From NCBI GenBank assembly GCA_029432815.1, contig JAROBA010000001.1:1-64000 (forward strand): a stretch of 64,000 nt of DNA, given 5' to 3'. Below, one piece after another: positions 1-64,000 of the stretch. This stretch comes from Pontiellaceae bacterium B1224 (lineage in GTDB: Bacteria > Verrucomicrobiota > Kiritimatiellia > Kiritimatiellales > Pontiellaceae). The stretch's first letter is position 1; the number at the start of each line of letters is the position of its first letter. A program made the translations under genes and the position numbers. The notes below the pieces were generated by a model that had not been told where the DNA came from, did no database searches, and saw nothing but the letters and a program-made list of their open reading frames with translations.

Positions 1-183
1 GCATAATATTCGTACTTAAATATGCCCGCGTAAGCTCCGGCAGTGCACTTGCAATTACTTTAAACTAGCGCCATTCGGGTTAGAGGGGATTCAAGGGGTT
101 GGACTTTACGGTGAAAACGCCGGTTGATCCGGTCAGCCTTTTGCGCACGGCAGGTCAGGCTGAACGTTCGCCAGAGGAAAAAA

Positions 184-576
184 ATGCATCAAGATTTAGC
201 CACAGACTACTCAGCAAAGCAGTGGGCAAATGAGAATCATTCTAAGTTTTCCTATGTTTGGAAACGTATTCTACTCCCCGCATTCATCCTCACAGCTTTA
301 ATGGTTTTTTTGAAGATAGCTGGAGCATCCAAAGAAATCAGAATCCCAGTCCAAAGTGTGGAACTGCATGCAGAAAGCTTTTATTCAAATACTGATTTTA
401 AGGTTCAGTATAAACAAAGAGAATCAGATACAAAACCAATGCTGTACGTGAGTCATAGAATAGATTTCTTAACCGAAATAGTTCAATGGTTTGTTGTCGG
501 CTTGGCTGTGGCCATTGGCACATCTACAACCACCAGTTTTTTAGCATCAAAGAAAAAATCTGAACCAGTCATCTGA
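184..576 (+). CDS. small two-TM membrane protein, unknown function
   Basis: I do not recognise the family. The 130-residue product has two hydrophobic segments (about residues 28-46 and 97-120) around a polar middle part, so a small inner-membrane protein with a periplasmic loop is likely. I chose the ATG at 184 because a purine-rich AGAGGAAA ribosome site lies directly upstream; the frame is also open back to 124, but without such a site. The gene is AT-richer than larB downstream, has no partner in its strand and is followed by a transposase remnant, so transfer is plausible. One near-copy of the window's 15-bp palindrome (249-263, one mismatch) lies within it. Confidence 0.55.
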   Translation: MHQDLATDYSAKQWANENHSKFSYVWKRILLPAFILTALMVFLKIAGASKEIRIPVQSVELHAESFYSNTDFKVQYKQRESDTKPMLYVSHRIDFLTEIVQWFVVGLAVAIGTSTTTSFLASKKKSEPVI

Positions 577-655
577 GGTGTTCCATCAACGCTAAAATTT
601 GACTTACACCGGTCCGCTCAGCCTGTAACATCGGGGTGTTCTGCAATCAGTTTAA

Positions 656-790
656 TTAATTCGAGCCGCGTTTCTTGAGCATACTGATGTATTGCCCGTC
701 GCCGTACGGGATCCGCTTTTTCCAGCAGACGTACATGATACGGATCCATTTGTAGGCGAGCGATCGAACGGTTTGATGCCAATCCCCTCT
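656..790 (-). pseudogene. IS110-type transposase C-terminal remnant
   Basis: On the minus strand this stretch encodes about 44 residues resembling the extreme C-terminus of IS110/IS116/IS902-type transposases: a GDWHQTVRSLAYKWIR segment, then YVCWKKRIPYGDGQY and a terminal KKRGS before the stop. Upstream the frame continues into sequence without transposase character, and none of the catalytic domain is present. This looks like the tail of a decayed insertion sequence. No terminal repeats are visible to bound it. The assignment comes from remembered family sequences, so moderate certainty. Confidence 0.45.
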
Positions 791-939
791 GTTACAAATT
801 ATTAAACACTGCAAACAGCGGGTTATTACACCCAGGCTATGCAATAAATGAAAAGGAATCCGGCTAATATCGCGCGCCTTTTTTGCGTTCATCGAATGCC
901 TTTTCGTGTATGAATTCGGAAACTCAGAAAGGATTTTTC

Positions 940-1686
940 ATGGAAATTGATAAACTAGAACACTTGTTGAACCGGTTTAAAAACGGTGAGGTGGATTTGC
1001 CGTCGACGCTTTCGACGCTGAAGCAGCTGCCCTTTGAAGATATGGGCTTTGCCAAAGTTGACCATCACCGCGCGCTGCGCACGGGTTATCCCGAAGTGGT
1101 TTTCTGTCAGGGAAAAACCCATGAGCAGGTGGAGAAAATTTTCCAGGCGTTGGAAAAACACAACGACAATATTCTGATGACCCGCGCCGAACCGGAATTG
1201 TTCCAACGATTGGAAAAAGTGGACAGCCGACTTGTTTACAACGAACTTGGTCGAACCATTACGCTGAACAAAACCGAAAAGAAAACGACCGGCCTCGTGC
1301 TGGTGATCTCCGCCGGAACAGCCGATATTCCGGTGGCCGAAGAAGCCGCTGAAACGGCTACCATCTCCGGTGCAAACGTGGAACGGATTTATGATGCGGG
1401 CGTGGCCGGCATTCATCGTCTGTTGGCTCACAACGATAAAATCCAACAGGCGCGAGCAATTGTCTGTGTGGCCGGAATGGAAGGCGCCCTGCCCTCCGTT
1501 GTCGGCGGTCTTGCGCCCTGCCCCGTGATTGCGGTTCCGACATCGGTCGGTTATGGCTCGCATCTCAACGGCATTGCCCCGCTTTTTACCATGCTGAATT
1601 CCTGTGCTCCGAACATTACGGTGGTGAATATCGACAACGGTTTCGGCGCCGGCTTTAATGCGGCCATGGTCAACGCTGATCGGTAG
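940..1686 (+). CDS. larB: LarB, nickel-pincer cofactor biosynthesis carboxylase/hydrolase
   Basis: LarB carboxylates the pyridinium ring of nicotinic acid adenine dinucleotide and hydrolyses it, the first step toward the nickel-pincer nucleotide cofactor of lactate racemase-type enzymes. The 248-residue protein has an N-terminal helical part and a C-terminal PurE-like (AIR carboxylase) domain from about residue 118, with VISAGTADIPVAEEAA and a GMEGALPSVVGGL stretch. Cys222 in MLNSCAPN matches the catalytic cysteine known near position 221 in LarB. The start at 940 follows an AGAAAGGA site; an upstream in-frame ATG (910) is less likely. Two exact palindrome copies (1141, 1201) are read in frame as FQALE and FQRLE. 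larC lies 56 kb away; larE and larA are not in the window. Confidence 0.92.
   Translation: MEIDKLEHLLNRFKNGEVDLPSTLSTLKQLPFEDMGFAKVDHHRALRTGYPEVVFCQGKTHEQVEKIFQALEKHNDNILMTRAEPELFQRLEKVDSRLVYNELGRTITLNKTEKKTTGLVLVISAGTADIPVAEEAAETATISGANVERIYDAGVAGIHRLLAHNDKIQQARAIVCVAGMEGALPSVVGGLAPCPVIAVPTSVGYGSHLNGIAPLFTMLNSCAPNITVVNIDNGFGAGFNAAMVNADR
1141..1215. repeat. two in-gene copies of the dispersed palindrome TTCCANNNNNTGGAA
   Basis: Exact copies at 1141-1155 and 1201-1215 lie inside larB. Other exact copies start at 9004, 15019, 15076, 15098, 16610, 17101, 17416, 17447, 18503, 18603, 19074, 22878, 22915, 23322, 23351, 26201, 27154, 28720, 34460, 34563, 35667, 37009, 37821, 38911, 41454, 42410, 42427, 46489, 46923, 50029, 51480, 52534, 53714, 54606, 56826, 57456, 57711 and 58081. 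One-mismatch copies start at 249, 5048, 14542, 15266, 23721, 37803, 38496, 45578, 45962, 46970, 48710, 49215, 51607, 54156, 55270 and 58433. Position 6 is usually A or G and position 10 usually T. Ten fixed bases predict about 0.06 chance copies in 64 kb. Confidence 0.95.
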
Positions 1687-1710
1687 AGGAAAAATACCCA
1701 CATAATGTTC

Positions 1711-1740
1711 TATATTTAAAACGTCGTTTTATTTATAAAA
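1711..1740. promoter_or_regulatory. AT-rich inverted repeat upstream of the IclR gene
   Basis: AAAACG-T-CGTTTT (1718-1730) is an inverted repeat in an AT-rich stretch between larB and the IclR-type gene. It could be an operator for the regulator, as IclR proteins usually bind near their own promoter, or a weak larB terminator. The sequence alone does not decide. Confidence 0.3.
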
Positions 1741-1792
1741 CAAATCCTCGATGTCGCTCCATCCTTCAGGGCGATGCAAATATGAGGTGGGT

Positions 1793-2599
1793 ATGAATCA
1801 GCAATATCACGTGCCCGGGTTATCCCGGGCTCTGGAAGTTATTGAATATTTGGCGGAATGCGGTCATAGCGGAGCGACACTGACCGAACTGACTGCCGCG
1901 TTGGGATATCCTAAAAACTCGATTTTCCGCATCACCACCACCCTGCTCGATAAAGGGTATTTTTCGAGGGATCCCGATTCCCAGAAATTTCGCATGACGA
2001 AAAAGTTCCTCTCGTATGGTCTCGTCTCCGTGACGGACCGAAACATCATCGAACAGGCTTTAGACGTGATGCGACACCTTCGTGACGAAACCAATACATC
2101 GACGTTTATCGGCGTTCTCCATAACGGGGCCGGCATGATCCTTGAGCAAGCTCCGGGCGGTTTTCCGTTCAAACTAAGCGTTGATCCGGGCACCCGGTTT
2201 AAGCTGCATTGCAGCGCACCGGGTAAAGCATTGCTGGCCTTTGTCAGCGAAGAAGAACGGGAACTGCTGTTGAAAAAAATAAGATTCACTTTGCATACGC
2301 CTCAAACCATCACGGCCATGAAGCCGTTTCGCACGGAGCTGAAGCAGGTGAAAGATCTCGGTTACGCACTCGACTGCGCCGAGGAATTTGACGGCATTCA
2401 TTGCATCGGTGCACCGATCTTCGACTACACCAATCAGGCCGTAGCGGCCATCTGGATCAGCGGAGCCAGCTTTGCTTTACCGCCTGAATCCTTCAGCAAA
2501 AATGGACAGCGCGTCAAAACCGCCGCACTGAAAATTTCCGAGCGGCTGGGTTATCTGAGTAATGAAAAGGAGCGCCAAGATGAAAAACCGGATTCTTAA
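1793..2599 (+). CDS. IclR-family transcriptional regulator
   Basis: A 268-residue DNA-binding regulator. The N-terminal winged helix-turn-helix spans about residues 8-70 (LSRALEVIEYLAECG, then LTELTAALGYPKNSIFRITTTL). The effector-binding IclR domain follows (about 85-255) with the typical HCSAPGKALLAF segment. The start at 1793 follows GAGGTGGG; an earlier in-frame ATG (1751) lacks such a site. Its 3' end overlaps the next gene by 20 bases, tying it to the cytochrome/dehydrogenase set downstream. IclR proteins usually sense a small carbon-source metabolite, so I infer that it controls the genes from 2580 onward. The effector cannot be read from sequence. Confidence 0.9.
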   Translation: MNQQYHVPGLSRALEVIEYLAECGHSGATLTELTAALGYPKNSIFRITTTLLDKGYFSRDPDSQKFRMTKKFLSYGLVSVTDRNIIEQALDVMRHLRDETNTSTFIGVLHNGAGMILEQAPGGFPFKLSVDPGTRFKLHCSAPGKALLAFVSEEERELLLKKIRFTLHTPQTITAMKPFRTELKQVKDLGYALDCAEEFDGIHCIGAPIFDYTNQAVAAIWISGASFALPPESFSKNGQRVKTAALKISERLGYLSNEKERQDEKPDS

Positions 2600-4913
2600 A
2601 ACAGCCATCGCGCTGTTATGTTTAACAGCATCCTCCCGGAGTGCAGATGAATCAGCCCTTTGGCAGGAATATCCGCTGATTTTTGTAACGCGACACCAAT
2701 ACAAACCGGATCATCACAATACCGCAACCCTGTTTCAGCGGGGCGAGGTTAACGAAGCGTCCTATAACCCTCCAGGACGAATAAAGATCCTGAACCCGAA
2801 AACGGGTGCGGTTAAAACGCTGGTCGATGCCGGTCCCACCGGTATTGCGCGCGATCCTGAAATCTCGCCCGACGGCAGCAAGGTGGTCTTCAGCATGCGC
2901 AGGAGCATTGAGGACGATTACCATATTTATGAGATTAACGTCGACGGATCGAACCTGAAACAACTGACCTCGCTCAAAGGCGTCTCCGATATTGATCCGG
3001 TCTATCTGCCCGATGGAAAGATTGCCTTCAGTTCCACACGTGAACCGAAATTCTGCATGTGCAACAAACATATTATGGCGAACCTCTATCGGATGGATGC
3101 CGATGGCGCAAACATCCACCAGATTGGGAAGAGCACCCTGTTTGAAGGGCACAGCTCCGTGATGGAAGACGGTCGCATCCTTTACGACCGCTGGGAATAT
3201 GTGGACCGCAACTTCGGCGATGCTCAGGGCCTTTGGACTGTAAATCCCGACGGCACCATGCACGCGATCTTTTACGGAAACAACACCCCATCCCCCGGCG
3301 GGATCATCGATGCCCGCCAGATTCCCGGCAGCCAGAACGTCATCGCCATTTTCGGATCCTGCCATGACCGCCCATGGGGCGCGCTGGCCATTCTTAACCG
3401 AAATAAAGGGATCGATGGGGACGCAGGTGTCGAGCACATCTGGCCGGCCTCGGCCCGGAAGCTGATCGGGAAGGGCAACTTTGATACATTCAAACAAGTA
3501 CGCCCGCGCTATGAAGATCCTTTTCCGCTCTCCGAAACCCGCTTTCTCTGCACCAGAACCATTTCCGACGATGATGAACGCACCGGTATTTATCTGATCG
3601 ACACCGCCGGCAACGAAAAACTGATTTATGAGGACCCCGATGGCTTCGGCTGTTTTGATCCCATGCCGGTCAAGGCCCGTAGGGCGGCGCGCCCAAAACC
3701 GGATATGCGCAGTTTTGATCACGCCGGCGGCACACTCTATGTGCAAGACGTCTATGAAGGTACGCACATGGAAGGCGTTGAACGTGGGGAGGTCAAGTTT
3801 CTGCGGGTGGTCGAATCCCCGGAAAAGCGAAGCTTCAATCGAAACCGTTGGGGTGGTCAGGGCACGCAGATCCCTGCCATGAACTGGCATAGCTTTGAGA
3901 ATAAACGTATTCTCGGCACCGTTCCGGTCGAAGAGGACGGCTCGGCTTTTTTTGAAGTTCCCGCCGACACCTTCTTTTATTTTCAGTTGCTCGATGCCGA
4001 CGGAAAAATGATTCAGTCAATGCGGTCAGGCACGATCATGCAACCGAATGAACAGCAGGGCTGTATCGGCTGTCACGAAAACCGCGTGGAGCCTCCGCAG
4101 GCTGCCGCGCTAAGCCTTCAGGCACTGACACGCCCGCCCTCGCCGATGGGCCTAGGTTATGGTGCAGGCCGGATGTTCAGCTATCTGGAAGAGGTGCAGC
4201 CGGTCTTTGATAAACACTGTGTCTCCTGTCACGACTTCGGCAAACCGGCCGGAGAAATCCTCAACCTCGCCAGAGATAAAGAACTGGTATTCAATGCATC
4301 GTATGCGGACCTGCACCGCAACAAGTTCATCACGGTTGCGGGTGCCGGACGCGCAGCAATCTATCCAGCCAAGTCGTGGGGATCATATACCAGCAAGCTG
4401 TCGAAACAGCTGGACGGCCACAACGGAACTCTCCTGACCGATGCCGAAAAAACAGCCGTCTACACCTGGATGGACCTCAACGGAATATATTATCCCAGCT
4501 ATGACTGTGCCTATCCCGACAACCCGGCCGGTCGCAGCCCAATCACGAACGCCCAGCTGTCGCGCCTGGCTGAACTTTGCGGTTTTGAGCAAAAATCCGG
4601 ACTCCACTGGCGAACCCATCCCGGCGCACTGATTAGCTTTGACCGCCCAACGCTGAGCCCCTGTCTCAAAAAACTGGATACAGATTCCGAAGCCTATGCC
4701 GAAGCTCTGGCCATTATTGAGAGCGGACAAACCAATCTGAAATCAACCCCGCGTGCTGATATGGACGGCTTTATTCCCTGCCAAAATGACCTCGAACGCA
4801 CCGAGCGATATGAAGCGTTGCGGACTGTCGAAGCCGCCTACCGCAAAGCCGTCTTCGAAGGCAGAAAACTTTACGATACCGATATGCAAACCACCATAGG
4901 AGAAAAGCTATGA
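2580..4913 (+). CDS. secreted HzsA-related dihaem c-type cytochrome
   Basis: A 777-residue exported protein. A signal peptide (residues 1 to about 24) precedes a TolB-like beta-propeller region with repeated SPDGSKVVFS and YLPDGKIAFSS blades. The C-terminal part carries two haem c attachment motifs, CIGCH at 495-499 and CVSCH at 547-551. This architecture is annotated elsewhere as HzsA-related, after the hydrazine synthase alpha subunit, but occurs in many PVC bacteria that do not make hydrazine. A periplasmic electron-transfer or oxidoreductase role is likely; the substrate is unknown. The start at 2580 has an AAGGAG site, whereas the upstream ATG at 2562 does not. It overlaps the dehydrogenase gene by four bases (ATGA). 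Confidence 0.82.
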   Translation: MKNRILKTAIALLCLTASSRSADESALWQEYPLIFVTRHQYKPDHHNTATLFQRGEVNEASYNPPGRIKILNPKTGAVKTLVDAGPTGIARDPEISPDGSKVVFSMRRSIEDDYHIYEINVDGSNLKQLTSLKGVSDIDPVYLPDGKIAFSSTREPKFCMCNKHIMANLYRMDADGANIHQIGKSTLFEGHSSVMEDGRILYDRWEYVDRNFGDAQGLWTVNPDGTMHAIFYGNNTPSPGGIIDARQIPGSQNVIAIFGSCHDRPWGALAILNRNKGIDGDAGVEHIWPASARKLIGKGNFDTFKQVRPRYEDPFPLSETRFLCTRTISDDDERTGIYLIDTAGNEKLIYEDPDGFGCFDPMPVKARRAARPKPDMRSFDHAGGTLYVQDVYEGTHMEGVERGEVKFLRVVESPEKRSFNRNRWGGQGTQIPAMNWHSFENKRILGTVPVEEDGSAFFEVPADTFFYFQLLDADGKMIQSMRSGTIMQPNEQQGCIGCHENRVEPPQAAALSLQALTRPPSPMGLGYGAGRMFSYLEEVQPVFDKHCVSCHDFGKPAGEILNLARDKELVFNASYADLHRNKFITVAGAGRAAIYPAKSWGSYTSKLSKQLDGHNGTLLTDAEKTAVYTWMDLNGIYYPSYDCAYPDNPAGRSPITNAQLSRLAELCGFEQKSGLHWRTHPGALISFDRPTLSPCLKKLDTDSEAYAEALAIIESGQTNLKSTPRADMDGFIPCQNDLERTERYEALRTVEAAYRKAVFEGRKLYDTDMQTTIGEKL

Positions 4914-6052
4914 CCTTTGATTATTTGATCCCCACAAAAATTTTGTTCGGAGCTGGGAAACTGAACCAGCTGGCCGAAGAAAAACTGCCGGGTACCAAAG
5001 CCCTTATCGTGATCTCCGCCGGCACTTCGATGCGGAAGCATGGCTATCTCCAACGATTGGAAAAACTGTTGGAGCAGCAAGGGATCCACTCCGTGGTCTA
5101 CGATAAAATTCTGCCCAACCCGATTAAAGAACACGTGATGGAAGGCGCGGCACTGGCCAAGGAAAATAGCTGCGATTTTGTAATCGGGCTTGGTGGCGGC
5201 TCTTCAATTGATGCGGCGAAGTCAATTGCCGTGATGGCTGTGAATCCGGGCGACTACTGGGACTACATCGGCAGCGGCTCCGGCAAGGGCGAGCCTGTCG
5301 AAAACGGAGCACTGCCCATCGTCGCGATCACCACCACCGCCGGAACCGGAACGGAAGCCGACCCGTGGACGGTGATTACCAACGGCGATGAGAAAATTGG
5401 ATTCGGCGATCCTGCCTTTACCTTCCCGGTGCTGTCCGTGGTCGATCCGGAGCTGATGCTTTCCGTACCGCCGCAACTGACCGCCTTTCAGGGATTCGAT
5501 GCACTGTTCCATTCGGTCGAAGGCTATATTGCCAACATAGCCACACCAATGAGCGACATCTATGCCCTTGAAAGTATCCGCCTCATTGCCGAATATCTGC
5601 CGACGGCCGTGGCGGACGGTACAAATATCGAGGCGCGCGAAAAAGTGGCTCTGGCCAATACGCTCTCCGGCATGGTGGAATCGACCTCCTGCTGCATTTC
5701 AGAACATTCGCTGGAACACGCCATGAGCGGCCGGCATCCCGAACTGCCGCACGGTGCCGGGTTGATTATGCTCTCAGAAGCCTACCTCTCTCATTTTGCA
5801 GATAAAATTCCGGAAAAATACAAAGCGATGGCCCAGGCCATGGGCGGCACCGATTTTGTGGAAGAGCTGGTTAAGCTTCAGGAAAAATGCGGCGTACGGG
5901 AGCTGAAAATGTCCGACTACGGCATTACCGAAAATGAGCTCGAAGCGATTGCCGAAAATGCGCGCGACACCATGGGCTTCCTGTTCGAGCTTGATCCTGT
6001 CCAGATTACCCCCGCTGAAACCGTCCATATTCTTCAAGCGGCTTATAGATAA
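4910..6052 (+). CDS. iron-containing (type III) alcohol dehydrogenase
   Basis: A 380-residue NAD(P)-dependent group III alcohol dehydrogenase without signal peptide, so cytoplasmic. The dinucleotide-binding GGGSSID lies at 95-101 and the ITTTAGTGTEA segment at 140-150. Metal ligands expected for the family are visible: Asp197 and His201 in GFDALFH, His266/His270 in EHSLEH, and His281 in LPHGAG. It is translationally coupled to the preceding cytochrome gene. The family covers butanol, lactaldehyde/propanediol and related dehydrogenases, so the substrate is open. Co-location with larB could hint at C3 alcohol/lactate metabolism, but this is inference. Confidence 0.9.
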   Translation: MTFDYLIPTKILFGAGKLNQLAEEKLPGTKALIVISAGTSMRKHGYLQRLEKLLEQQGIHSVVYDKILPNPIKEHVMEGAALAKENSCDFVIGLGGGSSIDAAKSIAVMAVNPGDYWDYIGSGSGKGEPVENGALPIVAITTTAGTGTEADPWTVITNGDEKIGFGDPAFTFPVLSVVDPELMLSVPPQLTAFQGFDALFHSVEGYIANIATPMSDIYALESIRLIAEYLPTAVADGTNIEAREKVALANTLSGMVESTSCCISEHSLEHAMSGRHPELPHGAGLIMLSEAYLSHFADKIPEKYKAMAQAMGGTDFVEELVKLQEKCGVRELKMSDYGITENELEAIAENARDTMGFLFELDPVQITPAETVHILQAAYR

Positions 6053-6080
6053 AATTTGCATTACCCAACAAAGGAATAAC

Positions 6081-6932
6081 ATGAAAACGCTGATTTTTCT
6101 GATCATGCTGGTTGGCTCCGTACAGGCGCAGCACCGTTTGCTGGTGAGCGGATGTGCCTATGGCGAAGTGGCCGTCTATGCCATAGACGGCACCAAAGAG
6201 TGGAGTATCGCCGAAAAAAATGAAGCCGACGATGCATGGCTCCTGCCGAACAACGATATTGTGATGGCCTATAAATATGGCGTCCGCATCATTCGTCCGG
6301 ATTGGAAAAGCGGATCTGGCGCCGAGGTGCTGAACGACCGCCCCACGCCCAACAAAGGGGAAACACACAGCTGCCAGCCGATTCCCGGCGGGTTTCTGAT
6401 CGGCGAAAGTTTTAAGGATGTTTCTTATATCGTCGAGCTAGATACAGACCTGAATGAAACGAAACGCATCGAACTGAAGGGACTCGGAGGTAAACACTCA
6501 ACCTTCCGGCAAATCCGGAAAACACCGCAAAACACCTATCTGATTACCCAACAGCAAAAGGGCGGCATTGCGATGGAAGTGAACGGTTCCGGAAAAATTA
6601 TACGCCGCTTCCCGGATGGCCGGTTTGTCGCAGAGCGGCTGAAAAACGGAAACACCCTGATCGCCTGTGGCGACAATCACCGAATTATTGAAGTCGATCC
6701 CAAAGACCAAATCGTCTGGGCACTGGAACAAAACGATATCCCCGGAATTGCCATCGGATTTGCCGGTGGCATTCAGCGGCTGCCCAATGGGAATACCCTC
6801 TTCTGCAACTGGGGCGGACACGGCGGCACCGAAGGCGCTTCCATTATCGAAGTATCGCCGGATAAAAAAGTGGTGTGGTCCACCTCGCCCGGCAAAGCCA
6901 ACCGAATTGCGAACGTTAAAGTGATTAAATGA
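6081..6932 (+). CDS. secreted beta-propeller protein
   Basis: A 283-residue protein with a short signal peptide ending VGSVQAQ. It contains repeated blade signatures such as RLLVSGCAYGEVAVYAIDG, RLKNGNTLIACGDNHRIIEVD and RLPNGNTLFCNWGGHG, typical of PQQ/arylsulfotransferase-like propellers that occur beside sugar and sulfatase genes in PVC bacteria. No catalytic residues are recognisable, so it may be a binding or scaffold protein for the neighbouring cytochromes. Start 6081 follows AAAGGAATAAC, 28 bases after the dehydrogenase stop, consistent with the same operon. Periplasmic or secreted. Confidence 0.78.
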   Translation: MKTLIFLIMLVGSVQAQHRLLVSGCAYGEVAVYAIDGTKEWSIAEKNEADDAWLLPNNDIVMAYKYGVRIIRPDWKSGSGAEVLNDRPTPNKGETHSCQPIPGGFLIGESFKDVSYIVELDTDLNETKRIELKGLGGKHSTFRQIRKTPQNTYLITQQQKGGIAMEVNGSGKIIRRFPDGRFVAERLKNGNTLIACGDNHRIIEVDPKDQIVWALEQNDIPGIAIGFAGGIQRLPNGNTLFCNWGGHGGTEGASIIEVSPDKKVVWSTSPGKANRIANVKVIK

Positions 6933-6957
6933 TGCGACTTCAACAAAGACTCAGAAC

Positions 6958-9900
6958 ATGAACAGATTTTTAAAATTTCAATTTTTTGCTGCGATTCTCG
7001 TGGCCGCTCCGCTGCTGATGAGCGGGGATGCCACAGCGGCAAAGGAAAAGCGCAATAAGGATCATGCAGACGCTGAACAGGTATTTCCTGTTTCCAAAGT
7101 GATTGAAGATGCACGGCTGGCGATTGAATTCCTGGGCAAGAAGCATCAGTCATACAAGGCAAAAGATTATTTGAAGAAACTCACTGCGCTGGAGACTGCG
7201 GGCGCGCCCTTCGAGAAGATTGACGAGTTGCGATACGAGGCCCTGGTGCTCAACAATCCTGAAGTCGACTTCGATAAGATTCTTTTCCGCAGCTCACAAT
7301 CCGATAGGTTCCCGTCCAATTGGCAGGGCAACTCCACGCTCCTCCGGCGCGGCGGCAAAGAGTCGAAACCCAGGTTCGGCGATGAGTTCCGGGTGCTGGA
7401 TCTAAATAGCAAAGCCATTAAAACCCTCTATCGCCCGACAGAAGAGCGGGAAGCCCTGATGGACATCTGCCTCGATTATTCCGGAGGGAAATTTCTCTAC
7501 TCCGGGATCGATCTCGATTCCAACACCTTTCAGGTCTATGAGATGAATCTGGCGGGTGGCCGACCGCGCAGGATCACGCCCATCCTTCCCGAAATCGACA
7601 ACTACAACGGCATTTACCTTCCCAACGGAAAAATCCTGTTCTGTTCCACGGCCTCCCTCAACTCGGTGCCCTGCGTCGGCGGGAGCGACTATGTCGGGAC
7701 GCTCTACGAAATTGATGCCGACGGCCGCAACATGAAACAGGTCTGTTTCGATCAGGAGAACGACTGGTATCCGTGGGTCAAAGAAACCGGCCGCGTCATG
7801 TACAGCCGCTGGGAATATACCGACAACTCGCACTATTTTACCCGCATCCTTTTGGAAATGAATCCCGACGGTACCGGCAACCGTTCCATCTACGGTTCCA
7901 ATTCCTACTGGCCCAACACCCTGTTCTATGCCAAACAGATTCCCGGGCACACCTCCAAATTTTCCGCCATTGTTTCCGGACACCATGGCACGGCACGCGC
8001 CGGCGAGCTGATCATTTTTGACCAGAGCAAAGGCGACTTTGAGGCCAATGGCGCACTGCAGCGCATTCCCGGTCGCGGTGAAAAAGTTGAGCCGGTCATC
8101 ATCGATAACTATATGAAAGGAAAGTGGCCCCGCTTTCTGCATCCCTATCCGCTGAGCGAAAACTTTTTTCTGGTTTCCGGTCAGATGCGCGATAAAGGAC
8201 CCTGGGCGCTCTATCTGGTTGATACGTTTGACAACATGGTCCAGCTGGGCGAAAGCGAGGACTACATGTTCGAGCCGGTGCCGATCAAGGTTCGTAAGGT
8301 ACCGCCCGTGATTCCCGATCGCCGACGCCCCGACGCAAAGAACGGCATGCTCTATATTCAGGACATCTATGAAGGCCCCGGGCTGGAAGGGCTGCCACGC
8401 GACACCGTAGCCGGGCTCCGCCTGTTTACCTATGGCTACGCTTATCGTTTAAGTGGCTCGCACGACGCGCTGGCCATTGAAGGAGCATGGGATACCAAGC
8501 GCATTCTGGGTACGGTGCCGATTGAAGAGGATGGATCCGTGATGGTCACCGTGCCGCACAGCCGGCCGATCTCGATCCAGCCGATCGATAAGGACGGCCG
8601 GGCGCTTCAGGTGATGCGCAGTTGGACGGTTGCCCAGCAGGGCGAAGTTGTGTCCTGCGTGGGTTGCCACGAACCAAGCAATACGTCACCGCTGTCCCGC
8701 CCTGCTCTGGCCTCGCGCAAGGCTCCGCAAAATCTAAGGCCATGGACGCAGGAAGAAATGCCGTACGGGTTCGGTTTCAAACGCGAGGTGCAGCCTGTTT
8801 TGGATCGCTATTGTGTCGGCTGCCACAATGGTTCGACCCCGGATCGACCGGACTTTAAGGACATCAGCGAGGTCCAGTTCGGCCGCAAAACGCGTTTCGG
8901 AAAATCCTATATGGCGCTGCATCCGTATGTTCGTCGTCCAGGGCCGGAGAGTAACCTGCACATGCTCAATCCCATGGAATACCATACCTCAACCAGCCCG
9001 CTGTTCCAGATATTGGAAAAAGGGCACTATGGTGTGGAGGTAGACGCTGCATCCATGCGCAAGCTGATTGAATGGGTCGATCTCAATGTCCCCTACCACG
9101 CCTCCTGGACCGAGGTGAACGATAGCGAGGCCACCCAGGAAATTGCAGAACTGACCGTTCAATACAAAAAGATATTCAGCGGCATCAACGATAACATCGA
9201 ATGGCTTCCGCCTTTGCCAAAACGTCCCAACTTCGAAAAACCAGCCCGAGTACCAAAGCCCCCCACCCCCCTGACTCTTACAGGTTGGCCGTTGGGGAAC
9301 CGAGCTGCCCCGGAGCGTCGCACCCTTTCTTTTGGTGGACAATCGTTGGATTTCGTTAAAATCCCCGCCGGAAAATATGTCATGGGATCCGTGACCGGCG
9401 CACCCGATGAATATCCACAGACCGTGGTCGAAATCAAAAAACCGTTCCTGATGTCCACCACGGAGATCACGAACGAACAGCTGCAGCAATTCCTGCCGGA
9501 CCACGACAGCCAGTTCATCGACCAGCAGTGGAAGGATCACATCTATGCCGGCTATCCGGCCAACGAACCGGAAATGCCGGCCGTGCGCGTCAGCTGGAAC
9601 GATGCCCTCGCGTTCACTCAGCAGCTATCTGAAAAGGTCGGCAGAAGGGTGACCCTGCCGACCGAGGCACAATGGGAATGGGCGGCGCGTGCCGGCTCCG
9701 ACCAGCCGTTTTTCTTTGGTGATTCGGGTTTCGAAAAGTATGCCAACCTCGCCGACCGGAGTATTGGCCTGCTTGCGGTGCGCGGCGTGAATCCAAAACC
9801 GGTTGCTGAAAGGTCCCGCACGCCGCTGAATAACTTTGTCCCGCGCGACGAATCATTCGACGACGGCCAAATGGTGCCGTCCGGCACGGCTCAGTATGCG

Positions 9901-10665
9901 CCGAATCCATGGGGACTCTACGACATGCATGGCAACGTGGCCGAATGGACGCGGACATCCTATGAACCCTATCCTTACAGCGAGACCGATGGCCGCAATG
10001 ATCTGTCGTTGGGTGACCGCAAAACGGTGCGCGGCGGCTCCTGGCGCGACCGGCCGAAAAGAGCAACCTCCTCCTGCCGTCTCATGTATGCCCCGTTCCA
10101 AAAGGTTTACAACGTCGGATTCCGGGTGGTTTTGGAATACGCCTCCGAAGCGGAATTGGATGCCGACTTTTCCTCGTGGAAGATGGCTTCCGGGAAAAGA
10201 GCTCCGACAGCAGGTAAAAGTCGTAAGCCACGAATGCCCGAACAAGGCGGCTCGCTCGCTTCCGCCACCATCACAGCATCCCGGCCGATGGACGGGCGGG
10301 AGGGTCTTTGGATGCTTATCGACGGAGATCACTACACCAAATGGTACGACTCGGGGTTTGAAGCGTCGATGTGGATCCAGATCCAGCTCGAGGGCGGTGC
10401 TAAGGAAACATGTTCTTCATACACCATGGTATCCGGAAACGATGTGCCCGGGCGCGATCCCAAAGGGTGGGAGCTGCATGGCTCCAAAGACAATGGCAAG
10501 AGCTGGACGCTGCTGGATAAAAGATCCAATGAAATATTTAAGGATCGCCTGGAGGTTCGCGAGTTTCCCATTGCAGCTCCGGCTCCGTACAATGCCTATA
10601 AATTGGTGATAACTGATTGCACCAAAGGGGTTCAGTTGTCTGAGATTGAGCTGAATTTTGAATAG
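6958..10665 (+). CDS. giant HzsA-related cytochrome fused to FGE-like and discoidin-like domains
   Basis: A 1235-residue exported protein (signal peptide to about residue 27). Order of parts: helical N-terminus; TolB-like propeller related to the protein at 2580; haem c motifs CVGCH at 567-571 and 619-623; a formylglycine-generating-enzyme (SUMF1) fold at about 797-1063 with EITNEQ, LPTEAQWEWAARAG and MHGNVAEW; and an F5/8 type C-like domain at about 1095-1235. The FGE-like part shows RGGSWRDRPKRATSSC, so it lacks the CxxxxC copper-site pair of active enzymes and is probably not a sulfatase activator. The tail may bind carbohydrate. A copy of the palindrome (9004) is read as FQILE. Confidence 0.8.
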   Translation: MNRFLKFQFFAAILVAAPLLMSGDATAAKEKRNKDHADAEQVFPVSKVIEDARLAIEFLGKKHQSYKAKDYLKKLTALETAGAPFEKIDELRYEALVLNNPEVDFDKILFRSSQSDRFPSNWQGNSTLLRRGGKESKPRFGDEFRVLDLNSKAIKTLYRPTEEREALMDICLDYSGGKFLYSGIDLDSNTFQVYEMNLAGGRPRRITPILPEIDNYNGIYLPNGKILFCSTASLNSVPCVGGSDYVGTLYEIDADGRNMKQVCFDQENDWYPWVKETGRVMYSRWEYTDNSHYFTRILLEMNPDGTGNRSIYGSNSYWPNTLFYAKQIPGHTSKFSAIVSGHHGTARAGELIIFDQSKGDFEANGALQRIPGRGEKVEPVIIDNYMKGKWPRFLHPYPLSENFFLVSGQMRDKGPWALYLVDTFDNMVQLGESEDYMFEPVPIKVRKVPPVIPDRRRPDAKNGMLYIQDIYEGPGLEGLPRDTVAGLRLFTYGYAYRLSGSHDALAIEGAWDTKRILGTVPIEEDGSVMVTVPHSRPISIQPIDKDGRALQVMRSWTVAQQGEVVSCVGCHEPSNTSPLSRPALASRKAPQNLRPWTQEEMPYGFGFKREVQPVLDRYCVGCHNGSTPDRPDFKDISEVQFGRKTRFGKSYMALHPYVRRPGPESNLHMLNPMEYHTSTSPLFQILEKGHYGVEVDAASMRKLIEWVDLNVPYHASWTEVNDSEATQEIAELTVQYKKIFSGINDNIEWLPPLPKRPNFEKPARVPKPPTPLTLTGWPLGNRAAPERRTLSFGGQSLDFVKIPAGKYVMGSVTGAPDEYPQTVVEIKKPFLMSTTEITNEQLQQFLPDHDSQFIDQQWKDHIYAGYPANEPEMPAVRVSWNDALAFTQQLSEKVGRRVTLPTEAQWEWAARAGSDQPFFFGDSGFEKYANLADRSIGLLAVRGVNPKPVAERSRTPLNNFVPRDESFDDGQMVPSGTAQYAPNPWGLYDMHGNVAEWTRTSYEPYPYSETDGRNDLSLGDRKTVRGGSWRDRPKRATSSCRLMYAPFQKVYNVGFRVVLEYASEAELDADFSSWKMASGKRAPTAGKSRKPRMPEQGGSLASATITASRPMDGREGLWMLIDGDHYTKWYDSGFEASMWIQIQLEGGAKETCSSYTMVSGNDVPGRDPKGWELHGSKDNGKSWTLLDKRSNEIFKDRLEVREFPIAAPAPYNAYKLVITDCTKGVQLSEIELNFE

Positions 10666-10743
10666 TTCGCGACCTGATTTATTCAGCGTCGGACTCGCAA
10701 ACCGAACCTTGTTAATTAAGGGACTTTTACCTAATTTGGACCT

Positions 10744-12531
10744 ATGAAGTTTTTATATATGTACATAGCACTGTTTTCGATCCTTTCGGCAGGCATCGCC
10801 CAAACATACCTATCTCCGGCTGATCTCGACTTTTCACCTGAAAGGAAAAGCATCTACATCACAGCCACATCCGGCAAACAGCTGCTGGTATTCGATATGC
10901 CCTCCAAAAAGGTCACTTCATCCATTCCGCTGCCCGGAGAACCAACGGGCACCGTTTTTTCCAATCATGGGAAAACACTGTTCGTGACTGGCGGCGGACA
11001 CGAAGGGCGAATCTGGAAAGTGGAAAACGATGCTGTGGTCGGCGAATTCAAAACGGGGCACACCCCTACCGCACCGGTCCTTTCGCCGGATGGGAAAACA
11101 CTCTACGTCTGCAATCAGTTTGATAATGATGTTTCGTTCATCAATTTGAAAACCGGCGTAACCGAGGCGCGCGTAGCGACGGTGCGGGAACCGAATGCCG
11201 CAGACATCACACCCGATGGAAATACCCTATTCATTGCCAACCTGATTCCGGCCGGTCGGGCCGATGGGAATTATATTGCATCCGCAATAACGGCAATTAA
11301 TACCCAGACCCGAAAATCTTCCAGCATCCCTTTAATTAATGGCGCCGAGGGAGTACGCGGCATCAAGGTATCGCCCGATGGGAACTATGTTTTTGCCACG
11401 CATCGGGTTGCACGCTATCTCGTACCTACCTCGCAGCTGGAACGCGGGTGGGTTTCCACGGATGCCCTCAGCATCATTCGGGTGAAAGACCACAAGCTGA
11501 TCTATACGGTACTGCTTGATGATATCGACCAGGGCTTTACCAATCCCTGGGCCATCGATTTTTCCAATGATGGGAAAACTATGATCATCTCATCTGCCGG
11601 AAATCATGAAATCAGCCTGATCGACTATCCGGCCATGATGAAGAAAGTCGCGGCAAACGTCTCGGATTCCAACGAGATGGAATCAAGCAGCCTCTCTTTC
11701 CTTTCCGGAATCCGTAAGCGGATCAAGCTTGAAGGTAACGGACCGCGTTCACTCGTGGTCGATGGAGACCTTATCTTCATCGCCCACTACTATTCCGATT
11801 CGCTGGAAGTGATCCGCATGATGAAGGACGGCAACACCAGGAGCAGTTCCTTTGCTCTTAATTCCAAACAGCCCATGACCCAGGAGCGGTTGGGCGAAAT
11901 CTATTTTAATGATGCGGCTCTCTGTTTCCAGAACTGGCTCAGTTGTGCCACGTGTCATCCGGATGCCCGCACCGACGGACTGAACTGGGATCTGCTCAAT
12001 GACGGAATCGGCAATCCGAAAAATGCCAAATCCATGCTGCTCGCGCATAAAACCCCGCGTGCAATGTGGCTGGGCGTGAGGGACGATGCCTATGTCGGGG
12101 TGCGCGCCGGCATCCAGCACATTCAGTTCGCGGTGCGTCCCCCAGAAGATGCAGAGGCTATCGATGCGTATCTGAAAAGCCTTGAGCCGATCCCCAGCCC
12201 GTATTTAGAAAATGGAGAACTGAGCAGGGCCGCGCAGCGGGGAAGAGCAATCTTCGAATCCATAGGCTGCGTCCGTTGCCATCCCTCGCCATTATTCACC
12301 GATCTGCAAATGTATGACATCGGCACCACAACGGGATCGGACGAAGGGCTTCCCGTGGATGTCCCGCAGCTCATAGAGGTCTGGCGTACCGCGCCCTATA
12401 TGCACGACGGCCGCGCCGCCACAATGCTCGAGGTTTTTAATATCCACAAACACGGAAACAGGCATGGTGGAATTGACGGGCTTTCCCCGGAACAGCTCGA
12501 CGATCTGGTGGAATATGTTCTTTCGCTTTAG
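10744..12531 (+). CDS. secreted beta-propeller dihaem cytochrome
   Basis: A 595-residue protein with a signal peptide (to about residue 19), an N-terminal YVTN-type propeller (SPDGKTLYVCNQFDNDVSFI, TPDGNTLFIANL) and a C-terminal cytochrome part with CATCH at 401-405 and CVRCH at 509-513. The second half, including the MHDGRAATMLEVFN segment, resembles MauG/dihaem peroxidase-like proteins often paired with propellers. It sits 78 bases after the giant cytochrome on the same strand, and the run of same-strand genes ends here. A periplasmic electron carrier or peroxidase for the system is plausible; the partner is not determinable. Confidence 0.82.
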   Translation: MKFLYMYIALFSILSAGIAQTYLSPADLDFSPERKSIYITATSGKQLLVFDMPSKKVTSSIPLPGEPTGTVFSNHGKTLFVTGGGHEGRIWKVENDAVVGEFKTGHTPTAPVLSPDGKTLYVCNQFDNDVSFINLKTGVTEARVATVREPNAADITPDGNTLFIANLIPAGRADGNYIASAITAINTQTRKSSSIPLINGAEGVRGIKVSPDGNYVFATHRVARYLVPTSQLERGWVSTDALSIIRVKDHKLIYTVLLDDIDQGFTNPWAIDFSNDGKTMIISSAGNHEISLIDYPAMMKKVAANVSDSNEMESSSLSFLSGIRKRIKLEGNGPRSLVVDGDLIFIAHYYSDSLEVIRMMKDGNTRSSSFALNSKQPMTQERLGEIYFNDAALCFQNWLSCATCHPDARTDGLNWDLLNDGIGNPKNAKSMLLAHKTPRAMWLGVRDDAYVGVRAGIQHIQFAVRPPEDAEAIDAYLKSLEPIPSPYLENGELSRAAQRGRAIFESIGCVRCHPSPLFTDLQMYDIGTTTGSDEGLPVDVPQLIEVWRTAPYMHDGRAATMLEVFNIHKHGNRHGGIDGLSPEQLDDLVEYVLSL

Positions 12532-12538
12532 AAGTTGA

Positions 12539-13699
12539 TCACTTCTGCTTAGAATCGTTAAGTGCACGAATTTCCTTTTCCAGCACGCGGGCTCGTCTAT
12601 GCCCACGCACCTTATCGTCGACGGAAAACATCGGTTCCACAATTTCTTTCCACTTCGGCTCGTTGTGATGGTCCGCAATGATGGCCCACGCATAGGATTC
12701 GCCGGGATCGACCTCAACACCAAGCCCCTTTCCGCAGGCGTGTACCATGCGAACCTGGGCATCAACACTTCCTTTCATCGCAGGCTTGAGCGCCCATTTT
12801 GTTGATTCTGCCTGATTGGTTTCAACCCCGTCGCCGAATGCGAAGGCATACATTAAGAATTTCTGTGATTCGACGTCGCCGCTTTCCGCCGCCAATGAAA
12901 ACCATTTCACAGCTTCTTTATGGTCCTCTTTAACCCCATGCCCGCCCGCGTAGCTTCGGGCCATCTCGACCTGTGCCGGAACATGGCCGTGCTCCGCCGC
13001 ACATAAGCCCCATTTCAGTGCGAGTTCTGAACTGGAATCAACGCCCTCTCCTCGCGCATAAAAACCAGCTAACGCATACTCCGCAACAGGATGTCCCTGA
13101 CCGGCGGCTTTTCCCATCCAGTAAGCGGCTTTTTTCATATCTACTGCCACGCCCTTTCCATTGACGAAGCAAAAGGCCAATGCCATTTGAGCATCTGCGA
13201 ATCCCTTTGCTGCAGATTTCTCCAGACAGGCGACGCCTTTCTCCGGGTTCACGTAATGATGTGTTCCTTCCAGATATAATCCGGCCAGCGCAAACTCGGC
13301 AAATGCGTCCCCATCAGCAGCTCCTTTTGAGAGCAAGCAATAGGCCTCGGCGGCGTCCGGAGTCAGGCCTAGATCACCATTCAGATAGGCCATGCCCAGC
13401 ATGGACTGAGCATAGACATAGCCCTGCTCCGCCGACTTCATCATCCAGTTCAATGCGAGTGCATCGTCCTTTTCAAACACTTTTCCTTCCATATGTCCGT
13501 AGGCGATAAAGAATTGAGCCTCTGCATCACCGTCTTCTGCGGCTTTCTGATAAGCCGTGACAGTCCCCTGGGGTCCTAACCGTTCGATGGACTCTTGCAC
13601 GCGCAGCGCGGCGGGACCGCGCTCCGCCCATGAATATGACAGCGAGGGGGTATTCCCCGCGGCAATAGATGCGGATACCCAAAGAATGATAACACTCAT
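12539..13699 (-). CDS. Sel1-like repeat protein, exported
   Basis: A 386-residue protein made mostly of Sel1-type (TPR-like) helical repeats of about 36 residues, with recurring A-x-x-G-x-x-x-A-Q and Y-x-x-G-x-G-V signatures (for example MLGMAYLNGDLGL and YALAGFYARGEGV). I chose ATG 13699 because a GGAG lies just upstream and the product then begins with a short hydrophobic export signal; the frame extends upstream to 13747. Sel1 repeats usually mediate protein-protein contacts. The gene is convergent with the cytochrome gene (7-base gap) and divergent from efpL. Function unknown. Confidence 0.8.
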   Translation of the reverse strand: MSVIILWVSASIAAGNTPSLSYSWAERGPAALRVQESIERLGPQGTVTAYQKAAEDGDAEAQFFIAYGHMEGKVFEKDDALALNWMMKSAEQGYVYAQSMLGMAYLNGDLGLTPDAAEAYCLLSKGAADGDAFAEFALAGLYLEGTHHYVNPEKGVACLEKSAAKGFADAQMALAFCFVNGKGVAVDMKKAAYWMGKAAGQGHPVAEYALAGFYARGEGVDSSSELALKWGLCAAEHGHVPAQVEMARSYAGGHGVKEDHKEAVKWFSLAAESGDVESQKFLMYAFAFGDGVETNQAESTKWALKPAMKGSVDAQVRMVHACGKGLGVEVDPGESYAWAIIADHHNEPKWKEIVEPMFSVDDKVRGHRRARVLEKEIRALNDSKQK

Positions 13700-13752
13700 G
13701 ACTCCATTTGTTTTTATGACGTATTCCCCCATGATTCTTGCAATCAATCCGC

Positions 13753-13781
13753 TTGATTAATCCAAGTCCATTAGAGATATT
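13753..13781 (+). promoter_or_regulatory. candidate sigma-70-type promoter for efpL
   Basis: TTGATT, a 17-base spacer and GATATT stand 28 bases before the efpL start codon, in the region between divergent genes. The spacing is ideal but the -10 is poor, so this is a weak call. Confidence 0.3.
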
Positions 13782-13808
13782 CCGCCCTTTCCATTCAAGG
13801 AGTATTTT

Positions 13809-14375
13809 ATGATCAAAGCATGTGAATTGAAGAAGTCGTCCGTCATCGACATCGACGGCACCCCGCACATTATTCAAAACATCACGCAGCAGTCGCCCAC
13901 CGCGCGCGGCGGCGGCACCATTTATAAGGTTCGTTTCCGAAATGTTTCGACCAACCAGAAAGTCGATCAGACCTACCGCAGTGAAGATCCGCTGCAGGAA
14001 GCAACCTACGACAAAAGCGAAGTTCAATACCTTTACAAAGACGGCGACCGCTTTACTTTCATGGACCTTGAAAGCTACGAACAGTTCGAACTGATGGAAG
14101 AGGACATCGAAGATTTGCTCCCCTTCCTGATTGAAGACATGGAAGGCATTATCGCGCTCGTTTCCGAAGGTCGTGTGTTGACTCTGCAGATGCCCGACAC
14201 GATTGATCTGGAAATCGTTGAATGCCCCCCCGCCATGAAAGGCGCCTCGGCGACTTCGCGCACAAAGCCGGCGACGCTCACCACGGGCCTCATCGTTCAG
14301 GTTCCTGAATACATTGCCCCGGGTGAAGTGGTTCGGGTTGATACCCGCGATCGGAAGTTCCTTTCCCGCGCCTAA
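13809..14375 (+). CDS. efpL: elongation factor P-like protein EfpL (YeiP)
   Basis: An EF-P paralogue that binds ribosomes stalled on proline-rich and some other motifs. The 188-residue length and three-beta-barrel layout match the family. The N-terminal loop reads QSPTARGGGTIY, with Arg33 at the tip, as in the YeiP/EfpL subgroup, rather than the modifiable lysine of canonical EF-P. The C-terminal KGASATSRTKPATLTTGL and VPEYIAPGE segments are nearly identical to the enterobacterial protein. AAGGAG precedes the start. No EF-P modification enzyme is nearby, as expected for the unmodified arginine form. Confidence 0.93.
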   Translation: MIKACELKKSSVIDIDGTPHIIQNITQQSPTARGGGTIYKVRFRNVSTNQKVDQTYRSEDPLQEATYDKSEVQYLYKDGDRFTFMDLESYEQFELMEEDIEDLLPFLIEDMEGIIALVSEGRVLTLQMPDTIDLEIVECPPAMKGASATSRTKPATLTTGLIVQVPEYIAPGEVVRVDTRDRKFLSRA

Positions 14376-14385
14376 AAAAAAATTC

Positions 14386-14452
14386 CGCCATGAAAGTGCG
14401 CAAAGAACACAGAGCCTTGGACTTTGTTTTCTTTGCGCTCTTTTGTGGCCAA
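14386..14452. repeat. intergenic palindromic element, GCGCAAAGAACA type
   Basis: Inverted arms around GCGCAAAGAACA and TTTTCTTTGCGC flank a short centre between efpL and the dus gene. Related AAGGCAC/AACACTAAG-type arms occur at 24733-24806 and 34340-34388, suggesting a dispersed REP- or MITE-like family. Confidence 0.55.
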
Positions 14453-14457
14453 CACTT

Positions 14458-15423
14458 ATGAGCTTCAACTCTCCCGTTTTGATATTGGCGCCGATGCGCG
14501 GCATTACGACGATGCACTATCGTCAGGCCTTCGTGCGCCACTTCCAGGGATTGGATATCGAGATGGCGCCGTTCATCCCGACGGTCAACGCCGAACGGAT
14601 CAATCCGAAACTGCTGAAGGATGTGCTCCCGGAAAACAACTCCGGCCTCCCACTGATTCCGCAGGTGATCGGGAATAATGCAGACGACTTCGTGCAGATG
14701 AATATCGCTCTCCACGATCTGGGCTATACCGAAGTCAACTGGAACCTGGGCTGTCCGCATAAACCGATCCGTAAAAAACGGCGGGGCTCCGGTTTACTGC
14801 CCTATCCCGACACCGTTGATACCATTCTCGATCAGGTCTGTGAGCGCAGCCCCGTTAAAATTTCCGTAAAAGTCCGGTTAGGCGTTTCCGACAAATCGGA
14901 ACTGATGAAGCTGATTCCTGTGCTGAACAAGTATCCGCTTAGCGAAGTCATTATTCATCCCAGAACCGCCGAACAAATGTATGACGGCACCGTCGATCTG
15001 GATGCCTTTGAAGAAGCTTTCCAGATCTTGGAACAAACCGTTTGCTATAATGGCGACATCAATGACCTCGCCTTTTTCCAATCCTTGGAAAAACGTTTTC
15101 CAACTATTGGAAGATTCATGTTCGGCCGCGGTTTGCTGGCCAATCCATTTCTTTGTGAGGAAATCAAATCCCCACATTTGCGCAAGTGTGCGGATCCCAT
15201 TCAGCGTATCGAGCAGTTTCACAACGATTTGCTTTCGCGCTATGAAGCAGTCCTGCATGGCGAACATCCAGTCCTTGGAAAAATGAAGGAGTTCTGGACC
15301 TACCAAACTCAGCACCTTTCCAATGGCCATCAGCTGTTCAAAAAACTTAAAAAAGCGCAACGACTGGGCAACTACAAAGATATTGTTTCCGAATTTCTGG
15401 CCGAAGCAGAGTGGACCGCCTGA
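14458..15423 (+). CDS. tRNA-dihydrouridine synthase
   Basis: A flavoenzyme that reduces uridine to dihydrouridine in tRNA D-loops. The 321-residue protein has the TIM-barrel Dus fold: LAPMRGITT for FMN binding, the catalytic Cys99 in NWNLGCPHKP, and IIHPRTAEQMYDG. The basic KPIRKKRRGSG after the cysteine is the expected tRNA contact. Start 14458 is directly downstream of the palindromic element and has no clear ribosome site; the frame is open further upstream. Four palindrome copies or near-copies lie in it: 14542 (near), 15019 (FQILE), 15076 (FQSLE) and 15098 (read as PTIG), plus a near-copy at 15266. Dus subtype cannot be decided. Confidence 0.9.
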   Translation: MSFNSPVLILAPMRGITTMHYRQAFVRHFQGLDIEMAPFIPTVNAERINPKLLKDVLPENNSGLPLIPQVIGNNADDFVQMNIALHDLGYTEVNWNLGCPHKPIRKKRRGSGLLPYPDTVDTILDQVCERSPVKISVKVRLGVSDKSELMKLIPVLNKYPLSEVIIHPRTAEQMYDGTVDLDAFEEAFQILEQTVCYNGDINDLAFFQSLEKRFPTIGRFMFGRGLLANPFLCEEIKSPHLRKCADPIQRIEQFHNDLLSRYEAVLHGEHPVLGKMKEFWTYQTQHLSNGHQLFKKLKKAQRLGNYKDIVSEFLAEAEWTA

Positions 15424-15464
15424 TTTCGCTTTATCATTCCTGACCGCTTCTGCATACTTTCTCG

Positions 15465-16334
15465 ATGAAAAAAATTGGACTGGCATTAGGAGGCGGCGGC
15501 GCAAAAGGTTTTGCGCATATTCCGATTCTTGAAGTATTCGACGAACTGGGCATCAAACCTTCCTATATCACCGGAACCAGCATCGGCGGCATTCTGGGTG
15601 CACTTTATGCAGCGAACCATTCCGCAAAAGATATTGCCGATATGATCAACGATCTCATCGTTAAACCCCGGAAATCTTCCCTGAAGGATTTTTTCCGCAA
15701 CAAGGATCGCTTTAAATTTCTACAGCTCATGGATCCTCAGCTGAGTCTCAAACCCAAAGGGTTGATCAAAGGCGACAAACTGCTGAGCTTTCTTTATGAG
15801 CAGTTGGAAATCGATACCTTTGAAGGGCTGAATATCCCGCTCAAAGTAGTCGCAACCGATTTCTGGCGAAAAGAACAGGTGGTGCTGGACCAGGGCGAGC
15901 TGCTTACCGCTTTGCGCGCCACGATGGCCATTCCCTATATCTTCACACCGGTCATTGTCGACGATCGCGTGCTGGTGGACGGCGGTCTGGTGAACATTGT
16001 TCCGCACGATCTGCTCAGTCCTGAATGCGATATACGAATTGCCGTCGATATCATGGGCGAGAATACTGTATCAAAAACAAAAATCCCTTCCCCGTTCGAT
16101 GCCATGTTTAATACATTGGATGTGTTACAGGATGCTTTAGCTAATGAAAAACGTGCAAACCATCCGGTCGATATATACCTGCAACCGCCTATCACTGATA
16201 TTCAAATGATTGACTTCCACAAAGCCGAGCTTATTTACAAACAGGGGGTGCAGATTAAAGATACCTTTAAACGGCAGTTGGAAAAACTGTTGGAAGAAAG
16301 ATCTTTGATGGACCAACTGTTCCGGAAAAAATAA
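15465..16334 (+). CDS. patatin-like phospholipase (RssA type)
   Basis: A 289-residue serine acyl hydrolase of the bacterial patatin family. Visible motifs are the oxyanion-hole GGGGAKG (9-15), nucleophile Ser39 in GTSIGG and the dyad aspartate Asp172 in VDGG. No signal peptide is present, so it is cytoplasmic or membrane-peripheral. It starts 41 bases after the dus gene and is followed at a one-base gap by a NYN-domain gene, suggesting a small operon. Lipase or phospholipase activity is known for the family; the substrate is not predictable. Confidence 0.88.
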   Translation: MKKIGLALGGGGAKGFAHIPILEVFDELGIKPSYITGTSIGGILGALYAANHSAKDIADMINDLIVKPRKSSLKDFFRNKDRFKFLQLMDPQLSLKPKGLIKGDKLLSFLYEQLEIDTFEGLNIPLKVVATDFWRKEQVVLDQGELLTALRATMAIPYIFTPVIVDDRVLVDGGLVNIVPHDLLSPECDIRIAVDIMGENTVSKTKIPSPFDAMFNTLDVLQDALANEKRANHPVDIYLQPPITDIQMIDFHKAELIYKQGVQIKDTFKRQLEKLLEERSLMDQLFRKK

Positions 16335-16335
16335 G

Positions 16336-16806
16336 ATGAAACCGATCTGGCTCATTATCGACGGCTACAATGTACTTCACGTAGTAGACGAACTCAAAAC
16401 GCTGCTGAACTCTGATATCGAGCTCGCACGGCATCGGCTCATTCGAACGATCGAAGGAACGGCCCTTCGGATGGCCAAACAAACCACGGTGGTTTTTGAT
16501 GGAAAAGAAGGGGGGCAGGACGCCGCTCTCACCTCCAAACATCTGGAGATCTATTATTCCCCGGGAAAGCACACCGCTGACACCATCATCGAACGCCTCG
16601 TGGCACGTTTTCCAACCCCTGGAAAAATTCTCGTCGTCACCTCCGACCGCGCCGAGGCGAATGCCGTACTTAGCGACGGTGCCCAGGTGATGTCATCTCA
16701 GGAATTTATAGCCCAATGCAAAATCGATGCCCGCCGAACCATTCCAAAACAAATGCGCCCCGGCGAAAAACCGAAGCTCGGCGATCTATTTCCCGACGGA
16801 ATTTAG
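16336..16806 (+). CDS. NYN-domain (YacP-like) ribonuclease
   Basis: A 156-residue protein beginning LIIDGYNVLH, the signature of YacP/NYN (PIN-like) nucleases, with further acidic residues in VVFDGKEGG and VVTSDRAEAN that would complete the metal site. The family includes B. subtilis Rae1, which cleaves ribosome-associated mRNA. It is coupled to the patatin gene. A palindrome copy (16610) is read as FPTPGK. A hairpin follows the stop. Confidence 0.85.
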   Translation: MKPIWLIIDGYNVLHVVDELKTLLNSDIELARHRLIRTIEGTALRMAKQTTVVFDGKEGGQDAALTSKHLEIYYSPGKHTADTIIERLVARFPTPGKILVVTSDRAEANAVLSDGAQVMSSQEFIAQCKIDARRTIPKQMRPGEKPKLGDLFPDGI

Positions 16807-16807
16807 T

Positions 16808-16829
16808 GGGCAGACGTTCCTGTCTGCCC
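16808..16829. terminator. GGGCAGAC hairpin between convergent genes
   Basis: Perfect arms GGGCAGAC and GTCTGCCC with a six-base loop, immediately after the NYN gene and before the converging PfkB gene. No T-run follows on either strand, so it may be an mRNA-end stabiliser rather than an intrinsic terminator. Confidence 0.45.
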
Positions 16830-16878
16830 TCGCCAGCAGGAGCGCAGACTGTAAAATCCAAGCCACAAAATATGGGCT

Positions 16879-17814
16879 TCACGATATACTATCTATAACA
16901 ACTTCGGCTTTGAACCGCGCCACATCTTCGGGTTTCAGATAGCCCGATAGCAGATTAAGCGCATTCGCCGCACCGCAGGCCATGCCCTGTTTAAGTCCAT
17001 CCGAAATATCCAGCCCCTCATTCAGCGCTACCGCCAAACCCGCCGTTACCGCATCGCCGCTGCCCACCGGGTTAATTGCTTCGATCTTCGGCGGATAAAG
17101 TTCCAGACATTGGAACGCATCCACATAAAACGCCGACTTGCTTCCGCGCGTAATTAAAACCGATTGCGCACCGCGTTGCATCAACTCCCGGCAGGCTGCC
17201 ATCAAATCCGATCCGCCGACCGTGGCCAGCAATTCCACATCATTAATTTTCACCACCGCCGGCTCGTGCTTCAGCGCCAAAAGCAATGGTTCACTCGGTG
17301 CATCAATAATCACCCGTCCGCCTCGGCCATGAACCAGCTCGCAAATATGAGCATAGGCCTCAACCGGCGCCCCCGCTGGCAGTTTTCCGGAGATGGGAAC
17401 CACCGCACCTGAAAGTTCCAACGATTGGAAAAGCTCCATCATCCTCTTCCAATCATTGGAAGAAATCGGCGGCATTTCCTCCACCAGCTCCGTCGTCTCC
17501 GGATTGCCCGATTCCACCAGTGTCTGACATATCCGCGTTTCTCCATCCACTTCAACATGCTGAAAGCCAACCCCCTCCGCTTCCAACATCTTTTCAAGCA
17601 ACCGACCGTTTGAGCCCCCGACAAATTCAACTAACGCGGCGGCATTTCCCAGCTGATGTACCATCCGAGCGGTGTTTGCGCCCTTCCCGCCAATACCTAC
17701 CGTGACCTTAACAGCCCGGTTTACTATTCCTTTTTCAACTTTTTTGAACTCGATAATGCGCTGCACACATGGTGTAAAGCCGCAACAGATAATGGGTTTT
17801 GATAATGTCTTCAT
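16879..17814 (-). CDS. PfkB-family sugar kinase (1-phosphofructokinase-like)
   Basis: A 311-residue carbohydrate kinase of the ribokinase/PfkB family. The N-terminal VGIGGKGANTARMVHQLG and the C-terminal NPVGSGDAVTAGLAVAL anion-hole and catalytic Asp segment are diagnostic. The VGIGGKGAN form is closer to hexose-phosphate kinases (FruK, LacC) than to ribokinase. No PTS or aldolase gene is adjacent, so the substrate is open. Three palindrome copies (17101 FQCLE, 17416 FQSLE, 17447 read as SNDWK) lie in it. Convergent with the NYN gene. Confidence 0.88.
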   Translation of the reverse strand: MKTLSKPIICCGFTPCVQRIIEFKKVEKGIVNRAVKVTVGIGGKGANTARMVHQLGNAAALVEFVGGSNGRLLEKMLEAEGVGFQHVEVDGETRICQTLVESGNPETTELVEEMPPISSNDWKRMMELFQSLELSGAVVPISGKLPAGAPVEAYAHICELVHGRGGRVIIDAPSEPLLLALKHEPAVVKINDVELLATVGGSDLMAACRELMQRGAQSVLITRGSKSAFYVDAFQCLELYPPKIEAINPVGSGDAVTAGLAVALNEGLDISDGLKQGMACGAANALNLLSGYLKPEDVARFKAEVVIDSIS

Positions 17815-17854
17815 AGGTCACTGACAATAACGTAATTTTTTCATAAATTCACAG

Positions 17855-17882
17855 TAGACAAACCAAAAAATTCCGGTACGTT
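17855..17882 (+). promoter_or_regulatory. candidate tRNA-Tyr promoter
   Basis: TAGACA, 16 bases, TACGTT, ending about 21 bases before the tRNA. The -35 fits better than the -10. Confidence 0.35.
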
Positions 17883-17903
17883 ATTCGCTCCTTTCGAGGA
17901 AAC

Positions 17904-17988
17904 GGTGGGATAGCGAAGTGGTTAAACGCAGCAGACTGTAAATCTGCCCTCTTTGAGTTCGATGGTTCGAATCCATCTCCCACCACCA
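17904..17988 (+). tRNA. tRNA-Tyr (GTA)
   Basis: Acceptor GGTGGGA pairs with TCCCACC, followed by discriminator A and an encoded CCA. The anticodon arm GCAGA-CTGTAAA-TCTGC gives anticodon GTA. The long variable arm and 85-base length fit a class II tyrosine tRNA, and the T-arm carries GGTTCGAATCC. An intrinsic terminator follows. Sequence beyond it includes a broken hsdM, so this tRNA may have served as an island integration site. Confidence 0.97.
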
Positions 17989-17992
17989 TCTT

Positions 17993-18034
17993 AAGCTCCC
18001 TGATCAGACATAACACTCTGACAGGGAGCTTTTT
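17993..18034 (+). terminator. intrinsic terminator after tRNA-Tyr
   Basis: Ten-base arms AAGCTCCCTG and CAGGGAGCTT around a 19-base loop, followed by a T-run. Confidence 0.85.
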
Positions 18035-18251
18035 ACGTTTACATACAAGCAAAGACAAAAGCGCTCTATTTTCAGCCGATGGGCACAGAAAAAGGCACAG
18101 TTAAAAAAGCGCAATAATATTCATCAAATCGCTTTCAATCGTTTTACCCCTTCGCTGAGCGCAGTATTCTCATTAATATGCTGATCCGCTTGCCGTTGTT
18201 CTTCAATCCTTATGAGATGTTGAGGAATTTGCACTATGGGGATTATTGAGT

Positions 18252-18428
18252 ATGGATACGAAGTTTTCGGGGTTGCCTGCGTTTATCTGGTCGGTTGCTG
18301 ATCTGCTGAGGGGTGAGCTTAAACAGAATCAGTATGGACGGATCATTCTGCCTTTGACCTTGTTGAGGCGTTTGGAGTGTGTTCTTGAGCCAACGAAGAC
18401 GAACGTGCTGGCTCAGACGGATATTTGA
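18252..18428 (+). pseudogene. hsdM: hsdM N-terminal fragment (type I restriction-modification)
   Basis: The 58-residue frame starts [21 protein letters not shown] and continues with [22 protein letters not shown], matching the N-terminal helical domain of type I methyltransferase HsdM subunits. It then stops, and no SAM-binding domain, hsdS or hsdR follows. The stop lies inside one copy of an imperfect direct repeat (18424-18450, second copy 18530-18556), so deletion or element insertion probably broke the gene. It lies 264 bases from tRNA-Tyr. The flanking 18037-18251 shows no other gene that I can support. Confidence 0.75.
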
Positions 18429-18556
18429 CGCATAAAACACCGTAAGTCCGCTCGAGCGGAAGACCGGGCGGAACCGATCTCTCCATGACGGCGGGCTGAA
18501 ACTTCCAACCTTTGGAAAACCCCAACGCATTTGACGCATGAAACAGCGCAAAGCCG
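18424..18556. repeat. imperfect direct repeat plus palindrome copy after broken hsdM
   Basis: TTTGACGCATAAAACACCG (18424) and TTTGACGCATGAAACAGCG (18530) agree at 17 of 19 bases and then diverge. An exact copy of the 15-bp palindrome (18503-18517) lies between them and another (18603-18617) follows. The element may be a remnant of a dispersed repeat that ended the hsdM frame. Confidence 0.55.
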
Positions 18557-18658
18557 GCCATTCGCGCGTCCGGCTTTATGCCTTGTAAATTTAACGATTT
18601 TTTTCCAGACATTGGAAAATAATCCCCTATGTTGATTTTTGTTTACAAGGGGATATGC

Positions 18659-19060
18659 ATGTCCACGGGGTTTAAAGGGAAGTTTCATCGGCAGAATATT
18701 CTTTCGCGTTTCGCGAAGGATTTGGTTCGGCGTTCCCGCTCGCATTGCGAACTGTGCGATAAGCACGGGGTGAAACTCGACGTCTATGAATTGCTCCCGC
18801 TGGAAGAAGAGCCTTATGTTAACGGCTGTATTTTCATCTGCGAGGGTTGCCGCAAGCAGATTGAGAATCCGAAAAAAATAATTCCTTCCATGTGGCGCTG
18901 TTTGAACAACTCGCTTTATTCCGAGGTGCCGGCGGTTCAGGTGATGGCTTTTCGGATGCTTCACCGACTGGCTGAAAAAAAAGAGCATTGGGCCGAGGAG
19001 CTGATCGAACATGCCTATCTGGACCCCGAGCTGGAAGAATGGGCGAATCAGGCGGAATAA
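18659..19060 (+). CDS. PhnA-like zinc-ribbon protein
   Basis: A 133-residue cytoplasmic protein. Two CxxC pairs (Cys30/33 in CELCDKHG and Cys61/64 in CEGCRKQ) form a probable zinc ribbon, followed by WRCLNNSLYSEVPAVQVMAFRML as in PhnA-domain proteins. The family's link to phosphonate use is historical and not proven for these homologues. I chose ATG 18659 with AAGGGGAT upstream; the in-frame start at 18629 lacks a ribosome site. The gene converges on an unknown minus-strand gene seven bases away. Confidence 0.8.
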   Translation: MSTGFKGKFHRQNILSRFAKDLVRRSRSHCELCDKHGVKLDVYELLPLEEEPYVNGCIFICEGCRKQIENPKKIIPSMWRCLNNSLYSEVPAVQVMAFRMLHRLAEKKEHWAEELIEHAYLDPELEEWANQAE

Positions 19061-19067
19061 GCCGTTC

Positions 19068-19517
19068 TTAATTTTCCAGACCTTGGAAAATTCCGGTCAT
19101 ACGCCCTGTCAGCTCGGACCCATCCACTTTTACCGCATCGAGCAGCAGCTTTTCATCCCCGCGAAGCGCCACTGTACTCAGCCAGGCGGCAGACATTCCT
19201 TCCCGGCTTTCTGCGATCAGCACCAGTGAATCGGCTACTGCATCTGAGTCTATATTCCGAGCGGTTGCTTCGGCAATATGAATGAAGGCATAGCCGTTTC
19301 GTTCGGTCAGCATCAGCTTCAATTCCCGTACCATCTCATCTTTATCCATGCCGGCAATCGGAATGACTTCCATTAACCCATCGTCATTAAAGATGAAAAA
19401 GATTTCCACATGGGTCCCCGCTTCCAGAAATTGTCGGCGGGACTCTTCGTTCAACATTTCGATCCATTGATTCAGTGATCCGGCACGATCTTCTTTGTTC
19501 CATTCCGGTGGCTGCAT
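19068..19517 (-). CDS. conserved-looking protein of unknown function
   Basis: The 149-residue soluble protein begins MQPPEWNKEDRAG and contains AGTHVEIFFIFNDDGLMEVIPI and YAFIHIAEATARN. I do not recognise the family; it resembles small globular housekeeping proteins rather than anything secreted. Its extreme C-terminus, GIFQGLEN, is encoded by an exact palindrome copy (19074-19088), so the repeat forms the end of the gene. Convergent with the PhnA-like gene and divergent from the ROK regulator. Confidence 0.65.
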   Translation of the reverse strand: MQPPEWNKEDRAGSLNQWIEMLNEESRRQFLEAGTHVEIFFIFNDDGLMEVIPIAGMDKDEMVRELKLMLTERNGYAFIHIAEATARNIDSDAVADSLVLIAESREGMSAAWLSTVALRGDEKLLLDAVKVDGSELTGRMTGIFQGLEN

Positions 19518-19630
19518 AAAAATTTCCTTATTGCGGTCAAACAGAAGATGACTTCCACCCGTTAGAAATCGCTTCTGTTTCGACCTGCTTTTCGCATATA
19601 GTCTTAACTTGAAACATTCAGGGAGCGGGC

Positions 19631-20815
19631 ATGCAACGGGTAAGTGATAAAAAAGCAGATCAGGTGACGGTTCGGCGTTTTAATATGTCGGCGATTCTTA
19701 AGCTACTGAGAGAACGCGGCACACTGGCCCGCGCGGATCTGGCCAAAGAGCTGGGTATGACCCGCAACACGGCCTCGAATATCGTGACGGATCTGCTGCA
19801 GGCCGGCCTGGTGGTGGAGACTGAATTCCGGCGATCGGGCGCAGGGCGCCCCGGTCTGCTGCTGGAACTGGCACCGAATGGCGGATTTGCGGTGGGTGCG
19901 GAAATCGATATTAACCGGATCATTGTTATTGCCGCCGATTTCAACGGGGAAATTTTATGGGAGCAGTCCTCCGGCATATCGCCCTCCAAGCCGAAGGACG
20001 ACTGCATTCGAGAAGCGGAACAACTGGTTCAGGATGCCCTCGACTGGGGAAAGGGCGAAGGGCTTAAACCTCTGGGAATCGGACTCGGGCTGGCGGGCCT
20101 GGTGGATTCCGAAAACGGAATGCTCACCTATGCTCCGACACTGAACTGGACTCATGTTCCTTTCAGGAGCATGTGGGAAGAACGATTTGAACTCCCGATA
20201 TATATCGACAACGAAGCCAATACGTCCGCTCTGGGCTACCACACCTATTCGGATCGCTCCAAGGCCAAAAACCTCGCCTATCTCAGCATCGGGGTGGGCA
20301 TGGCCGCAGGTCTCATGCTCGAGGGTCATCTCTTCCATGGCAGCAACGGGTTTGCCGGCCAGGCCGGCCATATGAAAATTCGAACCGATGGTGTAAACTG
20401 CACATGCGGGGATAAAGGCTGCTGGGTTACTGAAGTGAGTATTACCGCTCTTTCGCGCAAAGCAGACCTGCCGGATCTGGATCTCCGTTCGGTGGCGCAG
20501 TTGCTGCGGGAGCACGATGCAAAGCTGCTTGAGGTGTCAGATGAAATGGCTGAAATGCTCGGGCTGGGTATTGCGAATCTGGTGAACCTGTTCAACCTCG
20601 ACACGGTTGTGCTGGGCGGTGCGATGCGGCCGGTGCTTCCCTATATGCTGGAAAAAACGCGAGCCGTTGTGGATCAGCGGGCACTGAAGCAGCCGAGAGC
20701 CAACATGCGCATTAAGGTTACGGGGCGGGATAATGACAGCGTGTTCGGCGCAGCCTGTCTCGTGCTCGACACCATTATGAACGATCCGGTGCCGCTGGTT
20801 CGTTCGCTGATTTAA
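19631..20815 (+). CDS. ROK-family transcriptional regulator (NagC/XylR type)
   Basis: A 394-residue protein. An N-terminal winged helix-turn-helix (about residues 15-75, RADLAKELGMTRNTASNIVTDLL) is fused to a ROK sugar-kinase-like domain. The zinc motif CTCGDKGCW and the ATP-site-like YLSIGVGMAAG are visible. ROK proteins of this length usually repress sugar-use operons and release DNA on binding a sugar or sugar phosphate. The adjacent genes do not reveal the ligand. The 3' end overlaps the converging tatA by 41 bases. Confidence 0.9.
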   Translation: MQRVSDKKADQVTVRRFNMSAILKLLRERGTLARADLAKELGMTRNTASNIVTDLLQAGLVVETEFRRSGAGRPGLLLELAPNGGFAVGAEIDINRIIVIAADFNGEILWEQSSGISPSKPKDDCIREAEQLVQDALDWGKGEGLKPLGIGLGLAGLVDSENGMLTYAPTLNWTHVPFRSMWEERFELPIYIDNEANTSALGYHTYSDRSKAKNLAYLSIGVGMAAGLMLEGHLFHGSNGFAGQAGHMKIRTDGVNCTCGDKGCWVTEVSITALSRKADLPDLDLRSVAQLLREHDAKLLEVSDEMAEMLGLGIANLVNLFNLDTVVLGGAMRPVLPYMLEKTRAVVDQRALKQPRANMRIKVTGRDNDSVFGAACLVLDTIMNDPVPLVRSLI

Positions 20816-21074
20816 TTTCAGATTCTTTCACCTTTTCTGCGGCAGGTCCGGCTTCTTCCCGAATGTCTTCGGTTGCCGCTTTGTGCATATCTTTTTCTAC
20901 ATCCCGGATTTCGCGTTCGAGATCTTCCTTCCCTTTTTTAAATTCGCCCAGGCTGCGTCCGAGCGCCCGGGAAAGCTCCGGGAGTTTTTTTGCACCGAAG
21001 AGAAGGAGAAACACGAATAGCACGAGCAGCACTTCAGATCCACCGGGCAAACCGGCAAAGGCAACAGCATTCAA
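20775..21074 (-). CDS. tatA: twin-arginine translocase subunit TatA/E
   Basis: A 99-residue protein with one N-terminal membrane helix (about residues 13-30), then the amphipathic helix FGAKKLPELSRALGRSLGEFKKG and a charged tail, all typical of TatA. It would form the pore-like component that exports folded proteins. TatB and TatC are not in the window. It lies downstream of a lipoprotein and a secreted protease on the same strand. The 3' end overlaps the ROK gene. Confidence 0.92.
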   Translation of the reverse strand: MNAVAFAGLPGGSEVLLVLFVFLLLFGAKKLPELSRALGRSLGEFKKGKEDLEREIRDVEKDMHKAATEDIREEAGPAAEKVKESEIKSANEPAAPDRS

Positions 21075-21089
21075 AGCATCGGCTCCTGA

Positions 21090-21545
21090 TTAAAATGTTT
21101 GAGGCTCTGCGGTCGATCCGGGACTGTAGAGCATAAAAATTTCTGTTGGGCCGCTCCCCTGCACCGCCCGAATCTCGATAACGTCTAATTTTTTTTCGGC
21201 AATCAATCGGAACGAGTGCGCTTCAATTTCCATTTTAGTCGTTTCCCAACCATTGGCATCCAGCTGATCCATAAACCGGCGACGGGTGTCTGAGAGACTC
21301 AGATAGGTTTTCAGCCCGGCTCCGATCAGTTCGGTTTCCGGTACACGTCCATGCTGATTCAGCTCAAACCCTTCCATCATCAGATATTCCGGAAAAAGGA
21401 GTATCTCCGGACGCAACCCCGGTTCCAGATATTCCATAGCCGCAGACGGATCAACCACCGGTTTCGGAGCCGTTAACGGTTGATATGTGTTACAACCGGA
21501 CAACAGGATAATACATCCAAAAATATAGAGCGTTCTGCACTTCAT
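21090..21545 (-). CDS. putative lipoprotein
   Basis: A 151-residue protein with a lipobox LLSGC (lipidated Cys18) after a short signal peptide, so it is likely anchored in a membrane. The mature part (YLEPGLRPEILLFPEYLMMEG and GWETTKMEIEAHSFRLIAEKK) is not recognised. I chose the ATG at 21545 because it gives the lipoprotein signal and begins one base after the protease stop, implying coupled translation. The frame is open upstream inside the protease gene. Confidence 0.75.
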   Translation of the reverse strand: MKCRTLYIFGCIILLSGCNTYQPLTAPKPVVDPSAAMEYLEPGLRPEILLFPEYLMMEGFELNQHGRVPETELIGAGLKTYLSLSDTRRRFMDQLDANGWETTKMEIEAHSFRLIAEKKLDVIEIRAVQGSGPTEIFMLYSPGSTAEPQTF

Positions 21546-21546
21546 A

Positions 21547-23064
21547 TTACATAACCGCTTTAATGCGCTGACCCAGATTTTTTTCAGACTCAAGCGAACG
21601 TACGAGCTCGCTGGCCATTTCATCCAGCGGCTCCGCACTTTCCTTCAGGTAGTCACTCATCCATCTATAGCCGGCAAGATCGTCGTGAACCTTTTTGGCT
21701 TTTCCGAGCATGGTGGTCCGAATGTGATAGTCAAGACTCTGCAGTTTACTGGTGCTTACCAATGATTTCGGATTGGAGATTTTGGCCAATTCCTTTTTAT
21801 CGAAATCCTCATTTCTAACAAGCCCCACGAACTCCTGATAATTTCGATTGAACGCTTTCACCATCAAACGGATTTCTTCTTCTGTTTTCGGAAAGTGGAA
21901 TTCATACGGAGCGGAAACGCGGTCGCTTCGTGAAGAATAACTTGAAAGGATTTGCCGGGCTGAAGCCTCATAATCTTCGTCTCCGTTCCAGTATTCGACC
22001 AGGATATGCATGATTTGCAGAATGTTCCTGGTATCCGCAATCAGGTAGGTCTGATTCAAAAACGCCCGCATATCAACCTTCACCCAACCATCGTCCGGAA
22101 TACGCACGCCATAACGCCGTGTTTTCCCGAAGCGGGTTCCTCTGAAAATCTGTTTGCGCTCATCCTCTTTATCAAACTTGAGTCCAAAAGCAACATAGGT
22201 GGCAACCCCCAGCACCCGGCCCTCAAAATCAAGAATCGGGCTGCCGCTGTTACCGGAAACAATGTCGGCATCGACTTCAATATCGTACGGACCAACCCCC
22301 AGCACTTCACCGCGCAGCTCTGTTGCAACATTTCCGCCGGCGCTGTTACCATATATCGCAATCTCCTGGCCGATGTAGGGCGGTTTTTCCGCCAGATTCA
22401 GCACACCAAGTTGTTTGTTTTTTTTCAGATTCAATTCAAAACGCACCAGGTCTCGAGTGCGACTGAATTCAAAACGGTCGAACTTCACCGGGCCGCCATG
22501 CATAGAGAGCAGCTCCAGCTGAGTGGCCCCCATGAAATTATGCTGATTGCTGAACAGATAGGTTTTACCATCCTGCTCAGCAACAAAAGCGGACCCCCGA
22601 CCTACGCCCGTTTCAACAAAAACCAGGGCCGCATCCACATCGCTGAACTGAACGCCTTTCCCATCATCCTCTTCCTCTTCCGGTTCCTCCACAACATTAA
22701 CTGTGGCAACCTCGACCATGCTGTCATCTCCCAGGAACGCAATGGTGCCGTCAAACCCCAGCACCGTACCCGTTGAAACCGCCACCGCATTAAGAGCTTC
22801 GAGCATATTCATGTTTTCAAACGAAATACTGATCTTGCGTGTATCCACCCCATCAACGCGGGCCTGAATTGCAAAACTTCCAAGGATTGGAATACCGCTG
22901 TTCTGCGCCTCCCTTTCCAAACGCTGGAAAATATATGTGGTCGGCATGCGCACAAATTCGCCCGGCGGCGCATTCACTTTTTGAAGCGCATCCTCAACTT
23001 CACCACCGAGAACATTCAGTCCCGCCAGTAGGGTCAGCAAAAAAGTAAGCATCCGTTTGATCAT
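21547..23064 (-). CDS. secreted trypsin-like serine protease with STN-like N-terminus
   Basis: A 505-residue exported protein. The catalytic triad is visible as His175 (SNQHNF), Asp205 (TRDLVRF) and Ser273 (SGNSGSP), as in trypsin/HtrA-like proteases. There is no PDZ domain. After the signal peptide, residues 40-115 (ISISFENMNMLEALNAVAVSTG) resemble the secretin/TonB short N-terminal (STN) fold, followed by an acidic linker EEPEEEEDD. Start 23064 follows GGAG. The C-terminal 200 residues are helical and unassigned. Followed directly by the lipoprotein gene, which may be a partner. Palindromes at 22878 and 22915 (FQRLE). Confidence 0.8.
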   Translation of the reverse strand: MIKRMLTFLLTLLAGLNVLGGEVEDALQKVNAPPGEFVRMPTTYIFQRLEREAQNSGIPILGSFAIQARVDGVDTRKISISFENMNMLEALNAVAVSTGTVLGFDGTIAFLGDDSMVEVATVNVVEEPEEEEDDGKGVQFSDVDAALVFVETGVGRGSAFVAEQDGKTYLFSNQHNFMGATQLELLSMHGGPVKFDRFEFSRTRDLVRFELNLKKNKQLGVLNLAEKPPYIGQEIAIYGNSAGGNVATELRGEVLGVGPYDIEVDADIVSGNSGSPILDFEGRVLGVATYVAFGLKFDKEDERKQIFRGTRFGKTRRYGVRIPDDGWVKVDMRAFLNQTYLIADTRNILQIMHILVEYWNGDEDYEASARQILSSYSSRSDRVSAPYEFHFPKTEEEIRLMVKAFNRNYQEFVGLVRNEDFDKKELAKISNPKSLVSTSKLQSLDYHIRTTMLGKAKKVHDDLAGYRWMSDYLKESAEPLDEMASELVRSLESEKNLGQRIKAVM

Positions 23065-23310
23065 AGTACTCCGTAAAATTACCTGCCGTTTTAAGAAATA
23101 ACGGTGAAATGTAGTTAATTCAGACATCCGATACAAGTTTTCGGCACCCACAAGACCCGCTTAACGTTCGGACGGAATCCACAATTCGTCCTTCACCGCT
23201 GCGGTTTTATACGAAAAAGAACAACAGGAGAGCCCGGTTTTTATTGAGCTTTAACATGTTCTGAACGGTACCTTCCAGCTCAGCTGAATACAAGCATCTG
23301 TAATTCAACA
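23065..23310. other. intergenic stretch between protease and lysC
   Basis: About 250 bases upstream of the protease gene. I see no ORF or RNA gene here. It presumably contains the protease promoter; no convincing -35/-10 pair stands out. Confidence 0.3.
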
Positions 23311-23342
23311 AAAAGGCCGGCTTCCAGAGATTGGAACCGGCC
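23311..23342 (-). terminator. lysC terminator built on the palindrome
   Basis: On the minus strand GGCCGG-TTCCA, a five-base loop and TGGAA-GCCGGCC are followed by TTTTT. The inner arms are an exact palindrome copy (23322-23336); a second copy (23351-23365) lies between it and the lysC stop. So the dispersed palindrome forms part of an intrinsic terminator. Confidence 0.8.
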
Positions 23343-23369
23343 CCGTACTTTTCCAATGTTTGGAAACAT

Positions 23370-24716
23370 CTACCCGAAAAAAGCTTTGCCCAATGCCTGA
23401 ACCGCTTTCACACGATCCACATCTTTCACGGCAAACATCATGCTGATTTCAGATGCACCCTGATTGATCATTTCCAGATTCACACCGGCCTCGCGAAATG
23501 CGCCGGTGGCATTGGCGGCCATACCCGGTGTGTAATGCATACCTTCGCCGACCACCATAATCATGGAAAGCCCGTGTTCAATCTGAATATTATCAGGACA
23601 AAGCTCCGTTCTGATTCGCTCCAACACGGACGCTTCCTTGCTGCCCATTTCAGCGGAACGCAGAATGACCGACATGTTATCGATTCCAGACGGCGTATGC
23701 TCATAGGAGATTTCTTCATCTTCCAATATCTGGAGCAGTCGGCGCCCGAAACCGACTTCCCGGTTCATCATATACTTGTCGATGTAAACAGCGCAGAACC
23801 CGTCGGCACTGGAAATACCAACCACAGAACCATGTTCCGGATCGCGCTTCGGGACCACCATGGTGCCGGGCGCAGAAGGATTATTGGTGTTCTTGATGCA
23901 GATCGGAATCTGGTGCTGAACGGCCGGAATGATCGCCTCATCATGAAACACACCGAATCCGGCATAGGCCAGTTCCCGCATTTCGCGATAGGTCATGCAG
24001 TCAATGGCCGGCGGATTGTCAATTACCCGTGGGTCCATGGCGCAAACCGAATCCACATCGGTAAAGTTTTCATACACCTCGGCCTTCACGGCCGCCGCCA
24101 GAATGGCGCCGGTAATGTCAGACCCGCCGCGCGGGAATGTCGCCACGTCGCCGGCTTTGGTACAGCCGAAGAAGCCCGGGAAAATTATAATTTTATCGGT
24201 GTCCTTGAGCAAAGCCAGCTTTTCAAATGATTCAGGAAGTACCTCGGCATTTCCGAATTCATCGGAAAGCAGCATTCCTGCTTCGCCCGGATTCATATAG
24301 ATCGCCGGATGTCCGGCCTTCGTGAAGGCCTCCGCGATCACCTTCGCATTATTATCTTCGCCGGACGCTTTCATGGTGTCCATGAACTGAAGCTCGTTGG
24401 CACCGCGGTTTTCAATCCGATCGCGCAGATCAGCTTCGATGGTTGCCACCACCTCGGCAGAGAGTTCCAAATCAACCTGAATTTCAGCATAACGGCCGAC
24501 CACATCTTTAAGAGCTTGCTCATAGTCCGCACCGCCCAAAACCTGATGCGCCAGCGCAATCAGCAGGTCGGTTACTTTTGTGTCATCGCTACTGCGTTTC
24601 CCAGGCGCTGAAACCACAACAATTCGACGATCTGCATCGGCCGTCACGATTTCAATAATCTTGGAAATCTGCTCCGCATTCGCCACAGAAGACCCACCGA
24701 ACTTTACTACTTTCAT
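23370..24716 (-). CDS. lysC: aspartate kinase
   Basis: Phosphorylates aspartate, the first step to lysine, threonine and methionine. The 448-residue protein shows VKFGGSSV (about residues 4-11), the GRGGSDITGA-type substrate segment (FPRGGSDIT) and two C-terminal ACT domains for allosteric control. Monofunctional, with no fused homoserine dehydrogenase; hom lies just upstream. I prefer the ATG at 24716 after GGTGA over the one at 24728. Cytoplasmic. A palindromic element separates it from hom, and a terminator follows. Confidence 0.95.
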   Translation of the reverse strand: MKVVKFGGSSVANAEQISKIIEIVTADADRRIVVVSAPGKRSSDDTKVTDLLIALAHQVLGGADYEQALKDVVGRYAEIQVDLELSAEVVATIEADLRDRIENRGANELQFMDTMKASGEDNNAKVIAEAFTKAGHPAIYMNPGEAGMLLSDEFGNAEVLPESFEKLALLKDTDKIIIFPGFFGCTKAGDVATFPRGGSDITGAILAAAVKAEVYENFTDVDSVCAMDPRVIDNPPAIDCMTYREMRELAYAGFGVFHDEAIIPAVQHQIPICIKNTNNPSAPGTMVVPKRDPEHGSVVGISSADGFCAVYIDKYMMNREVGFGRRLLQILEDEEISYEHTPSGIDNMSVILRSAEMGSKEASVLERIRTELCPDNIQIEHGLSMIMVVGEGMHYTPGMAANATGAFREAGVNLEMINQGASEISMMFAVKDVDRVKAVQALGKAFFG

Positions 24717-24732
24717 CTTATTCACCATTTTT

Positions 24733-24806
24733 TAAACACAAAGGCACGAAACACACTAAGCACTTCACTTAGAGCTCCTTTGAGTCCTTTGTGCCTTAGT
24801 GTTAAA
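24733..24806. repeat. intergenic palindromic element, AACACAAAGGCAC type
   Basis: Arms AACACAAAGGCAC and GTGCCTTAGTGTT match at 12 of 13 positions around an inner ACTTCACTTAGAG centre. It lies between hom and lysC. The copy at 34340-34388 shares GGCAC and AACACTAAG. The layout suggests a REP/MITE-like family. Confidence 0.65.
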
Positions 24807-24810
24807 TATT

Positions 24811-26112
24811 TTATTCGAAATCTTCAAGGCGCATGCGGATGGGCGCGCAGCAGGACACATCCAGCGCTTCGATCTCTGCTATGGCGGCCACAAATTCAGA
24901 TTCTTTCGCTTCCTGCGTCAGGATCACAACGGGGGCCGCGCCGCTGGCATGAACTTCTTTTTGAACGACCGATGCGATACTGATGTTGTGCGCACCGAAA
25001 ATATTCATGACCTTGGCCATGGAACCCGGCTTATCTTCCAGACAGAGGCGGATATAACAACGCTTCTCAATATTCTCAGCGGAGCAATAGGTGAGGGTTT
25101 CCTTCTGCAGCATCATCGTAACGCTGACCGGAACCCCCTTGCCGCTGAGCTTGTCAGAAGCGGCTTCCATAATGTCGCCGATCACGGCGCTGCCGGTCGG
25201 CAGGCGGCCTGCTCCGCGACCGTAATACATGGTATCGTCCACAATATCGCCCTTCACAAAAACCGCATTAAATGAGTCTGCCACCGAAGCAATCATATGC
25301 CCTTTCGGCACCAGCGTCGGTTCAACAGAAAGCTCAACTTCACCGTCGTTGTCTTTAATGATGGCGAGGAGTTTAATCTGATAACCCAGTTCATCCGCAT
25401 TCGCAATTTCGGAAGCTTCCAATCCCCGGATACCTTTGGTCGGGCAGGCATCCATCGGAACCGGGGCGCCGTAGGCCATGGAGGCCAGCACCACCGCTTT
25501 GTGCGCCGTATCGATCCCGTCGATATCCAGATCCGGCGGTGTTTCCGCATAACCAAGCGCCTGGGCATCGGCCAGAATCTCGTCAAACGGCAGCCCTTCG
25601 CGCTCCATACGGGTCAGGATATAGTTGCAGGTTCCGTTCAGGATTCCATAAATACTTTCAATCTGGTTGCCGATCAGGCCGGCGCGCTGGGAACGAAGAA
25701 TCGGAATGCCACCACCAACCGCTGCTTCATAATAGATGCCCGTATTATTTTCGCGGGCGACTTTATAGATCTCTTCACCGTGATCGGCCAACAGCGCTTT
25801 ATTCGCAGTAATCACCGGTTTACCCTGCTTCAGGGCTTCCAGCGTAAATGTGCGCGCAATCGTGGTTCCGCCCACCAGCTCAACAATCACGTCAATATTT
25901 TCATCGGTAATAACGGACATGGCATCGGTCGTCAGGACCCCGGCTTCCACCGTCAGCCCGCGGTCGGTCGTAATGTCGAGGTCGGCAATTTTAGCCACCA
26001 CCGGTGCAATGCCGGTTCGCTCGGCCATCAAGGCCCCGTTTTTCTGAATTCCTTCAACTACGCCGGCGCCAACGGTGCCGAATCCGAGAATACCAATTCT
26101 AATATCTTTCAT
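24811..26112 (-). CDS. hom: homoserine dehydrogenase
   Basis: Reduces aspartate semialdehyde to homoserine with NAD(P)H. The 433-residue protein has the Rossmann motif GFGTVGAGV (about 8-16), the catalytic-domain segments YYEAAVGGGIPI and NGTCNYILTRM, and a C-terminal ACT domain (from about 350) for threonine feedback. Start 26112 follows AGGAATGG. It lies upstream of lysC on the same strand, so the two pathway genes are probably co-transcribed across the palindromic element. Confidence 0.95.
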   Translation of the reverse strand: MKDIRIGILGFGTVGAGVVEGIQKNGALMAERTGIAPVVAKIADLDITTDRGLTVEAGVLTTDAMSVITDENIDVIVELVGGTTIARTFTLEALKQGKPVITANKALLADHGEEIYKVARENNTGIYYEAAVGGGIPILRSQRAGLIGNQIESIYGILNGTCNYILTRMEREGLPFDEILADAQALGYAETPPDLDIDGIDTAHKAVVLASMAYGAPVPMDACPTKGIRGLEASEIANADELGYQIKLLAIIKDNDGEVELSVEPTLVPKGHMIASVADSFNAVFVKGDIVDDTMYYGRGAGRLPTGSAVIGDIMEAASDKLSGKGVPVSVTMMLQKETLTYCSAENIEKRCYIRLCLEDKPGSMAKVMNIFGAHNISIASVVQKEVHASGAAPVVILTQEAKESEFVAAIAEIEALDVSCCAPIRMRLEDFE

Positions 26113-26191
26113 AAGTCCATTCCTGTTACTGAAAAAACGAAGCGCAACCATAGTCATTTGCCTAATCGACTCAAGCCAAAAGCCCCATATT

Positions 26192-26224
26192 AAAAAGGGA
26201 TTCCAATGATTGGAATCCCTTTTG
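26192..26224 (-). terminator. uppP terminator built on the palindrome
   Basis: AAAAGGGATTCCA, a five-base loop and TGGAATCCCTTTTT on the minus strand form a strong stem with T-run; the centre is the exact palindrome copy 26201-26215. It lies 24 bases after the uppP stop and could act on both strands. Confidence 0.85.
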
Positions 26225-26247
26225 ATTAGCTGTATTCAGATCGAGGC

Positions 26248-27039
26248 TTACGCAAAGCTGAGCAGGCAAAACGTGCCGATTCCGACTGCCAGACAATAAA
26301 CCCCGAAATACCAGAACCGGCCACGCTGCAAAAGCGAAACCAGCCAGCGGATCGAGAAATATCCAACCACCCCGGAAACAATAAAACCAAGAATCAGCTC
26401 CCACGATGTTGTACCCGAGGTATTCCCGTTTTTAAACAGGTCCAGCATAGCCAGCAGGCTGACCCCGGCCAACAGCGGAGCCGACATCAGAAAAGAATAT
26501 TCAGCCGCTTCTTTCGGCTCGATACCCAGGAAACGCGACATGCCGATCGTGGATCCGGAACGGCTGATCCCCGGCAACATCGCAACCGCCTGCGCCAGAC
26601 CGATAATCAATCCGGAAACCCAGCCCACCCGCTTTTCGCCCGGTTTCGCAAAATGACTCGCAATCAAAAACAGGCCCGTTGCTATCAGTGTGCAGGAGAC
26701 AAACCGGGGATGCGTGAACGCCCCTTCGAGCTGATGCTTAACGGTAAAACCCACGATAATTGCGGGAATGCAACCGAGCAGAATCAATAGCACAAAATTA
26801 ATGGCACTCTTTTCGCCGCGAAAAACCCCGGCAATAATTTCGAGCAGATGCTTGCTGTAGAAAACCAGAATGGAAACCAGCGTCCCGGCATGCAGCACAA
26901 TTTCCAGCGTGGCACCCGAGGTGGCTTCCAGCCCGAGGAAATGTTTCGAGAGAACCAAATGACCGGAACTGCTGACCGGCAAAAACTCGGTCACGCCCTG
27001 AATCACAGCCAATAAGATTACTTTAAACAGGTTTTCCAT
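26248..27039 (-). CDS. uppP: undecaprenyl-diphosphatase UppP
   Basis: An integral membrane phosphatase that recycles undecaprenyl pyrophosphate for peptidoglycan and O-antigen synthesis and can give bacitracin resistance. The 263-residue protein has the two signatures GVTEFLPVSSSGHLVL (about 15-30) and PGISRSGSTIG, plus multiple hydrophobic helices. Its start codon lies 17 bases after the end of tRNA-Arg on the same strand, so both may share a transcript. A palindrome-based terminator follows. Confidence 0.95.
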   Translation of the reverse strand: MENLFKVILLAVIQGVTEFLPVSSSGHLVLSKHFLGLEATSGATLEIVLHAGTLVSILVFYSKHLLEIIAGVFRGEKSAINFVLLILLGCIPAIIVGFTVKHQLEGAFTHPRFVSCTLIATGLFLIASHFAKPGEKRVGWVSGLIIGLAQAVAMLPGISRSGSTIGMSRFLGIEPKEAAEYSFLMSAPLLAGVSLLAMLDLFKNGNTSGTTSWELILGFIVSGVVGYFSIRWLVSLLQRGRFWYFGVYCLAVGIGTFCLLSFA

Positions 27040-27056
27040 GCTTACCCCAAAAAAAA

Positions 27057-27133
<77 letters not shown>

Positions 27134-27322
27134 GTTGAAGGGTCGGCAATATATTCCAAGGTCTGGAAAAAGGGCAAGCCGATTCAGGAAACTATACGCA
27201 TTCTTCCAAATACGGCGAAGGAAAGGCGCGATCCTGCTCATTCCCTGCTCCCGCGAGCGGAGAACGTTTCGCTTCTTTTCACCCGAAGGAATTCATGGTG
27301 AATCGAAGTTTGTATTCTTCAC

Positions 27323-27517
27323 CTATCGAACGGTGTATAGAACAATACCCAAAAGCAGAATCGCGCTTAGCAGCCCATGCCAGAGCTGATGATCTTTATA
27401 TCGCACTTCGTCCCACAACGAGCGCTTTGGCCAAGTGAACAGCAACCATAAGACAAGAGCCCCTAAAAATTGAGGGATCCAGCAGAGCGGATTATAAAAT
27501 GGGTCAAGATGAGGCAT
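27323..27517 (-). CDS. small membrane protein, possible
   Basis: A 64-residue frame starting MPHLDPFYNPLCWIPQF with two hydrophobic stretches (about 14-28 and 47-62) joined by KRSLWDEVRYKDHQLWHGLL, a charge pattern typical of small inner-membrane proteins. No clear ribosome site precedes the ATG, and I do not recognise a family, so this may be chance. Lies between the FGE-type gene and tRNA-Arg on the same strand. Confidence 0.4.
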   Translation of the reverse strand: MPHLDPFYNPLCWIPQFLGALVLWLLFTWPKRSLWDEVRYKDHQLWHGLLSAILLLGIVLYTVR

Positions 27518-27543
27518 TTAATTTTGTTCTACAGTAGAGCAAT

Positions 27544-28608
27544 TTAGGGTGATGGCGGATTAAAGACAACCCGGAAGCCGGTATGATTCAGACTTGTATC
27601 AGGACTGGTTTTCATCCGGGCGGCGGGCCGGAAGCCGGAGCAGTATGCATCGTTGCACAGAAACGATCCTCCGCGGGTAACCTTCTTCGGCATGTGCGGT
27701 TCCTGCGGATCGTACGCCGTCAGGGGCCCCTGCGGGTTTTCAACAACACCTTTTCGGGCGTCCATTCGATAGGCGTCCAAGTGGTACCAGTCGGCCGTCC
27801 ATTCCCAGACATTGCCAGCCATATCGTAAAGCCCGTAATCGTTGGGCGCAAAAGCAGTGACCGGCGAGGTTCCGTAATAGCCATCTTTTTTATAGTTCCG
27901 ACTGGGGAATACCCCTTCCCAGTAATTGATTTTAACGGCGCCTTTATCGACCGGCTCATCGCCCCAGATATAGAGCCATTGCTCATGGCCGCCCCGGGCG
28001 GCGTATTCCCATTGCGCTTCGGTCGGCAGGCTTACACCTTTCCAGTCGGCATAGGCCTTGGCATCGTACCAGGAAACCTGTACGACGGGATGGTCCATGA
28101 TGTCATCGATGGAACTGCCCGGTCCTTTCGGATGCATCCAGTTGGCCCCGGCTTTCCACTGCCACCAAACCAGCGGGTTGTTTAAACCCACCGGATGCCC
28201 CGGCGGTGTGAAAACCATTGAGGCCGGAATGAGCACGGAGTCGGGCGGTGGTGCTGAGCCCGGCGGCATCCCTTTCATCAATTCTTTCACATCCGGCTTT
28301 TTCTCAGCCGTGGTCACATACCCGGTGGCATCCACAAATTCCTTGAATTCAGCATTTGTGACCGGAGTACGTTTCATCCAGAACCCATCCAGTTTCACCT
28401 GATGCAACGGGCGTTCATCCGGCCGCCCGAAGTCGCCTTCCCACCCCATTGTATATTCCCCGCCGGGAATCCACAGCATCCCTTCCGGTGCCTTTGGCTG
28501 CTGGATTCCGAACCGCGATGGCAGGATGCCGCAGCAACTCATGTTTGTTTCCTGCGCAACGACCGCACACGATAGGGCCATTCCTAATCCCAATAAAATC
28601 TGTTTCAT
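27544..28608 (-). CDS. secreted formylglycine-generating-enzyme (SUMF1) family protein
   Basis: Enzymes of this family convert a sulfatase active-site cysteine to formylglycine with oxygen and copper. The 354-residue protein has a signal peptide ending AVVAQE, the fold signatures MGWEGDFG, TNAEFKEFVDATGY, LPTEAQWEYAARGG and DMAGNVWEWTADWY, and a C-terminal GGSFLCNDAYC in which Cys318 and Cys323 match the copper-binding CxxxxC pair of active enzymes. I therefore call it a plausible active FGE, unlike the FGE-like part in the cytochrome at 6958. No sulfatase gene is in the window. Export implies action in the periplasm. Confidence 0.85.
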   Translation of the reverse strand: MKQILLGLGMALSCAVVAQETNMSCCGILPSRFGIQQPKAPEGMLWIPGGEYTMGWEGDFGRPDERPLHQVKLDGFWMKRTPVTNAEFKEFVDATGYVTTAEKKPDVKELMKGMPPGSAPPPDSVLIPASMVFTPPGHPVGLNNPLVWWQWKAGANWMHPKGPGSSIDDIMDHPVVQVSWYDAKAYADWKGVSLPTEAQWEYAARGGHEQWLYIWGDEPVDKGAVKINYWEGVFPSRNYKKDGYYGTSPVTAFAPNDYGLYDMAGNVWEWTADWYHLDAYRMDARKGVVENPQGPLTAYDPQEPHMPKKVTRGGSFLCNDAYCSGFRPAARMKTSPDTSLNHTGFRVVFNPPSP

Positions 28609-28681
28609 AAATACCTCAATAAATAAACGAATCGTAATTCGTTATTGAGACAGCATATCAATAACAATGTTCATCGGGCCC

Positions 28682-28709
28682 AAAAAAAGCCGCTCCTGAA
28701 GGAACAGCT
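28682..28709 (-). terminator. ferredoxin gene terminator
   Basis: Minus-strand AGCTGTTCC, a TTCA loop and GGAGCGGCT (two G-T pairs) are followed by TTTTTTT. An exact palindrome copy (28720-28734) lies between it and the ferredoxin stop. Confidence 0.75.
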
Positions 28710-28735
28710 TAATCAAAACTTCCAATGGCTGGAAC

Positions 28736-28918
28736 TTAGTCGTGGGAAATGGCGTCGACCGGGCAGCCTTCTTCGGCTTCGAGTGCAGAGGCTTCCAGAT
28801 CGCCGGTAACGTCTTCCACTTTAACGGTAGAGTGATCGTCCACTTCAAAAACTTCCGGGCAGGTTTCTTCGCATGCGCCGCATGCAATGCAGGTATCAGC
28901 ATCAACTTTGAATTTCAT
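28736..28918 (-). CDS. [4Fe-4S] ferredoxin
   Basis: A 60-residue electron carrier. Cys10, Cys13 and Cys16 (CIACGAC), with Cys52 in CPVD, would ligate a single [4Fe-4S] cluster; Cys20 is spare and fits the disulfide-type position of single-cluster ferredoxins. The acidic composition is typical. Start 28918 follows CAGGAAAA; the longer frame to 28972 would add a non-family leader. Not obviously linked to its neighbours. Confidence 0.92.
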   Translation of the reverse strand: MKFKVDADTCIACGACEETCPEVFEVDDHSTVKVEDVTGDLEASALEAEEGCPVDAISHD

Positions 28919-29037
28919 GGTATTTTCCTGGTTAGGGTTAAATTGAATCAGAACTTTAGCTAAATCTACCAATCGGTCAAATTTCTTACCGATGAATCGT
29001 TTATTTAGACATTGTCTTCGTTGCCAGAATGAATTGC

Positions 29038-30033
29038 TCAGTTCGTTTTTCCGCGCATGTGATACCGAAGCATGGGCCGGATCCAGGGCCAGAGGCGGCC
29101 CGCCGGATCGGATTCGAGCTGAAGCTGCATTTCTTCCGGCAGATCAGGGAAGAAATCGAGTCCGGTAAGCACCTCAATCTGATCCACGCTGACCAAACGT
29201 TTTCGGATACGCGTGTAGGGCGGGCAGTCGTTTTCGACCAGAAACGCCAGAACCCGTAACTCTCCGTTATTTTCATCCGCAATGATTTTATAGTAGCTCG
29301 ATGGTATCGGCACTCCGGAGGCGAGCTTTTCGACCGGCTCTTCAAACACGGGACCGGTAATGACCCAGACTTCGGAAAAATAGCGGCCGTATCGTTTGGC
29401 GACCGTCATTTCCAGATCCTTCCAAATTCCCTGATTAACAGACGGGGTTTGCGGGATGACGTTGCTCATTAAAAAGGTTTCGCGCTGGCCTTCTTCACCA
29501 TAGCGCGTGGCGATGGCATAATTGGGGGCCATGTGACCCCGGTCATAACCGGAATTGGTATAATCGTCGTCGCGCACTTCAGCCCGTGTGCGGGAATCGA
29601 CTTTAAAGCCGGCGGGCCGCTTGCCGGAATTGAGTTGCGGCACATTGAAGACCCGATAGCTGACCCATAGCGGATTCTTTTTCGACTCGCTGTAGCCCAC
29701 CACATAACCACGATTATCCAGCTGTTTGGTTCGGCCGATCAGCTTGAACCCCTCCTGCTCCGGATAGCCGGCATAAACCCAGTCGCCGCGCGCCCCGCCA
29801 TCGACTTCCACCTTGGCATCTTTTCCGAAGAGAGCGAGCTGGTCCCACCCTTCCATCACCTTGAATCCACTCAGCGACAGCGCCCGGTTCAGTTGCGGTG
29901 CTTTCTGATGGATTGGAAAACGGATTTTCCACGGCAGATGGTAATAAACCACCGATACCAATAGATAGAGCACCAGGAGTCCAAAAATGGACGATCCCCT
30001 TTTGCCACCAAAACGTAGAACTTTTAAAAACAT
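29038..30033 (-). CDS. DNA/RNA non-specific endonuclease (NUC1 family)
   Basis: A 331-residue membrane-anchored or exported nuclease. One hydrophobic helix lies near the N-terminus (about 17-31), then the beta-beta-alpha-metal domain with the signature DRGHMAP; His167 is the expected general base. Further family segments are YVVGYSESKKNPLWVSYRVF, FLMSNVIPQTPSVNQGIW and WVITGPVF. Such nucleases degrade extracellular or periplasmic nucleic acid. I chose the ATG at 30033; an upstream TTG also fits. Divergent from the large secreted gene at 30212. Confidence 0.9.
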   Translation of the reverse strand: MFLKVLRFGGKRGSSIFGLLVLYLLVSVVYYHLPWKIRFPIHQKAPQLNRALSLSGFKVMEGWDQLALFGKDAKVEVDGGARGDWVYAGYPEQEGFKLIGRTKQLDNRGYVVGYSESKKNPLWVSYRVFNVPQLNSGKRPAGFKVDSRTRAEVRDDDYTNSGYDRGHMAPNYAIATRYGEEGQRETFLMSNVIPQTPSVNQGIWKDLEMTVAKRYGRYFSEVWVITGPVFEEPVEKLASGVPIPSSYYKIIADENNGELRVLAFLVENDCPPYTRIRKRLVSVDQIEVLTGLDFFPDLPEEMQLQLESDPAGRLWPWIRPMLRYHMRGKTN

Positions 30034-30211
30034 ACCGGCATTTTTGCACAACACTCGAACCCCTGCGATTTTTTTCCGTTACTTCGCGAGGGGTGTGGCG
30101 CGCAAACAATCCAAACCATCGATCTCCTATCTATTACAAAACAAACACATTAAGGAATAAAACATGCTTACAAACGGGGCCATAAATAGCCTTTTCGTTC
30201 AAGGAGCTCCC

Positions 30212-33200
30212 ATGAAAATACAAGCTGTAACAACATATCTTCTGATCCTGCTCGCATTCATGGGTCCTCGGCAGGCGCTGGCCCTGTTCGACTATTCGTC
30301 ACTGACACTGGTTGATTCGGTTGAGTGCGCAACCGATACCACGCATGATTTCTTCGAATTCACTGACAACGTCAGTCAGGTTGAAACGGTACTGGGTCAG
30401 GCCGTCCGCACGTTGCCGAATACTTCCGGCGATATGAAATATTTTGCCTATCGACTGGGAGCCGGAAAAAACCTGCAGGCGGATAAGGGATATATTTTAC
30501 GAATCATTTATCCGGAAGATCAGCCGCGCTCGATGTTCATTCTGAATCGCGGATGCGAAACCGCGCGCGGATTTCATACCGGCCGCACCATCGGTGACGG
30601 TTTGCAGGTCCCCTACGTTGATCCGAACGGCGAGTCCCTTGAGCTTCCGCTATCGGGTAAAATGGAAAGCTGGGACATGCTCTTCTATTTGCAGGAACGT
30701 TTTCCGGGCCTCATCCAGCCCCGCGCTTCCGAAGCTCCGCGCGACCAAACACCGGAAGATGGATTTCTGGTGCTCTGCCTTCAGCTGGCTCCGGAAAATG
30801 ATCCTCTCTCGGCCGGCGTAGCCATACAGCGCATCGAACTTTATGAAACTCCTGAGCTCGCGTCCATAACGCAGCCGCTGGCCACCCTGCCGCCCGGACT
30901 GCCCGAGCGTCACCTGTTCTGGCGTGAAGAGATGGCGGATGGCGTGGTTTCCAGCACGGATACCGCACAGCGCGGTTACGCAGATGACATGACTTGGTAT
31001 GAGCAAAAGTTTCGACTGATGAACGTCTTGGGCATGCGTACGTTTGCAAAAGATCTGCTGGAATTCGGCGCGAATCAGGGGTGGGATTCGAGTAAATACG
31101 GCGGCAATTCCTGGGTCTACCAAAGCAGTCACTATTCCCGCTGGTCGCGTATTGTGAACCGATGCGGTGAACTCGGTTTTAATGTGATGCCCTATTATGA
31201 ATATGCAGGAAGCAAAGGCAGCAATGGACTGGGCTTTGAAAAACGCGCCCAACCGCTTTATGGAGATGGCATCTACACCCATATCACCTGGGCGGAAACG
31301 GCAAACGTTGACATCACCGATCCCGACACCTTCGACGATTTTCGGAAGATGCTGGAAATCACCGTGGTGGATGAACAGGAAAAAGCCCACTTTACCGGTA
31401 TCTGGATGCGCACTCGTGTGACCGATCTGCCTATCAGTTTCGACGATGCAGCCCGCGCTCGTTTTGAAGCAGAAAAGGGCCAAACCAATGTTACCCGTGC
31501 ACGCCTCAAAAATGAAACGGCTCTTTATGATGAATACATCAATTGGTGGTATGACAAACGGCGCCAGTTTCTGGAGCAAGTCCGCGATTATCTTCGGGAG
31601 CATGTGCACTCCGAAATGGATCTGTTGTTCACGGCCGACAGTTCAGAAACCGGAAAATCTCGTCTGAGTGCTCATCAGGCAGATGTGGTGGCCGAAGATC
31701 CGACGGCCTGGAACGGGACCGGTGCGACTACAAAATTACTGGCCGATGCAGTAGAGCAAAATTGGCAGTTACAGACCCTTACCAACAACTGGGCAACCTG
31801 GAGTTATTATGAGTGGCAGCATTCCGTGCCCCACCCCGACCCGGTGCGATATAAAGAAACGCCCGGCATTTTCATGACGGAGACTGTTAACAGAGCCTAC
31901 ACCCTGGAACCGGACGTGATGGATGCGTTTAAGGCGAAAGACGGGCTCGCGGCTATTCGGCATTACAGCCTGAATGAAGATGCCACAACGGTGGGCGATG
32001 AACGGTATCTGATGGGCTATTTTGTGGCCGATGTCGACTATGCCGGTCCCTTCGTCATGCTGCCCGAAGCATTGGCTTTTGCGCATGGCGACCCAAAATA
32101 TTTCGGTTATCTGGCCTCCCATAATTTTAACCGGGGAAACCCCCACTACGTCCGCCGGTTTAATGCCAACTTCCTGGCCCTGCCTGCACTTCCCAGCGTC
32201 ATTGATTCCCGCTTCAGCGCACAGGCTGACTTAGTCGTACGACGCATCGACACTTCTGAAAACGGAACCTATTTAGGAGCGGTTCATCTCGGAAGAACCG
32301 GCACAAACCTCACCCTCTCTCTCCCGGAACCGGGGCAACTTTTGGATGCCGTCACCGGCGCAACCATTTCTCAGGATGCTCAGGAGATTTCACTTGAAAT
32401 GGCTCCCTATGAACTTCGCTCATTTCGCTTTTTCCCGGCGGCCTCCAACACGGCTCCCGAAATCATTATCAATGATTCGCTATCGCTGGAATGGTTCAAT
32501 GCACTCAGCACGCATGGCAGTTGGCTGCTGACTGAGCTTAATCCGGAAGTCGTCGATCTCGAAGACGACCCGATTTCCGGGTTCAGCTGGACGCTGACAT
32601 CCGGAACAGCGGAACATGTTCGCATCGAAAAGCCGACTGAGCAGTCTACGAAAATCGCCTTTTCTGCGCCCGGAACCTATGAGTTGACCCTGTCCGCGAG
32701 CGACGGCAACCGAACCCGAAACCAACCGATCACCATCAACGTTACCCCCCAACGAACCCAGATCATGCTCAGCCCGGAAATGGCGGACTATTCAGAAACC
32801 AACATTGAAGATTCGGGGCTCTTTAACAACCAGTCCGAAGCCGGCGATCCGCCCAGCGGCGATCTGGGCAGCACCTGGACCACCACGGGGCCCACCATGT
32901 ATCCCGTTGATTTTGTGGTCGATATGGGCCAGCCCTATCAACTCACCGACATCTGGTTGCTGGACTATAACGGCGTTGGAACCTTCCGGGTGTATACAGG
33001 CAGCGAGGCCTCCGGCTGGACCAACGTGGTCGATTGCCAGACCGACACCTACAAAACATGGAAATCTTTCGAACTAGATCAGACATCGCGTTATCTGAAG
33101 ATTGAGCGGGTCGATGGTGGAGCCACGATCGGCGAACTGATCCTCTTCGGAAAAGGCGGCGGACTGAATACCACCGACCAAATTCAAGTACTGCCTCAAA

Positions 33201-33409
33201 AAGCATCACTCGCCCTCGACCTGGCTCAGAACGAAGTTCAGTTAAAATTTCATATCAACCCTTTGCATCAATGCCAGTTAAACTTTTCCGAGGATCTGGA
33301 ATCGTGGACCCCCATCGGCACATGGTCCGACACCGAGCCCTTCCCGTATCACACGCAAGCGTTGACCAATCAGGGATTCTTTCAGCTGCTTGAATCGGGA
33401 TTGGAATAA
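30212..33409 (+). CDS. large secreted glycosidase-like protein with Ig-like and discoidin-like domains
   Basis: A 1065-residue exported protein (signal peptide to about residue 25). The central region, about 215-700, has TIM-barrel-like strands (FNVMPYYEYAGSKG, MDLLFTADSSETG, HFTGIWMRTRVTD) and acidic residues of glycosidase character, but I cannot place it in a GH family. About 755-845 looks like a cadherin/PKD-like Ig domain, and about 850-960 like an F5/8 type C carbohydrate-binding domain (FVVDMGQPYQLTDIWLLDYNG). The start at 30212 follows AAGGAG; an in-frame ATG at 30164, also with AAGGA, would add 16 residues. No palindrome copy is present in it. Confidence 0.7.
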   Translation: MKIQAVTTYLLILLAFMGPRQALALFDYSSLTLVDSVECATDTTHDFFEFTDNVSQVETVLGQAVRTLPNTSGDMKYFAYRLGAGKNLQADKGYILRIIYPEDQPRSMFILNRGCETARGFHTGRTIGDGLQVPYVDPNGESLELPLSGKMESWDMLFYLQERFPGLIQPRASEAPRDQTPEDGFLVLCLQLAPENDPLSAGVAIQRIELYETPELASITQPLATLPPGLPERHLFWREEMADGVVSSTDTAQRGYADDMTWYEQKFRLMNVLGMRTFAKDLLEFGANQGWDSSKYGGNSWVYQSSHYSRWSRIVNRCGELGFNVMPYYEYAGSKGSNGLGFEKRAQPLYGDGIYTHITWAETANVDITDPDTFDDFRKMLEITVVDEQEKAHFTGIWMRTRVTDLPISFDDAARARFEAEKGQTNVTRARLKNETALYDEYINWWYDKRRQFLEQVRDYLREHVHSEMDLLFTADSSETGKSRLSAHQADVVAEDPTAWNGTGATTKLLADAVEQNWQLQTLTNNWATWSYYEWQHSVPHPDPVRYKETPGIFMTETVNRAYTLEPDVMDAFKAKDGLAAIRHYSLNEDATTVGDERYLMGYFVADVDYAGPFVMLPEALAFAHGDPKYFGYLASHNFNRGNPHYVRRFNANFLALPALPSVIDSRFSAQADLVVRRIDTSENGTYLGAVHLGRTGTNLTLSLPEPGQLLDAVTGATISQDAQEISLEMAPYELRSFRFFPAASNTAPEIIINDSLSLEWFNALSTHGSWLLTELNPEVVDLEDDPISGFSWTLTSGTAEHVRIEKPTEQSTKIAFSAPGTYELTLSASDGNRTRNQPITINVTPQRTQIMLSPEMADYSETNIEDSGLFNNQSEAGDPPSGDLGSTWTTTGPTMYPVDFVVDMGQPYQLTDIWLLDYNGVGTFRVYTGSEASGWTNVVDCQTDTYKTWKSFELDQTSRYLKIERVDGGATIGELILFGKGGGLNTTDQIQVLPQKASLALDLAQNEVQLKFHINPLHQCQLNFSEDLESWTPIGTWSDTEPFPYHTQALTNQGFFQLLESGLE

Positions 33410-33562
33410 CAAAAGACCTTCCCGCGATTTCTTTTCTTTACTCAGATGCCTGTGCTAGAAACTGCGCTTCCTGACGAATGAGCCGTGAAACGTGACGGCG
33501 GCTCAGAAGTCGTCAACCTCTTGAAATGGCAGTCACGACTCAATCATCACTCTTCACAGACT

Positions 33563-36500
33563 ATGCATGTACCCTTCACCCATAAAATTCTAAAAGACTG
33601 GGCCGGTCATCAGACCTTCCTCAAAGGCAAAACCCTCTTCGAAAAAGGCAAAGTAGACAAAGTCGAATTCGACCCGCCCTTTGTCACCGGCCATCTCTCC
33701 ATCGGCGTGCGTGGGATGCGCAGCAAGTTCGAGGTCCTTAAAGACGGGTTTGTGGAAAATCACTGCCCCTGCCGCGACAACCGCGAAGAGGGAAAAATTT
33801 GTGCCCACCTGGTTGCCCTCGGCCTTGAAGCGGTGCGCCTCTATTCCGATCCGCATCGCGTGGATAAGATGGAAGAGGAAAAGCGCCGTGCAGAGCGTCT
33901 GGCCTCGTTCGACGATTCCGCCTACCACACCCGCGATCCGGGCGGAACCCCAGCCGAACTGCGGATCATCCTCAAACAGAGCTGGCGCGAAAGCCTGAAA
34001 GACCAGCAGGTACCGATGCGTTGCTCCGTCGAGGCCGCCGGACAGGTGATCCCGCTGAACGAGATTCCAAAGAATCAGGCGATGGCCCTGAACCAAACCG
34101 ACGACAATCTGCTCTTCGTGATTGAAGACATTTGCGAAGGTCCTGCCAAAGCCAAGTTCAACGCCACGCTTTCCGACTTCATCAACATCCTCGAACTCTG
34201 CGACGGCAAACCGATTTATGAAGGCGGCGTGGATGGATATTTAATGGTCGATCAATCCATCGTCTCCACCTTTATCGACATGAAACTCGATGAAGAAACC
34301 GGCGAGCTGGTACTTACCATTCATCCATTAGAAAATTTTGAACACGAAGGCACAAAGAACACTAAGCTTAGTGATCTTAGTGCCTTAAGCGTAGCGGGTG
34401 TTAAGAATTCTACGTATGTGGTCAGCGGTGGCAATGGATGGATTCTGCAGGACGGTATTTTCCAGAAGTTGGAAAAAGTGCTGCCCGGCCAACTGCGCGC
34501 CATCTACGACGGCCCGGTACGCGTTCCGCGCGATGCCATCCCGGCGTTCATGAAGAACGAACTTCCAATGCTTGGAAAACTGACCGAGATCGAAACCAAT
34601 GTCACCCCCGACATGCTTTCCCTCTCCCCGGCCCAGCCGCGCTTCCGCCTCAAGATCGACGGTTTGCCGCACACACTCTCTGCCACGCTCTATGCAGAAT
34701 ACGGTATTGTTCAGCTCATTGCCGGACGCGATGAAGCGCTCGGCCATTTTTCGATTCCGTCCAGCAACGACCTCCTCGATTTCGAGGTGCGTAATCCTGA
34801 AGCCGAACAGAAAGCACTCGAAATAATTACCGATCTCGGATTCCGCGGAAAACGCGGTGATATGCTGATGCAGATTCGCGGCAATCGCGAAGCCCTCAAC
34901 TTTCTCGGCGGCGGCCTTCCCCAATTGCAGCGCAAGGGCTGGCGAATTGATCTCGAAGGATCCATCGCCGAGTTTATGGACGACATCGAATCCACCGTGC
35001 CCGTCGTGCACATCAATCAATCTGCCAGCAACGGCTTTTTTGAAGTCGGCTACGAGTTTGAAACCGACGGCGGGATCAGCCTCGATGAATCCGACATTCA
35101 GCGCGCCATCAACATGGGCGAAGCCTTTGTAGAAAAGAAGGGTCGCACTGTCCTGCTCGATATCGATGCCATTGAAAACGCACGCTCGGTTTTCGACGAC
35201 TGTTCCGTCGGCGCTGGTGACAAACCCGGCACGTTCAAAATGAACGATATCCATGCGGCCTATGTGCAATCCTCCCTGATGTCGCTCGACGGCATCGACA
35301 TGGAAACCGCGCCGGAATGGATGAGCAAAGCCGAGGCGCAAAACCGCGATGCCAAGGTGGAGCCGGTGTTTATCGGCGAAGAGCTGGAGAACATCCTGCG
35401 TGATTATCAGAAGAGCGGCGTCTACTGGCTCAGCTTCCTGGAACGCTCCGGCTTTGCCGGCATTCTGGCCGACGAAATGGGCCTCGGGAAAACCCTGCAA
35501 ACCCTCACCTGGCTTTCGCTTGAACGGGAAAAAGATGAAGCGTGCGAATCCCCTGCCCTGATCATCTGCCCCACCAGTCTCGTCGACAACTGGGCCGAAG
35601 AAGCCGAAAAGTTTGTGCCCCACCTGCGCGTTCAGAAAATGCACGGGCCGGATCGGCATGACTATTTTCCAACCCTTGGAAATCAGGATCTGATCATTAC
35701 CTCCTACGCGCTGATCCGCCGCGATCTGGATGAATATCTCAAGCACACCTTTTCCGTGGCGGTGCTCGATGAAGCCCAGCACATTAAAAACCGCACCACG
35801 CAGAATTCGACGGCCGTCAAAAAAGTACAGGCGCACCACAAGCTCGTCCTCACCGGCACGCCCATTGAAAACAGCGTGACCGATCTCTGGTCGATCATGG
35901 ATTTCCTGATGCCGGGCTATCTCGGCAACCACAAAGCCTTCCGCGAAAACTATGAACTCCCGATTCAGAACGGCGGGCCCGATGCCGAGCTCGCACAAAT
36001 TCGCCTGCGGCGTAAGCTTCACCCCTTCCTGCTTCGCCGCCTGAAAAAAGACGTGGCTAAAGATCTACCCGATAAAATTCAGCGCGTCGCCCACTGCACG
36101 CTCAGCGGCGATCAGGCCAAGGTTTATAAGAAGCTCGCCGAAAGCGCGAAGAAGGAAATCGGCAATCTGGTCGATGCGCAGGGCTTCAATAAATCGCGCA
36201 TGCAGATTCTCAAGATTCTACTGCAGCTCCGCCAGACCTGCTGCCATCTGGATTTGCTGAAACTGCCCGGCCTTGAAAGTGAATTCCCGTCGGCCAAAAT
36301 GGAACTGTTCTTTGAGCTGGTCGACGAAGCCGTCGATGCCGGGCATCGCATTCTCGTCTTCAGTCAGTTCACCTCCATGCTCAAAATCATTCGCGAAGAG
36401 TTGGAAAAACGAGAACTGAAATACTGCTACCTCGACGGCTCCACCAAAGATCGGCAGGACCGCGTGAAAAAGTTTAACTCCGACAAATCGATCCCGCTCT

Positions 36501-36799
36501 TCCTGATCAGCCTGAAAGCCGGCGGAAGCGGACTCAACCTGACCGGCGCCGATATGGTCATCCATTTCGATCCGTGGTGGAATCCCGCCGTCGAAGATCA
36601 GGCGACCGACCGCGCGCACCGCATCGGCCAGAAAAATACCGTCTATTCCATTAAACTCATCACGAAAGGAACCGTCGAAGAAAAGGTCCTGCAGATGCAG
36701 CAGAAAAAGAAGAGTGTTATCGACGCCACCCTCGAAAAAGACGGCGAGCTGGGCACCTCCCTCAGCTGGAACGATGTGCAGGAACTGCTATCGGTTTAA
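33563..36799 (+). CDS. SWIM zinc-finger SNF2-family helicase
   Basis: A 1078-residue cytoplasmic DNA translocase. The N-terminus has a SWIM finger (CPCRDNREEGKICAH), a long middle part is family-specific, and the C-terminal SNF2 motor shows Walker A GLGKT near 640, DEAQH near 736 and the helicase C segments SLKAGGSGLNLTGAD and DRAHRIGQ. This architecture matches bacterial RapA/HepA-related SWIM-SNF2 proteins, thought to remodel nucleic-acid complexes. An in-frame insertion of a dispersed palindromic element at 34340-34388 encodes extra residues near 260-285. Palindrome copies at 34460 (FQKLE), 34563 (PMLGK) and 35667 (PTLGN). Confidence 0.9.
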   Translation: MHVPFTHKILKDWAGHQTFLKGKTLFEKGKVDKVEFDPPFVTGHLSIGVRGMRSKFEVLKDGFVENHCPCRDNREEGKICAHLVALGLEAVRLYSDPHRVDKMEEEKRRAERLASFDDSAYHTRDPGGTPAELRIILKQSWRESLKDQQVPMRCSVEAAGQVIPLNEIPKNQAMALNQTDDNLLFVIEDICEGPAKAKFNATLSDFINILELCDGKPIYEGGVDGYLMVDQSIVSTFIDMKLDEETGELVLTIHPLENFEHEGTKNTKLSDLSALSVAGVKNSTYVVSGGNGWILQDGIFQKLEKVLPGQLRAIYDGPVRVPRDAIPAFMKNELPMLGKLTEIETNVTPDMLSLSPAQPRFRLKIDGLPHTLSATLYAEYGIVQLIAGRDEALGHFSIPSSNDLLDFEVRNPEAEQKALEIITDLGFRGKRGDMLMQIRGNREALNFLGGGLPQLQRKGWRIDLEGSIAEFMDDIESTVPVVHINQSASNGFFEVGYEFETDGGISLDESDIQRAINMGEAFVEKKGRTVLLDIDAIENARSVFDDCSVGAGDKPGTFKMNDIHAAYVQSSLMSLDGIDMETAPEWMSKAEAQNRDAKVEPVFIGEELENILRDYQKSGVYWLSFLERSGFAGILADEMGLGKTLQTLTWLSLEREKDEACESPALIICPTSLVDNWAEEAEKFVPHLRVQKMHGPDRHDYFPTLGNQDLIITSYALIRRDLDEYLKHTFSVAVLDEAQHIKNRTTQNSTAVKKVQAHHKLVLTGTPIENSVTDLWSIMDFLMPGYLGNHKAFRENYELPIQNGGPDAELAQIRLRRKLHPFLLRRLKKDVAKDLPDKIQRVAHCTLSGDQAKVYKKLAESAKKEIGNLVDAQGFNKSRMQILKILLQLRQTCCHLDLLKLPGLESEFPSAKMELFFELVDEAVDAGHRILVFSQFTSMLKIIREELEKRELKYCYLDGSTKDRQDRVKKFNSDKSIPLFLISLKAGGSGLNLTGADMVIHFDPWWNPAVEDQATDRAHRIGQKNTVYSIKLITKGTVEEKVLQMQQKKKSVIDATLEKDGELGTSLSWNDVQELLSV
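34340..34388. repeat. palindromic element inserted in frame in the SNF2 gene
   Basis: AAGGCAC...AACACTAAG and CTTAGTG...GTGCCTT arms form a hairpin inside the coding sequence without a frameshift, encoding EHEGTKNTKLSDLSALSV. The same GGCAC/AACACTAAG signature marks the intergenic copy at 24733-24806 and, more distantly, that at 14386-14452. Confidence 0.65.
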
Positions 36800-36840
36800 T
36801 TGCAGACGCGCGCTTCCAGCCACCTTGGGTGTTGCAAGAA

Positions 36841-36935
36841 GTAGTACCTGAACTTAGGGCGAAGCCCGTAGATCCGGCAATTTCGGAATATAAGCCGGAC
36901 CCACACCGCTTCGCGACTGAGTTCAGGCTCTACCG
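36841..36935. repeat. hairpin element with GCCGGACCCACACC
   Basis: Inverted arms around CCTGAACTTAGGGCGAAG and CTTCGCGACTGAGTTCAGG, with GATCCGGC and GCCGGACC inside. The GCCGGACCCACACC core recurs in the element at 39855-39958, so the two are copies of one intergenic family. Lies between the SNF2 and methyltransferase-like genes. Confidence 0.6.
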
Positions 36936-37042
36936 GCATCGTAATTGGAAATCATGCCGCGGAATGGATTCCGCGCGTAGTCTGTCCCACATTCTTGAGG
37001 AACAATTCTTCCAATGGTTGGAAAAGGCGCGCATGGTGCGGC

Positions 37043-37738
37043 ATGAGTTTTTTCTATGAACAACTGGATTTTCAGTCGACGCCCATCGGCGATCTGATGC
37101 TGCGCCGTCGCCGCATGCCGCAATTCGGCGACACCGATATTTATGAAGTGAAGCTGGGCGAGCATTTCCTGATGACCAGCCTGTTTCACGAAGCGGAGTC
37201 GCAGCTTTCGATTCTCGGGCTTAAGGAAATCAATCGGGAACCGTTGGACGTGATGGTCGGCGGACTTGGATTGGGATATACCGCCGTAGAGGCCTTGAAG
37301 GATCCGAGAGTTGGTTCATTGGTTATCGTCGACTATTTGAAAGAAGTCATTGGCTGGCACGAGAACGAGCTGGTCCCGCTCGGGAAAATACTGAATGCCG
37401 ATCCGCGATGCAAACTGATGAACGCCGACTTCTTCGCCCTCATGCGGAATGCCCCCGATAAAAAGGTTGATGTCATCCTGCTGGATATTGACCACACTCC
37501 GACGCATGTGCTGCATCAGACCAACGCCCATTTCTACACAGAAGAAGGCCTGCGCGAAATGACCGCGCACCTGAAGCCGGGCGGCGTTTTCGCGATCTGG
37601 GCTGATGGAGCGCCCGAAGATTTCTTCACGGAAACGCTGCGCGGCGTCTTCCCCGAAGCCGAAGGTCACACCATTGAGTTCGACAATCCCATTACCGGGG
37701 GAACCTCTGTTGGAGCGGTTTACACTGCACAAATTTAA
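37043..37738 (+). CDS. spermidine-synthase-like (class I methyltransferase fold) protein
   Basis: A 231-residue soluble protein with the polyamine-synthase Rossmann layout: VMVGGLGLGYTAVEAL (about 71-86), IVDYLKEVIGWHENEL, an acidic DVILLDIDHTPTH and a C-terminal LKPGGVFAIWADG. The fold is that of spermidine synthases and related aminopropyl- or methyltransferases, but key substrate residues cannot be assigned, so the reaction is open. The ATG at 37043 gives a sensible N-terminus. A palindrome copy (37009) lies 20 bases upstream. The gene before it is separated by a hairpin element. Confidence 0.78.
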   Translation: MSFFYEQLDFQSTPIGDLMLRRRRMPQFGDTDIYEVKLGEHFLMTSLFHEAESQLSILGLKEINREPLDVMVGGLGLGYTAVEALKDPRVGSLVIVDYLKEVIGWHENELVPLGKILNADPRCKLMNADFFALMRNAPDKKVDVILLDIDHTPTHVLHQTNAHFYTEEGLREMTAHLKPGGVFAIWADGAPEDFFTETLRGVFPEAEGHTIEFDNPITGGTSVGAVYTAQI

Positions 37739-37766
37739 GCCGTTTAAATTTGATGTAAAAAAGTAG

Positions 37767-37794
37767 TTGCCATTCCTTTGCGATCCCCTATATT
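37767..37794 (+). promoter_or_regulatory. candidate tRNA-Pro promoter
   Basis: TTGCCA, 16 bases, TATATT, 42 bases before the tRNA. The expected leader contains a near-copy (37803) and an exact copy (37821) of the 15-bp palindrome in tandem. Confidence 0.45.
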
Positions 37795-37836
37795 CCAGCG
37801 CTTTCCAAGACACGGAATTATTCCAACCATTGGAAA

Positions 37837-37913
37837 CGGGGCGTAGCGCAGTCTGGTAGCGCGGTTGCTTTGGGAGCAATAGGTCGGGAGTTCGAATCTC
37901 TCCGCCCCGACCA
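37837..37913 (+). tRNA. tRNA-Pro (TGG)
   Basis: Acceptor CGGGGCG pairs with CGCCCCG, then discriminator A and an encoded CCA. The anticodon arm TTGCT-type stem with loop TTTGGGA gives anticodon TGG. D-arm TAGCGCAGTCTGGTAGCGC and T-arm GAGTTCGAATCTC are normal. An exact palindrome copy ends one base before its 5' end. Confidence 0.97.
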
Positions 37914-38166
37914 TCTTTTTCTTTCCCTATTAGTCGGTCATAAGACGACCATGAATCGTGGGCATTGTTTTAAGAACGGTTCTATTCGATTGAATTACTC
38001 CATTGGAGTTGAAGGATACGAATCCTCTCTACCCAGAGGAATAGAACACCACGACAAGCTGCATGGTCCGGCCTTCGCACATCTTACGTTGCATAGATTC
38101 GCGAAGGCCATGACCGACATCATTCATTTCTTCCGGCCTTGGCCCTTGTTTTGCTTTCCGCTATGA
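37914..38166. other. gene-free stretch after tRNA-Pro
   Basis: About 250 bases. An open frame crossing the tRNA into this region has no family features and I do not call it. GAAGGATACGAATCC suggests a small hairpin. Nothing else is seen. Confidence 0.3.
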
Positions 38167-38901
38167 ATGGAACCAAACATTGAACCGGGGAAATGGATAA
38201 TGAAGGTGAAACCGTTGGGCGGGTTGACTAAAATCGTCGTAGTCATGATTTGTATTCAGATGTTCGTACTGGCCTGCAACATTCTCACAAATATTTTTCA
38301 GTTAGTTGAATACGCGGCCTACGATGCGAATTACTATCTGGATGAGTTGCTCGTTTCTGAAGCACTAGGTGCTTTGGTGGGGGTAGTTTTTATTGTGGTT
38401 TATATCGTCACAGCAATTTTTTTTCTGAAATGGATCTATCGAGCAAATAAAAACCTGTCCATATTGAGTGGTCGCATGGAGTTTTCTCCGGGAAGTTCCA
38501 TCGGTTGGTATTTCGTTCCCATTGTAAACCTGTTCAAACCTTATCAAGCCATGCGCGAGATTTGGCGTAAGGCTCACAAAACCGGGTTTGCCAATACCCG
38601 GTTACTGCCGGGCTGGTGGACGCTTTGGATTATCTCATTAATTTTCGGCCAGATTGTATTCCGCCAGAGAAGTGAAATAGTCAGTGAGTACCAACTAGCT
38701 TCGGTTACAATGATCATTTCCGATTTCGTAGATATTGCTTTGGGATTTACCGCCATAGCGCTCATTTCAAACATTGGCAGAGCCTACGAAGAAAACTATT
38801 GCAAGGTGGACAGTGATGAAGCTGAACCTCCGACGATTCTTCAGGAGCCCAGACGCCCATCAGACGTTCAGATAAACCTCCAGGGTTCGGAAGAAAAGTA
38901 G
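38167..38901 (+). CDS. DUF4328 membrane protein
   Basis: A 244-residue protein with four hydrophobic segments. The FLKWIYRANKNLSILSGRMEFSPGSSIGWYFVPIVNLFKPYQAMREIW stretch, in which the hydrophobic and WY/FVP/NLFKP positions are characteristic, places it in the DUF4328 family of bacterial integral membrane proteins of unknown role. Starts at 38167 or 38203 (the latter has a GGGGAAAT ribosome-site-like stretch); I cannot decide. AT-richer than neighbouring genes. Precedes the nucleoside kinase by 25 bases. Confidence 0.8.
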   Translation: MEPNIEPGKWIMKVKPLGGLTKIVVVMICIQMFVLACNILTNIFQLVEYAAYDANYYLDELLVSEALGALVGVVFIVVYIVTAIFFLKWIYRANKNLSILSGRMEFSPGSSIGWYFVPIVNLFKPYQAMREIWRKAHKTGFANTRLLPGWWTLWIISLIFGQIVFRQRSEIVSEYQLASVTMIISDFVDIALGFTAIALISNIGRAYEENYCKVDSDEAEPPTILQEPRRPSDVQINLQGSEEK

Positions 38902-38926
38902 AATATCAATTTCCAGGGATTGGAAC

Positions 38927-39853
38927 ATGCGGATCGAAAGCGTTACACAACTGAATAAGATTATCCGGAACGGCAATGTCGCGGAACATATTTTCCAGGA
39001 GGAGGCGCGAAGCTATGAAGATATCTGCTCCATTGCGGAACGGATCAGCGCAAAGAATCATGAACTGAAATGGATCTGGCTGGCGGGGCCTTCATCGGCC
39101 GGAAAAACCACGTTCACCAAACGGCTCAGCGATGAGCTGAACCGACAGGGTGTCAAAACCCACAATATCAGTCTCGATAATTATTTCGTGAATCGGGCGC
39201 TGACCCCACGCAATGCGAAGGGTGAATATGACTACGAGCACATTGAGGCCATTGACCTAACCCTATTAGAACGCCACCTCGATGATCTGGGAGTCGGCAA
39301 GACCATTGAGCTCCCGCACTTTAAGTTCCTGCATGGCCGCCGTGAGTTCCGCGGCGAACTGCTGAAACTCAAACCGGATGAACTGGCACTGATTGAAGGT
39401 ATTCACGGCCTCAACCCACGCATCACTTCCTTTGTTGATCCACGGCATACCTTCAAGATTTATATCGGAGCGCGAACCGGTTTGAAACTGGACGGCCAAC
39501 GCATCTCCAGCACCAATCACCGAATGATGCGGCGCATGATTCGCGACCACAGCTTCCGGGGCAACCCGGTCGAAGCCACCTTTTCACTCTGGCCTTCTGT
39601 CCGGGCCGGCGAAGACAAATGGATCTTTCCGTATCAGCCGCTGGCGGACATGGAATACAACTCGGCTATGGCCTATGAATTTCCTGTGCTCAAACCATTG
39701 GTCGAACCACTGATCCGTTCCCTGCCGGAATCCCATCCGGGCATTGAAAAAGCCCGGGAACTGCTGAAGTTTCTTGGCCGATTTGAGTCGATTGAAAAAT
39801 CAATGGTCCCGGAGGATTCAATCCTCCAGGAGTTTATTGAGTCGCCACGTTAG
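38927..39853 (+). CDS. uridine kinase-like nucleoside kinase
   Basis: A 308-residue P-loop kinase of the phosphoribulokinase/uridine kinase family: Walker A GPSSAGKT (54-61), then DNYF, IEGIHGLNP and ISSTNHRMMRRMIRDH. Close relatives are fused to N-terminal TGS/threonyl-tRNA-synthetase-like domains; this protein lacks them and has only a short lead-in. The ATG is two bases after an exact palindrome copy (38911-38925), whose TTGGAA would serve as ribosome site. Phosphate acceptor unproven. Cytoplasmic. Confidence 0.85.
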   Translation: MRIESVTQLNKIIRNGNVAEHIFQEEARSYEDICSIAERISAKNHELKWIWLAGPSSAGKTTFTKRLSDELNRQGVKTHNISLDNYFVNRALTPRNAKGEYDYEHIEAIDLTLLERHLDDLGVGKTIELPHFKFLHGRREFRGELLKLKPDELALIEGIHGLNPRITSFVDPRHTFKIYIGARTGLKLDGQRISSTNHRMMRRMIRDHSFRGNPVEATFSLWPSVRAGEDKWIFPYQPLADMEYNSAMAYEFPVLKPLVEPLIRSLPESHPGIEKARELLKFLGRFESIEKSMVPEDSILQEFIESPR

Positions 39854-39854
39854 A

Positions 39855-39958
39855 GATGCGTTGAGCCTAAACTCAGCCGCGGAGCGGCGTGGGTCCAGCT
39901 TCCTACTGAGCTTGCCGGACCCACACCCTGCGGGCTGAGTCCCGGCAGTACCCAAGCA
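39855..39958. repeat. hairpin element with GCCGGACCCACACC (second copy)
   Basis: ACTCAGCCGC...GGGTCC and GGACCCACACC...GGGCTGAGT arms form a long hairpin between the kinase and degP stops. Shares its core with 36841-36935. Convergent genes flank it, so it could terminate both. Confidence 0.65.
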
Positions 39959-41365
39959 TCAATCATCCAGATTCACTACAATGAAGCGCGAAACACGTCC
40001 ATCGGTGACAAGCAGCAGGATGCGTTTCCCGGCTGAAGCTTCGAGCGCTTCTTTAAAGTCGCGAACGCTTTCGATCGGAGAGCGGTTCACACTCGTGATC
40101 ACCTGCCCGGGTTGCAGGCCCGATTCCCATGCCGTGGAACCCCGTTCAACTTCCGTGATAAGCACGCCGCTCAAATTATCATAGCCCATCCGCTGGGCAG
40201 CTTCGCTCTCCAGACTATCGACCGTGACGCCGAGTTTTTCATAAATTTCCTCTGCAACCTGAGCCACCTCTCCTGCTTCCGGTTCCATCTCTTTGGTGAT
40301 CGCCGCGATCTCGATGTATTTCCCGTCGCGGAAAATCTTCAGTTCAACTTTGGAATTCGGCAGGGTGTTGGCCACGCGGTTACGGAAGGCCTGGAGTTTG
40401 ACGACTTTTTTACCGTTCATTTCAACGACAATATCACCGCCTTTAATACCGGCCTCTTCTGCCGCAGAATCTTCGACCACCTGATTGATCAGCACGCCGC
40501 CTTTTTCCTCCAGTCCGAAACTCTCCGCCAGGTCCTCATCCACTTCCTGAAGATAAACACCCAGCACACTGCGGGATACCCTGCCGTTTTTGATGAGCTG
40601 ATCTTTAATGTTAATGGCCTGGTTCACCGGAATGGCAAACCCAATGCCCATGTAACCTCCTGTGCGGGAATAGATCGCTGTATTTATGCCCACCACTTCG
40701 CCATCGATATTCAGCAATGGCCCGCCGGAGTTTCCAGGGTTGATGGCGGCATCGGTCTGGATAAAATTGCCATACTCCGCAATACCGGTTTCATCGCGCC
40801 CTTTTGCGCTCACGATACCGGCGGTGATGGTCTGGGAAAGGCCAAAAGGGTTACCGGCAGCCAGTACCCACTCTCCGACATTCAAGGCATCAGAATCGCC
40901 GAGCGGAACTGTTGGAAGCTCTCCCCCGTCTTCAATTTTAATCAGGGCCACTTCCGTCTTCGGGTCGGTACCGATCAGTTTGGCCTCGAACTCGCGGCCG
41001 TCGCTCAGCGTGACGGTAATTTTGTCAGCATCGTTAACGACATGATTGTTGGTTAAAATGTAACCGTCTTTAGAGATGATGAAACCGGAGCCCTGCCCAC
41101 GCTGATGGTATTCCTGAGGCTGTTGCTCCTGTTGACCATATCCACGCCCGAAAAATTGCTCAAAAGGATGCTGATATTGACTGCGCGGCACTTCGACCGT
41201 TGCTTCCACATCAATGAAAACCACAGCGGGCAGCGCCTGTTGGGCAATTTCAGAAAAGGCGCTTCCGGTCTTCCGCAAAACATCGGTTTTTGCCGCATGT
41301 GCCGGTGCCGCCATCCATAACGCTACAACCGCAAAACCGGCTGCGATGATTTTTTTATTACGCAT
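39959..41365 (-). CDS. degP: periplasmic serine endoprotease, DegP/HtrA family
   Basis: A 468-residue heat-shock-type protease/chaperone with signal peptide (to about residue 24), a trypsin-like domain and two PDZ domains (about 255-345 and 370-460). His108 (NNHVV) and Ser213 (GNSGGP) are in place, but the usual aspartate of TDLAL is Glu138 (KTEVAL). The QQEQQPQEYHQRGQG linker near 79-93 is glutamine-rich. Expected role: degradation of misfolded envelope proteins. AAGGAG precedes the start. Confidence 0.93.
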   Translation of the reverse strand: MRNKKIIAAGFAVVALWMAAPAHAAKTDVLRKTGSAFSEIAQQALPAVVFIDVEATVEVPRSQYQHPFEQFFGRGYGQQEQQPQEYHQRGQGSGFIISKDGYILTNNHVVNDADKITVTLSDGREFEAKLIGTDPKTEVALIKIEDGGELPTVPLGDSDALNVGEWVLAAGNPFGLSQTITAGIVSAKGRDETGIAEYGNFIQTDAAINPGNSGGPLLNIDGEVVGINTAIYSRTGGYMGIGFAIPVNQAINIKDQLIKNGRVSRSVLGVYLQEVDEDLAESFGLEEKGGVLINQVVEDSAAEEAGIKGGDIVVEMNGKKVVKLQAFRNRVANTLPNSKVELKIFRDGKYIEIAAITKEMEPEAGEVAQVAEEIYEKLGVTVDSLESEAAQRMGYDNLSGVLITEVERGSTAWESGLQPGQVITSVNRSPIESVRDFKEALEASAGKRILLLVTDGRVSRFIVVNLDD

Positions 41366-41476
41366 TTTTTACTCCTTGTAACGGTTCGTATTTTTTGAAA
41401 TATACGAATTTAGAGTGTTGCGTAATAATTTCGTTCAATGAATTCTGTACGATTTCCAAGCCTTGGAAAACGGATT

Positions 41477-41983
41477 TTACTCCCAGCTGAAAATCAGATC
41501 GTCGGCATCATAATCATTGTTCAAATAATAAAGGCCGGTGGAAATCACAGCCACGTTCCGGCGTAAGGTGTGGTTCCGAATTTGAACCTGGCCATCATAA
41601 TCCGTATCGAGCACGATCAAGTATTGCGTGCCCCACGGATCGAGAAAGGTTCCATCTGTCGCCGAATCCTGCGGCTGAAGAAAAACCATTTCCGCCGGAT
41701 TCTCATCCTCATTCTGAGCCGATAGAATGGCGATGGTATCCCGACTGAGAGTTTCACTGTCGGGTGTGTCTGAACGGCCTTGGTACGAATCCGATGCGGG
41801 AAGTTTTCCATACTTGCTTTGGTACGCTTTCACCGCGGTTTCGATGGAGCTCATTTCCACGCGGGCCTGCGCCCTTTTTGCATTGATCTTCGCCGCACGG
41901 AATCCTTTGGAACCGAGCCCGATAAGAATGCCGAGAATCACAATCACGACCAGCATCTCAATCAAAGTAAATCCGCGTTTCAT
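41477..41983 (-). CDS. type II secretion/pilus pseudopilin, GspG-like
   Basis: A 168-residue prepilin: basic leader MKRG then FTLIEMLVVIVILGILIGLG, with Glu at position 5 after the cleavage site, as in type II secretion pseudopilins. The C-terminal LDPWGTQYLIVLDTDYDGQV resembles the GspG calcium-site region. No other secretion components are nearby. It follows a second pseudopilin by three bases. An exact palindrome copy (41454-41468) lies just after its stop. Confidence 0.85.
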   Translation of the reverse strand: MKRGFTLIEMLVVIVILGILIGLGSKGFRAAKINAKRAQARVEMSSIETAVKAYQSKYGKLPASDSYQGRSDTPDSETLSRDTIAILSAQNEDENPAEMVFLQPQDSATDGTFLDPWGTQYLIVLDTDYDGQVQIRNHTLRRNVAVISTGLYYLNNDYDADDLIFSWE

Positions 41984-41986
41984 CAG

Positions 41987-42385
41987 TTAGTATCCTGTTA
42001 GGGATGGGTCGATATTGTCCGCATCAGATTCGGCATTCTCCCCTTCCGACCAGATTCGGTAAAGAAAACGATTGGTGGATTGATATTGGTAGGCCCGGCC
42101 CCACGGATCGTTCAACACCATGGTGTCCGTCAGATCAGATAGCGTACTGATTTCAGCAATGCTGGAAAAATTTCCGGCAGAAAACTGTTCGGGATAGCGG
42201 CCGTATTCAACGCGATATTCCTCAAGCGCAGTTCGCAGCTGTTCAATCTCTGCTTTGGCCTGACCTTCTTTTGCCGAGCGCCGGGCGAGTTGATAACCCC
42301 CGGCACCCAGGCCAGCAAGAATCGCAAGAATCGCCATCACCGCCAAGAGCTCAAGCAATGTGAAACCACGGCGGCGTCCGGACAT
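41987..42385 (-). CDS. second pseudopilin
   Basis: A 132-residue prepilin with leader MSGRRRG and FTLLELLAVMAILAILAGLG, then helical YQLARRSAKEGQAKAEIEQL and a DPWGRAYQYQ segment. The leader dictates the start at 42385. That ATG lies inside the stem of a 14-base-arm perfect hairpin (42377-42406) whose arms contain half-sites of the 15-bp palindrome, which could hide the start codon. It is probably co-transcribed with the gene that follows. Confidence 0.82.
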   Translation of the reverse strand: MSGRRRGFTLLELLAVMAILAILAGLGAGGYQLARRSAKEGQAKAEIEQLRTALEEYRVEYGRYPEQFSAGNFSSIAEISTLSDLTDTMVLNDPWGRAYQYQSTNRFLYRIWSEGENAESDADNIDPSLTGY

Positions 42386-42441
42386 TGGAATTTTCCAATG
42401 TCCGGAACTTTCCAGATGTTGGAAAGTTCCAATCATTGGAA
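42377..42441. repeat. hairpin and two palindrome copies at the pseudopilin/lpxA junction
   Basis: Arms TCCGGACATTGGAA and TTCCAATGTCCGGA (42377-42406) around TT, followed by exact palindrome copies at 42410-42424 and 42427-42441, the last ending four bases from the lpxA stop. Three palindromic units in 65 bases. Confidence 0.85.
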
Positions 42442-42444
42442 ACC

Positions 42445-43221
42445 TTAGCGGGCAATGCCCTTTTCAGAGGCGCGGCAGAATTCGAGCAGGTGCTTGATTT
42501 CGGGCGTCTGCTCGACTTCCGCTTCAATCTTATCGAGCGCATCCGCCGCATTGAGATCCGGTTTGCGATACAAAATGCGATACGCTTCCTTAATCGCTTT
42601 GCGGCCTTCTTCAGAAACGCCTCTCCGCTCCAAACCGATCCGATTAAAACTGCGAACCTGAATGGGATCGCCGTGGGCAATCATGTAGGGAGGAACGTCT
42701 TTGGTGATCTTTGACATTGCACCAATATAGGCCATTGCACCAACGCGCATGAACTGAACAATTCCGACCGATCCTTCAATCGTTGCCATGTCTTCGATCA
42801 CCACATGTCCGGCAATCTGACAGGCATTCACGATGACGACTCCATTCCCGATATGGCAGCAGTGGGCAACGTGTGAATAAGCCAGAATGAGACAATCATT
42901 TCCCACGGTCGTAAAATTGCCGTCGTTTGTGGCCGCATTAATCGTTACGTATTCGCGGATCGTATTGTTGTCGCCGATTTTCACACCCGGCGTACCGCCT
43001 TTGAACTTGAGATCCTGCGTTCGGCCGCCCAGGACAGCAAACGGAGAAACCCGATTGTTTTTGCCCAGCGTGGTATTGCCTTCGATCACCACATGGGAAA
43101 TGAGTTCGGTTCCACTGCCGATGACGGCATCGGCACTGACGGTGCAGTATGGCCCGATAATCGCATCGTCCGCAATCTGAGCACCGTCAGCCACAATCGC
43201 TGTTGGGTGAATTTGTCCCAT
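42445..43221 (-). CDS. lpxA: UDP-N-acetylglucosamine O-acyltransferase LpxA
   Basis: First step of lipid A synthesis, acyl transfer from acyl-ACP to UDP-GlcNAc. The 258-residue protein starts MGQIHPTAIVADGAQIADD and shows left-handed hexapeptide repeats (G-x-x-x-x-V/I). The catalytic-region SHVAHCCHIGNGVVI corresponds to the active-site histidine of the family. I chose start 43221 with GGAG upstream; the frame reaches 43236. The ATG lies five bases after the fabZ stop, and the fatty-acid gene pairing is common. Cytoplasmic. Confidence 0.95.
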   Translation of the reverse strand: MGQIHPTAIVADGAQIADDAIIGPYCTVSADAVIGSGTELISHVVIEGNTTLGKNNRVSPFAVLGGRTQDLKFKGGTPGVKIGDNNTIREYVTINAATNDGNFTTVGNDCLILAYSHVAHCCHIGNGVVIVNACQIAGHVVIEDMATIEGSVGIVQFMRVGAMAYIGAMSKITKDVPPYMIAHGDPIQVRSFNRIGLERRGVSEEGRKAIKEAYRILYRKPDLNAADALDKIEAEVEQTPEIKHLLEFCRASEKGIAR

Positions 43222-43225
43222 AGCT

Positions 43226-43660
43226 TTACGCTCCATAGGCGAAGGTCAGCTCGGCTTCGCTCACAACATCTTCGCCGACATAGGCTTTGCCCTGTACGGT
43301 CGCCATGCGCGAACGGATGCGAAGCGGCGTAATTTCCATGCGCAGCTGATCGCCCGGAATGACCATCTTGCGGAATTTCACTTTGTTCATGGACATAAAA
43401 TAGGCCACACGACCTTCATTCCCACCACGTGAATTCAGCATTACACCGGCTACCTGAGCCATGGCTTCCATCTGCAACACACCCGGCATTACCGGGTTTC
43501 CCGGGAAGTGGCCCTGGAAAAATTCTTCGTTCATGGTCAAATTCTTATACCCCGTGACGGTTCCGGCTTCCACATCCATTGCCGTGATCCGGTCAACCAT
43601 GAGGAATGGATAACGGTGAGGAAGAATTTCCATAATTTCGATCGTATTCATAACTGACAT
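43226..43660 (-). CDS. fabZ: 3-hydroxyacyl-ACP dehydratase FabZ
   Basis: Dehydrates 3-hydroxyacyl-ACP in fatty-acid synthesis. The 144-residue hot-dog protein has the active-site His in GHFPGNPVMPGV and the helix MEAMAQVAGVM with the catalytic Glu. Start 43660 after AGGAGAAG. Immediately upstream of lpxA on the same strand, as in many Gram-negative bacteria, and precursor supply to lipid A is a plausible reason. Confidence 0.95.
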   Translation of the reverse strand: MSVMNTIEIMEILPHRYPFLMVDRITAMDVEAGTVTGYKNLTMNEEFFQGHFPGNPVMPGVLQMEAMAQVAGVMLNSRGGNEGRVAYFMSMNKVKFRKMVIPGDQLRMEITPLRIRSRMATVQGKAYVGEDVVSEAELTFAYGA

Positions 43661-43698
43661 ATCTCTTCTCCTGATTAGTGCAAAAAAGCGGACGAAAC

Positions 43699-44064
43699 CT
43701 AGGGTTTATCAAGGCCTTGTTCAATGTTTTTCTGTTTGGCCAAAAGCTTATCCAGTTCAGGACATCCGGCCGGCACACTCCAATCGTAGGGAAAGGTGCG
43801 GCACTGATCCGGCCGGCCTTCATACACACTGCAGGCATCTCCCTGTAAAAAAGCACAGCTTCCATCGGCCTGATCCAGCAGCGCCAGCTGCTGCCGGTTC
43901 GGTGAAAGACGGGTGTGATTATCGATAAATTCCTGCTCCGAGATACCTACGGCGGCTGCCATGCGGAGAATATCCAGATCGGTTAAAAGCACAAAACCGG
44001 GCCATCGACAGCAATCGCCGCAGCCCGAACATTTGAATTCATTTAATATTTTCTGACTTATCAT
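43699..44064 (-). CDS. YkgJ-family cysteine-cluster protein
   Basis: A 121-residue protein with the CSGCGDCC cluster near the N-terminus and later CAF, CSVYEGRPDQCR, which together form a zinc- or iron-sulfur-binding fold of the YkgJ family (function unknown). I chose ATG 44064 to start at MISQKILNEF; an upstream ATG (44082) also opens the frame. Divergent from the PPIase gene, about 129 bases away. Confidence 0.82.
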   Translation of the reverse strand: MISQKILNEFKCSGCGDCCRWPGFVLLTDLDILRMAAAVGISEQEFIDNHTRLSPNRQQLALLDQADGSCAFLQGDACSVYEGRPDQCRTFPYDWSVPAGCPELDKLLAKQKNIEQGLDKP

Positions 44065-44193
44065 TGAACACGAACCCTTCAAAACCGTCTGATTGCATTG
44101 ACATTTCCTCCAGCACTGGACACTATGCGGACTTTTAATGCATCCGTGCCGGTGCGTTGTATTAGTTGAAACTCCAAGAAAGGATCAAGAACG

Positions 44194-45267
44194 ATGTTCG
44201 AGAATTTAGTTAATAAGAAGATGACGATGATTCTTCCCGTCGCTGCGGCAATTTTCATATCCGCATGCAAGGAAGATGAAGCAATAGCAAGCACGCCGGA
44301 ACCGGTTGACCTCGCCGCCACAGAAGATCTCTTCGCCGAACCGGTTCAAGCCAACCCGCTCACTTCCGATCCAACCGCTGTAATCGTTCGCGTGAATGGC
44401 GAAGATATCACTCGCGGGGAAGTTCTGGAAATGATGAATGTGGCCATGCAGCAGCTTGCCGGCCGGGTTTCTCCGCAACAGATGCCGCAGATTCAGGGCC
44501 AGATGTATGAACAGATCAAAAGCGACCTGATCACGAAGAAGCTGATTGATGCGGCCGTTGCCACAGCAAATGTTGAAATTTCCGACGCAGAAGTGACCGA
44601 AGCCATTGATCAGATCAAAACCCGCATTCCAGCGGGACAAACCCTTGAAGCTGCGCTCGCCTCTCAGGGAACTTCCATGGAAGAACTTACCGAAAACATT
44701 AAACTCGACATGGCGACCCGCAAGTTCCTCGAAACCAAAACGGTCGGCATTGAAGATGCCACGGAAGCGGAAGCTAAAGAATTCTACGATGCAAATCCGG
44801 ATAACTTCGTGAAAGAAGAAAGTGTTTCGGCCAGCCATATTCTGATCAAAACGGAAGGCGCAACCAACGACGTTCAGAAAGCGGAACTGAAAGCGGAAAT
44901 CGAAGGCATTCGTGCTCAGATCATTGCGGGCGAAATCACCTTCCAGGATGCTGCAAAATCGCACTCCGGTTGCCCGAGCAGCGCCCAGGGCGGATCGCTT
45001 GGGACCTTTGGTAAAGGTCAGATGGTTCCTGAATTTGAAGTGGCAGCCTTCACACAGGAAATTGACGAAGTGGGTGATGTTGTTGAAACCCAGTTCGGTT
45101 ACCACATCATTCTGGTTACAGACCGGATTGAAGAAGGTGTCGTTCCTTTCGATGAAGCCAAAGAACAGATTATCGCATACCTCAGCGGCCAGAAAAAACA
45201 GGAAGCGGTTCAGGCGTTTATCACGAGTCTGCGCGACAGTGCAACGATTGAAGAAATCGCCATGTAA
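44194..45267 (+). CDS. parvulin-type peptidyl-prolyl isomerase lipoprotein
   Basis: A 357-residue envelope protein. A lipobox (ISAC, Cys25) follows a short signal, so the mature protein is membrane-anchored. A SurA-like N-terminal helical segment precedes a PpiC rotamase domain (about 205-300) with SASHILIKT, GGSLGTFGKGQMVPEFE and GYHIILVTDR. Expected role: folding of outer-membrane or exported proteins. Strong intrinsic terminator after the stop. Confidence 0.92.
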   Translation: MFENLVNKKMTMILPVAAAIFISACKEDEAIASTPEPVDLAATEDLFAEPVQANPLTSDPTAVIVRVNGEDITRGEVLEMMNVAMQQLAGRVSPQQMPQIQGQMYEQIKSDLITKKLIDAAVATANVEISDAEVTEAIDQIKTRIPAGQTLEAALASQGTSMEELTENIKLDMATRKFLETKTVGIEDATEAEAKEFYDANPDNFVKEESVSASHILIKTEGATNDVQKAELKAEIEGIRAQIIAGEITFQDAAKSHSGCPSSAQGGSLGTFGKGQMVPEFEVAAFTQEIDEVGDVVETQFGYHIILVTDRIEEGVVPFDEAKEQIIAYLSGQKKQEAVQAFITSLRDSATIEEIAM

Positions 45268-45292
45268 TCTCTTTCCAAAGAGATCGCTTGCA

Positions 45293-45323
45293 AACACCCC
45301 GTTCACAGCGGGGTGTTTTTTTT
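45293..45323 (+). terminator. intrinsic terminator after the PPIase gene
   Basis: AACACCCCG and CGGGGTGTT with a seven-base loop, followed by an eight-T run. Separates the PPIase gene from the SDR gene. Confidence 0.92.
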
Positions 45324-45385
45324 GTATTTTCTTTTTGAAAGGTATTCCTCCTCTGCACGAACAGGCAGCACATCGGAGGAAACTT

Positions 45386-46330
45386 ATGACAGGAAAACAG
45401 AAAATATTACTGACCGGAGCAAGCGGTTATGTCGGCAATCAACTTCTGGCACAGCTGGAAGATCTCGGACACGAAATAAACTGCCTCACACGCAACCCTC
45501 AAAACCTTACATCTGTTGGACACAACACCACAGTATATCAAGGTGATGTCACGATACGCTCCTCCATGTGGCACGCTTTCCAGGGAGTGGATACCGCCTA
45601 CTTTCTGATCCATATGCTTCATGAGAAGGAAGACTTCGAATTGAAAGAAATTGAAGCGGCCGAAAACTTTGCATCGCTGGCCCGCGGCGCCGGTGTTAAA
45701 CGCATTATCTACCTTGGCGCTCTGGGAAAAGATACTGATGACCTGAGCCCTCATTTGCAAAGCCGGCACGATGTCGGCCATGCCTTGCGCGAATCGGGAA
45801 TCACCACCATTGAACTCCGGGCTTCCATTGTCCTGGGCAAAGGAAGCCTTTCTTTTGAAATGATCCGCGACCTTACAGAGCGACTGCCCTTCATGGTTAC
45901 TCTGAGGTGGGTTTCCACCCCAGCTCAGCCGATCGGTATTCGTGATTTGTTGACCTATCTCATCCAATCATTGGAACTTCCGGTTCATCATCATGAAACG
46001 ATTGAGATCGGTGCTTCCAACTGTATGTCGTATGGCGAGCTAATGCGGGAATATGCCAAACAACGGGGCCTCAAGCGTTTCATGATTCCGGTGCCGGTTC
46101 TGTCGCCAAACCTCAGCAGCCATTGGTTAAGCTTCATTACGCATATAGATCCCCTGATTGGCAGAAAACTGATCGAAGGCATACGAAACCCGACCGTCGT
46201 TGAAAATAAACGCGCACTGCAGCTTTTTAACTTTCAACCGGAAAGCATCAGTGAAGCCATGGCGGAAGCACTGGCTGCACATCCAATATCAGAAAAAAAT
46301 GAGGGGCTTGAACATGTATACGCTACATAA
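45386..46330 (+). CDS. NAD(P)-binding SDR-type protein
   Basis: A 314-residue extended-SDR/NmrA-like protein with the dinucleotide motif GASGYVG near the N-terminus and LIRNP-type loops absent in classical dehydrogenases. GGAGG precedes the start; the frame extends upstream as noncoding. It overlaps the SRPBCC gene by 17 bases. SDR plus SRPBCC pairs recur beside ECF sigma/lipid-remodelling gene clusters, so I infer a role in the stress-lipid operon that follows. Substrate unknown. Cytoplasmic. Confidence 0.85.
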   Translation: MTGKQKILLTGASGYVGNQLLAQLEDLGHEINCLTRNPQNLTSVGHNTTVYQGDVTIRSSMWHAFQGVDTAYFLIHMLHEKEDFELKEIEAAENFASLARGAGVKRIIYLGALGKDTDDLSPHLQSRHDVGHALRESGITTIELRASIVLGKGSLSFEMIRDLTERLPFMVTLRWVSTPAQPIGIRDLLTYLIQSLELPVHHHETIEIGASNCMSYGELMREYAKQRGLKRFMIPVPVLSPNLSSHWLSFITHIDPLIGRKLIEGIRNPTVVENKRALQLFNFQPESISEAMAEALAAHPISEKNEGLEHVYAT

Positions 46331-46778
46331 AGAAACTATTGTGAACACCACTCTGGATCAGGCCTGGGATTTCATTCGCAATCCGGCCAATCTGAACAAA
46401 ATCACACCGGAGGATATGGCATTTGAAATTATCTCCGATTTGCCGGAGGAAATGTTTGAAGGCCAGTTGGTCGAATACCGCGTAAAAATTCCAATGATTG
46501 GAACGAAGCCCTGGCTCAGTGAACTGAAACATATTGTTCCTCAATCGTCCTTTGTGGATGAACAGAAGATCGGGCCGTACAAACTTTGGTATCACTACCA
46601 TGGAATTGAAGCATGCGCCGAAGGGGTGCGTTTTATCGACCGGGTGACCTATGAAGTGCCGTTCGGAATCATTGGAAAATGGGCGCATGCTCTCTTCATA
46701 CGCAAGACACTTGAACGAATTTTTAAACATCGTGAACACTGCTTCAATACCCTGTTTACGCCCGATAAAGCACAGTAA
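46314..46778 (+). CDS. SRPBCC-family (START-like) protein
   Basis: A 154-residue ligand-binding fold: beta strands and a final helix with HKETIVNTTLDQAWDFIRNPANLNKITPE, typical of polyketide cyclase/START-like proteins. It probably binds a hydrophobic molecule. The start 46314 follows GAGGGG within the SDR gene end. A palindrome copy (46489) is read as PMIGT. Function unproven; it is translationally coupled to the SDR gene. Confidence 0.8.
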   Translation: MYTLHKETIVNTTLDQAWDFIRNPANLNKITPEDMAFEIISDLPEEMFEGQLVEYRVKIPMIGTKPWLSELKHIVPQSSFVDEQKIGPYKLWYHYHGIEACAEGVRFIDRVTYEVPFGIIGKWAHALFIRKTLERIFKHREHCFNTLFTPDKAQ

Positions 46779-46789
46779 GCCTTTCAGCT

Positions 46790-46875
46790 CAGAAGTCATC
46801 ATTGCCAAAATTAAAACGGGAAACGGAACCATTCACGTGATCGATAAAGTGCTGATTCCCTGGTTTAGATATTAA
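46790..46875 (+). pseudogene. fasciclin-domain C-terminal remnant
   Basis: SEVIIAKIKTGNGTIHVIDKVLIPW, then a stop, matches the last beta-strand of fasciclin (FAS1/beta-Ig-H3) domains, where VIHVIDKVLLP is typical. No start or upstream domain is present, so this is a broken gene tail. Fasciclin genes are known members of ECF-sigma/ChrR-type regulons, so its place between the SRPBCC gene and the sigma factor suggests a lost operon member. Confidence 0.6.
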
Positions 46876-46920
46876 TGAGCCCCAACCACGCATGCGGTTA
46901 TTCCGGCATGAACCGGCGCA

Positions 46921-46950
46921 CCTTCCAATCTTTGGAAGGAGGGCCTTTTT
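46921..46950 (+). terminator. hairpin before the sigma-factor gene, built on the palindrome
   Basis: CCTTCCAA-TCT-TTGGAAGG (palindrome copy 46923-46937) followed after six bases by a T-run. A second near-copy (46970-46984) lies just before the start codon. It could terminate the upstream set and isolate the sigma-factor operon. Confidence 0.55.
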
Positions 46951-46997
46951 TAAAGCGAACGTTTGCCATTCCCAATGATTGGAATTAAACTGTATTC

Positions 46998-47564
46998 ATG
47001 AACAATAAAGAATTAACAAACCCCGAAGACTGGATCGCCGAGCACGGCGACTATCTCATGCAGTTTGCATTTGTCCGGCTGCGCAACCGGGCCGCCGCAG
47101 AAGATGCCGTTCAGGAAACCTTTCTGGCCGGTATCAAAGCACTGGACCGATACGATGGAAAAACACCGGTGCGCTACTGGCTGCGCGGCATTCTTCGGCA
47201 TAAGGTCGTGGATTATATCCGCAAAGCGTCGCGAGAAATCGCCGTAGATGAAACCGAGGGTAAAGAGATTCTCGACAGCCTGAAATTCAAGGCCTTCGGC
47301 ATCCCGACCCAGCATCCGCCCGAATGGAAGTTCGATCCCGAATTTGCCTATAAACAAAAGGAATTCTGGGAGGTTTTCTATGGCTGCATGTCGCACCTGA
47401 AAGATTCCATGGGCCAGGCCTTCACCCTTCGGGAGCTGGAAGGCTGGTCCACCGAAGAAATTTGTAAGGAATTGAAACTGAAGCCGAACAATCTGTGGGT
47501 CGTCCTCCACCGAGCGCGAACGCAGCTGAAGAGCTGCCTCGAAGCCAACTGGATCACCCCCTGA
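46998..47564 (+). CDS. ECF-type sigma-70 factor
   Basis: A 188-residue extracytoplasmic-function sigma factor. Region 2 (about 18-90) has LRNRAAAEDAVQETFLAGI and region 4 (about 125-180) has LRELEGWSTEEICKELKLKPNNLWVVLHRAR, the DNA-binding helix-turn-helix. There is no region 3. The next gene is a zinc-type anti-sigma factor, followed by a lipid-modification operon that it probably controls, together with itself. The promoter recognised cannot be read from this window alone. Confidence 0.93.
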   Translation: MNNKELTNPEDWIAEHGDYLMQFAFVRLRNRAAAEDAVQETFLAGIKALDRYDGKTPVRYWLRGILRHKVVDYIRKASREIAVDETEGKEILDSLKFKAFGIPTQHPPEWKFDPEFAYKQKEFWEVFYGCMSHLKDSMGQAFTLRELEGWSTEEICKELKLKPNNLWVVLHRARTQLKSCLEANWITP

Positions 47565-47576
47565 TGGAGAAACAAA

Positions 47577-47834
47577 ATGATTGCATGTAAACAAGTGGCA
47601 AAAGCACTGGCGAATCATCGCTACTACGAACTCCCCTGGTGGAGACGCATCCCGATGTTTATCCACATTAAACTCTGTGTGATGTGCGGGGAATATCACA
47701 GTCAGGTCGTCACGATGCAGAAAGGCATGCGCGACTATCTCGAACACGAAGAAGCCGGCGATGTGGAAACGCACATCCACCTTTCCGAAAAAGCCAAACA
47801 GCGCATTCAGGACGCAATGAAAAAGGAATCATGA
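47577..47834 (+). CDS. zinc-type (ZAS) anti-sigma factor
   Basis: An 85-residue protein with His30-x3-Cys34-x2-Cys37 (HIKLCVMC), the HxxxCxxC motif of zinc-binding anti-sigma factors, plus Cys4. No cupin domain follows, unlike ChrR of proteobacteria, so it is a minimal sensor. It lies 12 bases after the sigma gene and overlaps the desaturase start (ATGA). Zinc release on oxidation is the usual mechanism in the family, which is inference here. Confidence 0.8.
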   Translation: MIACKQVAKALANHRYYELPWWRRIPMFIHIKLCVMCGEYHSQVVTMQKGMRDYLEHEEAGDVETHIHLSEKAKQRIQDAMKKES

Positions 47835-48700
47835 AACCGACCCCCACCAGCACAGCCTCATTCAATTCATCTTTCAGCCTTCCCCTGCTGTTTATGCATG
47901 TGAGCTGTGCCGGTGTGTTTTTCGTCAAAGGCGGATGGCCCGCTTTTTACATCTTCGCGCTGATGTATGTCCTGCACGTATTTGCACTCACCGCCGGGTA
48001 TCATCGCTATTTTTCCCACAAGAGCTATAAGACCAGTCGCGCCTTTCAGTTTATTCTGGCCGTGCTCGGAACCACCGCCGCTCAGCGCGATCCACTCTGG
48101 TGGGCCAGCCACCATCGTATGCACCACCAGCATTCCGACTCCGAAAACGATGTCCACTCGCCCCGTCATCACGGGTTTTGGTGGGCGCATATCGGCTGGG
48201 TCATGAAACGCGAACTCAGCACAACCGATCTGCGGCGCGTAAAGGATTTTGCAAAATACCCCGAACTGCTATGGCTGAACCGCCATCCCTATGCCCCGGC
48301 ATTCATCCTCGCCGTTCTACTGCTCCTTATCGGAAGCGTACTCAACATGCTCTTCCCGAATCTCGGCGTCGGTGGCTGGCAGTTTGTATTCTACGGATTT
48401 TTCCTGAGCACCGTCGCCGTCTATCACGTAACCTTCTGCATTAATTCCGTCGCCCACATGTACGGCAAAAAACGCTACGAGGTGGACGATGACAGCCGCA
48501 ACAACTGGCTGCTCGGACTGCTCGCCATGGGCGAAGGCTGGCATAACAATCACCACCGCTATGCCGTCTGCGCCCGGCAGGGTTTCCGATGGTGGGAAAT
48601 TGATCTGAGCTACATGGTGCTGCGCGTACTCCAATGGTTCCATATTGTGTGGGACATCCGCGAACCGCCCAAGAGCCTGCTGGCAGAACGGAGGGCGTAA
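47831..48700 (+). CDS. membrane fatty-acid (acyl-CoA-type) desaturase
   Basis: A 289-residue diiron desaturase with four hydrophobic segments. The three histidine boxes are HRYFSH, HHRMHH (within HHRMHHQHSD) and HNNHH. The enzyme family introduces a double bond into an acyl chain using oxygen. Translationally coupled to the anti-sigma gene (four-base overlap) and, through TAATG, to the DUF1295 gene. It may supply the unsaturated chain that the CFA-type enzymes downstream modify. Inner membrane. Confidence 0.92.
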   Translation: MKPTPTSTASFNSSFSLPLLFMHVSCAGVFFVKGGWPAFYIFALMYVLHVFALTAGYHRYFSHKSYKTSRAFQFILAVLGTTAAQRDPLWWASHHRMHHQHSDSENDVHSPRHHGFWWAHIGWVMKRELSTTDLRRVKDFAKYPELLWLNRHPYAPAFILAVLLLLIGSVLNMLFPNLGVGGWQFVFYGFFLSTVAVYHVTFCINSVAHMYGKKRYEVDDDSRNNWLLGLLAMGEGWHNNHHRYAVCARQGFRWWEIDLSYMVLRVLQWFHIVWDIREPPKSLLAERRA

Positions 48701-49503
48701 TGGGTCTGCTTCCAATGTTTGGACCGATGCTGCTGAACGGCTTCATCGGCGCGTTCATCCTCTTTTCCATACTCTGGATCATACAGGTGATTCGCAACGA
48801 CGCTGGCGTGGTGGATATTGGTTGGACCGCTGGCGTTGGCGCCATGGCCATCTATGCCGCCCTCGTCGGCGATGGCTGGTTGCCGCGCAGAATACTCGTC
48901 GGGACAATGGGCGGAATCTGGTCGTTGCGCCTGGTGCTCTATATTCTGAAAGACCGAATAATTGTCGAAAAAGAGGATTCGCGCTACCAACGCTTGCGAG
49001 CCCATTGGGGCACCAAAGCGCATGCCTGGTTTTTTATCTTCTTCACTTCGCAATCCCTGCTCGTCGTTCTATTCGCCCTTCCCTTCCTCGCCGGAGCTTC
49101 AAAGGCCGAGCCCGCGTTGAGCATTTTTGATGTGCTGGCCGTATTGGTATGGTTAGTGGCAATGGGCGGCGAATGGCTGGCTGACCTGCAGCTCGCCCGT
49201 TTTCGGAATCAATCTTCCAATGTCGGGAAAGTCTGCCGTGACGGCCTCTGGAATCATTCCCGCCACCCGAACTATTTCTTCGAATGGCTGCACTGGTTTG
49301 CCTATGTGCTGATCGGCATCGGCTCCCCGCTCTTCTGGCTCACGCTGATCGGACCGATCGCCATGTACGTTTTTCTGATGAAGCTCACCGGTATTCCGCA
49401 CGTCGAACGGGAGTCACTGGCAAAGCGCGGCGAAGCCTACCGGATCTACCAAGAAACCACCCCGATTCTCATCCCCTGGCCAAAAAAGAAAAAAGCCTCG
49501 TAA
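48700..49503 (+). CDS. DUF1295 membrane protein (steroid 5-alpha-reductase-like)
   Basis: A 267-residue integral membrane protein with about six hydrophobic segments, VDIGWTAG near the N-terminus and the C-terminal FRNQSSNVGKVCRDGLWNHSRHPNYFFEWLHW segment, which marks DUF1295 proteins. The HSRHPNYF part resembles NADPH-binding membrane reductases. Start 48700 overlaps the desaturase stop (TAATG). In other bacteria this gene accompanies CFA-type and ECF-sigma lipid clusters. Near-copies of the palindrome at 48710 and 49215. Confidence 0.85.
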   Translation: MGLLPMFGPMLLNGFIGAFILFSILWIIQVIRNDAGVVDIGWTAGVGAMAIYAALVGDGWLPRRILVGTMGGIWSLRLVLYILKDRIIVEKEDSRYQRLRAHWGTKAHAWFFIFFTSQSLLVVLFALPFLAGASKAEPALSIFDVLAVLVWLVAMGGEWLADLQLARFRNQSSNVGKVCRDGLWNHSRHPNYFFEWLHWFAYVLIGIGSPLFWLTLIGPIAMYVFLMKLTGIPHVERESLAKRGEAYRIYQETTPILIPWPKKKKAS

Positions 49504-49545
49504 GGTTTTTCCATCCGGCCCGAACCCCAGCAACGGAGATTAGAT

Positions 49546-50565
49546 ATGATTGATTTTATGAACCTTGCTGAAAAAGGAAAAATGCCGGACACCGCCATTC
49601 GGGCCGGAATCAGAAAATTGTTGCGCGATCGATTGAAACAGGAATCGAAAGCCTCGCACGAAGATCAGCTGGAGGAACTTTATGCCTTCAGCCGAATGAT
49701 GGCTGCTTCGCCTATTGCGGTGGCCACCAACACCGCCAACGAACAGCACTATGAAGTCCCTTCCGAGCTGTTCCAGACCTTCATGGGTCCGCACCTGAAA
49801 TACAGTTGTGGCTACTGGCCCGTTGCAGACACCTCGCTCGATGGTTCCGAAGCCTTCATGCTCGACCTAACCTGCAAGCGCGCCGAGCTCGTCGACGGGA
49901 TGGACATACTGGAGCTCGGCTGCGGCTGGGGCTCGCTGTCCCTCTGGATGGCGGAACAGTTCCCGAATTCAAAAATCACCGCCGTTTCCAACTCGCGCAC
50001 TCAGAAAAAGTTTATCGATGCCCGCGGCTTCCAGAATCTGGAAGTCATTACCGCCGACATGAACGACTTCACCATTACGCATCGGTTCGACCGCGTGGTC
50101 TCTGTTGAAATGTTCGAACACATGCGCAACTGGCATGAGCTGTTGAGACGGGTTAACGCTTGGCTGAAACCCGACGGAAAACTGTTCGCCCATATTTTTG
50201 TAAATCGAGAACTGGCCTACCTGTTCAACGATTCCGGCGAAGTAAACTGGATGGCAGAACACTTTTTCAAGGAAGGCATGATGCCTTCCGAATCGCTGTT
50301 TTCACTCACCAACACTCATATGCAGGTGGAACGTCATTGGCGCGTCAACGGACGGCACTACGCAAAAACACTGCGAGCCTGGCTCAACCGTATTGATCAG
50401 AATTCCAAAGCCGCCATCGCCATACTGGAGAAGCAGTACGGGACTGAGGAGGCCCGACTCCAGTTCGGGCGATGGCGCATTTTCTTTATGGCTTGTGAAG
50501 AACTCTTTGGATTCAACGGAGGTGAAGAATGGTACGTCGCTCACTATCTCATGCACAAACGGTAA
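49546..50565 (+). CDS. CFA-synthase-like SAM-dependent methyltransferase (first copy)
   Basis: A 339-residue soluble enzyme with SAM motif LELGCGWGS and the SVEMFEHMRNW segment, related to cyclopropane-fatty-acid synthases but with a short N-terminus and a divergent pocket. It could methylate or cyclise an unsaturated acyl chain. A GGAGATTA ribosome site precedes the start. The gene shares 37 bases with the next one. A palindrome copy (50029) is read as FQNLE. It is one of two CFA-type enzymes in the operon, so different chain positions or products are possible. Confidence 0.85.
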   Translation: MIDFMNLAEKGKMPDTAIRAGIRKLLRDRLKQESKASHEDQLEELYAFSRMMAASPIAVATNTANEQHYEVPSELFQTFMGPHLKYSCGYWPVADTSLDGSEAFMLDLTCKRAELVDGMDILELGCGWGSLSLWMAEQFPNSKITAVSNSRTQKKFIDARGFQNLEVITADMNDFTITHRFDRVVSVEMFEHMRNWHELLRRVNAWLKPDGKLFAHIFVNRELAYLFNDSGEVNWMAEHFFKEGMMPSESLFSLTNTHMQVERHWRVNGRHYAKTLRAWLNRIDQNSKAAIAILEKQYGTEEARLQFGRWRIFFMACEELFGFNGGEEWYVAHYLMHKR

Positions 50566-51143
50566 GCACACTGATGCTGACAGGAGTAATCATGACAACA
50601 GGCTGCACCTCCAAATCAAAAGACCGTTCTCCCGACTGGACGCGAAATACCGTTATGGTTGAGCAGACGGCCGATGCACCGACGATGGAACCGGGAAGTA
50701 AAACGGAGCAGGAAGCGTTGCAGCGGTTCAACGATTTCTACGAAGAGTATTCCACGGAAGCCATCAGCAACGGAGTTCGCGGACTCTATGCTGACGACGC
50801 CTGGTTCGGCGATCCCTTCCACATTGTGGAAGGCATCGATGAGATAGAGCACTATTTCCTCGTAATGGCCGAGCCGGTGGAAGCGTGCAGCTTCACCGTC
50901 GATTCCATGCAGCGCAGCGACAACGATTATTTCGCCCGTTGGACCATGGTACTCGAATCAAAAGCCGCCAAAGGCGAAATCATCACAACCATCGGCATTT
51001 CGCACGTGCGATTTAATCCGGAAGGAAAAATAACTTTTCAGCAGGACTACTGGGATTCCAGTGCTATGCTCGACCGGTTACCGGTGGTGGGCTTCTGGAC
51101 CCGCCTCGTGAAAGATAAAATCAACAAAGGACTCGAAGAATGA
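50529..51143 (+). CDS. NTF2-like lipoprotein
   Basis: A 204-residue protein: lipobox (MTTGC) after MVRRSLSHAQ and a nuclear-transport-factor-2-like fold (RFNDFYEEYSTEAISNGVRGLYADDAWFGDP), a common small binding or enzyme scaffold. The start at 50529 has an AGGAGGTGA-like site inside the CFA gene; a later ATG (50574) is possible. Membrane-anchored; role unknown. Coupled to the glutathione peroxidase gene by a four-base overlap. Confidence 0.78.
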   Translation: MVRRSLSHAQTVSTLMLTGVIMTTGCTSKSKDRSPDWTRNTVMVEQTADAPTMEPGSKTEQEALQRFNDFYEEYSTEAISNGVRGLYADDAWFGDPFHIVEGIDEIEHYFLVMAEPVEACSFTVDSMQRSDNDYFARWTMVLESKAAKGEIITTIGISHVRFNPEGKITFQQDYWDSSAMLDRLPVVGFWTRLVKDKINKGLEE

Positions 51144-51700
51144 AGACCTTCATTGCATTAGCGATTATGGGGATGGTTTCAGGATGCGTATCAGAACCAA
51201 AGGAGATTAACGTGAACTCTATTTATGAAATTGAAGCCCAAACTATTTCCGGCGAAACAATCAAGCTGGAGGCGTATAAAGGAAAGACGCTGCTGATTGT
51301 TAACACCGCCAGCAAATGCGGTTTCACCGGACAATATGAAGGCCTCGAAAAACTCTATAAAACCTATCAGGATCAGGGCTTCGTTGTGCTCGGGTTTCCT
51401 TCCAACGATTTCCTGAAACAGGAACCGGGCAGTAACGAGGAAATTGCTTCCTTCTGCCAGATCAACTACGGCGTCACGTTTCCAATGTTTGGAAAAATAT
51501 CCGTCAAGGGCAGCAATCAGCATCCGCTCTACACCTACCTGACCTCGAAACAAACCGACCCGGAATTCGCCGGTAAAATTTCATGGAACTTCAATAAGTT
51601 CCTGATTTCCAGTGATGGGAAAATAATCGGTCGTTTTGGAAGCCGAACCAAACCGGAAGATTCTAAATTGGTTGAAGCCATTGAGGGCGCGTTGAAATGA
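51140..51700 (+). CDS. glutathione peroxidase-family lipoprotein
   Basis: A 186-residue thiol peroxidase. Cys60 in NTASKCGFTGQ is the peroxidatic residue (cysteine rather than selenocysteine), with GFPSNDF and WNFNKFLI completing the active site. The lipobox VSGC (Cys16) anchors it to a membrane, unusual for this family and consistent with protecting lipids. It fits a lipid-peroxide stress operon. A palindrome copy (51480) is read as FPMFGK. Overlaps the next gene by four bases. Confidence 0.92.
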   Translation: MKTFIALAIMGMVSGCVSEPKEINVNSIYEIEAQTISGETIKLEAYKGKTLLIVNTASKCGFTGQYEGLEKLYKTYQDQGFVVLGFPSNDFLKQEPGSNEEIASFCQINYGVTFPMFGKISVKGSNQHPLYTYLTSKQTDPEFAGKISWNFNKFLISSDGKIIGRFGSRTKPEDSKLVEAIEGALK

Positions 51701-52212
51701 GAGCCCTGTTTGCCCTTCTTCTCCTTGTTGGTCTGACCGGCTGCAAATCGACGTCCAACCTCAACGTGGTTGGCAACTTCGATGCAGAGCGTTATCTGGG
51801 AACGTGGTATGAGGTCGCCCGATTCCCCCACCGTTTCGAAAAAGATATGACCGATGTCAGCGCCACGTACTCCATGAATGAGGACAACACCATCAAGGTG
51901 TTCAATCGGGGCTATAAGAAAAACGAATGGAAAGATATTGAGGGCGTTGCCAAATTCAAGGGCGACAAAACGCAGGGTTGGCTGAAGGTCAGTTTTTTCA
52001 AACCGTTCTACGCATCGTATAAAATCATTGATCTGGATGACGACTATACCCGCGCGATCGTAACCGGCCCAAGCTACGGCTACCTCTGGATCCTCTCCCG
52101 CGATCCGGTGATTCCGCAAGCGGAACTGGACGAGCTGATTTCCAAGGTTCGGAACTTTGGGTTTGATACGGAAAAACTCATCATCGTAGACCAATCGCGG
52201 AACGTGAAATGA
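51697..52212 (+). CDS. blc: bacterial lipocalin lipoprotein (Blc-like)
   Basis: A 171-residue lipoprotein (LTGC, Cys16) with the lipocalin signature GTWYEVARFPHRFEK, then strands typical of Blc, which binds lysophospholipids and fatty acids in the outer membrane and responds to envelope stress. Coupled by overlap to the peroxidase before and the chalcone-isomerase-like gene after. Confidence 0.92.
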   Translation: MRALFALLLLVGLTGCKSTSNLNVVGNFDAERYLGTWYEVARFPHRFEKDMTDVSATYSMNEDNTIKVFNRGYKKNEWKDIEGVAKFKGDKTQGWLKVSFFKPFYASYKIIDLDDDYTRAIVTGPSYGYLWILSRDPVIPQAELDELISKVRNFGFDTEKLIIVDQSRNVK

Positions 52213-52754
52213 AACCAAAAATCATCCTGTCGATTTTACTTTCCAGCCTAACGCTTTGGGCCGGCACCTTGGAAGTGGGCGGCATTCGATTGCCGACTCA
52301 ACAGGATGATTTTAAATTGCAGGGAGCCGGACTGCTCCGAAAAGGTTTCATTTTTAAAATCTATGTCGGTGCGCTTTACCTACAGAACGAAGAGCATGTC
52401 GACGAAGTGCTTGGCGCTGTTCCAAAACGGTTGGACATACATTATTTCCACCACACCCCGAAAAAGCACATGATTCGTGTGGCGGAAGAAACGCTGAAGA
52501 AAAATCTCACCAAAGAACAATATGAAAAGCTGCTTCCAATGATTGGAAAACTGCACGACGCCTACCTCAACGGACAAAAGAGTTCGGTGGCCTCTCTCAT
52601 TTATCAACCCGGCGAAGGGCTCACCTATGCCTTCGATGACCGGATCGTCATCACCATCCCCGACGATGAATTTGCGAATGCGTATTTTAAAATCTGGCTG
52701 GGCGAAGAGCCCAGCAGTCCCCTCATTAAAGAAGCGATGCTTCAGGGCGGGTAA
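52209..52754 (+). CDS. chalcone-isomerase-family protein, exported
   Basis: A 181-residue protein with a signal peptide (to about residue 19) and the chalcone-isomerase-like fold (GIRLPTQQDDFKLQGAGLLRKGFIFKIYVGALYL). In bacteria these are thought to bind fatty acids rather than isomerise flavonoids. It is part of the coupled operon, and fatty-acid binding fits the context. A palindrome copy (52534) is read as PMIGK. Confidence 0.85.
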   Translation: MKPKIILSILLSSLTLWAGTLEVGGIRLPTQQDDFKLQGAGLLRKGFIFKIYVGALYLQNEEHVDEVLGAVPKRLDIHYFHHTPKKHMIRVAEETLKKNLTKEQYEKLLPMIGKLHDAYLNGQKSSVASLIYQPGEGLTYAFDDRIVITIPDDEFANAYFKIWLGEEPSSPLIKEAMLQGG

Positions 52755-52762
52755 GGGAGCAT

Positions 52763-54019
52763 ATGGAACAGGGAGAAAAAAAACATATTGCCGTGATTGG
52801 CTCCGGCGTTGCCGGACTCACCGCAGCTCATCTGCTGCAACGGAAGCACAAGGTAACGATCCTTGAAAAGAGCGAGCGAATTGGCGGGCACACCAACACC
52901 GTCATTATTCCGGACGGGCCCGATGCGGGCACACCCGTCGATACCGGGTTCATTGTGATGAACCATCGGAATTATCCGCTCTTCACCAAGCTGTTGGATC
53001 AACTGAAGGTTGAACTGCGCGACAGCGATATGTCGTTCGGCTATCACGACCTACCCTCCGGCCTGCAGTATTGCGGTTCGGGACTGGACGGCCTTTTTGC
53101 ACAACGGAAAAACATCATCTCCCCCGCCTTTCACCGGATGGTGCGCGATACGCTGCGGTTCTTTAAAACCGCAAATGCGGACTTAAACAATGCGGGACTG
53201 GCCACCGAATCGTTGGGCGACTATCTGAAGCGAAATAAATTCGGCCCCGAGTTCATTGAGCATCATCTGCTGCCCATGGGATCGGCTATCTGGTCAACCC
53301 CCTGCGAAGAGATGCTCGAATTCCCGGCGCTGAGCTTCATGCAGTTCTTTCATAACCATGGATTGCTGACGGTGAACGATCGCCCCCAATGGCGAACCGT
53401 GATCGGCGGCAGTTGCGCATACATTAAAAAAATGAAAGCGGAATGGAAAAACGTTGAGATCCGAACCGGTGTGGACATTTCCGGCATTCACCGAAATGCA
53501 GGAGCGCAAATCTGCTTCGCGGATTCACCGCCCGAACAGTTCGACGAAGTGGTGATTGCCACTCACGCCGATCAGGCCTTGATGTTGCTCGACGACCCTT
53601 TCCCCGAAGAGCAGGAATCGCTCGGTTGCTGGAGCTATACAAAAAGCCGCACGCTGCTGCATACCGACGAATCGGTCATGCCGCCGCTTCGAAAAGTCTG
53701 GAGCTCCTGGAACTTCCAACGATTGGAAGGTACTAAAACCTCGCTGACCTATCACATGAATCGGCTCCAGGGTTTGGAAACGGATCGGCAGTATTTTGTT
53801 TCGCTCAACCTGCCGAAAGACCCTAAAGGCATTATTCGCGAGTTTAATTACGAACACCCGATGTATACCCGCAAAGCGCTGGCCAGCCGAACCAAACTGA
53901 AAGAACTCAACGGACAAAAGCACACCTGGTTTGCGGGCAGCTATTTCGGGAACGGCTTTCACGAAGATGCCGTTCGATCAGGTGTTGAAGTGGCGGAAGC
54001 ATTCGGGATCGATTTATGA
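52763..54019 (+). CDS. FAD-dependent amine-oxidase-type oxidoreductase
   Basis: A 418-residue flavoprotein with the FAD-binding motif GSGVAGLTAAHLL near residue 12, then GHTNTV and the C-terminal HTWFAGSYFGNGFHEDAVRSG. It belongs to the NAD(P)/FAD-binding proteins that flank DUF1365 and CFA genes in many genomes. Substrate possibly a fatty acid in the CFA pathway. The ATG lies eight bases after the previous stop. A palindrome copy (53714) is read as FQRLE. Confidence 0.9.
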   Translation: MEQGEKKHIAVIGSGVAGLTAAHLLQRKHKVTILEKSERIGGHTNTVIIPDGPDAGTPVDTGFIVMNHRNYPLFTKLLDQLKVELRDSDMSFGYHDLPSGLQYCGSGLDGLFAQRKNIISPAFHRMVRDTLRFFKTANADLNNAGLATESLGDYLKRNKFGPEFIEHHLLPMGSAIWSTPCEEMLEFPALSFMQFFHNHGLLTVNDRPQWRTVIGGSCAYIKKMKAEWKNVEIRTGVDISGIHRNAGAQICFADSPPEQFDEVVIATHADQALMLLDDPFPEEQESLGCWSYTKSRTLLHTDESVMPPLRKVWSSWNFQRLEGTKTSLTYHMNRLQGLETDRQYFVSLNLPKDPKGIIREFNYEHPMYTRKALASRTKLKELNGQKHTWFAGSYFGNGFHEDAVRSGVEVAEAFGIDL

Positions 54020-54780
54020 GAAGCCGGATCTACAGCGGAAAAGTAATGCATGCCCGGAAATCGCCGGTGCAGCACCGTTGGACGTTCCCCTTCTATTTCT
54101 ACGCCATCGATCTCGATGAGCTCCCCGAGTTGGACCGAACCGTGAAAGGCTTCGGTTACAATCATTGGAAACCGGTCAGCCTGCAGGACGCGGATTATCT
54201 CAAAAATTCGGGAAGTTTTCGTGAACGACTCAGCGAGCACGTTGACCTCGCCGGCGTTGAGCGGATTGTGCTGATCACCGTCGCCCGTTTCATGGCAAAG
54301 GTATTTAACCCTGTCAGTTTTTACTATTGCCTGGATGCCGCTGACCGCCCCGTCTGCATGGTGGCCGAAGTGAATAACACCTTTAAAGAGCGGCACCTTT
54401 ATATGATGAAGGCAGACGGCAGCTTTCCGGTGCAATGCCGCGACACCAAACAGTTTCACGTTTCGCCGTTCAACACGATGGACGGGCACTATGAGTTCTC
54501 ATTCTCCGAACCCGGCGATGAACTGGAAATACAAATCACGCTGATCCGTGAAAACGAGGAAATCATGGTTGCAGCGATGTGGGGCACCGGCAGAGAACTC
54601 ACAACTTCCAACCTTTGGAAAACAGTTTTGCGTCATCCCTTCACGGCCGCGCTGACGATGCCGCGCATCATCTGGCAGGCCGCCCTGCTCTACTATAAGA
54701 AAAAGCTGCCGGTTTTTCGTAAGCCGGAGCCGTCTCACGCGAACACCATCATTGGAAAGACAAAACACATATCATCCTGA
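54016..54780 (+). CDS. DUF1365 protein
   Basis: A 254-residue soluble protein with YSGKVMHARKSPVQHRWTFPFYFYAIDLDEL near the start and RFMAKVFNPVSFYYCLDAADRPVCMVAEVNNTF, as in DUF1365 proteins. Function unknown; the family co-occurs with the FAD oxidoreductase and CFA synthase. Four-base overlap with the FAD gene. A palindrome copy (54606) is read as SNLWK. Confidence 0.88.
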   Translation: MRSRIYSGKVMHARKSPVQHRWTFPFYFYAIDLDELPELDRTVKGFGYNHWKPVSLQDADYLKNSGSFRERLSEHVDLAGVERIVLITVARFMAKVFNPVSFYYCLDAADRPVCMVAEVNNTFKERHLYMMKADGSFPVQCRDTKQFHVSPFNTMDGHYEFSFSEPGDELEIQITLIRENEEIMVAAMWGTGRELTTSNLWKTVLRHPFTAALTMPRIIWQAALLYYKKKLPVFRKPEPSHANTIIGKTKHISS

Positions 54781-54792
54781 TGGGAGAAATTG

Positions 54793-56019
54793 ATGACTGT
54801 TACCACAGCAATACAACCGACCTCTTTTGAACAGAAGTGCCTGAATCTATTGGACCGGCACCTGCAGAACATTACCTGGGGAAAGCTCGTACTTGATTTA
54901 CCGGACGGCACTGAAAAACACTACGGATCCGATGCGCCCGAAAGCCGCATCAACGTAAACCACTACCGATTTTTCAGCCGCCTTGTTTTGGGCGGAAACA
55001 TCGGCCTCGGTGAAACGTGGACCGACAACGATTGGGACAGCGACAATCTGACCGGCGTGCTGGAGCTTTTTATTCACAACATCGAAGCGCTCAAAAAAAG
55101 CGGTCTATCGGCGGCCATTGCGAAGCGCGTTGTGAATGTGGTCGGACACGCAAAAAACAAAAACACCAAAGAAGGCAGCCGTAGAAATATTCATGCGCAC
55201 TACGATCTGGGTAACGATTTCTACAGCTTATTTCTCGATCAGGAAACGATGATGTATTCCTCGGCACTCTTCCAATCATTGGATGAATCACTGGCCGATG
55301 CGCAGCGGAATAAAATTCACCGTTTGATCGAGCTGGCCGATATTCGTGCAACACATCACGTGCTGGAAATCGGATGTGGTTGGGGCGGCTTCGCCATTGA
55401 GGCGGTCAGAAAAACGGGTTGTCGGGTCACAGGCATCACCATCTCGGAAGAGCAGTATACCTACGCAAAAAACAAAGTGGCCGAAGAAGGACTGGAAGAT
55501 CGCATCGATATTAAACTCATCGACTACCGCGATCTGGAAGGCCAGTTCGACCGCATTGTTTCCATTGAAATGCTCGAAGCCGTTGGACATGCCTATTACG
55601 GAACCTACTTCGAAACCTGCGATCACCTGTTAAAACGGGACGGTCGCGTTGTGCTCCAAGTCATCACTATTCCCGATCAGCGTTACGATACCTATCGCTC
55701 CAATCCCGACTGGATTCAAAAGCACATCTTTCCCGGCGGTATGCTGCCCTCGTTAACCGAGCTCTCCAAAGCAATGACCAAGCACTCCAGCTTCACCGTT
55801 GAACACCTTTCCAACATCGGGGTGGATTACGCAGAAACCCTGCGGCGATGGCGCTATGCTTTTGAGGAAAAGAAAGACGAACTGCTGGAGCTTGGCTACG
55901 ACGAAACTTTCCAGCGAAAATGGCTCTTTTATCTATCGTACTGCGAAGCCGGATTCCAAACCCGCTTCATCAACAACCTCCACCTGGTCCTCGCCCGCCC
56001 GGCCGAATGCCTCGGGTAA
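54793..56019 (+). CDS. cfa: cyclopropane-fatty-acid synthase (second CFA enzyme)
   Basis: A 408-residue SAM-dependent enzyme matching canonical CFA synthase in length: an N-terminal lipid-contact domain, YDLGNDFYSLFLDQETMMYSSA, the SAM motif LEIGCGWGGFAIEA and a C-terminal YCEAGFQTRFINNLHLVL. It adds a methylene bridge to unsaturated phospholipid chains, making membranes resistant to stress. I chose ATG 54793 after GGGAGAAA. Last gene of the operon; tandem hairpin repeats follow. A near-copy of the palindrome lies at 55270. Confidence 0.92.
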   Translation: MTVTTAIQPTSFEQKCLNLLDRHLQNITWGKLVLDLPDGTEKHYGSDAPESRINVNHYRFFSRLVLGGNIGLGETWTDNDWDSDNLTGVLELFIHNIEALKKSGLSAAIAKRVVNVVGHAKNKNTKEGSRRNIHAHYDLGNDFYSLFLDQETMMYSSALFQSLDESLADAQRNKIHRLIELADIRATHHVLEIGCGWGGFAIEAVRKTGCRVTGITISEEQYTYAKNKVAEEGLEDRIDIKLIDYRDLEGQFDRIVSIEMLEAVGHAYYGTYFETCDHLLKRDGRVVLQVITIPDQRYDTYRSNPDWIQKHIFPGGMLPSLTELSKAMTKHSSFTVEHLSNIGVDYAETLRRWRYAFEEKKDELLELGYDETFQRKWLFYLSYCEAGFQTRFINNLHLVLARPAECLG

Positions 56020-56022
56020 AAT

Positions 56023-56183
56023 TGGTAGGGACATTTCGATGAAATGTCCGCACGCACGCGAGGCCGGTCTACCGTGCGGCGGTTTCGTAGAAACCAACCC
56101 TACCATATGGTAGGGACGCTTCGACGAAGCGTCCGCACGTGCGGCAAGTCCAGCGAAGCGGTTTCGTCGAAACCGCCCTACCA
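56023..56183. repeat. tandem hairpin repeat pair bounded by TGGTAGGG/CCCTACCA
   Basis: Unit 1 (56023-56105) and unit 2 (56108-56183) each start TGGTAGGG and end CCCTACCA, with inner hairpins around ATTTCGATGAAAT or GCTTCGACGAAGC and GGTTTCGT(A/C)GAAACC. The units lie between the cfa stop and the truncated subtilase stop. They look like a REP/MITE-type family; no ORF is inside. Confidence 0.9.
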
Positions 56184-56184
56184 A

Positions 56185-57480
56185 TTACTCGGCAGGGGTT
56201 GTGGCGTAGCGGTAGGCGGCGTAGGGATTGGCGAAAGAGGTGCCGTAGTGGAGCTGGCTGTCATACTCCACCGTCCCGGAGACAAAAGCATCGGCTTCTG
56301 TATTTGAATAGTCTGCTATATTTCCAAATTCATCCGTGGCACCAATCGATATGGTAGCCGAGCTGGCAGCCGGGTTGACCGCAACATCGAGCCCATCGTT
56401 TCCGCTGGCCACAAATACTGCGACGCCTTGCGACGCGGCGTATTGCACCGCATCTTCCAGAAAGCCGACCTCTTCATAGGTGCCGAAGCTCAAATTGATC
56501 ACACCGATACCGGAATTGATCGCATAGTTAACGGCTCCCATCAAAACATCCGACGAGGTCATGCCGTTTTCATCAAATACTCTAACGGCCAGGATGGGAG
56601 CTCCCGTATCCCCGGCTGATTCTCCGAGCGGCGTAATGGCTCCCGAGGCAATCAACGCAACCAGCGTTCCGTGACCCGTCGGATCAGAAATTTCGGAGGA
56701 GGGATTCAGCGCATCATACGCACCGCGAATAAAATCCATATCTTTATATTGCGGATCCAGACCGGAATCAAATACAGCAATGGCCGTCTCACCGGGCGCC
56801 AGGCCCAGATTCATGCCCGCATGGGTTCCAGAGATTGGAACCGCCGGGTTTGCGAGGTTTGGAAAAGCCAAATTCGGCTCTGCTCCATCCACCCCATCAT
56901 GTGCATTTGCAATTTTCATCGCCTGTTCCACCGTCATTCCTTCATTCAGCTTAATACGGTAAATACCCGGCGGATCAATGACTTCAATCACGGTGCCGTT
57001 CAATTTTTTCAACAATGCATTCAGATCAGCAATGTTTGCACCGTCTTTGAACCCCACCATGATTTCACCTCGCACATATTTAACTCCATTGGTTCCCTCA
57101 ACTATATCCAGCACGCGAGTGGTATCAGAGATGGGAAGAGCCTCAGAGGCATTTTCTCCAAAAACCCGAATGGAAGAAACCTGATAAAATGCCCCCAACG
57201 GGCTGTCCACCTGTTTCCATTGAATCGAATAACTGTTGGGTGCAACTAGCTGATTAATCAGACGTTCAACTTTTGTATTCTCCCAATCGCCATCAATGCG
57301 TCCGAGTTCCAGCGAGGGATCGATCAGGACCTTTGCGCCCCGTTGCTCAAAGAGCTGTAGTATTTTTGAAAGCGGAGCCCCATCAGCCTTCAACCACGCC
57401 CGCTCCCCTTCAATTCGAAGCGAAGCAGCATGGGCCGTCAGCCCCATTAATAGGATTCCAATGATTGGAAGAATTCTCAT
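56185..57480 (-). CDS. secreted S8 (subtilisin-like) protease, 3'-truncated
   Basis: A 431-residue exported protein with Asp238 (AVFDSG), His270 (GHGT) and Ser415 (GTSFA). The usual helix and trailing region after the serine are missing: only 16 residues follow before the stop, which abuts the tandem hairpin repeat. After the signal peptide, residues about 20-105 resemble the STN/secretin short domain (APLSKILQLFEQRGAKVLIDPSL), then a propeptide-like part. Activity is uncertain given the truncation. Palindromes at 56826 and 57456. Confidence 0.8.
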   Translation of the reverse strand: MRILPIIGILLMGLTAHAASLRIEGERAWLKADGAPLSKILQLFEQRGAKVLIDPSLELGRIDGDWENTKVERLINQLVAPNSYSIQWKQVDSPLGAFYQVSSIRVFGENASEALPISDTTRVLDIVEGTNGVKYVRGEIMVGFKDGANIADLNALLKKLNGTVIEVIDPPGIYRIKLNEGMTVEQAMKIANAHDGVDGAEPNLAFPNLANPAVPISGTHAGMNLGLAPGETAIAVFDSGLDPQYKDMDFIRGAYDALNPSSEISDPTGHGTLVALIASGAITPLGESAGDTGAPILAVRVFDENGMTSSDVLMGAVNYAINSGIGVINLSFGTYEEVGFLEDAVQYAASQGVAVFVASGNDGLDVAVNPAASSATISIGATDEFGNIADYSNTEADAFVSGTVEYDSQLHYGTSFANPYAAYRYATTPAE

Positions 57481-57547
57481 AGCAGAAGAATAACGCCCTA
57501 CCTCTCGAAAACAATGCTGGAAAACTGAATGTATTAAAATTTCAAGC

Positions 57548-58786
57548 TCATTCAAAACCCTTCTTCGCGGCCTCGTAGACCTCTCGGACCGCGACATCGT
57601 TCTCATCAGCCAATCTCCGGCAATCTTCAATCTCCGGGGAGACCGTGACGACCTTCCCGTTCCGCTTGCCGACTTTCAGGCGAATCGCGCCAAACGGGGT
57701 TTCCAGGGTTTGGAAACTTCGATCGAGTACGGTTCGTTTAGAAAAATGTTCACGAATACCGAACGTGGTGGATTCCGCAAAGATCAGATCGAGCATGCGT
57801 TCGCGGTCGGCCGGTAAACACAGAACCGTCAGCAATATTCCGGAACGCTGTTTTTTCATTTGAACCGAAGTCGTAAAAACATCCAACGCACCGGCTTTGA
57901 GCAGTTGATCGAAAAGGCACCCTACCAATTCAGGCGTTGTGTCATCCAAATTACACTCCAGCACCAGCACCTCATCTGCCGTCTGATCTTCCGCCGATTC
58001 GTACAGCGTGGCGCGCAGTAAATTCGGCCGGCCGTTTAATTTCCGATGTCCGAAACTATAGGCTGTTTTAACGGCCCGGCTTCCAACCATTGGAACTTCC
58101 GCAGTCCGCCAACTGGCCACCAGCGCGGCACCGGTTGGTGTCACCATCTCAAAGGGCTCATCGACATCCTGTACGGGGAATCCCTCCAAAATACGGAGCG
58201 TGGCCGGCGCCGGATTTGGGTAGGTGCCATGCGCGCATTCAATCGTTCCGTGCCCCTGCGGCAGGTTTTGGATGGATACTTCATCCACGCCGAGCTTATG
58301 CAGTGCCAGACAGCTCCCGACAATATCGACAATCGAATCCATCGCCCCGACTTCATGAAAATGAATCTCTTCAATATTAATGCCATGAATCGCCGCTTCC
58401 GCCTCGCCGATCCGCTGAAAAACTTCCAATGCCTGGATCTTTACAGGGTCTGGAAGTTCGCTCGCTTCGATCAGTTTTTTAATCGTGCTCAAATGCCGAC
58501 CGTGATCATGTGAATGATCATGTTCATCGGAATGGTTATGTGAATGATCGTGCTCATGCCCGTGGTCGTGATGATGATGGTGGTGGTGCTCGTGCAGTTT
58601 CACCTTTCCTCGCACCCCGCTCATACCCTGTTCGACTATTTCATCGACTACGATTTCAAATGGGTCGACCTTCAGTGATTTCAGCTCCTCATTCAGTTCG
58701 TCGACCGAAACACCCAACCCAACCAGCGCACCGAGAATCATATCCCCGCTCGCCCCGCCAATACTTTCGAAATGTAATGTTTTCAT
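57548..58786 (-). CDS. larC: LarC, nickel insertase for the pincer cofactor
   Basis: LarC inserts nickel into the pyridinium-bis-thiocarboxylate nucleotide (CTP-dependent cyclometallase). The 412-residue protein begins FESIGGASGDMILGALVGLG, diagnostic of the family, and carries a His/Asp-rich linker (about residues 69-102) that probably stores or delivers nickel. A single frame, with no larC1/larC2 frameshift. Paired with larB at 940, but separated by 56 kb; larE is outside the window. Palindromes at 57711 (FQTLE) and 58081; near-copy 58433. Confidence 0.94.
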   Translation of the reverse strand: MKTLHFESIGGASGDMILGALVGLGVSVDELNEELKSLKVDPFEIVVDEIVEQGMSGVRGKVKLHEHHHHHHHDHGHEHDHSHNHSDEHDHSHDHGRHLSTIKKLIEASELPDPVKIQALEVFQRIGEAEAAIHGINIEEIHFHEVGAMDSIVDIVGSCLALHKLGVDEVSIQNLPQGHGTIECAHGTYPNPAPATLRILEGFPVQDVDEPFEMVTPTGAALVASWRTAEVPMVGSRAVKTAYSFGHRKLNGRPNLLRATLYESAEDQTADEVLVLECNLDDTTPELVGCLFDQLLKAGALDVFTTSVQMKKQRSGILLTVLCLPADRERMLDLIFAESTTFGIREHFSKRTVLDRSFQTLETPFGAIRLKVGKRNGKVVTVSPEIEDCRRLADENDVAVREVYEAAKKGFE

Positions 58787-58867
58787 AATATGCGGAGCAT
58801 GGCATGTTTGGTGCCCTAGACCAAGATGTCTAATTCAACTAATAACGCCTAAACGGACCGAATAAAA

Positions 58868-60499
58868 ATGATCCAGAATCCCATTTTACGAGGCTTCAAT
58901 CCCGACCCCTCCATTCTGCGCGTCGGAGATGACTATTACATTGCCACTTCCACCTTTGAATGGTTTCCCGGTGTTCCGATTTATCACTCGAAAGATCTTA
59001 AAAACTGGAAACTGCTTTGTTTCGCCTTGAACCGTATTTCCCAGATCGACCTTCGCGGAGTTGATACCGCAAAAGGGGTCTGGGCGCCTTGCCTGAGTCG
59101 TGATGAAAAAACCGGTCTATTTTACCTCGTCTACACCAATGTGTACGGATATATGGGGCAGCAGTTCGATCTGGATAACTTCATCGTCACGGCGGAAAAT
59201 ATTGAGGGCCCCTGGTCGGAACCGCGCTATGTCAACAGCAGTGGTTTCGACCCCTCACTTTTCCATGACGACGACGGCCGCAAGTGGGTTTTGAATCTCG
59301 ACTGGGAACCGCGGCCGGGCTACGAACAGCCCGGCTGGATTGTGCTGCAGGAGTGGGACGACATCGCCGGGAAACTGATCGGCAGGCCGGTGCGTATCAC
59401 CAACGGCATAACCGACCGCGGTTGCGTGGAGGCACCCCATCTCTACAGGCACAATGGATTTTATTATCTGATGACGGCCGAAGGCGGAACCGGCTACGGT
59501 CATGCCGTCGTCATGGCCCGCGCAGAAAATATTGAAGGGCCGTATGAGCCGGATCCGCAGGGACCGTTGATTACCTCACAGCCCGAAAATTTCAATGCGC
59601 GGCACATCATCGACTGCGAGCGTCCCAACCGCTACAACCCGGATTCCATTCTCCAGAAATCGGGTCACGGTTCGCTGGTGGAAACGCAAAACGGCGAATG
59701 GTTTGTTCCGCATCTCTGCTCCCGCCCGCTGCTGCCGGAGCTGCGCTGCCCGCTCGGCCGCGAAACCGCCATTCAGAAATGTGTCTGGAACGCGGACGGA
59801 TGGCTGCGTATGGCCGACGGATCCAACCTCGCGAAAATGGAAACCGCCGAAGCCGATCTTCCCGAACACGCCTTTGAACCGTTGCCGATCCGCGACGAAT
59901 TTGACGGACCGGAACTGAATATGCATTTTCAGAGTTACCGTATTCCGATGGACGGGAGCTGGGTCTCTTTCGAACGCCCGGGCTTCCTGCGCCTGCGCGG
60001 ACAGGGCTCCATCTTTTCGCCCCGGCACATGAGCCTGGTTGCGCGCCGCATACAGGCCTTCTCCATCCGCGCGGAAACGTGTGTTGAATTTGAGCCCTGG
60101 AACCACCATCAATCAGCCGGGCTCGTGGCCTTCTACAGCCAGCACAACTTTTACTATCTGCGCATCTACCGGAGCGAATCGCTGGGCGGAAAATGCCTCG
60201 CCATCATGAAAAGCGATTGCGGCGAGCAGGTAGAACTCAAAGAAACACGCGTACGCATCGCGAAATCAACGCCCGTTTACCTCCGGATGGAAACCCATAC
60301 AAAAGAACTCCAGTTCAGCTACTCCCTCGACGGTTCAACCTGGAGCCCCATCGGGCCGTTGCTCGATATGGGCCTGCTTTCCGACGAATACGGATTCATC
60401 AAATTCACCGGCGCCTTCGCGGGCCTCTTCGTGCAGGATGTCCACACGCAGGAACTCTGCGCCGACTTTGACTATTTTGATTATGAGGAACGGGTTTAA
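58868..60499 (+). CDS. GH43 beta-xylosidase-type glycosidase
   Basis: A 543-residue cytoplasmic (no signal) five-bladed beta-propeller hydrolase of GH43 followed by the C-terminal beta-sandwich typical of xylosidase subfamily members. Catalytic acids are Asp13 (FNPDPS), Asp128 (GFDPSLF) and Glu188 (VEAPHLY). It would release xylose (or arabinose) from short xylan fragments imported into the cell. Divergent from larC. No transport or xylose-metabolic gene is in the window. Confidence 0.92.
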   Translation: MIQNPILRGFNPDPSILRVGDDYYIATSTFEWFPGVPIYHSKDLKNWKLLCFALNRISQIDLRGVDTAKGVWAPCLSRDEKTGLFYLVYTNVYGYMGQQFDLDNFIVTAENIEGPWSEPRYVNSSGFDPSLFHDDDGRKWVLNLDWEPRPGYEQPGWIVLQEWDDIAGKLIGRPVRITNGITDRGCVEAPHLYRHNGFYYLMTAEGGTGYGHAVVMARAENIEGPYEPDPQGPLITSQPENFNARHIIDCERPNRYNPDSILQKSGHGSLVETQNGEWFVPHLCSRPLLPELRCPLGRETAIQKCVWNADGWLRMADGSNLAKMETAEADLPEHAFEPLPIRDEFDGPELNMHFQSYRIPMDGSWVSFERPGFLRLRGQGSIFSPRHMSLVARRIQAFSIRAETCVEFEPWNHHQSAGLVAFYSQHNFYYLRIYRSESLGGKCLAIMKSDCGEQVELKETRVRIAKSTPVYLRMETHTKELQFSYSLDGSTWSPIGPLLDMGLLSDEYGFIKFTGAFAGLFVQDVHTQELCADFDYFDYEERV

Positions 60500-60693
60500 C
60501 AGTCAGAGCAAGGTCCTGTATTCCCAATGTGTAGCCGAGGTCCTCAACCTCGATCCGCCCGCAAAGCCGTTCGGTAACATTTCCCCCGCCGGAACTCGTG
60601 CTTTTCCAAAACCACACCGGCAATCCTAACACAAAAATACTTTACATTCACATTTTGATCATCATTGTCACTTTTAAACAAAAGGGTCACACC
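60500..60693 (+). promoter_or_regulatory. leader region of the beta-helix surface protein
   Basis: About 190 bases: an inverted GAGGTCCTCAACCTC hairpin (60538-60552), then an AT-rich stretch and an AAGGGTCAC ribosome-site-like sequence before the ATG at 60694. No -35/-10 pair is convincing. Confidence 0.3.
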
Positions 60694-63600
60694 ATGAAGA
60701 ATTATAACCGTTTTTTCACTGTTTTCTGGCTCATCCTGATTGCGTCTCTCACCGCTTCCTCGCAGAACATTCCCACCAACGGCCTCACCGCCCACTGGAG
60801 TTTTGACGGAAATCTGGATAATTCAACGCTGGCTTCCGGCAACACGTCTCCGCCCGATCCCTCTAACCTGAACCTGACTGCAGGCGGCGGAACCGGATTC
60901 GAACTCAACGGCCTGTTCGGCCAGGCGGCCCACTTCGATGGAATCGACGACTATCTGCAACTTACGGGTGCCCCGAACGGCGAAATTGTAGAGGATGATC
61001 CCCTTCCAGCCACCACCACTATTTCCGTCTGGTTCAAGGCCGACAGTGCCCCGTCCGGCACCGCCCGATACATGGTCTATGAAACCGCACCGAATTTCAC
61101 TCTTTCTCTGGGCCTCCGGGAAGGCTCCAATACCGCCAACACAAAAGTACAGGCCTACAGCGACCTGATAACAGGATCCGACCCATTCACATCGGTTGAA
61201 ATTCCCGATAGCGAGATTGCCGGACAATGGGTGCATGCCCTAATGACGCTTTCGCACGATGCCGGTGGTTCCGAATCCCTCACCATCAGCGTGAATAATA
61301 ACATCGACGCAACCGCCACCTTTGAGGCCGACGTTTCCGACTTTCAGGTCTTTGGTGATTTTCATATCGGCACCTACCGCATTTCAAACGCGCGCTGGTT
61401 CCCCGGCCTGATCGACGAACTGGCCGTCTGGGAGCGCGAACTCACAACGCAGGAAATAGATCAACTCGCGACCGGCCCAACGCTCGTTACCACCCTGACC
61501 GACGAAGACGACTCACCCGGTGCCGGTTCTGAAACCTCACTGCGGGAGGCCGTCAAATACAGTGCTGGAGGTTCCATCATCACATTCGATCCCGCCCTTT
61601 CCGGCCAGACCATCCTGCTCACCAACGGACAAATCCAGATCAACAAAAGCCTCTCCATCGATGCCTCCGCCATCGGCGGCATCAGCATTGACGGCAATGC
61701 CAACGGACGTATTTTTGAAATTGCGTCCGGAGCGACCAGCGCCCTAAGCGGTTTGACCATCACAAACGGATTGGCGTCCGGCTCGGTTCCTGGCGATAAA
61801 GGAGGCGGAATCTATATTCGATCCGGCGCCTATTTGGCCCTGGATAATGCCATTATCACAGGAAATGATGGAAGGAACTACGGCGGCGGAATCTTTAACG
61901 ACGGAACGACCACGGTCAGCAATTGTACGCTTACAGGGAACTCGGCTCAACTTGGGGCAGCCATTTACAACTACGGTTCCGGCATTATCACCGCCAACAA
62001 CAGCACGCTCGCAAACAACGTGGCTGGCAATGAAGGGGGCGGTATCCAAAACTTTGGCAACGCCACGTTCAACAACTCGACAATCGCCGGGAATAGTGCA
62101 CCCAATAATGGAGGAGGGATTTACTCCGTCAGCTCCGCCAGTTCGGTCACGCTGAACAACTCCATTGTGGCAGGAAACACGGCACTTGCCGGGGCGGACA
62201 TCTACGACAATGCCGACAATGGCCCCACCCACACCGTAGGGGAGAATATCGTGGGCAACGCAAGTGGATACACGATCAACTCAGGCACGGCTCCAATTAT
62301 AGCCAATCCCCTGCTTGCTCCGCTCGGTGATTATGGCGGATTCACACCGACTATGCCTCCAATGGCAGGATCTCCAGCCATTGATGCGGGCGGAACGGCT
62401 GACTTTTTTACTGATCAGCGCGGTTTGACCCGCATCGTAAACGGCACCGTGGATATCGGTGCGGTGGAAAGACAATTGCCGATTGTTTTAAATCTAGCCG
62501 ATTCCGGATATGGTTCCCTACGCGATGTCATTAACTTTGCCGACAGCGGTACTACGGTAATCTTCACCAATGCGCTCTCCGGTGGAACGATCATCCTCAC
62601 GAGCGGTCAGATCCTGATTGATAAGAATCTAGCCGTTGATGCCTCTACCCTGCCCGGTGGTATCACCATCGACGGCAACGGGTCTGTCACCGGCCAAAGG
62701 GTTTTTGAGTTTATCGCCGGAACCACGAATACCCTCGACGCCCTCACCATTACCGGCGGACGAACGGCGGATGCAAACGACGGCTCCTCTGCCGAAAATG
62801 GGGGCGGCATTCTGAATGCCGGCCATCTCACCTTGCTCAACTGCAACGTCACCAACAATAGCACGGGTAACGGCGGCAACGGTTTCGGCAGCAGCGGCAA
62901 CGGCCATGGCGGCTTCGGCATCGGCCACTACGGCGGAAACGGTGGAGGAATCTACAATGTTTCCGGTTCCCTTAAACTGAAAGACTCAACCGTTTCGGGG
63001 AACTCCACGGGTAACGGCGGCGACGGCATCGGCGGCGACGGCAGCAATGGCGAAAACGGCGGCTTGGGCGATGGCGGGAACGGCGGCTTGGGCGGCGGGA
63101 TCTACAATGTTTCCGGATCCCTTACGCTTGAAAACTCGACCGTCTCGGGAAATTCCACGGGTGACGGCGGCAACGGAAATGGTGGAAATGGCGGCGATGG
63201 CGGCGGCACCTTTAACAGTGGCGGCGATGGCGGTGACGGCTTCGGCGGCAACGGTGGAAGTGGCGGCGGGCTCTACAGTGCTTCCGGCTCCCTTACACTG
63301 AAAAACTCGACCACTGCAGGGAACTCCACGGGCGGTGGCGGCTTTGGTCTCGGTGGTCCCCGCGGCATCGGCGGATCTCTCGCCAGTGACGGCGACAACG
63401 GCAGCGGAAGCTACGGCAGCGATGGCGACGGCGGCGGGATCTACAGCAGCCTCACATTGATGCTGGAAAATGCGACCATTTCAGGAAATACCGCAAGCGG
63501 CAATGGGGGTGGTGTGCTCTACTTCGACACGTTCAACAGTACCAACTCGATTATCGCCGGAAATTGGGCCGCTCAAAACCCGAACATCAATGGCTCGATC

Positions 63601-64000
63601 ACGGCCGGCTACAACAACCTCACCAACGGCATTCCCCAGCTCGCTCCACTGGGCAATTATGGAGGCCCGACATCCACCATGCCGCCGCTTCTCGGTTCCC
63701 CGGCCATCGATGCCGGCGGCATAACATCATTTGCCATCGACCAACGCGGCGCTCCACGCTTCGATAGCTTTTCCGACATCGGCGCCGTCGAATTTCAGCA
63801 GTTCATAGTCAACACCCTCGCCGATGAAACCGACGGAATTGATTTCAACGGAATTTCTCTGCGCGATGCCATCGTCTCCAATAATGAATTTCCGCCTTCC
63901 CTTATACTTTTCAGCCCAGCGCTTAGCAACGGTACCATCCTCTTAACCAACGGACAGTTCTTTGTAGAAGACACACTCACCATCGATGCCTCCTCCATTG
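60694..64000 (+). CDS. giant secreted LamG/beta-helix repeat protein (partial)
   Basis: The frame from 60694 is open to the window end (over 1100 residues seen). A signal peptide (to about residue 26) precedes a LamG-like lectin fold (GLTAHWSFDGNLDNS, VHALMTLSHDAGG) and then parallel beta-helix modules. Three copies of a module with LRDAV, LSGQTILLTNGQI, IDAS and IDGN start near 61500, 62490 and 63800. Glycine-rich linkers (62850-63420) repeat a GG-I-YNVSGSL unit three times at DNA level. A surface adhesin or exported matrix protein is likely. No palindrome copies. The 3' end is outside the window. Confidence 0.8.
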   Translation, partial: MKNYNRFFTVFWLILIASLTASSQNIPTNGLTAHWSFDGNLDNSTLASGNTSPPDPSNLNLTAGGGTGFELNGLFGQAAHFDGIDDYLQLTGAPNGEIVEDDPLPATTTISVWFKADSAPSGTARYMVYETAPNFTLSLGLREGSNTANTKVQAYSDLITGSDPFTSVEIPDSEIAGQWVHALMTLSHDAGGSESLTISVNNNIDATATFEADVSDFQVFGDFHIGTYRISNARWFPGLIDELAVWERELTTQEIDQLATGPTLVTTLTDEDDSPGAGSETSLREAVKYSAGGSIITFDPALSGQTILLTNGQIQINKSLSIDASAIGGISIDGNANGRIFEIASGATSALSGLTITNGLASGSVPGDKGGGIYIRSGAYLALDNAIITGNDGRNYGGGIFNDGTTTVSNCTLTGNSAQLGAAIYNYGSGIITANNSTLANNVAGNEGGGIQNFGNATFNNSTIAGNSAPNNGGGIYSVSSASSVTLNNSIVAGNTALAGADIYDNADNGPTHTVGENIVGNASGYTINSGTAPIIANPLLAPLGDYGGFTPTMPPMAGSPAIDAGGTADFFTDQRGLTRIVNGTVDIGAVERQLPIVLNLADSGYGSLRDVINFADSGTTVIFTNALSGGTIILTSGQILIDKNLAVDASTLPGGITIDGNGSVTGQRVFEFIAGTTNTLDALTITGGRTADANDGSSAENGGGILNAGHLTLLNCNVTNNSTGNGGNGFGSSGNGHGGFGIGHYGGNGGGIYNVSGSLKLKDSTVSGNSTGNGGDGIGGDGSNGENGGLGDGGNGGLGGGIYNVSGSLTLENSTVSGNSTGDGGNGNGGNGGDGGGTFNSGGDGGDGFGGNGGSGGGLYSASGSLTLKNSTTAGNSTGGGGFGLGGPRGIGGSLASDGDNGSGSYGSDGDGGGIYSSLTLMLENATISGNTASGNGGGVLYFDTFNSTNSIIAGNWAAQNPNINGSITAGYNNLTNGIPQLAPLGNYGGPTSTMPPLLGSPAIDAGGITSFAIDQRGAPRFDSFSDIGAVEFQQFIVNTLADETDGIDFNGISLRDAIVSNNEFPPSLILFSPALSNGTILLTNGQFFVEDTLTIDASSI

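What the first reader, a model, noticed from the sequence alone, without database searches (positions are those of the whole stretch)
1141..58095. Highly iterated 15-bp palindrome TTCCANNNNNTGGAA across the chromosome segment
I count 40 exact copies and about 16 one-mismatch copies in 64 kb, against about 0.06 expected for ten fixed bases at equal composition. Copies sit both in genes (26) and between genes (14), on a roughly 1.6 kb spacing, often at gene ends, before tRNAs or next to start and stop codons. I do not know a published description for it. Possible roles are a DNA-uptake signal, a nucleoid or chromosome-organising site, an operator for an abundant regulator, or a self-spreading short palindrome. 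The presence of two pseudopilins is weak support for the uptake idea.
Basis: partly seen in the sequence, partly recalled or inferred. Interest (0 to 1): 0.88.

Follow-up and report, generated by a model that had tools for sequence, protein, structure and literature searches.

The report
Genome-wide swarm of one palindromic DNA site
Some bacteria of the class Kiritimatiellia carry one 15-letter palindromic DNA site thousands of times, in and between genes and kept so strictly that even their proteins have been reshaped to fit it, which points to an unknown protein reading the whole chromosome.

Summary
TTCCAN5TGGAA occurs 41 times in the window (0.09 expected) and 2237 times in the 5.38-Mb genome (reversed-pattern control: 3). 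It is confined to some lineages of one class (Kiritimatiellia, judged from record names) and varies from about 20 to 2297 copies within one genus. The fuller consensus is (T)TTCCAR-N-S-N-YTGGAA(A). Copies arise by point substitution, not insertion. At orthologous coding positions all ten fixed bases are kept in 72% of cases in motif-rich relatives (controls 13%) and 0 of 43 in motif-poor ones. Amino acids follow the DNA: FQxLE occurs 29 times in 184 kb, 28 of them carrying the site. There is no RNA-strand bias. The hottest spot is 1-9 bp after stop codons. In the window's genome copies lie nearly at random, with an excess of close pairs. In sister families they form arrays on 10.5-bp helical phase (22 and 31-32 bp), with a centre that differs by genus. 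Best reading: the site of an unidentified homodimeric DNA-binding protein acting chromosome-wide. Main rival: a DNA-uptake-type sequence spread by molecular drive. Lrp and a Fis-like protein were tested as binder; neither explains the distribution. No binder was found.

The parts
1141..1155 (.). site TTCCAGGCGTTGGAA, in gene 940-1686, frame 0
   Evidence: kept at the orthologous position in G008, G016, G027, G021
1201..1215 (.). site TTCCAACGATTGGAA, same gene, frame 0
   Evidence: kept in G008, G016, G024, G027; G005 has a site here shifted 2 bp into another frame
9004..9018 (.). site in gene 7000-10665, frame 0
15019..15033 (.). site in dihydrouridine synthase gene, frame 0
   Evidence: kept in G016, G005, G024
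15076..15090 (.). site in dihydrouridine synthase gene, frame 0
   Evidence: kept in G016
15098..15112 (.). site in dihydrouridine synthase gene, frame 1, 22 bp from the previous site
   Evidence: kept in G016
16610..16624 (.). site in gene 16336-16806, frame 1
   Evidence: kept in G016
17101..17115 (.). site in pfkB-family kinase gene
17416..17430 (.). site in pfkB-family kinase gene
17447..17461 (.). site in pfkB-family kinase gene, 31 bp from the previous site
18503..18517 (.). intergenic site
18603..18617 (.). intergenic site
19074..19088 (.). site at the 3' end of gene 19068-19517
22878..22892 (.). site in trypsin-like peptidase gene
22915..22929 (.). site in trypsin-like peptidase gene
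23322..23336 (.). intergenic site, 33 bp after a stop codon
23351..23365 (.). intergenic site, 4 bp after the stop codon of gene 23370-24728 (-)
26201..26215 (.). intergenic site
27154..27168 (.). intergenic site 20 bp upstream of tRNA-Arg (minus strand)
28720..28734 (.). intergenic site, 1 bp after a stop codon
34460..34474 (.). site in SNF2-family helicase gene
34563..34577 (.). site in SNF2-family helicase gene
35667..35681 (.). site in SNF2-family helicase gene
37009..37023 (.). intergenic site
37821..37835 (.). site ending 1 bp before tRNA-Pro
38911..38925 (.). site filling the gap between a stop codon (9 bp) and the next start codon (1 bp)
41454..41468 (.). intergenic site, 8 bp after a stop codon
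42410..42424 (.). intergenic site, 17 bp from the next
42427..42441 (.). intergenic site, 3 bp after a stop codon
46489..46503 (.). site in a gene
46923..46937 (.). intergenic site
50029..50043 (.). site in a cyclopropane-fatty-acid-synthase-like methyltransferase gene
50817..50831 (.). site in a gene (non-canonical C..G inner pair)
51480..51494 (.). site in a gene
52534..52548 (.). site in a gene
53714..53728 (.). site in a NAD(P)-binding oxidoreductase-like gene
54606..54620 (.). site in a gene
56826..56840 (.). site in a gene
57456..57470 (.). intergenic site 8 bp upstream of a predicted start
57701..57715 (.). site in a nickel-insertion (LarC-type) protein gene
58081..58095 (.). site in the same nickel-insertion protein gene

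Best explanation
TTCCARNSNYTGGAA is the double-stranded DNA recognition site of one sequence-specific, homodimeric DNA-binding protein found in part of the class Kiritimatiellia and not identified here. It is bound at thousands of places as a chromosome-wide (nucleoid-associated or architectural) protein rather than as the operator of a few genes. Shown: genome-wide excess; gain and loss by base substitution; retention at orthologous positions with the code and even the amino acids giving way; palindromic symmetry with a G/C centre and no RNA-strand bias; 10.5-bp phasing in sister families; a centre that differs by genus; mass loss in some relatives. Inferred: that a dimeric protein reads it, that neighbouring dimers touch when on one face of the DNA, that sister lineages keep the older state (intergenic arrays) while this order let the site spread as singletons into genes, and that loss or change of the binder explains motif-poor relatives.
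For: Copy number. DNA-level, not RNA-level: inner positions G..T and A..C about equally common on the coding strand, 14 to 11. Retention: 36 of 50 coding sites keep all ten bases in rich relatives of the same genus against 12.7% of control windows, 11 of 14 in more distant rich genomes of the same order, 0 of 43 in motif-poor relatives. In carB, guaA and carA the peptide is the same or nearly so in all, and only rich genomes use the codons that spell the site while neighbouring wobble bases drift. Bending of proteins: FQxLE 29 in 184 kb, 28 carrying the site, against 1 in 122 kb of motif-poor relatives; at gene 940-1686 one relative (G005) has its site 2 bp away in another reading frame. Phasing: G048, G057, G104 and G200 arrays at 31/32 bp; G134 arrays 22-(30/31)n-22; non-seed spacings in class loci at 21, 22, 30, 41, 42, 51, 53, 61-66, 94, R=0.79 at 10.5 bp, and unbiased G032 spacings R=0.81. 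Co-variation by genus at constant arms: AGSCT in G048/G112, YRSYR in G115, AYSRT-like in G134, RNSNY in this genome.
Against: No binding protein was identified: the single Lrp and a Fis-like protein fail to track the sites. In the window's own genome and its closest rich relative examined the close pairs are not phased (R=0.20), so cooperation there is not shown. Maintaining about 2200 sites one by one, with amino-acid cost, is easier to picture under molecular drive than under selection for packaging. No bias toward origin or terminus is obvious in the complete relative G032.
Confidence: 0.45

Rival explanations
1. It is a DNA uptake sequence: cells preferentially take up and recombine DNA carrying the site, so copies accumulate by molecular drive, as USS in Pasteurellaceae and DUS in Neisseria.
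For: Same profile as the known uptake sequences: about one copy per 2.4 kb, 63% in genes with excess between genes (65% of H. influenzae uptake sequences lie in ORFs, with more than expected in non-coding DNA: PMC1939737), amino acids adapted to the site, a cloud of one-mismatch copies, mass loss in relatives, genus dialects, no clear ori/ter bias, ComEC present.
Against: The site is a dyad with a G/C centre; known DUS/USS are not palindromes. Helically phased arrays 22-31n-22 in sister families have no obvious role in uptake. Spacing is Poisson with an excess of close pairs, whereas even spacing is reported for known uptake sequences. ComEC is equally present in motif-poor relatives.
Confidence: 0.27
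2. It is a HIP1-like site tied to a DNA methyltransferase or repair system that favours or protects the sequence.
For: Highly iterated palindrome in genes and between genes, as cyanobacterial HIP1, for which methyltransferases are the main clue (PMC4390886).
Against: Preference for R, G/C and Y within the 'N5' spacer and T/A flanks and helical phasing are not expected of a bipartite methylase target. No methyltransferase was searched for.
Confidence: 0.12
3. Operator of a conventional global transcription regulator: functional copies are the intergenic ones and genic copies are by-products.
For: 2-4 times denser between genes; arrays lie just upstream of start codons or just after stop codons in sister families.
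Against: The strongest intergenic hot spot is 1-9 bp after stop codons, not promoters (Fisher p=1e-6 in G000, 0.003 in G016). Genic copies are individually retained.
Confidence: 0.1
4. A self-spreading short repeat (MITE- or REP/BIME-like) that copies itself around the genome.
For: In G134 and G148 whole arrays recur at about 80-90 places with similar spacers, and arrays in G057 share spacers, so copying does occur in sister families.
Against: In the window's genome sites arise by substitution at conserved codon positions and flanks are unrelated. The array upstream of the alaS-like gene is in place in two genera, with one 31-bp unit fewer in G148 than in G134. No GTAG/CGTC tag.
Confidence: 0.06

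Closest known systems
DNA uptake sequences (USS of Pasteurellaceae, DUS of Neisseria)
   Same: Thousands of copies, about 63% in genes with intergenic excess, amino-acid accommodation, one-mismatch cloud, loss in relatives, genus dialects
   Different: 15-bp dyad with G/C centre; helically phased arrays in relatives; no even spacing; uptake untested
HIP1 (GCGATCGC) of cyanobacteria
   Same: Highly iterated palindrome, mostly in coding DNA, lineage-specific abundance
   Different: Bipartite 5-N5-5 site with partial specificity in the spacer, arrays on helical phase, no methylase link known
Nucleoid/chromosome-organising dyads such as matS/MatP or Fis sites (from memory)
   Same: Short dyad with degenerate centre read by a dimer; helical phasing of neighbouring sites
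   Different: Fifty to a hundred times more copies than matS, much stricter consensus than Fis sites, no clear ori/ter bias, no binder identified
Lrp/AsnC, NrdR and NtrC operators (from memory)
   Same: Odd or 5-5-5 type dyads; tandem sites about 31-32 bp apart
   Different: Few operators per genome in those systems; Lrp tested here does not track the motif
REP/BIME palindromic repeats
   Same: Palindromes near gene ends, clustered arrays in sister families
   Different: No GTAG/CGTC tag, no conserved flank, arises by substitution inside genes here

Membership tests
DNA uptake sequence (USS/DUS) | Preferential uptake of DNA carrying it | not testable with these tools
   Needs an uptake assay
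DNA uptake sequence (USS/DUS) | Genome-wide excess in and between genes, core functions included | tested here: met
DNA uptake sequence (USS/DUS) | Non-palindromic, directional element | tested here: not met
   Dyad; known elements non-palindromic
DNA uptake sequence (USS/DUS) | Even spacing along the genome | tested here: not met
   Poisson above 100 bp, excess of close pairs
DNA uptake sequence (USS/DUS) | Uptake machinery tracks the motif | tested here: inconclusive
   ComEC in 54 of 58 genomes, rich and poor alike
HIP1 | Sequence GCGATCGC or derivative | tested here: not met
   Consensus TTCCARNSNYTGGAA
HIP1 | Cognate orphan methyltransferase | not tested
   No methyltransferase search made
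REP/BIME repeats | 20-40 bp palindrome with GTAG/CGTC tag | tested here: not met
   No conserved bases beyond about 2 bp of flank
REP/BIME repeats | Copies spread by insertion | tested here: not met
   Substitution in orthologs for this genome
Lrp/AsnC operator | Lrp present where the sites are, absent where they are not | tested here: inconclusive
   Lrp in 71 of 80 genomes, all rich ones included, but equally conserved in motif-poor ones
Fis-type site | Fis-like protein tracks the motif | tested here: not met
   Short Fis-like protein enriched in rich members of the genus (Mann-Whitney p=0.001, not corrected for kinship) but no clear ortholog in rich G034, G040, G048, G112, G134, G200 and present in poor G023, G026
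Structured RNA element | Match to an Rfam family or base-pair bias on the transcribed strand | tested here: not met
   No Rfam match in nine array loci of relatives; G..T 14 vs A..C 11 on coding strand
Ter-organising site (matS-like) | Restricted to one macrodomain | tested here: not met
   Spread over the chromosome in complete relative G032, sampled about every 200 kb

The most novel reading that the evidence does not exclude
A class-specific bacterial chromatin system: a dimeric protein reads one 15-bp dyad at thousands of places. Sister lineages hold it in helically phased arrays, in one genus with a fixed 22-31n-22 layout, and in this order the site has broken out of the arrays and swarmed through coding DNA, reshaping proteins.
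Probability: 0.3. Interest if true: 0.93.

Novelty: new variant of a known kind. Interest (0 to 1): 0.83.

Why it matters
Highly iterated genome motifs are few, and the function of HIP1 is still argued over. Here a strict 15-bp dyad is present or lost within one genus, sits at known orthologous codons, changes its centre from genus to genus and forms helically phased arrays in sister families. That makes the old question of why a genome fills with one short word directly testable by comparing near relatives with and without it, and it shows a DNA signal strong enough to rewrite amino-acid sequences across a proteome.

Tried and rejected
Published description: no open-access paper holds the exact motif strings tried; searches on Kiritimatiell* with palindrom* or uptake sequence gave nothing relevant. 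RNA element: no Rfam match and no strand bias. Substitute motif in motif-poor relatives: none found in 11-20 kb each. ComEC as discriminator: nearly universal. Lrp as binder: attractive on operator geometry but equally conserved where the motif is gone, with an own upstream site only in G032 and a one-mismatch site in G031. Recurrent gene family beside arrays: none that looks like a regulator. Fis-like HTH protein: enriched in rich members of the genus but missing from other rich genomes. Viral contigs: 50 stretches with two close copies, mostly lacking the full RNNNY form or the dense pattern. One fetch was wasted on short contigs.
Full report
Check of the observation. TTCCAN5TGGAA occurs 41 times in the 64-kb window; 100 dinucleotide shuffles give a mean of 0.09. 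The window lies in a 5.38-Mb draft genome (G000) with 2237 copies, while the same pattern read backwards has 3. My gene caller puts 26 window copies in genes and 15 between them. One-mismatch copies number 31 in the window. In 184 kb of this genome the mismatch profile is 108 exact, 79 with one and 134 with two mismatches, against 0, 6 and 84 for the reversed control.

What the site is. Positions 6 and 10 are R and Y in 104 of 108 copies, the centre base is G or C in about 92%, and T/A is favoured just outside. C3, C4 and T2 rarely vary; T1 and A5 vary most. Inside genes the asymmetric forms G..T and A..C occur about equally often on the coding strand (14 to 11), so the signal is read as double-stranded DNA and not as an RNA hairpin.

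Who has it. Among 58 relatives counts run from 3 to 2297, and within the same genus from about 20 in multi-megabase genomes to 2297. Among 289 genomes of the phylum, high counts occur only in some families of the window's own class. A scan of named genome records with a double site at 31/32 bp returned mostly Kiritimatiellae, Kiritimatiellales, Pontiellaceae and older 'Lentisphaerae' or 'Verrucomicrobia' labels, so the class is taken to be Kiritimatiellia; the window's genome itself is unnamed.

How copies arise and persist. In carB, guaA and carA the peptides VPILGT, LPILGI and VPMFGI are the same or close to it across relatives, but only motif-rich genomes spell them with the codons that make the site, and neighbouring wobble bases drift freely. 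Over all coding sites with orthologs, 36 of 50 keep all ten bases in rich relatives of the genus (control windows 12.7%), 11 of 14 in more distant rich genomes (10.4%), and 0 of 43 in motif-poor relatives (8.0%). The sites arise by substitution; I saw no insertion of a site. Amino acids give way: FQxLE, the frame-0 reading, occurs 29 times in 184 kb, 28 times with the site, against once in 122 kb of motif-poor relatives; frame-1 opportunities are occupied in 29 of 32 cases where codon usage predicts 0.06. That opportunity count is not independent of the motif, which may itself create the peptide. In motif-poor relatives the same positions carry other residues such as Y for F, and one relative has its site 2 bp away in another frame. 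Intergenic DNA is 2-4 times richer than coding DNA, and the first nine bases after a stop codon are the hottest place: 15.8 per kb of positions against 0.4-3.4 elsewhere in 3' gaps in G000 (p=1e-6 in G000, 0.003 in G016, 0.06 in G032).

Sister lineages. In other families the site forms mostly intergenic arrays of 2-8 copies with largely unrelated spacers and fixed spacing of 31/32 bp. In G134 arrays read 22-(30/31)n-22, with 22-bp steps at both ends. Spacings not chosen by my search pattern sit near multiples of 10.5 bp (R=0.79; unbiased G032 R=0.81), but in the window's genome and its near relative G016 they do not (R=0.20). The array upstream of a gene that reads like alaS is in the same place in G134 and G148 with exactly one 31-bp unit less in G148, and relatives of another genus have arrays there with a different centre. 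Centres are genus-specific: AGSCT in G048/G112, YRSYR in G115. In G134, G148 and G057 arrays also recur as dispersed relatives of each other.

Mechanism. A dyad with a G/C centre, phased arrays, a centre that shifts by lineage while the arms stay, and loss of all sites together are what a dimeric DNA-binding protein and its changing specificity would leave behind. The number of sites and their place in ordinary genes argue for a chromosome-wide role. The competing reading, a DNA uptake sequence spread by molecular drive, explains the spread into genes and the amino-acid cost at least as well, but not the palindrome or the phased arrays, and known uptake sequences are not palindromes (PMC1939737). 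ComEC does not discriminate. Two candidate binders were tested. A single Lrp is in every rich genome examined but also in poor ones. A short Fis-like protein tracks the site within the genus but is missing from other rich families. The binder is unknown.

Limits. Genomes are mostly drafts assembled from metagenomes; genes were called with a simple home-made caller; relatedness among genomes was not modelled in the tests; the paper library is open access only; comparisons to Fis, matS, Lrp, NrdR and NtrC sites, and the even spacing of known uptake sequences, rest on memory.

Noticed in passing
G108 (another class of the phylum, 2.4 Mb): The reversed control pattern AAGGTN5ACCTT has 55 copies there against 0-15 in the other genomes: possibly another highly iterated dyad.
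   Followed up: no
G000:C127:175652-175858 (L363): A small Fis-like HTH-only protein (about 70 aa from the last start) whose relatives in family f2 are fused to a response-regulator receiver domain; the G000 gene itself contains the site (FQSLE).
   Followed up: partly
G024 and G027: Close relatives with 359 and 1146 copies; several G024 sites are one or two synonymous changes away from the motif, as if decaying.
   Followed up: partly
G004: 670 copies in 8.7 Mb but none in a 20-kb core region around carAB, unlike other rich members of the genus.
   Followed up: no
window 2562-12531: Neighbouring genes with beta-propeller and MauG/hydrazine-synthase-like similarity, far below family cut-offs.
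   Followed up: no
window 33485-36799: SNF2-family helicase resembling SCO1167 and pilus-regulating helicases, with weaker ZorD similarity, below cut-offs.
   Followed up: no

Follow-up and report, generated by a model that had tools for sequence, protein, structure and literature searches.

The open reading frame at positions 6958–10665 of the window (the whole analysed stretch of 64,000 nucleotides from Pontiellaceae bacterium B1224) is probably the gene for the alpha-like subunit of a periplasmic complex that resembles hydrazine synthase, in a non-anammox bacterium, with the beta-gamma-like subunit being the product of the adjoining gene. At the level of sequence, the pair is homologous to hydrazine synthase in both halves and carries haem-c motifs; aligned residues specific to hydrazine synthesis are lost, as is the copper site of the formylglycine-generating enzyme (FGE)-like domain fused to the alpha-like part, and both the co-occurrence and the adjacency of the two genes are conserved. 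For a long time hydrazine synthase was regarded as exclusive to anammox bacteria, and where it came from is a live question. A conserved pair of this kind in non-anammox Verrucomicrobiota provides extant relatives, and the ancestral chemistry of the complex might be measured in these.

Architecture of the fusion and its gene neighbourhood

The fusion is a single ATG-started frame of 1235 amino acids on the forward strand, the N-terminus of which was judged by eye to be a Sec signal peptide. The original prediction of three domains joined in one exported chain is confirmed by the frame call and by Pfam and PDB matches; a search of other genomes recovered the same fusion in relatives, where the domains are kept joined rather than being split in all of them. 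The features referred to in the text are as follows.

1751–2599, +: IclR-type regulator, upstream (Pfam, NCBIfam; order kept in locus L037)
2562–4913, +: second HzsA-like protein, lacking the FGE domain, two CXXCH, exported (Pfam, NCBIfam)
4910–6052, +: iron-containing alcohol dehydrogenase, judged by eye to lack a signal peptide (Pfam, NCBIfam)
6081–6932, +: exported Mala_s_1-like propeller protein (Pfam, locus comparison)
6958–10665, +: exported fusion of HzsA-like dihaem protein, FGE-like domain and F5/8-C-like tail
7285–9237, +: HzsA-like part, with propeller, middle domain and C-terminal dihaem region (profile and fold search)
8656–8670, +: first CXXCH, residues 567–571, counterpart of the haem alpha-I site (aligned to 5c2v_A)
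8812–8826, +: second CXXCH, residues 619–623, counterpart of the haem alpha-II site (aligned to 5c2v_A)
9349–10131, +: FGE-sulfatase family domain, with Asp1031 and Ala1036 in place of the copper cysteine pair (Pfam, alignment)
10261–10653, +: discoidin (F5/8 type C)-like tail (Pfam, PDB match; 2/22 aligned fusions)
10744–12531, +: exported HzsBC-like protein, YVTN-type propeller (beta-like) and dihaem CCP/MauG-like part (gamma-like) (NCBIfam, PDB, fold search)
27544–28605, −: true FGE used as internal control, GGSFLCNDAYC cysteine pair (motif)

Two of these, the beta-gamma-like partner gene (10744–12531) and the second HzsA-like gene (2562–4913), had been overlooked at first reading. The Mala_s_1-like propeller gene flanks the fusion and HzsBC in loci L037, L039 and L111 too. 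Among 22 fusion loci, 5 have the iron-containing alcohol dehydrogenase as a neighbour of the fusion, every one of them from Pontiellaceae, a restriction that counts against the main reading. A cytochrome c maturation gene, ResB, is present, and a scan for promoters and terminators returned no more than the level of shuffled sequence.

The tail belongs to the local rather than the general make-up of the fusion, being present in 2 of the 22 that were aligned. Its discoidin-like character is suggested by a Pfam F5_F8_type_C match over residues 1105–1191 (3.8e-05; 24.2 bits, below the 28.2 cut-off) and by two matched stretches of the GH92 enzyme 7nsn (1.7e-13 and 2.9e-11). Predicted structures reached a mean pLDDT of 50.8 for the fusion (alignment of 7 sequences) and 62.1 for the HzsBC-like protein (alignment of 2 sequences).

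Comparison of the pair with hydrazine synthase

The proposed HzsA-like dihaem part was borne out by a Pfam HZS_alpha match above cut-off (residues 508–572, 5.4e-27), by two CXXCH motifs and by the A2 profile, whose sole match in the PDB is the alpha subunit of hydrazine synthase, 5c2v_A (1.3e-19); fold search likewise placed 5c2v_A and 5c2v_D first. The part has the alpha layout: a propeller, a middle domain and a pair of c-haem sites. Beside it, the HzsBC-like gene encodes the beta propeller and the gamma dihaem part as one fusion, matching 5c2v_B (8.4e-43) and 5c2v_C (1.1e-33) in the PDB, 5c2v_B best in fold search, and the beta-gamma fusion model NF052342 (1.1e-50) with 172.6 bits, below the equivalog cut-off of 1250. 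Relative to anammox HzsA/HzsBC (5c2v; beta-gamma fused as in Scalindua), the window pair shares the subunit set, the domain order, both alpha and both gamma CXXCH motifs and the top sequence and fold matches; unlike it, the pair has an FGE-like domain, places the alpha gene ahead of beta-gamma and is devoid of counterparts of alpha-Tyr591, alpha-Cys303, gamma-Cys165 and gamma-His144.

On the alpha side, no tyrosine occurs in columns 572–578, where the proximal haem ligand alpha-Tyr591 would be expected, in any of the 22 aligned fusions. The position of the zinc ligand alpha-Cys303 corresponds by numbering to Asn315, a near-invariant asparagine; according to PMC12758564, this cysteine is absent from Scalinduaceae too. 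A histidine invariant in 22/22 fusions, His690, lies 67 residues past the histidine of the second CXXCH, against 83 for alpha-His772, the distal ligand of haem alpha-II, in Kuenenia by the numbers given in that source, the stretch being one that has no alignment. The NCBIfam alpha equivalog scored 64 bits and did not reach its cut-off of 800. On the gamma side, inspection by eye of six HzsBC-like sequences revealed no counterpart of gamma-Cys165, the third thioether, in any of them, and at the position of gamma-His144 tryptophan in four, the window copy included. In the other two the residue is isoleucine, a counter-point to taking this tryptophan as a sign of CCP/MauG chemistry. The window's gamma-like half combines that distal-pocket tryptophan with a CCP_MauG Pfam match (34.1 bits, cut-off 25.6).

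The earlier suggestion of a new oxidase or scaffold treated the fusion as a lone protein and so overlooked its place as the alpha-like member of a pair resembling hydrazine synthase. HzsA-FGE and HzsBC-like proteins would assemble into one tetrahaem complex, the gamma-like domain of which may perform CCP/MauG-type chemistry on peroxide or a similar substrate, electrons passing between it and the haems of the alpha-like part. As for the FGE-like fold, it would serve as a binding or docking module rather than as a formylglycine maker, and the discoidin-like tail as an additional glycan- or surface-binding element; several HzsA-like chains may use one or a few HzsBC-like hubs in common.

The FGE-like domain and competing readings

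A role in loci for sulfated, fucose-rich polysaccharides, with the fusion acting as a glycan oxidoreductase or glycan-binding cytochrome whose FGE-like and discoidin-like parts bind sugar, is conceivable, with the chances well against it. Sulfatase and GH95/GH29 fucosidase genes adjoin several fusions, a GH92 enzyme has a similar tail, and among the matches listed GH95 lies near fusions in four genomes (G028, G046, G409 and G498) against 1.0 expected (P 0.02), an excess that is small and comes from a statistic ignoring kinship. About 16 sulfatases near fusions stand against about 13.6 expected from genome density, a control in which first-look candidate numbers were used and at most 59 candidates per genome were scored; since density predicts nearly the same count, the sulfatase association was dropped. 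Moreover, no sulfatase or fucosidase neighbour occurs in the BC-linked loci of the window, L037, L039, L052, L057, L102, L107, L108, L109 and L111.

Defence against peroxide or NO, in which a CCP-like respiratory peroxidase would be served by an HzsA-like arm for electron transfer, appears unlikely. It would accommodate the CCP_MauG match, the tryptophan at the CCP/MauG position in 4/6 sequences and the catalase gene adjoining the fusion in G498, but the catalase is found at that one locus only, and the FGE-like domain, the paralogue expansion and the chorismatase-like partner described below are left unexplained.

The assignment of the third domain to the FGE-sulfatase family is firm (residues 798–1058, 6e-43; 147.8 bits, cut-off 23.3). 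The claim that it lacks paired cysteines held: one cysteine is found here, and the copper-binding pair (GGSxxCxxxxC) in 0/22 aligned fusions, on which ground an active FGE was rejected. The absence is less distinctive than supposed, pairless FGE-family domains being ordinary; the GGS-x2-C-x4-C motif occurs in 2 of 8 FGE-domain proteins of this genome. Although it shares the Pfam family with SUMF1/FGE, the domain differs in lacking the pair and in having PorK/GldK and PvdO as its nearest solved structures, followed by true FGE. With PvdO and PorK/GldK it has in common, in alignments, an acidic residue at the position of the first copper cysteine of FGE, whereas those entries carry no cytochrome fusion. 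An oxidase or dehydrogenase activity of the FGE-like part itself, or formylglycine formation by a different route, is unlikely: PvdO, annotated as a dehydrogenase in NCBIfam, is among its nearest solved relatives, but the secretion-system parts PorK/GldK are equally close, the cysteine pair is missing in 22/22 and no metal ligand set can be named.

It is highly improbable that a true hydrazine synthase has gone unrecognised here, one making hydrazine from NO and ammonia in non-anammox bacteria: counterparts of all three subunits are there, beta and gamma are fused as in Scalindua (PMC12758564) and hydrazine synthase is the top PDB match for both proteins, but both NCBIfam scores fall far below the equivalog cut-offs (64/800 and 172.6/1250), and the missing residues (no tyrosine at the alpha-Tyr591 site in 22/22, asparagine for alpha-Cys303, gamma-Cys165 absent in 6/6, Trp/Ile for gamma-His144) rule out membership.

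Distribution and the chorismatase-like gene

Judging from sequence matches, the HzsA-FGE and HzsBC-like pair is found widely across a large phylum, Verrucomicrobiota. The HzsA-FGE architecture is common, occurring in at least 84 of 345 genomes of the class, 78 of which also have BC; outside the class, the full fusion is accompanied by BC in 24/24 genomes among the matches listed. Matches to A1 (HzsA-like) and BC coincide in 100 of the 345 genomes, with 14 having A1 only, 5 BC only and 226 neither (at family level, 17 have both, 4 and 1 just one of the two, and 28 lack both); the 14 of 114 A1-match genomes devoid of a BC match are to be read with regard to their being drafts of mixed completeness. 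HzsA-like and HzsBC-like genes lie within 3 kb of each other in 36 genomes and less than 500 nt apart in 29. In many genomes HzsA-FGE genes sit at a distance from HzsBC, and there are many paralogues; some fusions may therefore work alone.

A chorismatase-like gene of the Hyg5/FkbO type occurs in 96 of 105 BC genomes and is found no more than 1.5 kb from BC in 55 genomes, belonging to 12 families; its presence in 22 of 24 loci compared gives no rate, since most were picked for carrying it. Its product in relatives matches the Hyg5/FkbO chorismatases (5ag3, 4bps) best and keeps the Hyg5 cysteine in 5/5 proteins, whereas TIGR04444 gave 42–68 bits against a 325-bit cut-off in the three scanned. 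Unlike in those relatives, the gene is absent beside the window's HzsBC and lies on a separate contig, C119, so this third partner is outside the window's locus. Because a Hyg5-type gene recurs next to HzsBC in relatives, an aromatic derived from chorismate may be involved as precursor, mediator or substrate. It is a tentative and rather improbable extension that HzsA-FGE, the HzsBC-like protein and the chorismatase-like enzyme make up a hitherto undescribed Verrucomicrobiota redox pathway, Akkermansia probably included, in which a tetrahaem machine of the hydrazine-synthase type, after reworking, acts on a periplasmic chorismate-derived aromatic or is wired by it.

Hydrazine synthase homologue pairs outside anammox bacteria, clades I–IV, were published in 2025 (PMC12758564); the abstract of that paper places them in Planctomycetota and Desulfobacterota, with Opitutus terrae named in the text, and formylglycine, sulfatase, Kiritimatiell- and Verrucomicrob- are all unmentioned in its main text. 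Those pairs resemble the one described here in the co-location of alpha and fused beta-gamma homologues, alpha being upstream in clades I–III, and in missing catalytic residues with tryptophan at gamma-His144; the FGE fusion here and the chorismatase-like neighbour in relatives set the present pair apart. Our literature search, which covered largely open-access journal articles, turned up no paper describing either the FGE fusion or the link to a chorismatase. The stable FGE fusion and the recurrent chorismatase-like neighbour mark the widespread Verrucomicrobiota pair, some representatives of which reside in small complete genomes, seemingly of Akkermansia, where genetics may be feasible.

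Architecture of the fusion and its FGE-like domain

The original prediction of a three-part fusion (HzsA-like, FGE-like and discoidin-like) is borne out by one ORF with Pfam matches to the HZS_alpha middle domain (residues 508-572), to the FGE-sulfatase domain (798-1058) and, below threshold, to F5/8 type C (1105-1191). It belongs to the following set of genes in the window:

2562-4913, + strand: second HzsA-like gene (HzsA2), without an FGE part
6958-10665, + strand: fusion ORF (HzsA-FGE), 1235 aa
10744-12531, + strand: HzsBC, beta-like propeller with a gamma-like dihaem part

The HzsA part, with CXXCH motifs at residues 567-571 and 619-623, has as its sole PDB profile match the hydrazine synthase alpha chain 5c2v_A (1.3e-19), which is also the top fold-search match of a predicted model of poor quality. 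Sec-type signals, recognized by eye, start the fusion, HzsA2, HzsBC and the propeller encoded at 6081-6932, and the cytochrome c maturation gene ResB was found in the window's genome. The window is contig C111 of that 5.4-Mb draft assembly; Pontiellaceae bacterium B12227 (L054, 76% identity) is its nearest relative with a name, which most likely places it in the Pontiellaceae (class Kiritimatiellae, phylum Verrucomicrobiota).

The single cysteine predicted for the FGE part was also confirmed, and the copper cysteine pair occurs in 0 of 22 aligned fusions. The human FGE motif is GGSYMCxxxxC and a true FGE within the window has GGSFLCNDAYC; at that site most fusions carry GGSWxDRPxRA. Asp occupies position 1031 in 19 of the 22, the other three having Asn, Gln and Glu, and position 1036 is mostly Ala. 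Since the pair is found in only 2 of 8 FGE-domain proteins of the same genome, a pair-less domain of the FGE family is ordinary. The nearest solved relatives of the fusion's FGE part are PorK/GldK and PvdO. The FGE-like fold may act as a binding or docking module, with the discoidin tail possibly contributing local binding.

The fusion is conserved. Among the 22 aligned proteins, chosen for being HzsA-FGE fusions, the order HzsA then FGE is kept throughout, and both CXXCH motifs, C239, H343 and H690 are invariant; the discoidin-like tail is present in two. The fusion model matches 114 of the 345 Kiritimatiellia genomes (1e-60 or better), the match spanning both parts in 84 of them, and full fusions occur beyond the class in 24 genomes of a phylum sample (n=387). 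The literature searched yielded no description of the FGE fusion or of the chorismatase link set out below.

Several arrangements deserve mention. One locus (L113:2-16518) holds a row of five HzsA-like genes, two of them FGE fusions, with HzsBC-like and chorismatase-like genes just outside the row (L154). In genome G128 one HzsA-FGE and one HzsBC, each with a long additional N-terminal part, are encoded by these very long ORFs:

L115:7246-13320, 2025 aa
L149:1753-7599, 1949 aa

A catalase gene (L111:11151-12602) stands beside the fusion in G498. Polysaccharide genes near fusions were not clearly over background; GH95 fucosidase genes adjoin fusions lying away from HzsBC in four loci (L110, L112, L041 and L045), L112 also having GH29.

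The HzsBC partner and residues of hydrazine synthase

A profile of six HzsBC proteins matched 5c2v_B across its length (8.4e-43) and 5c2v_C (1.1e-33), and 5c2v_B was the top fold match of the predicted HzsBC model. Together with the 5c2v_A match of the HzsA part, this gives each of the three subunits of hydrazine synthase a counterpart encoded at the locus. PMC12758564 has already described pairs of HZS-like alpha and fused beta-gamma proteins outside anammox bacteria; its main text lacks the terms "formylglycine", "sulfatase", "Kiritimatiell" and "Verrucomicrob".

Residues listed there were compared, the gamma sites by eye. A counterpart of alpha-Tyr591 is missing in 22 of 22 fusions and the alpha-Cys303 position is Asn315 in the fusion, while in the six HzsBC proteins gamma-His144 is replaced by Trp (four) or Ile (two) and gamma-Cys165 is missing from all. 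The missing counterparts argue against hydrazine synthesis. They mainly agree with what PMC12758564 describes for other non-anammox homologues, except that its clade I is reported to keep the third Cys. HzsA-FGE and HzsBC would assemble into an HZS-like periplasmic complex, whose gamma-like haem pair may perform CCP/MauG-type chemistry.

The genes described between 883 and 12531 all lie on the + strand; HzsA2 overlaps the Fe-alcohol dehydrogenase gene by 4 nt, and from the latter up to HzsBC the gaps are 28, 25 and 78 nt. Upstream of the IclR gene lies a LarB-type gene (946-1683; nickel-pincer cofactor, NF033503 above cut-off), an order repeated in locus L037, and directly after HzsBC a Sel1-like repeat protein, assigned by eye, is encoded on the opposite strand (12539-13747). 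Contig C66 of the same genome bears another HzsBC/HzsA pair, in which a Calx-beta domain precedes the propeller of the 1227-aa HzsBC-like protein (L034:5141-8821) adjoining the HzsA-like gene.

Co-occurrence of HzsA and HzsBC

With profile models A1 (HzsA) and A4 (HzsBC), 100 of the 345 class genomes have both, 14 HzsA alone, 5 HzsBC alone and 226 neither (Fisher 3e-64, genomes counted singly and kinship uncorrected); by family the counts are 17, 4, 1 and 28 (1e-8). Beyond the class, HzsBC accompanies the full fusion in 24 of 24 genomes among the matches listed and occurs without it in 9 further ones. The two genes lie within 3 kb in 36 genomes and within 500 nt in 29; in genus g125 they are about 1 kb or less apart in all 13 fusion genomes listed. 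Genome size (2.7-3.5 Mb), GC (0.50-0.57) and kinship suggest that g125, whose genomes are 98-100% complete, is Akkermansia. In the HzsBC tree the window copy clusters with other Pontiellaceae copies, this clade is joined to those of g125 (support 95/92), and fusion-adjacent and chorismatase-adjacent copies interleave. A third CXXCH was seen in HzsBC copies of g125 (L108, L109 and L111).

A possible chorismatase-like third partner

A protein of about 380 aa adjoins HzsBC in five loci (L057, L052, L108, L109 and L111). In the PDB it matches the chorismatases Hyg5 (5ag3, 1.1e-18) and FkbO (4bps, 2e-18) best, and TIGR04444 (NCBIfam) matches it below cut-off. We take 5ag3 and 5a3k, entitled putative pteridine-dependent dioxygenase, to be Hyg5. 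A Cys present in 5ag3 and absent from FkbO, which presumably determines the product, is kept in five of five chorismatase-like proteins. Hyg5 is linked to 3-hydroxybenzoate in PMC7170507. The presence of the chorismatase-like gene points tentatively to an aromatic compound. This gene occurs in 144 of the 345 class genomes and in 96 of the 105 with HzsBC, and in 55 genomes from 12 families no more than 1.5 kb separates it from HzsBC; in the window's own genome it is located on a separate contig, C119.
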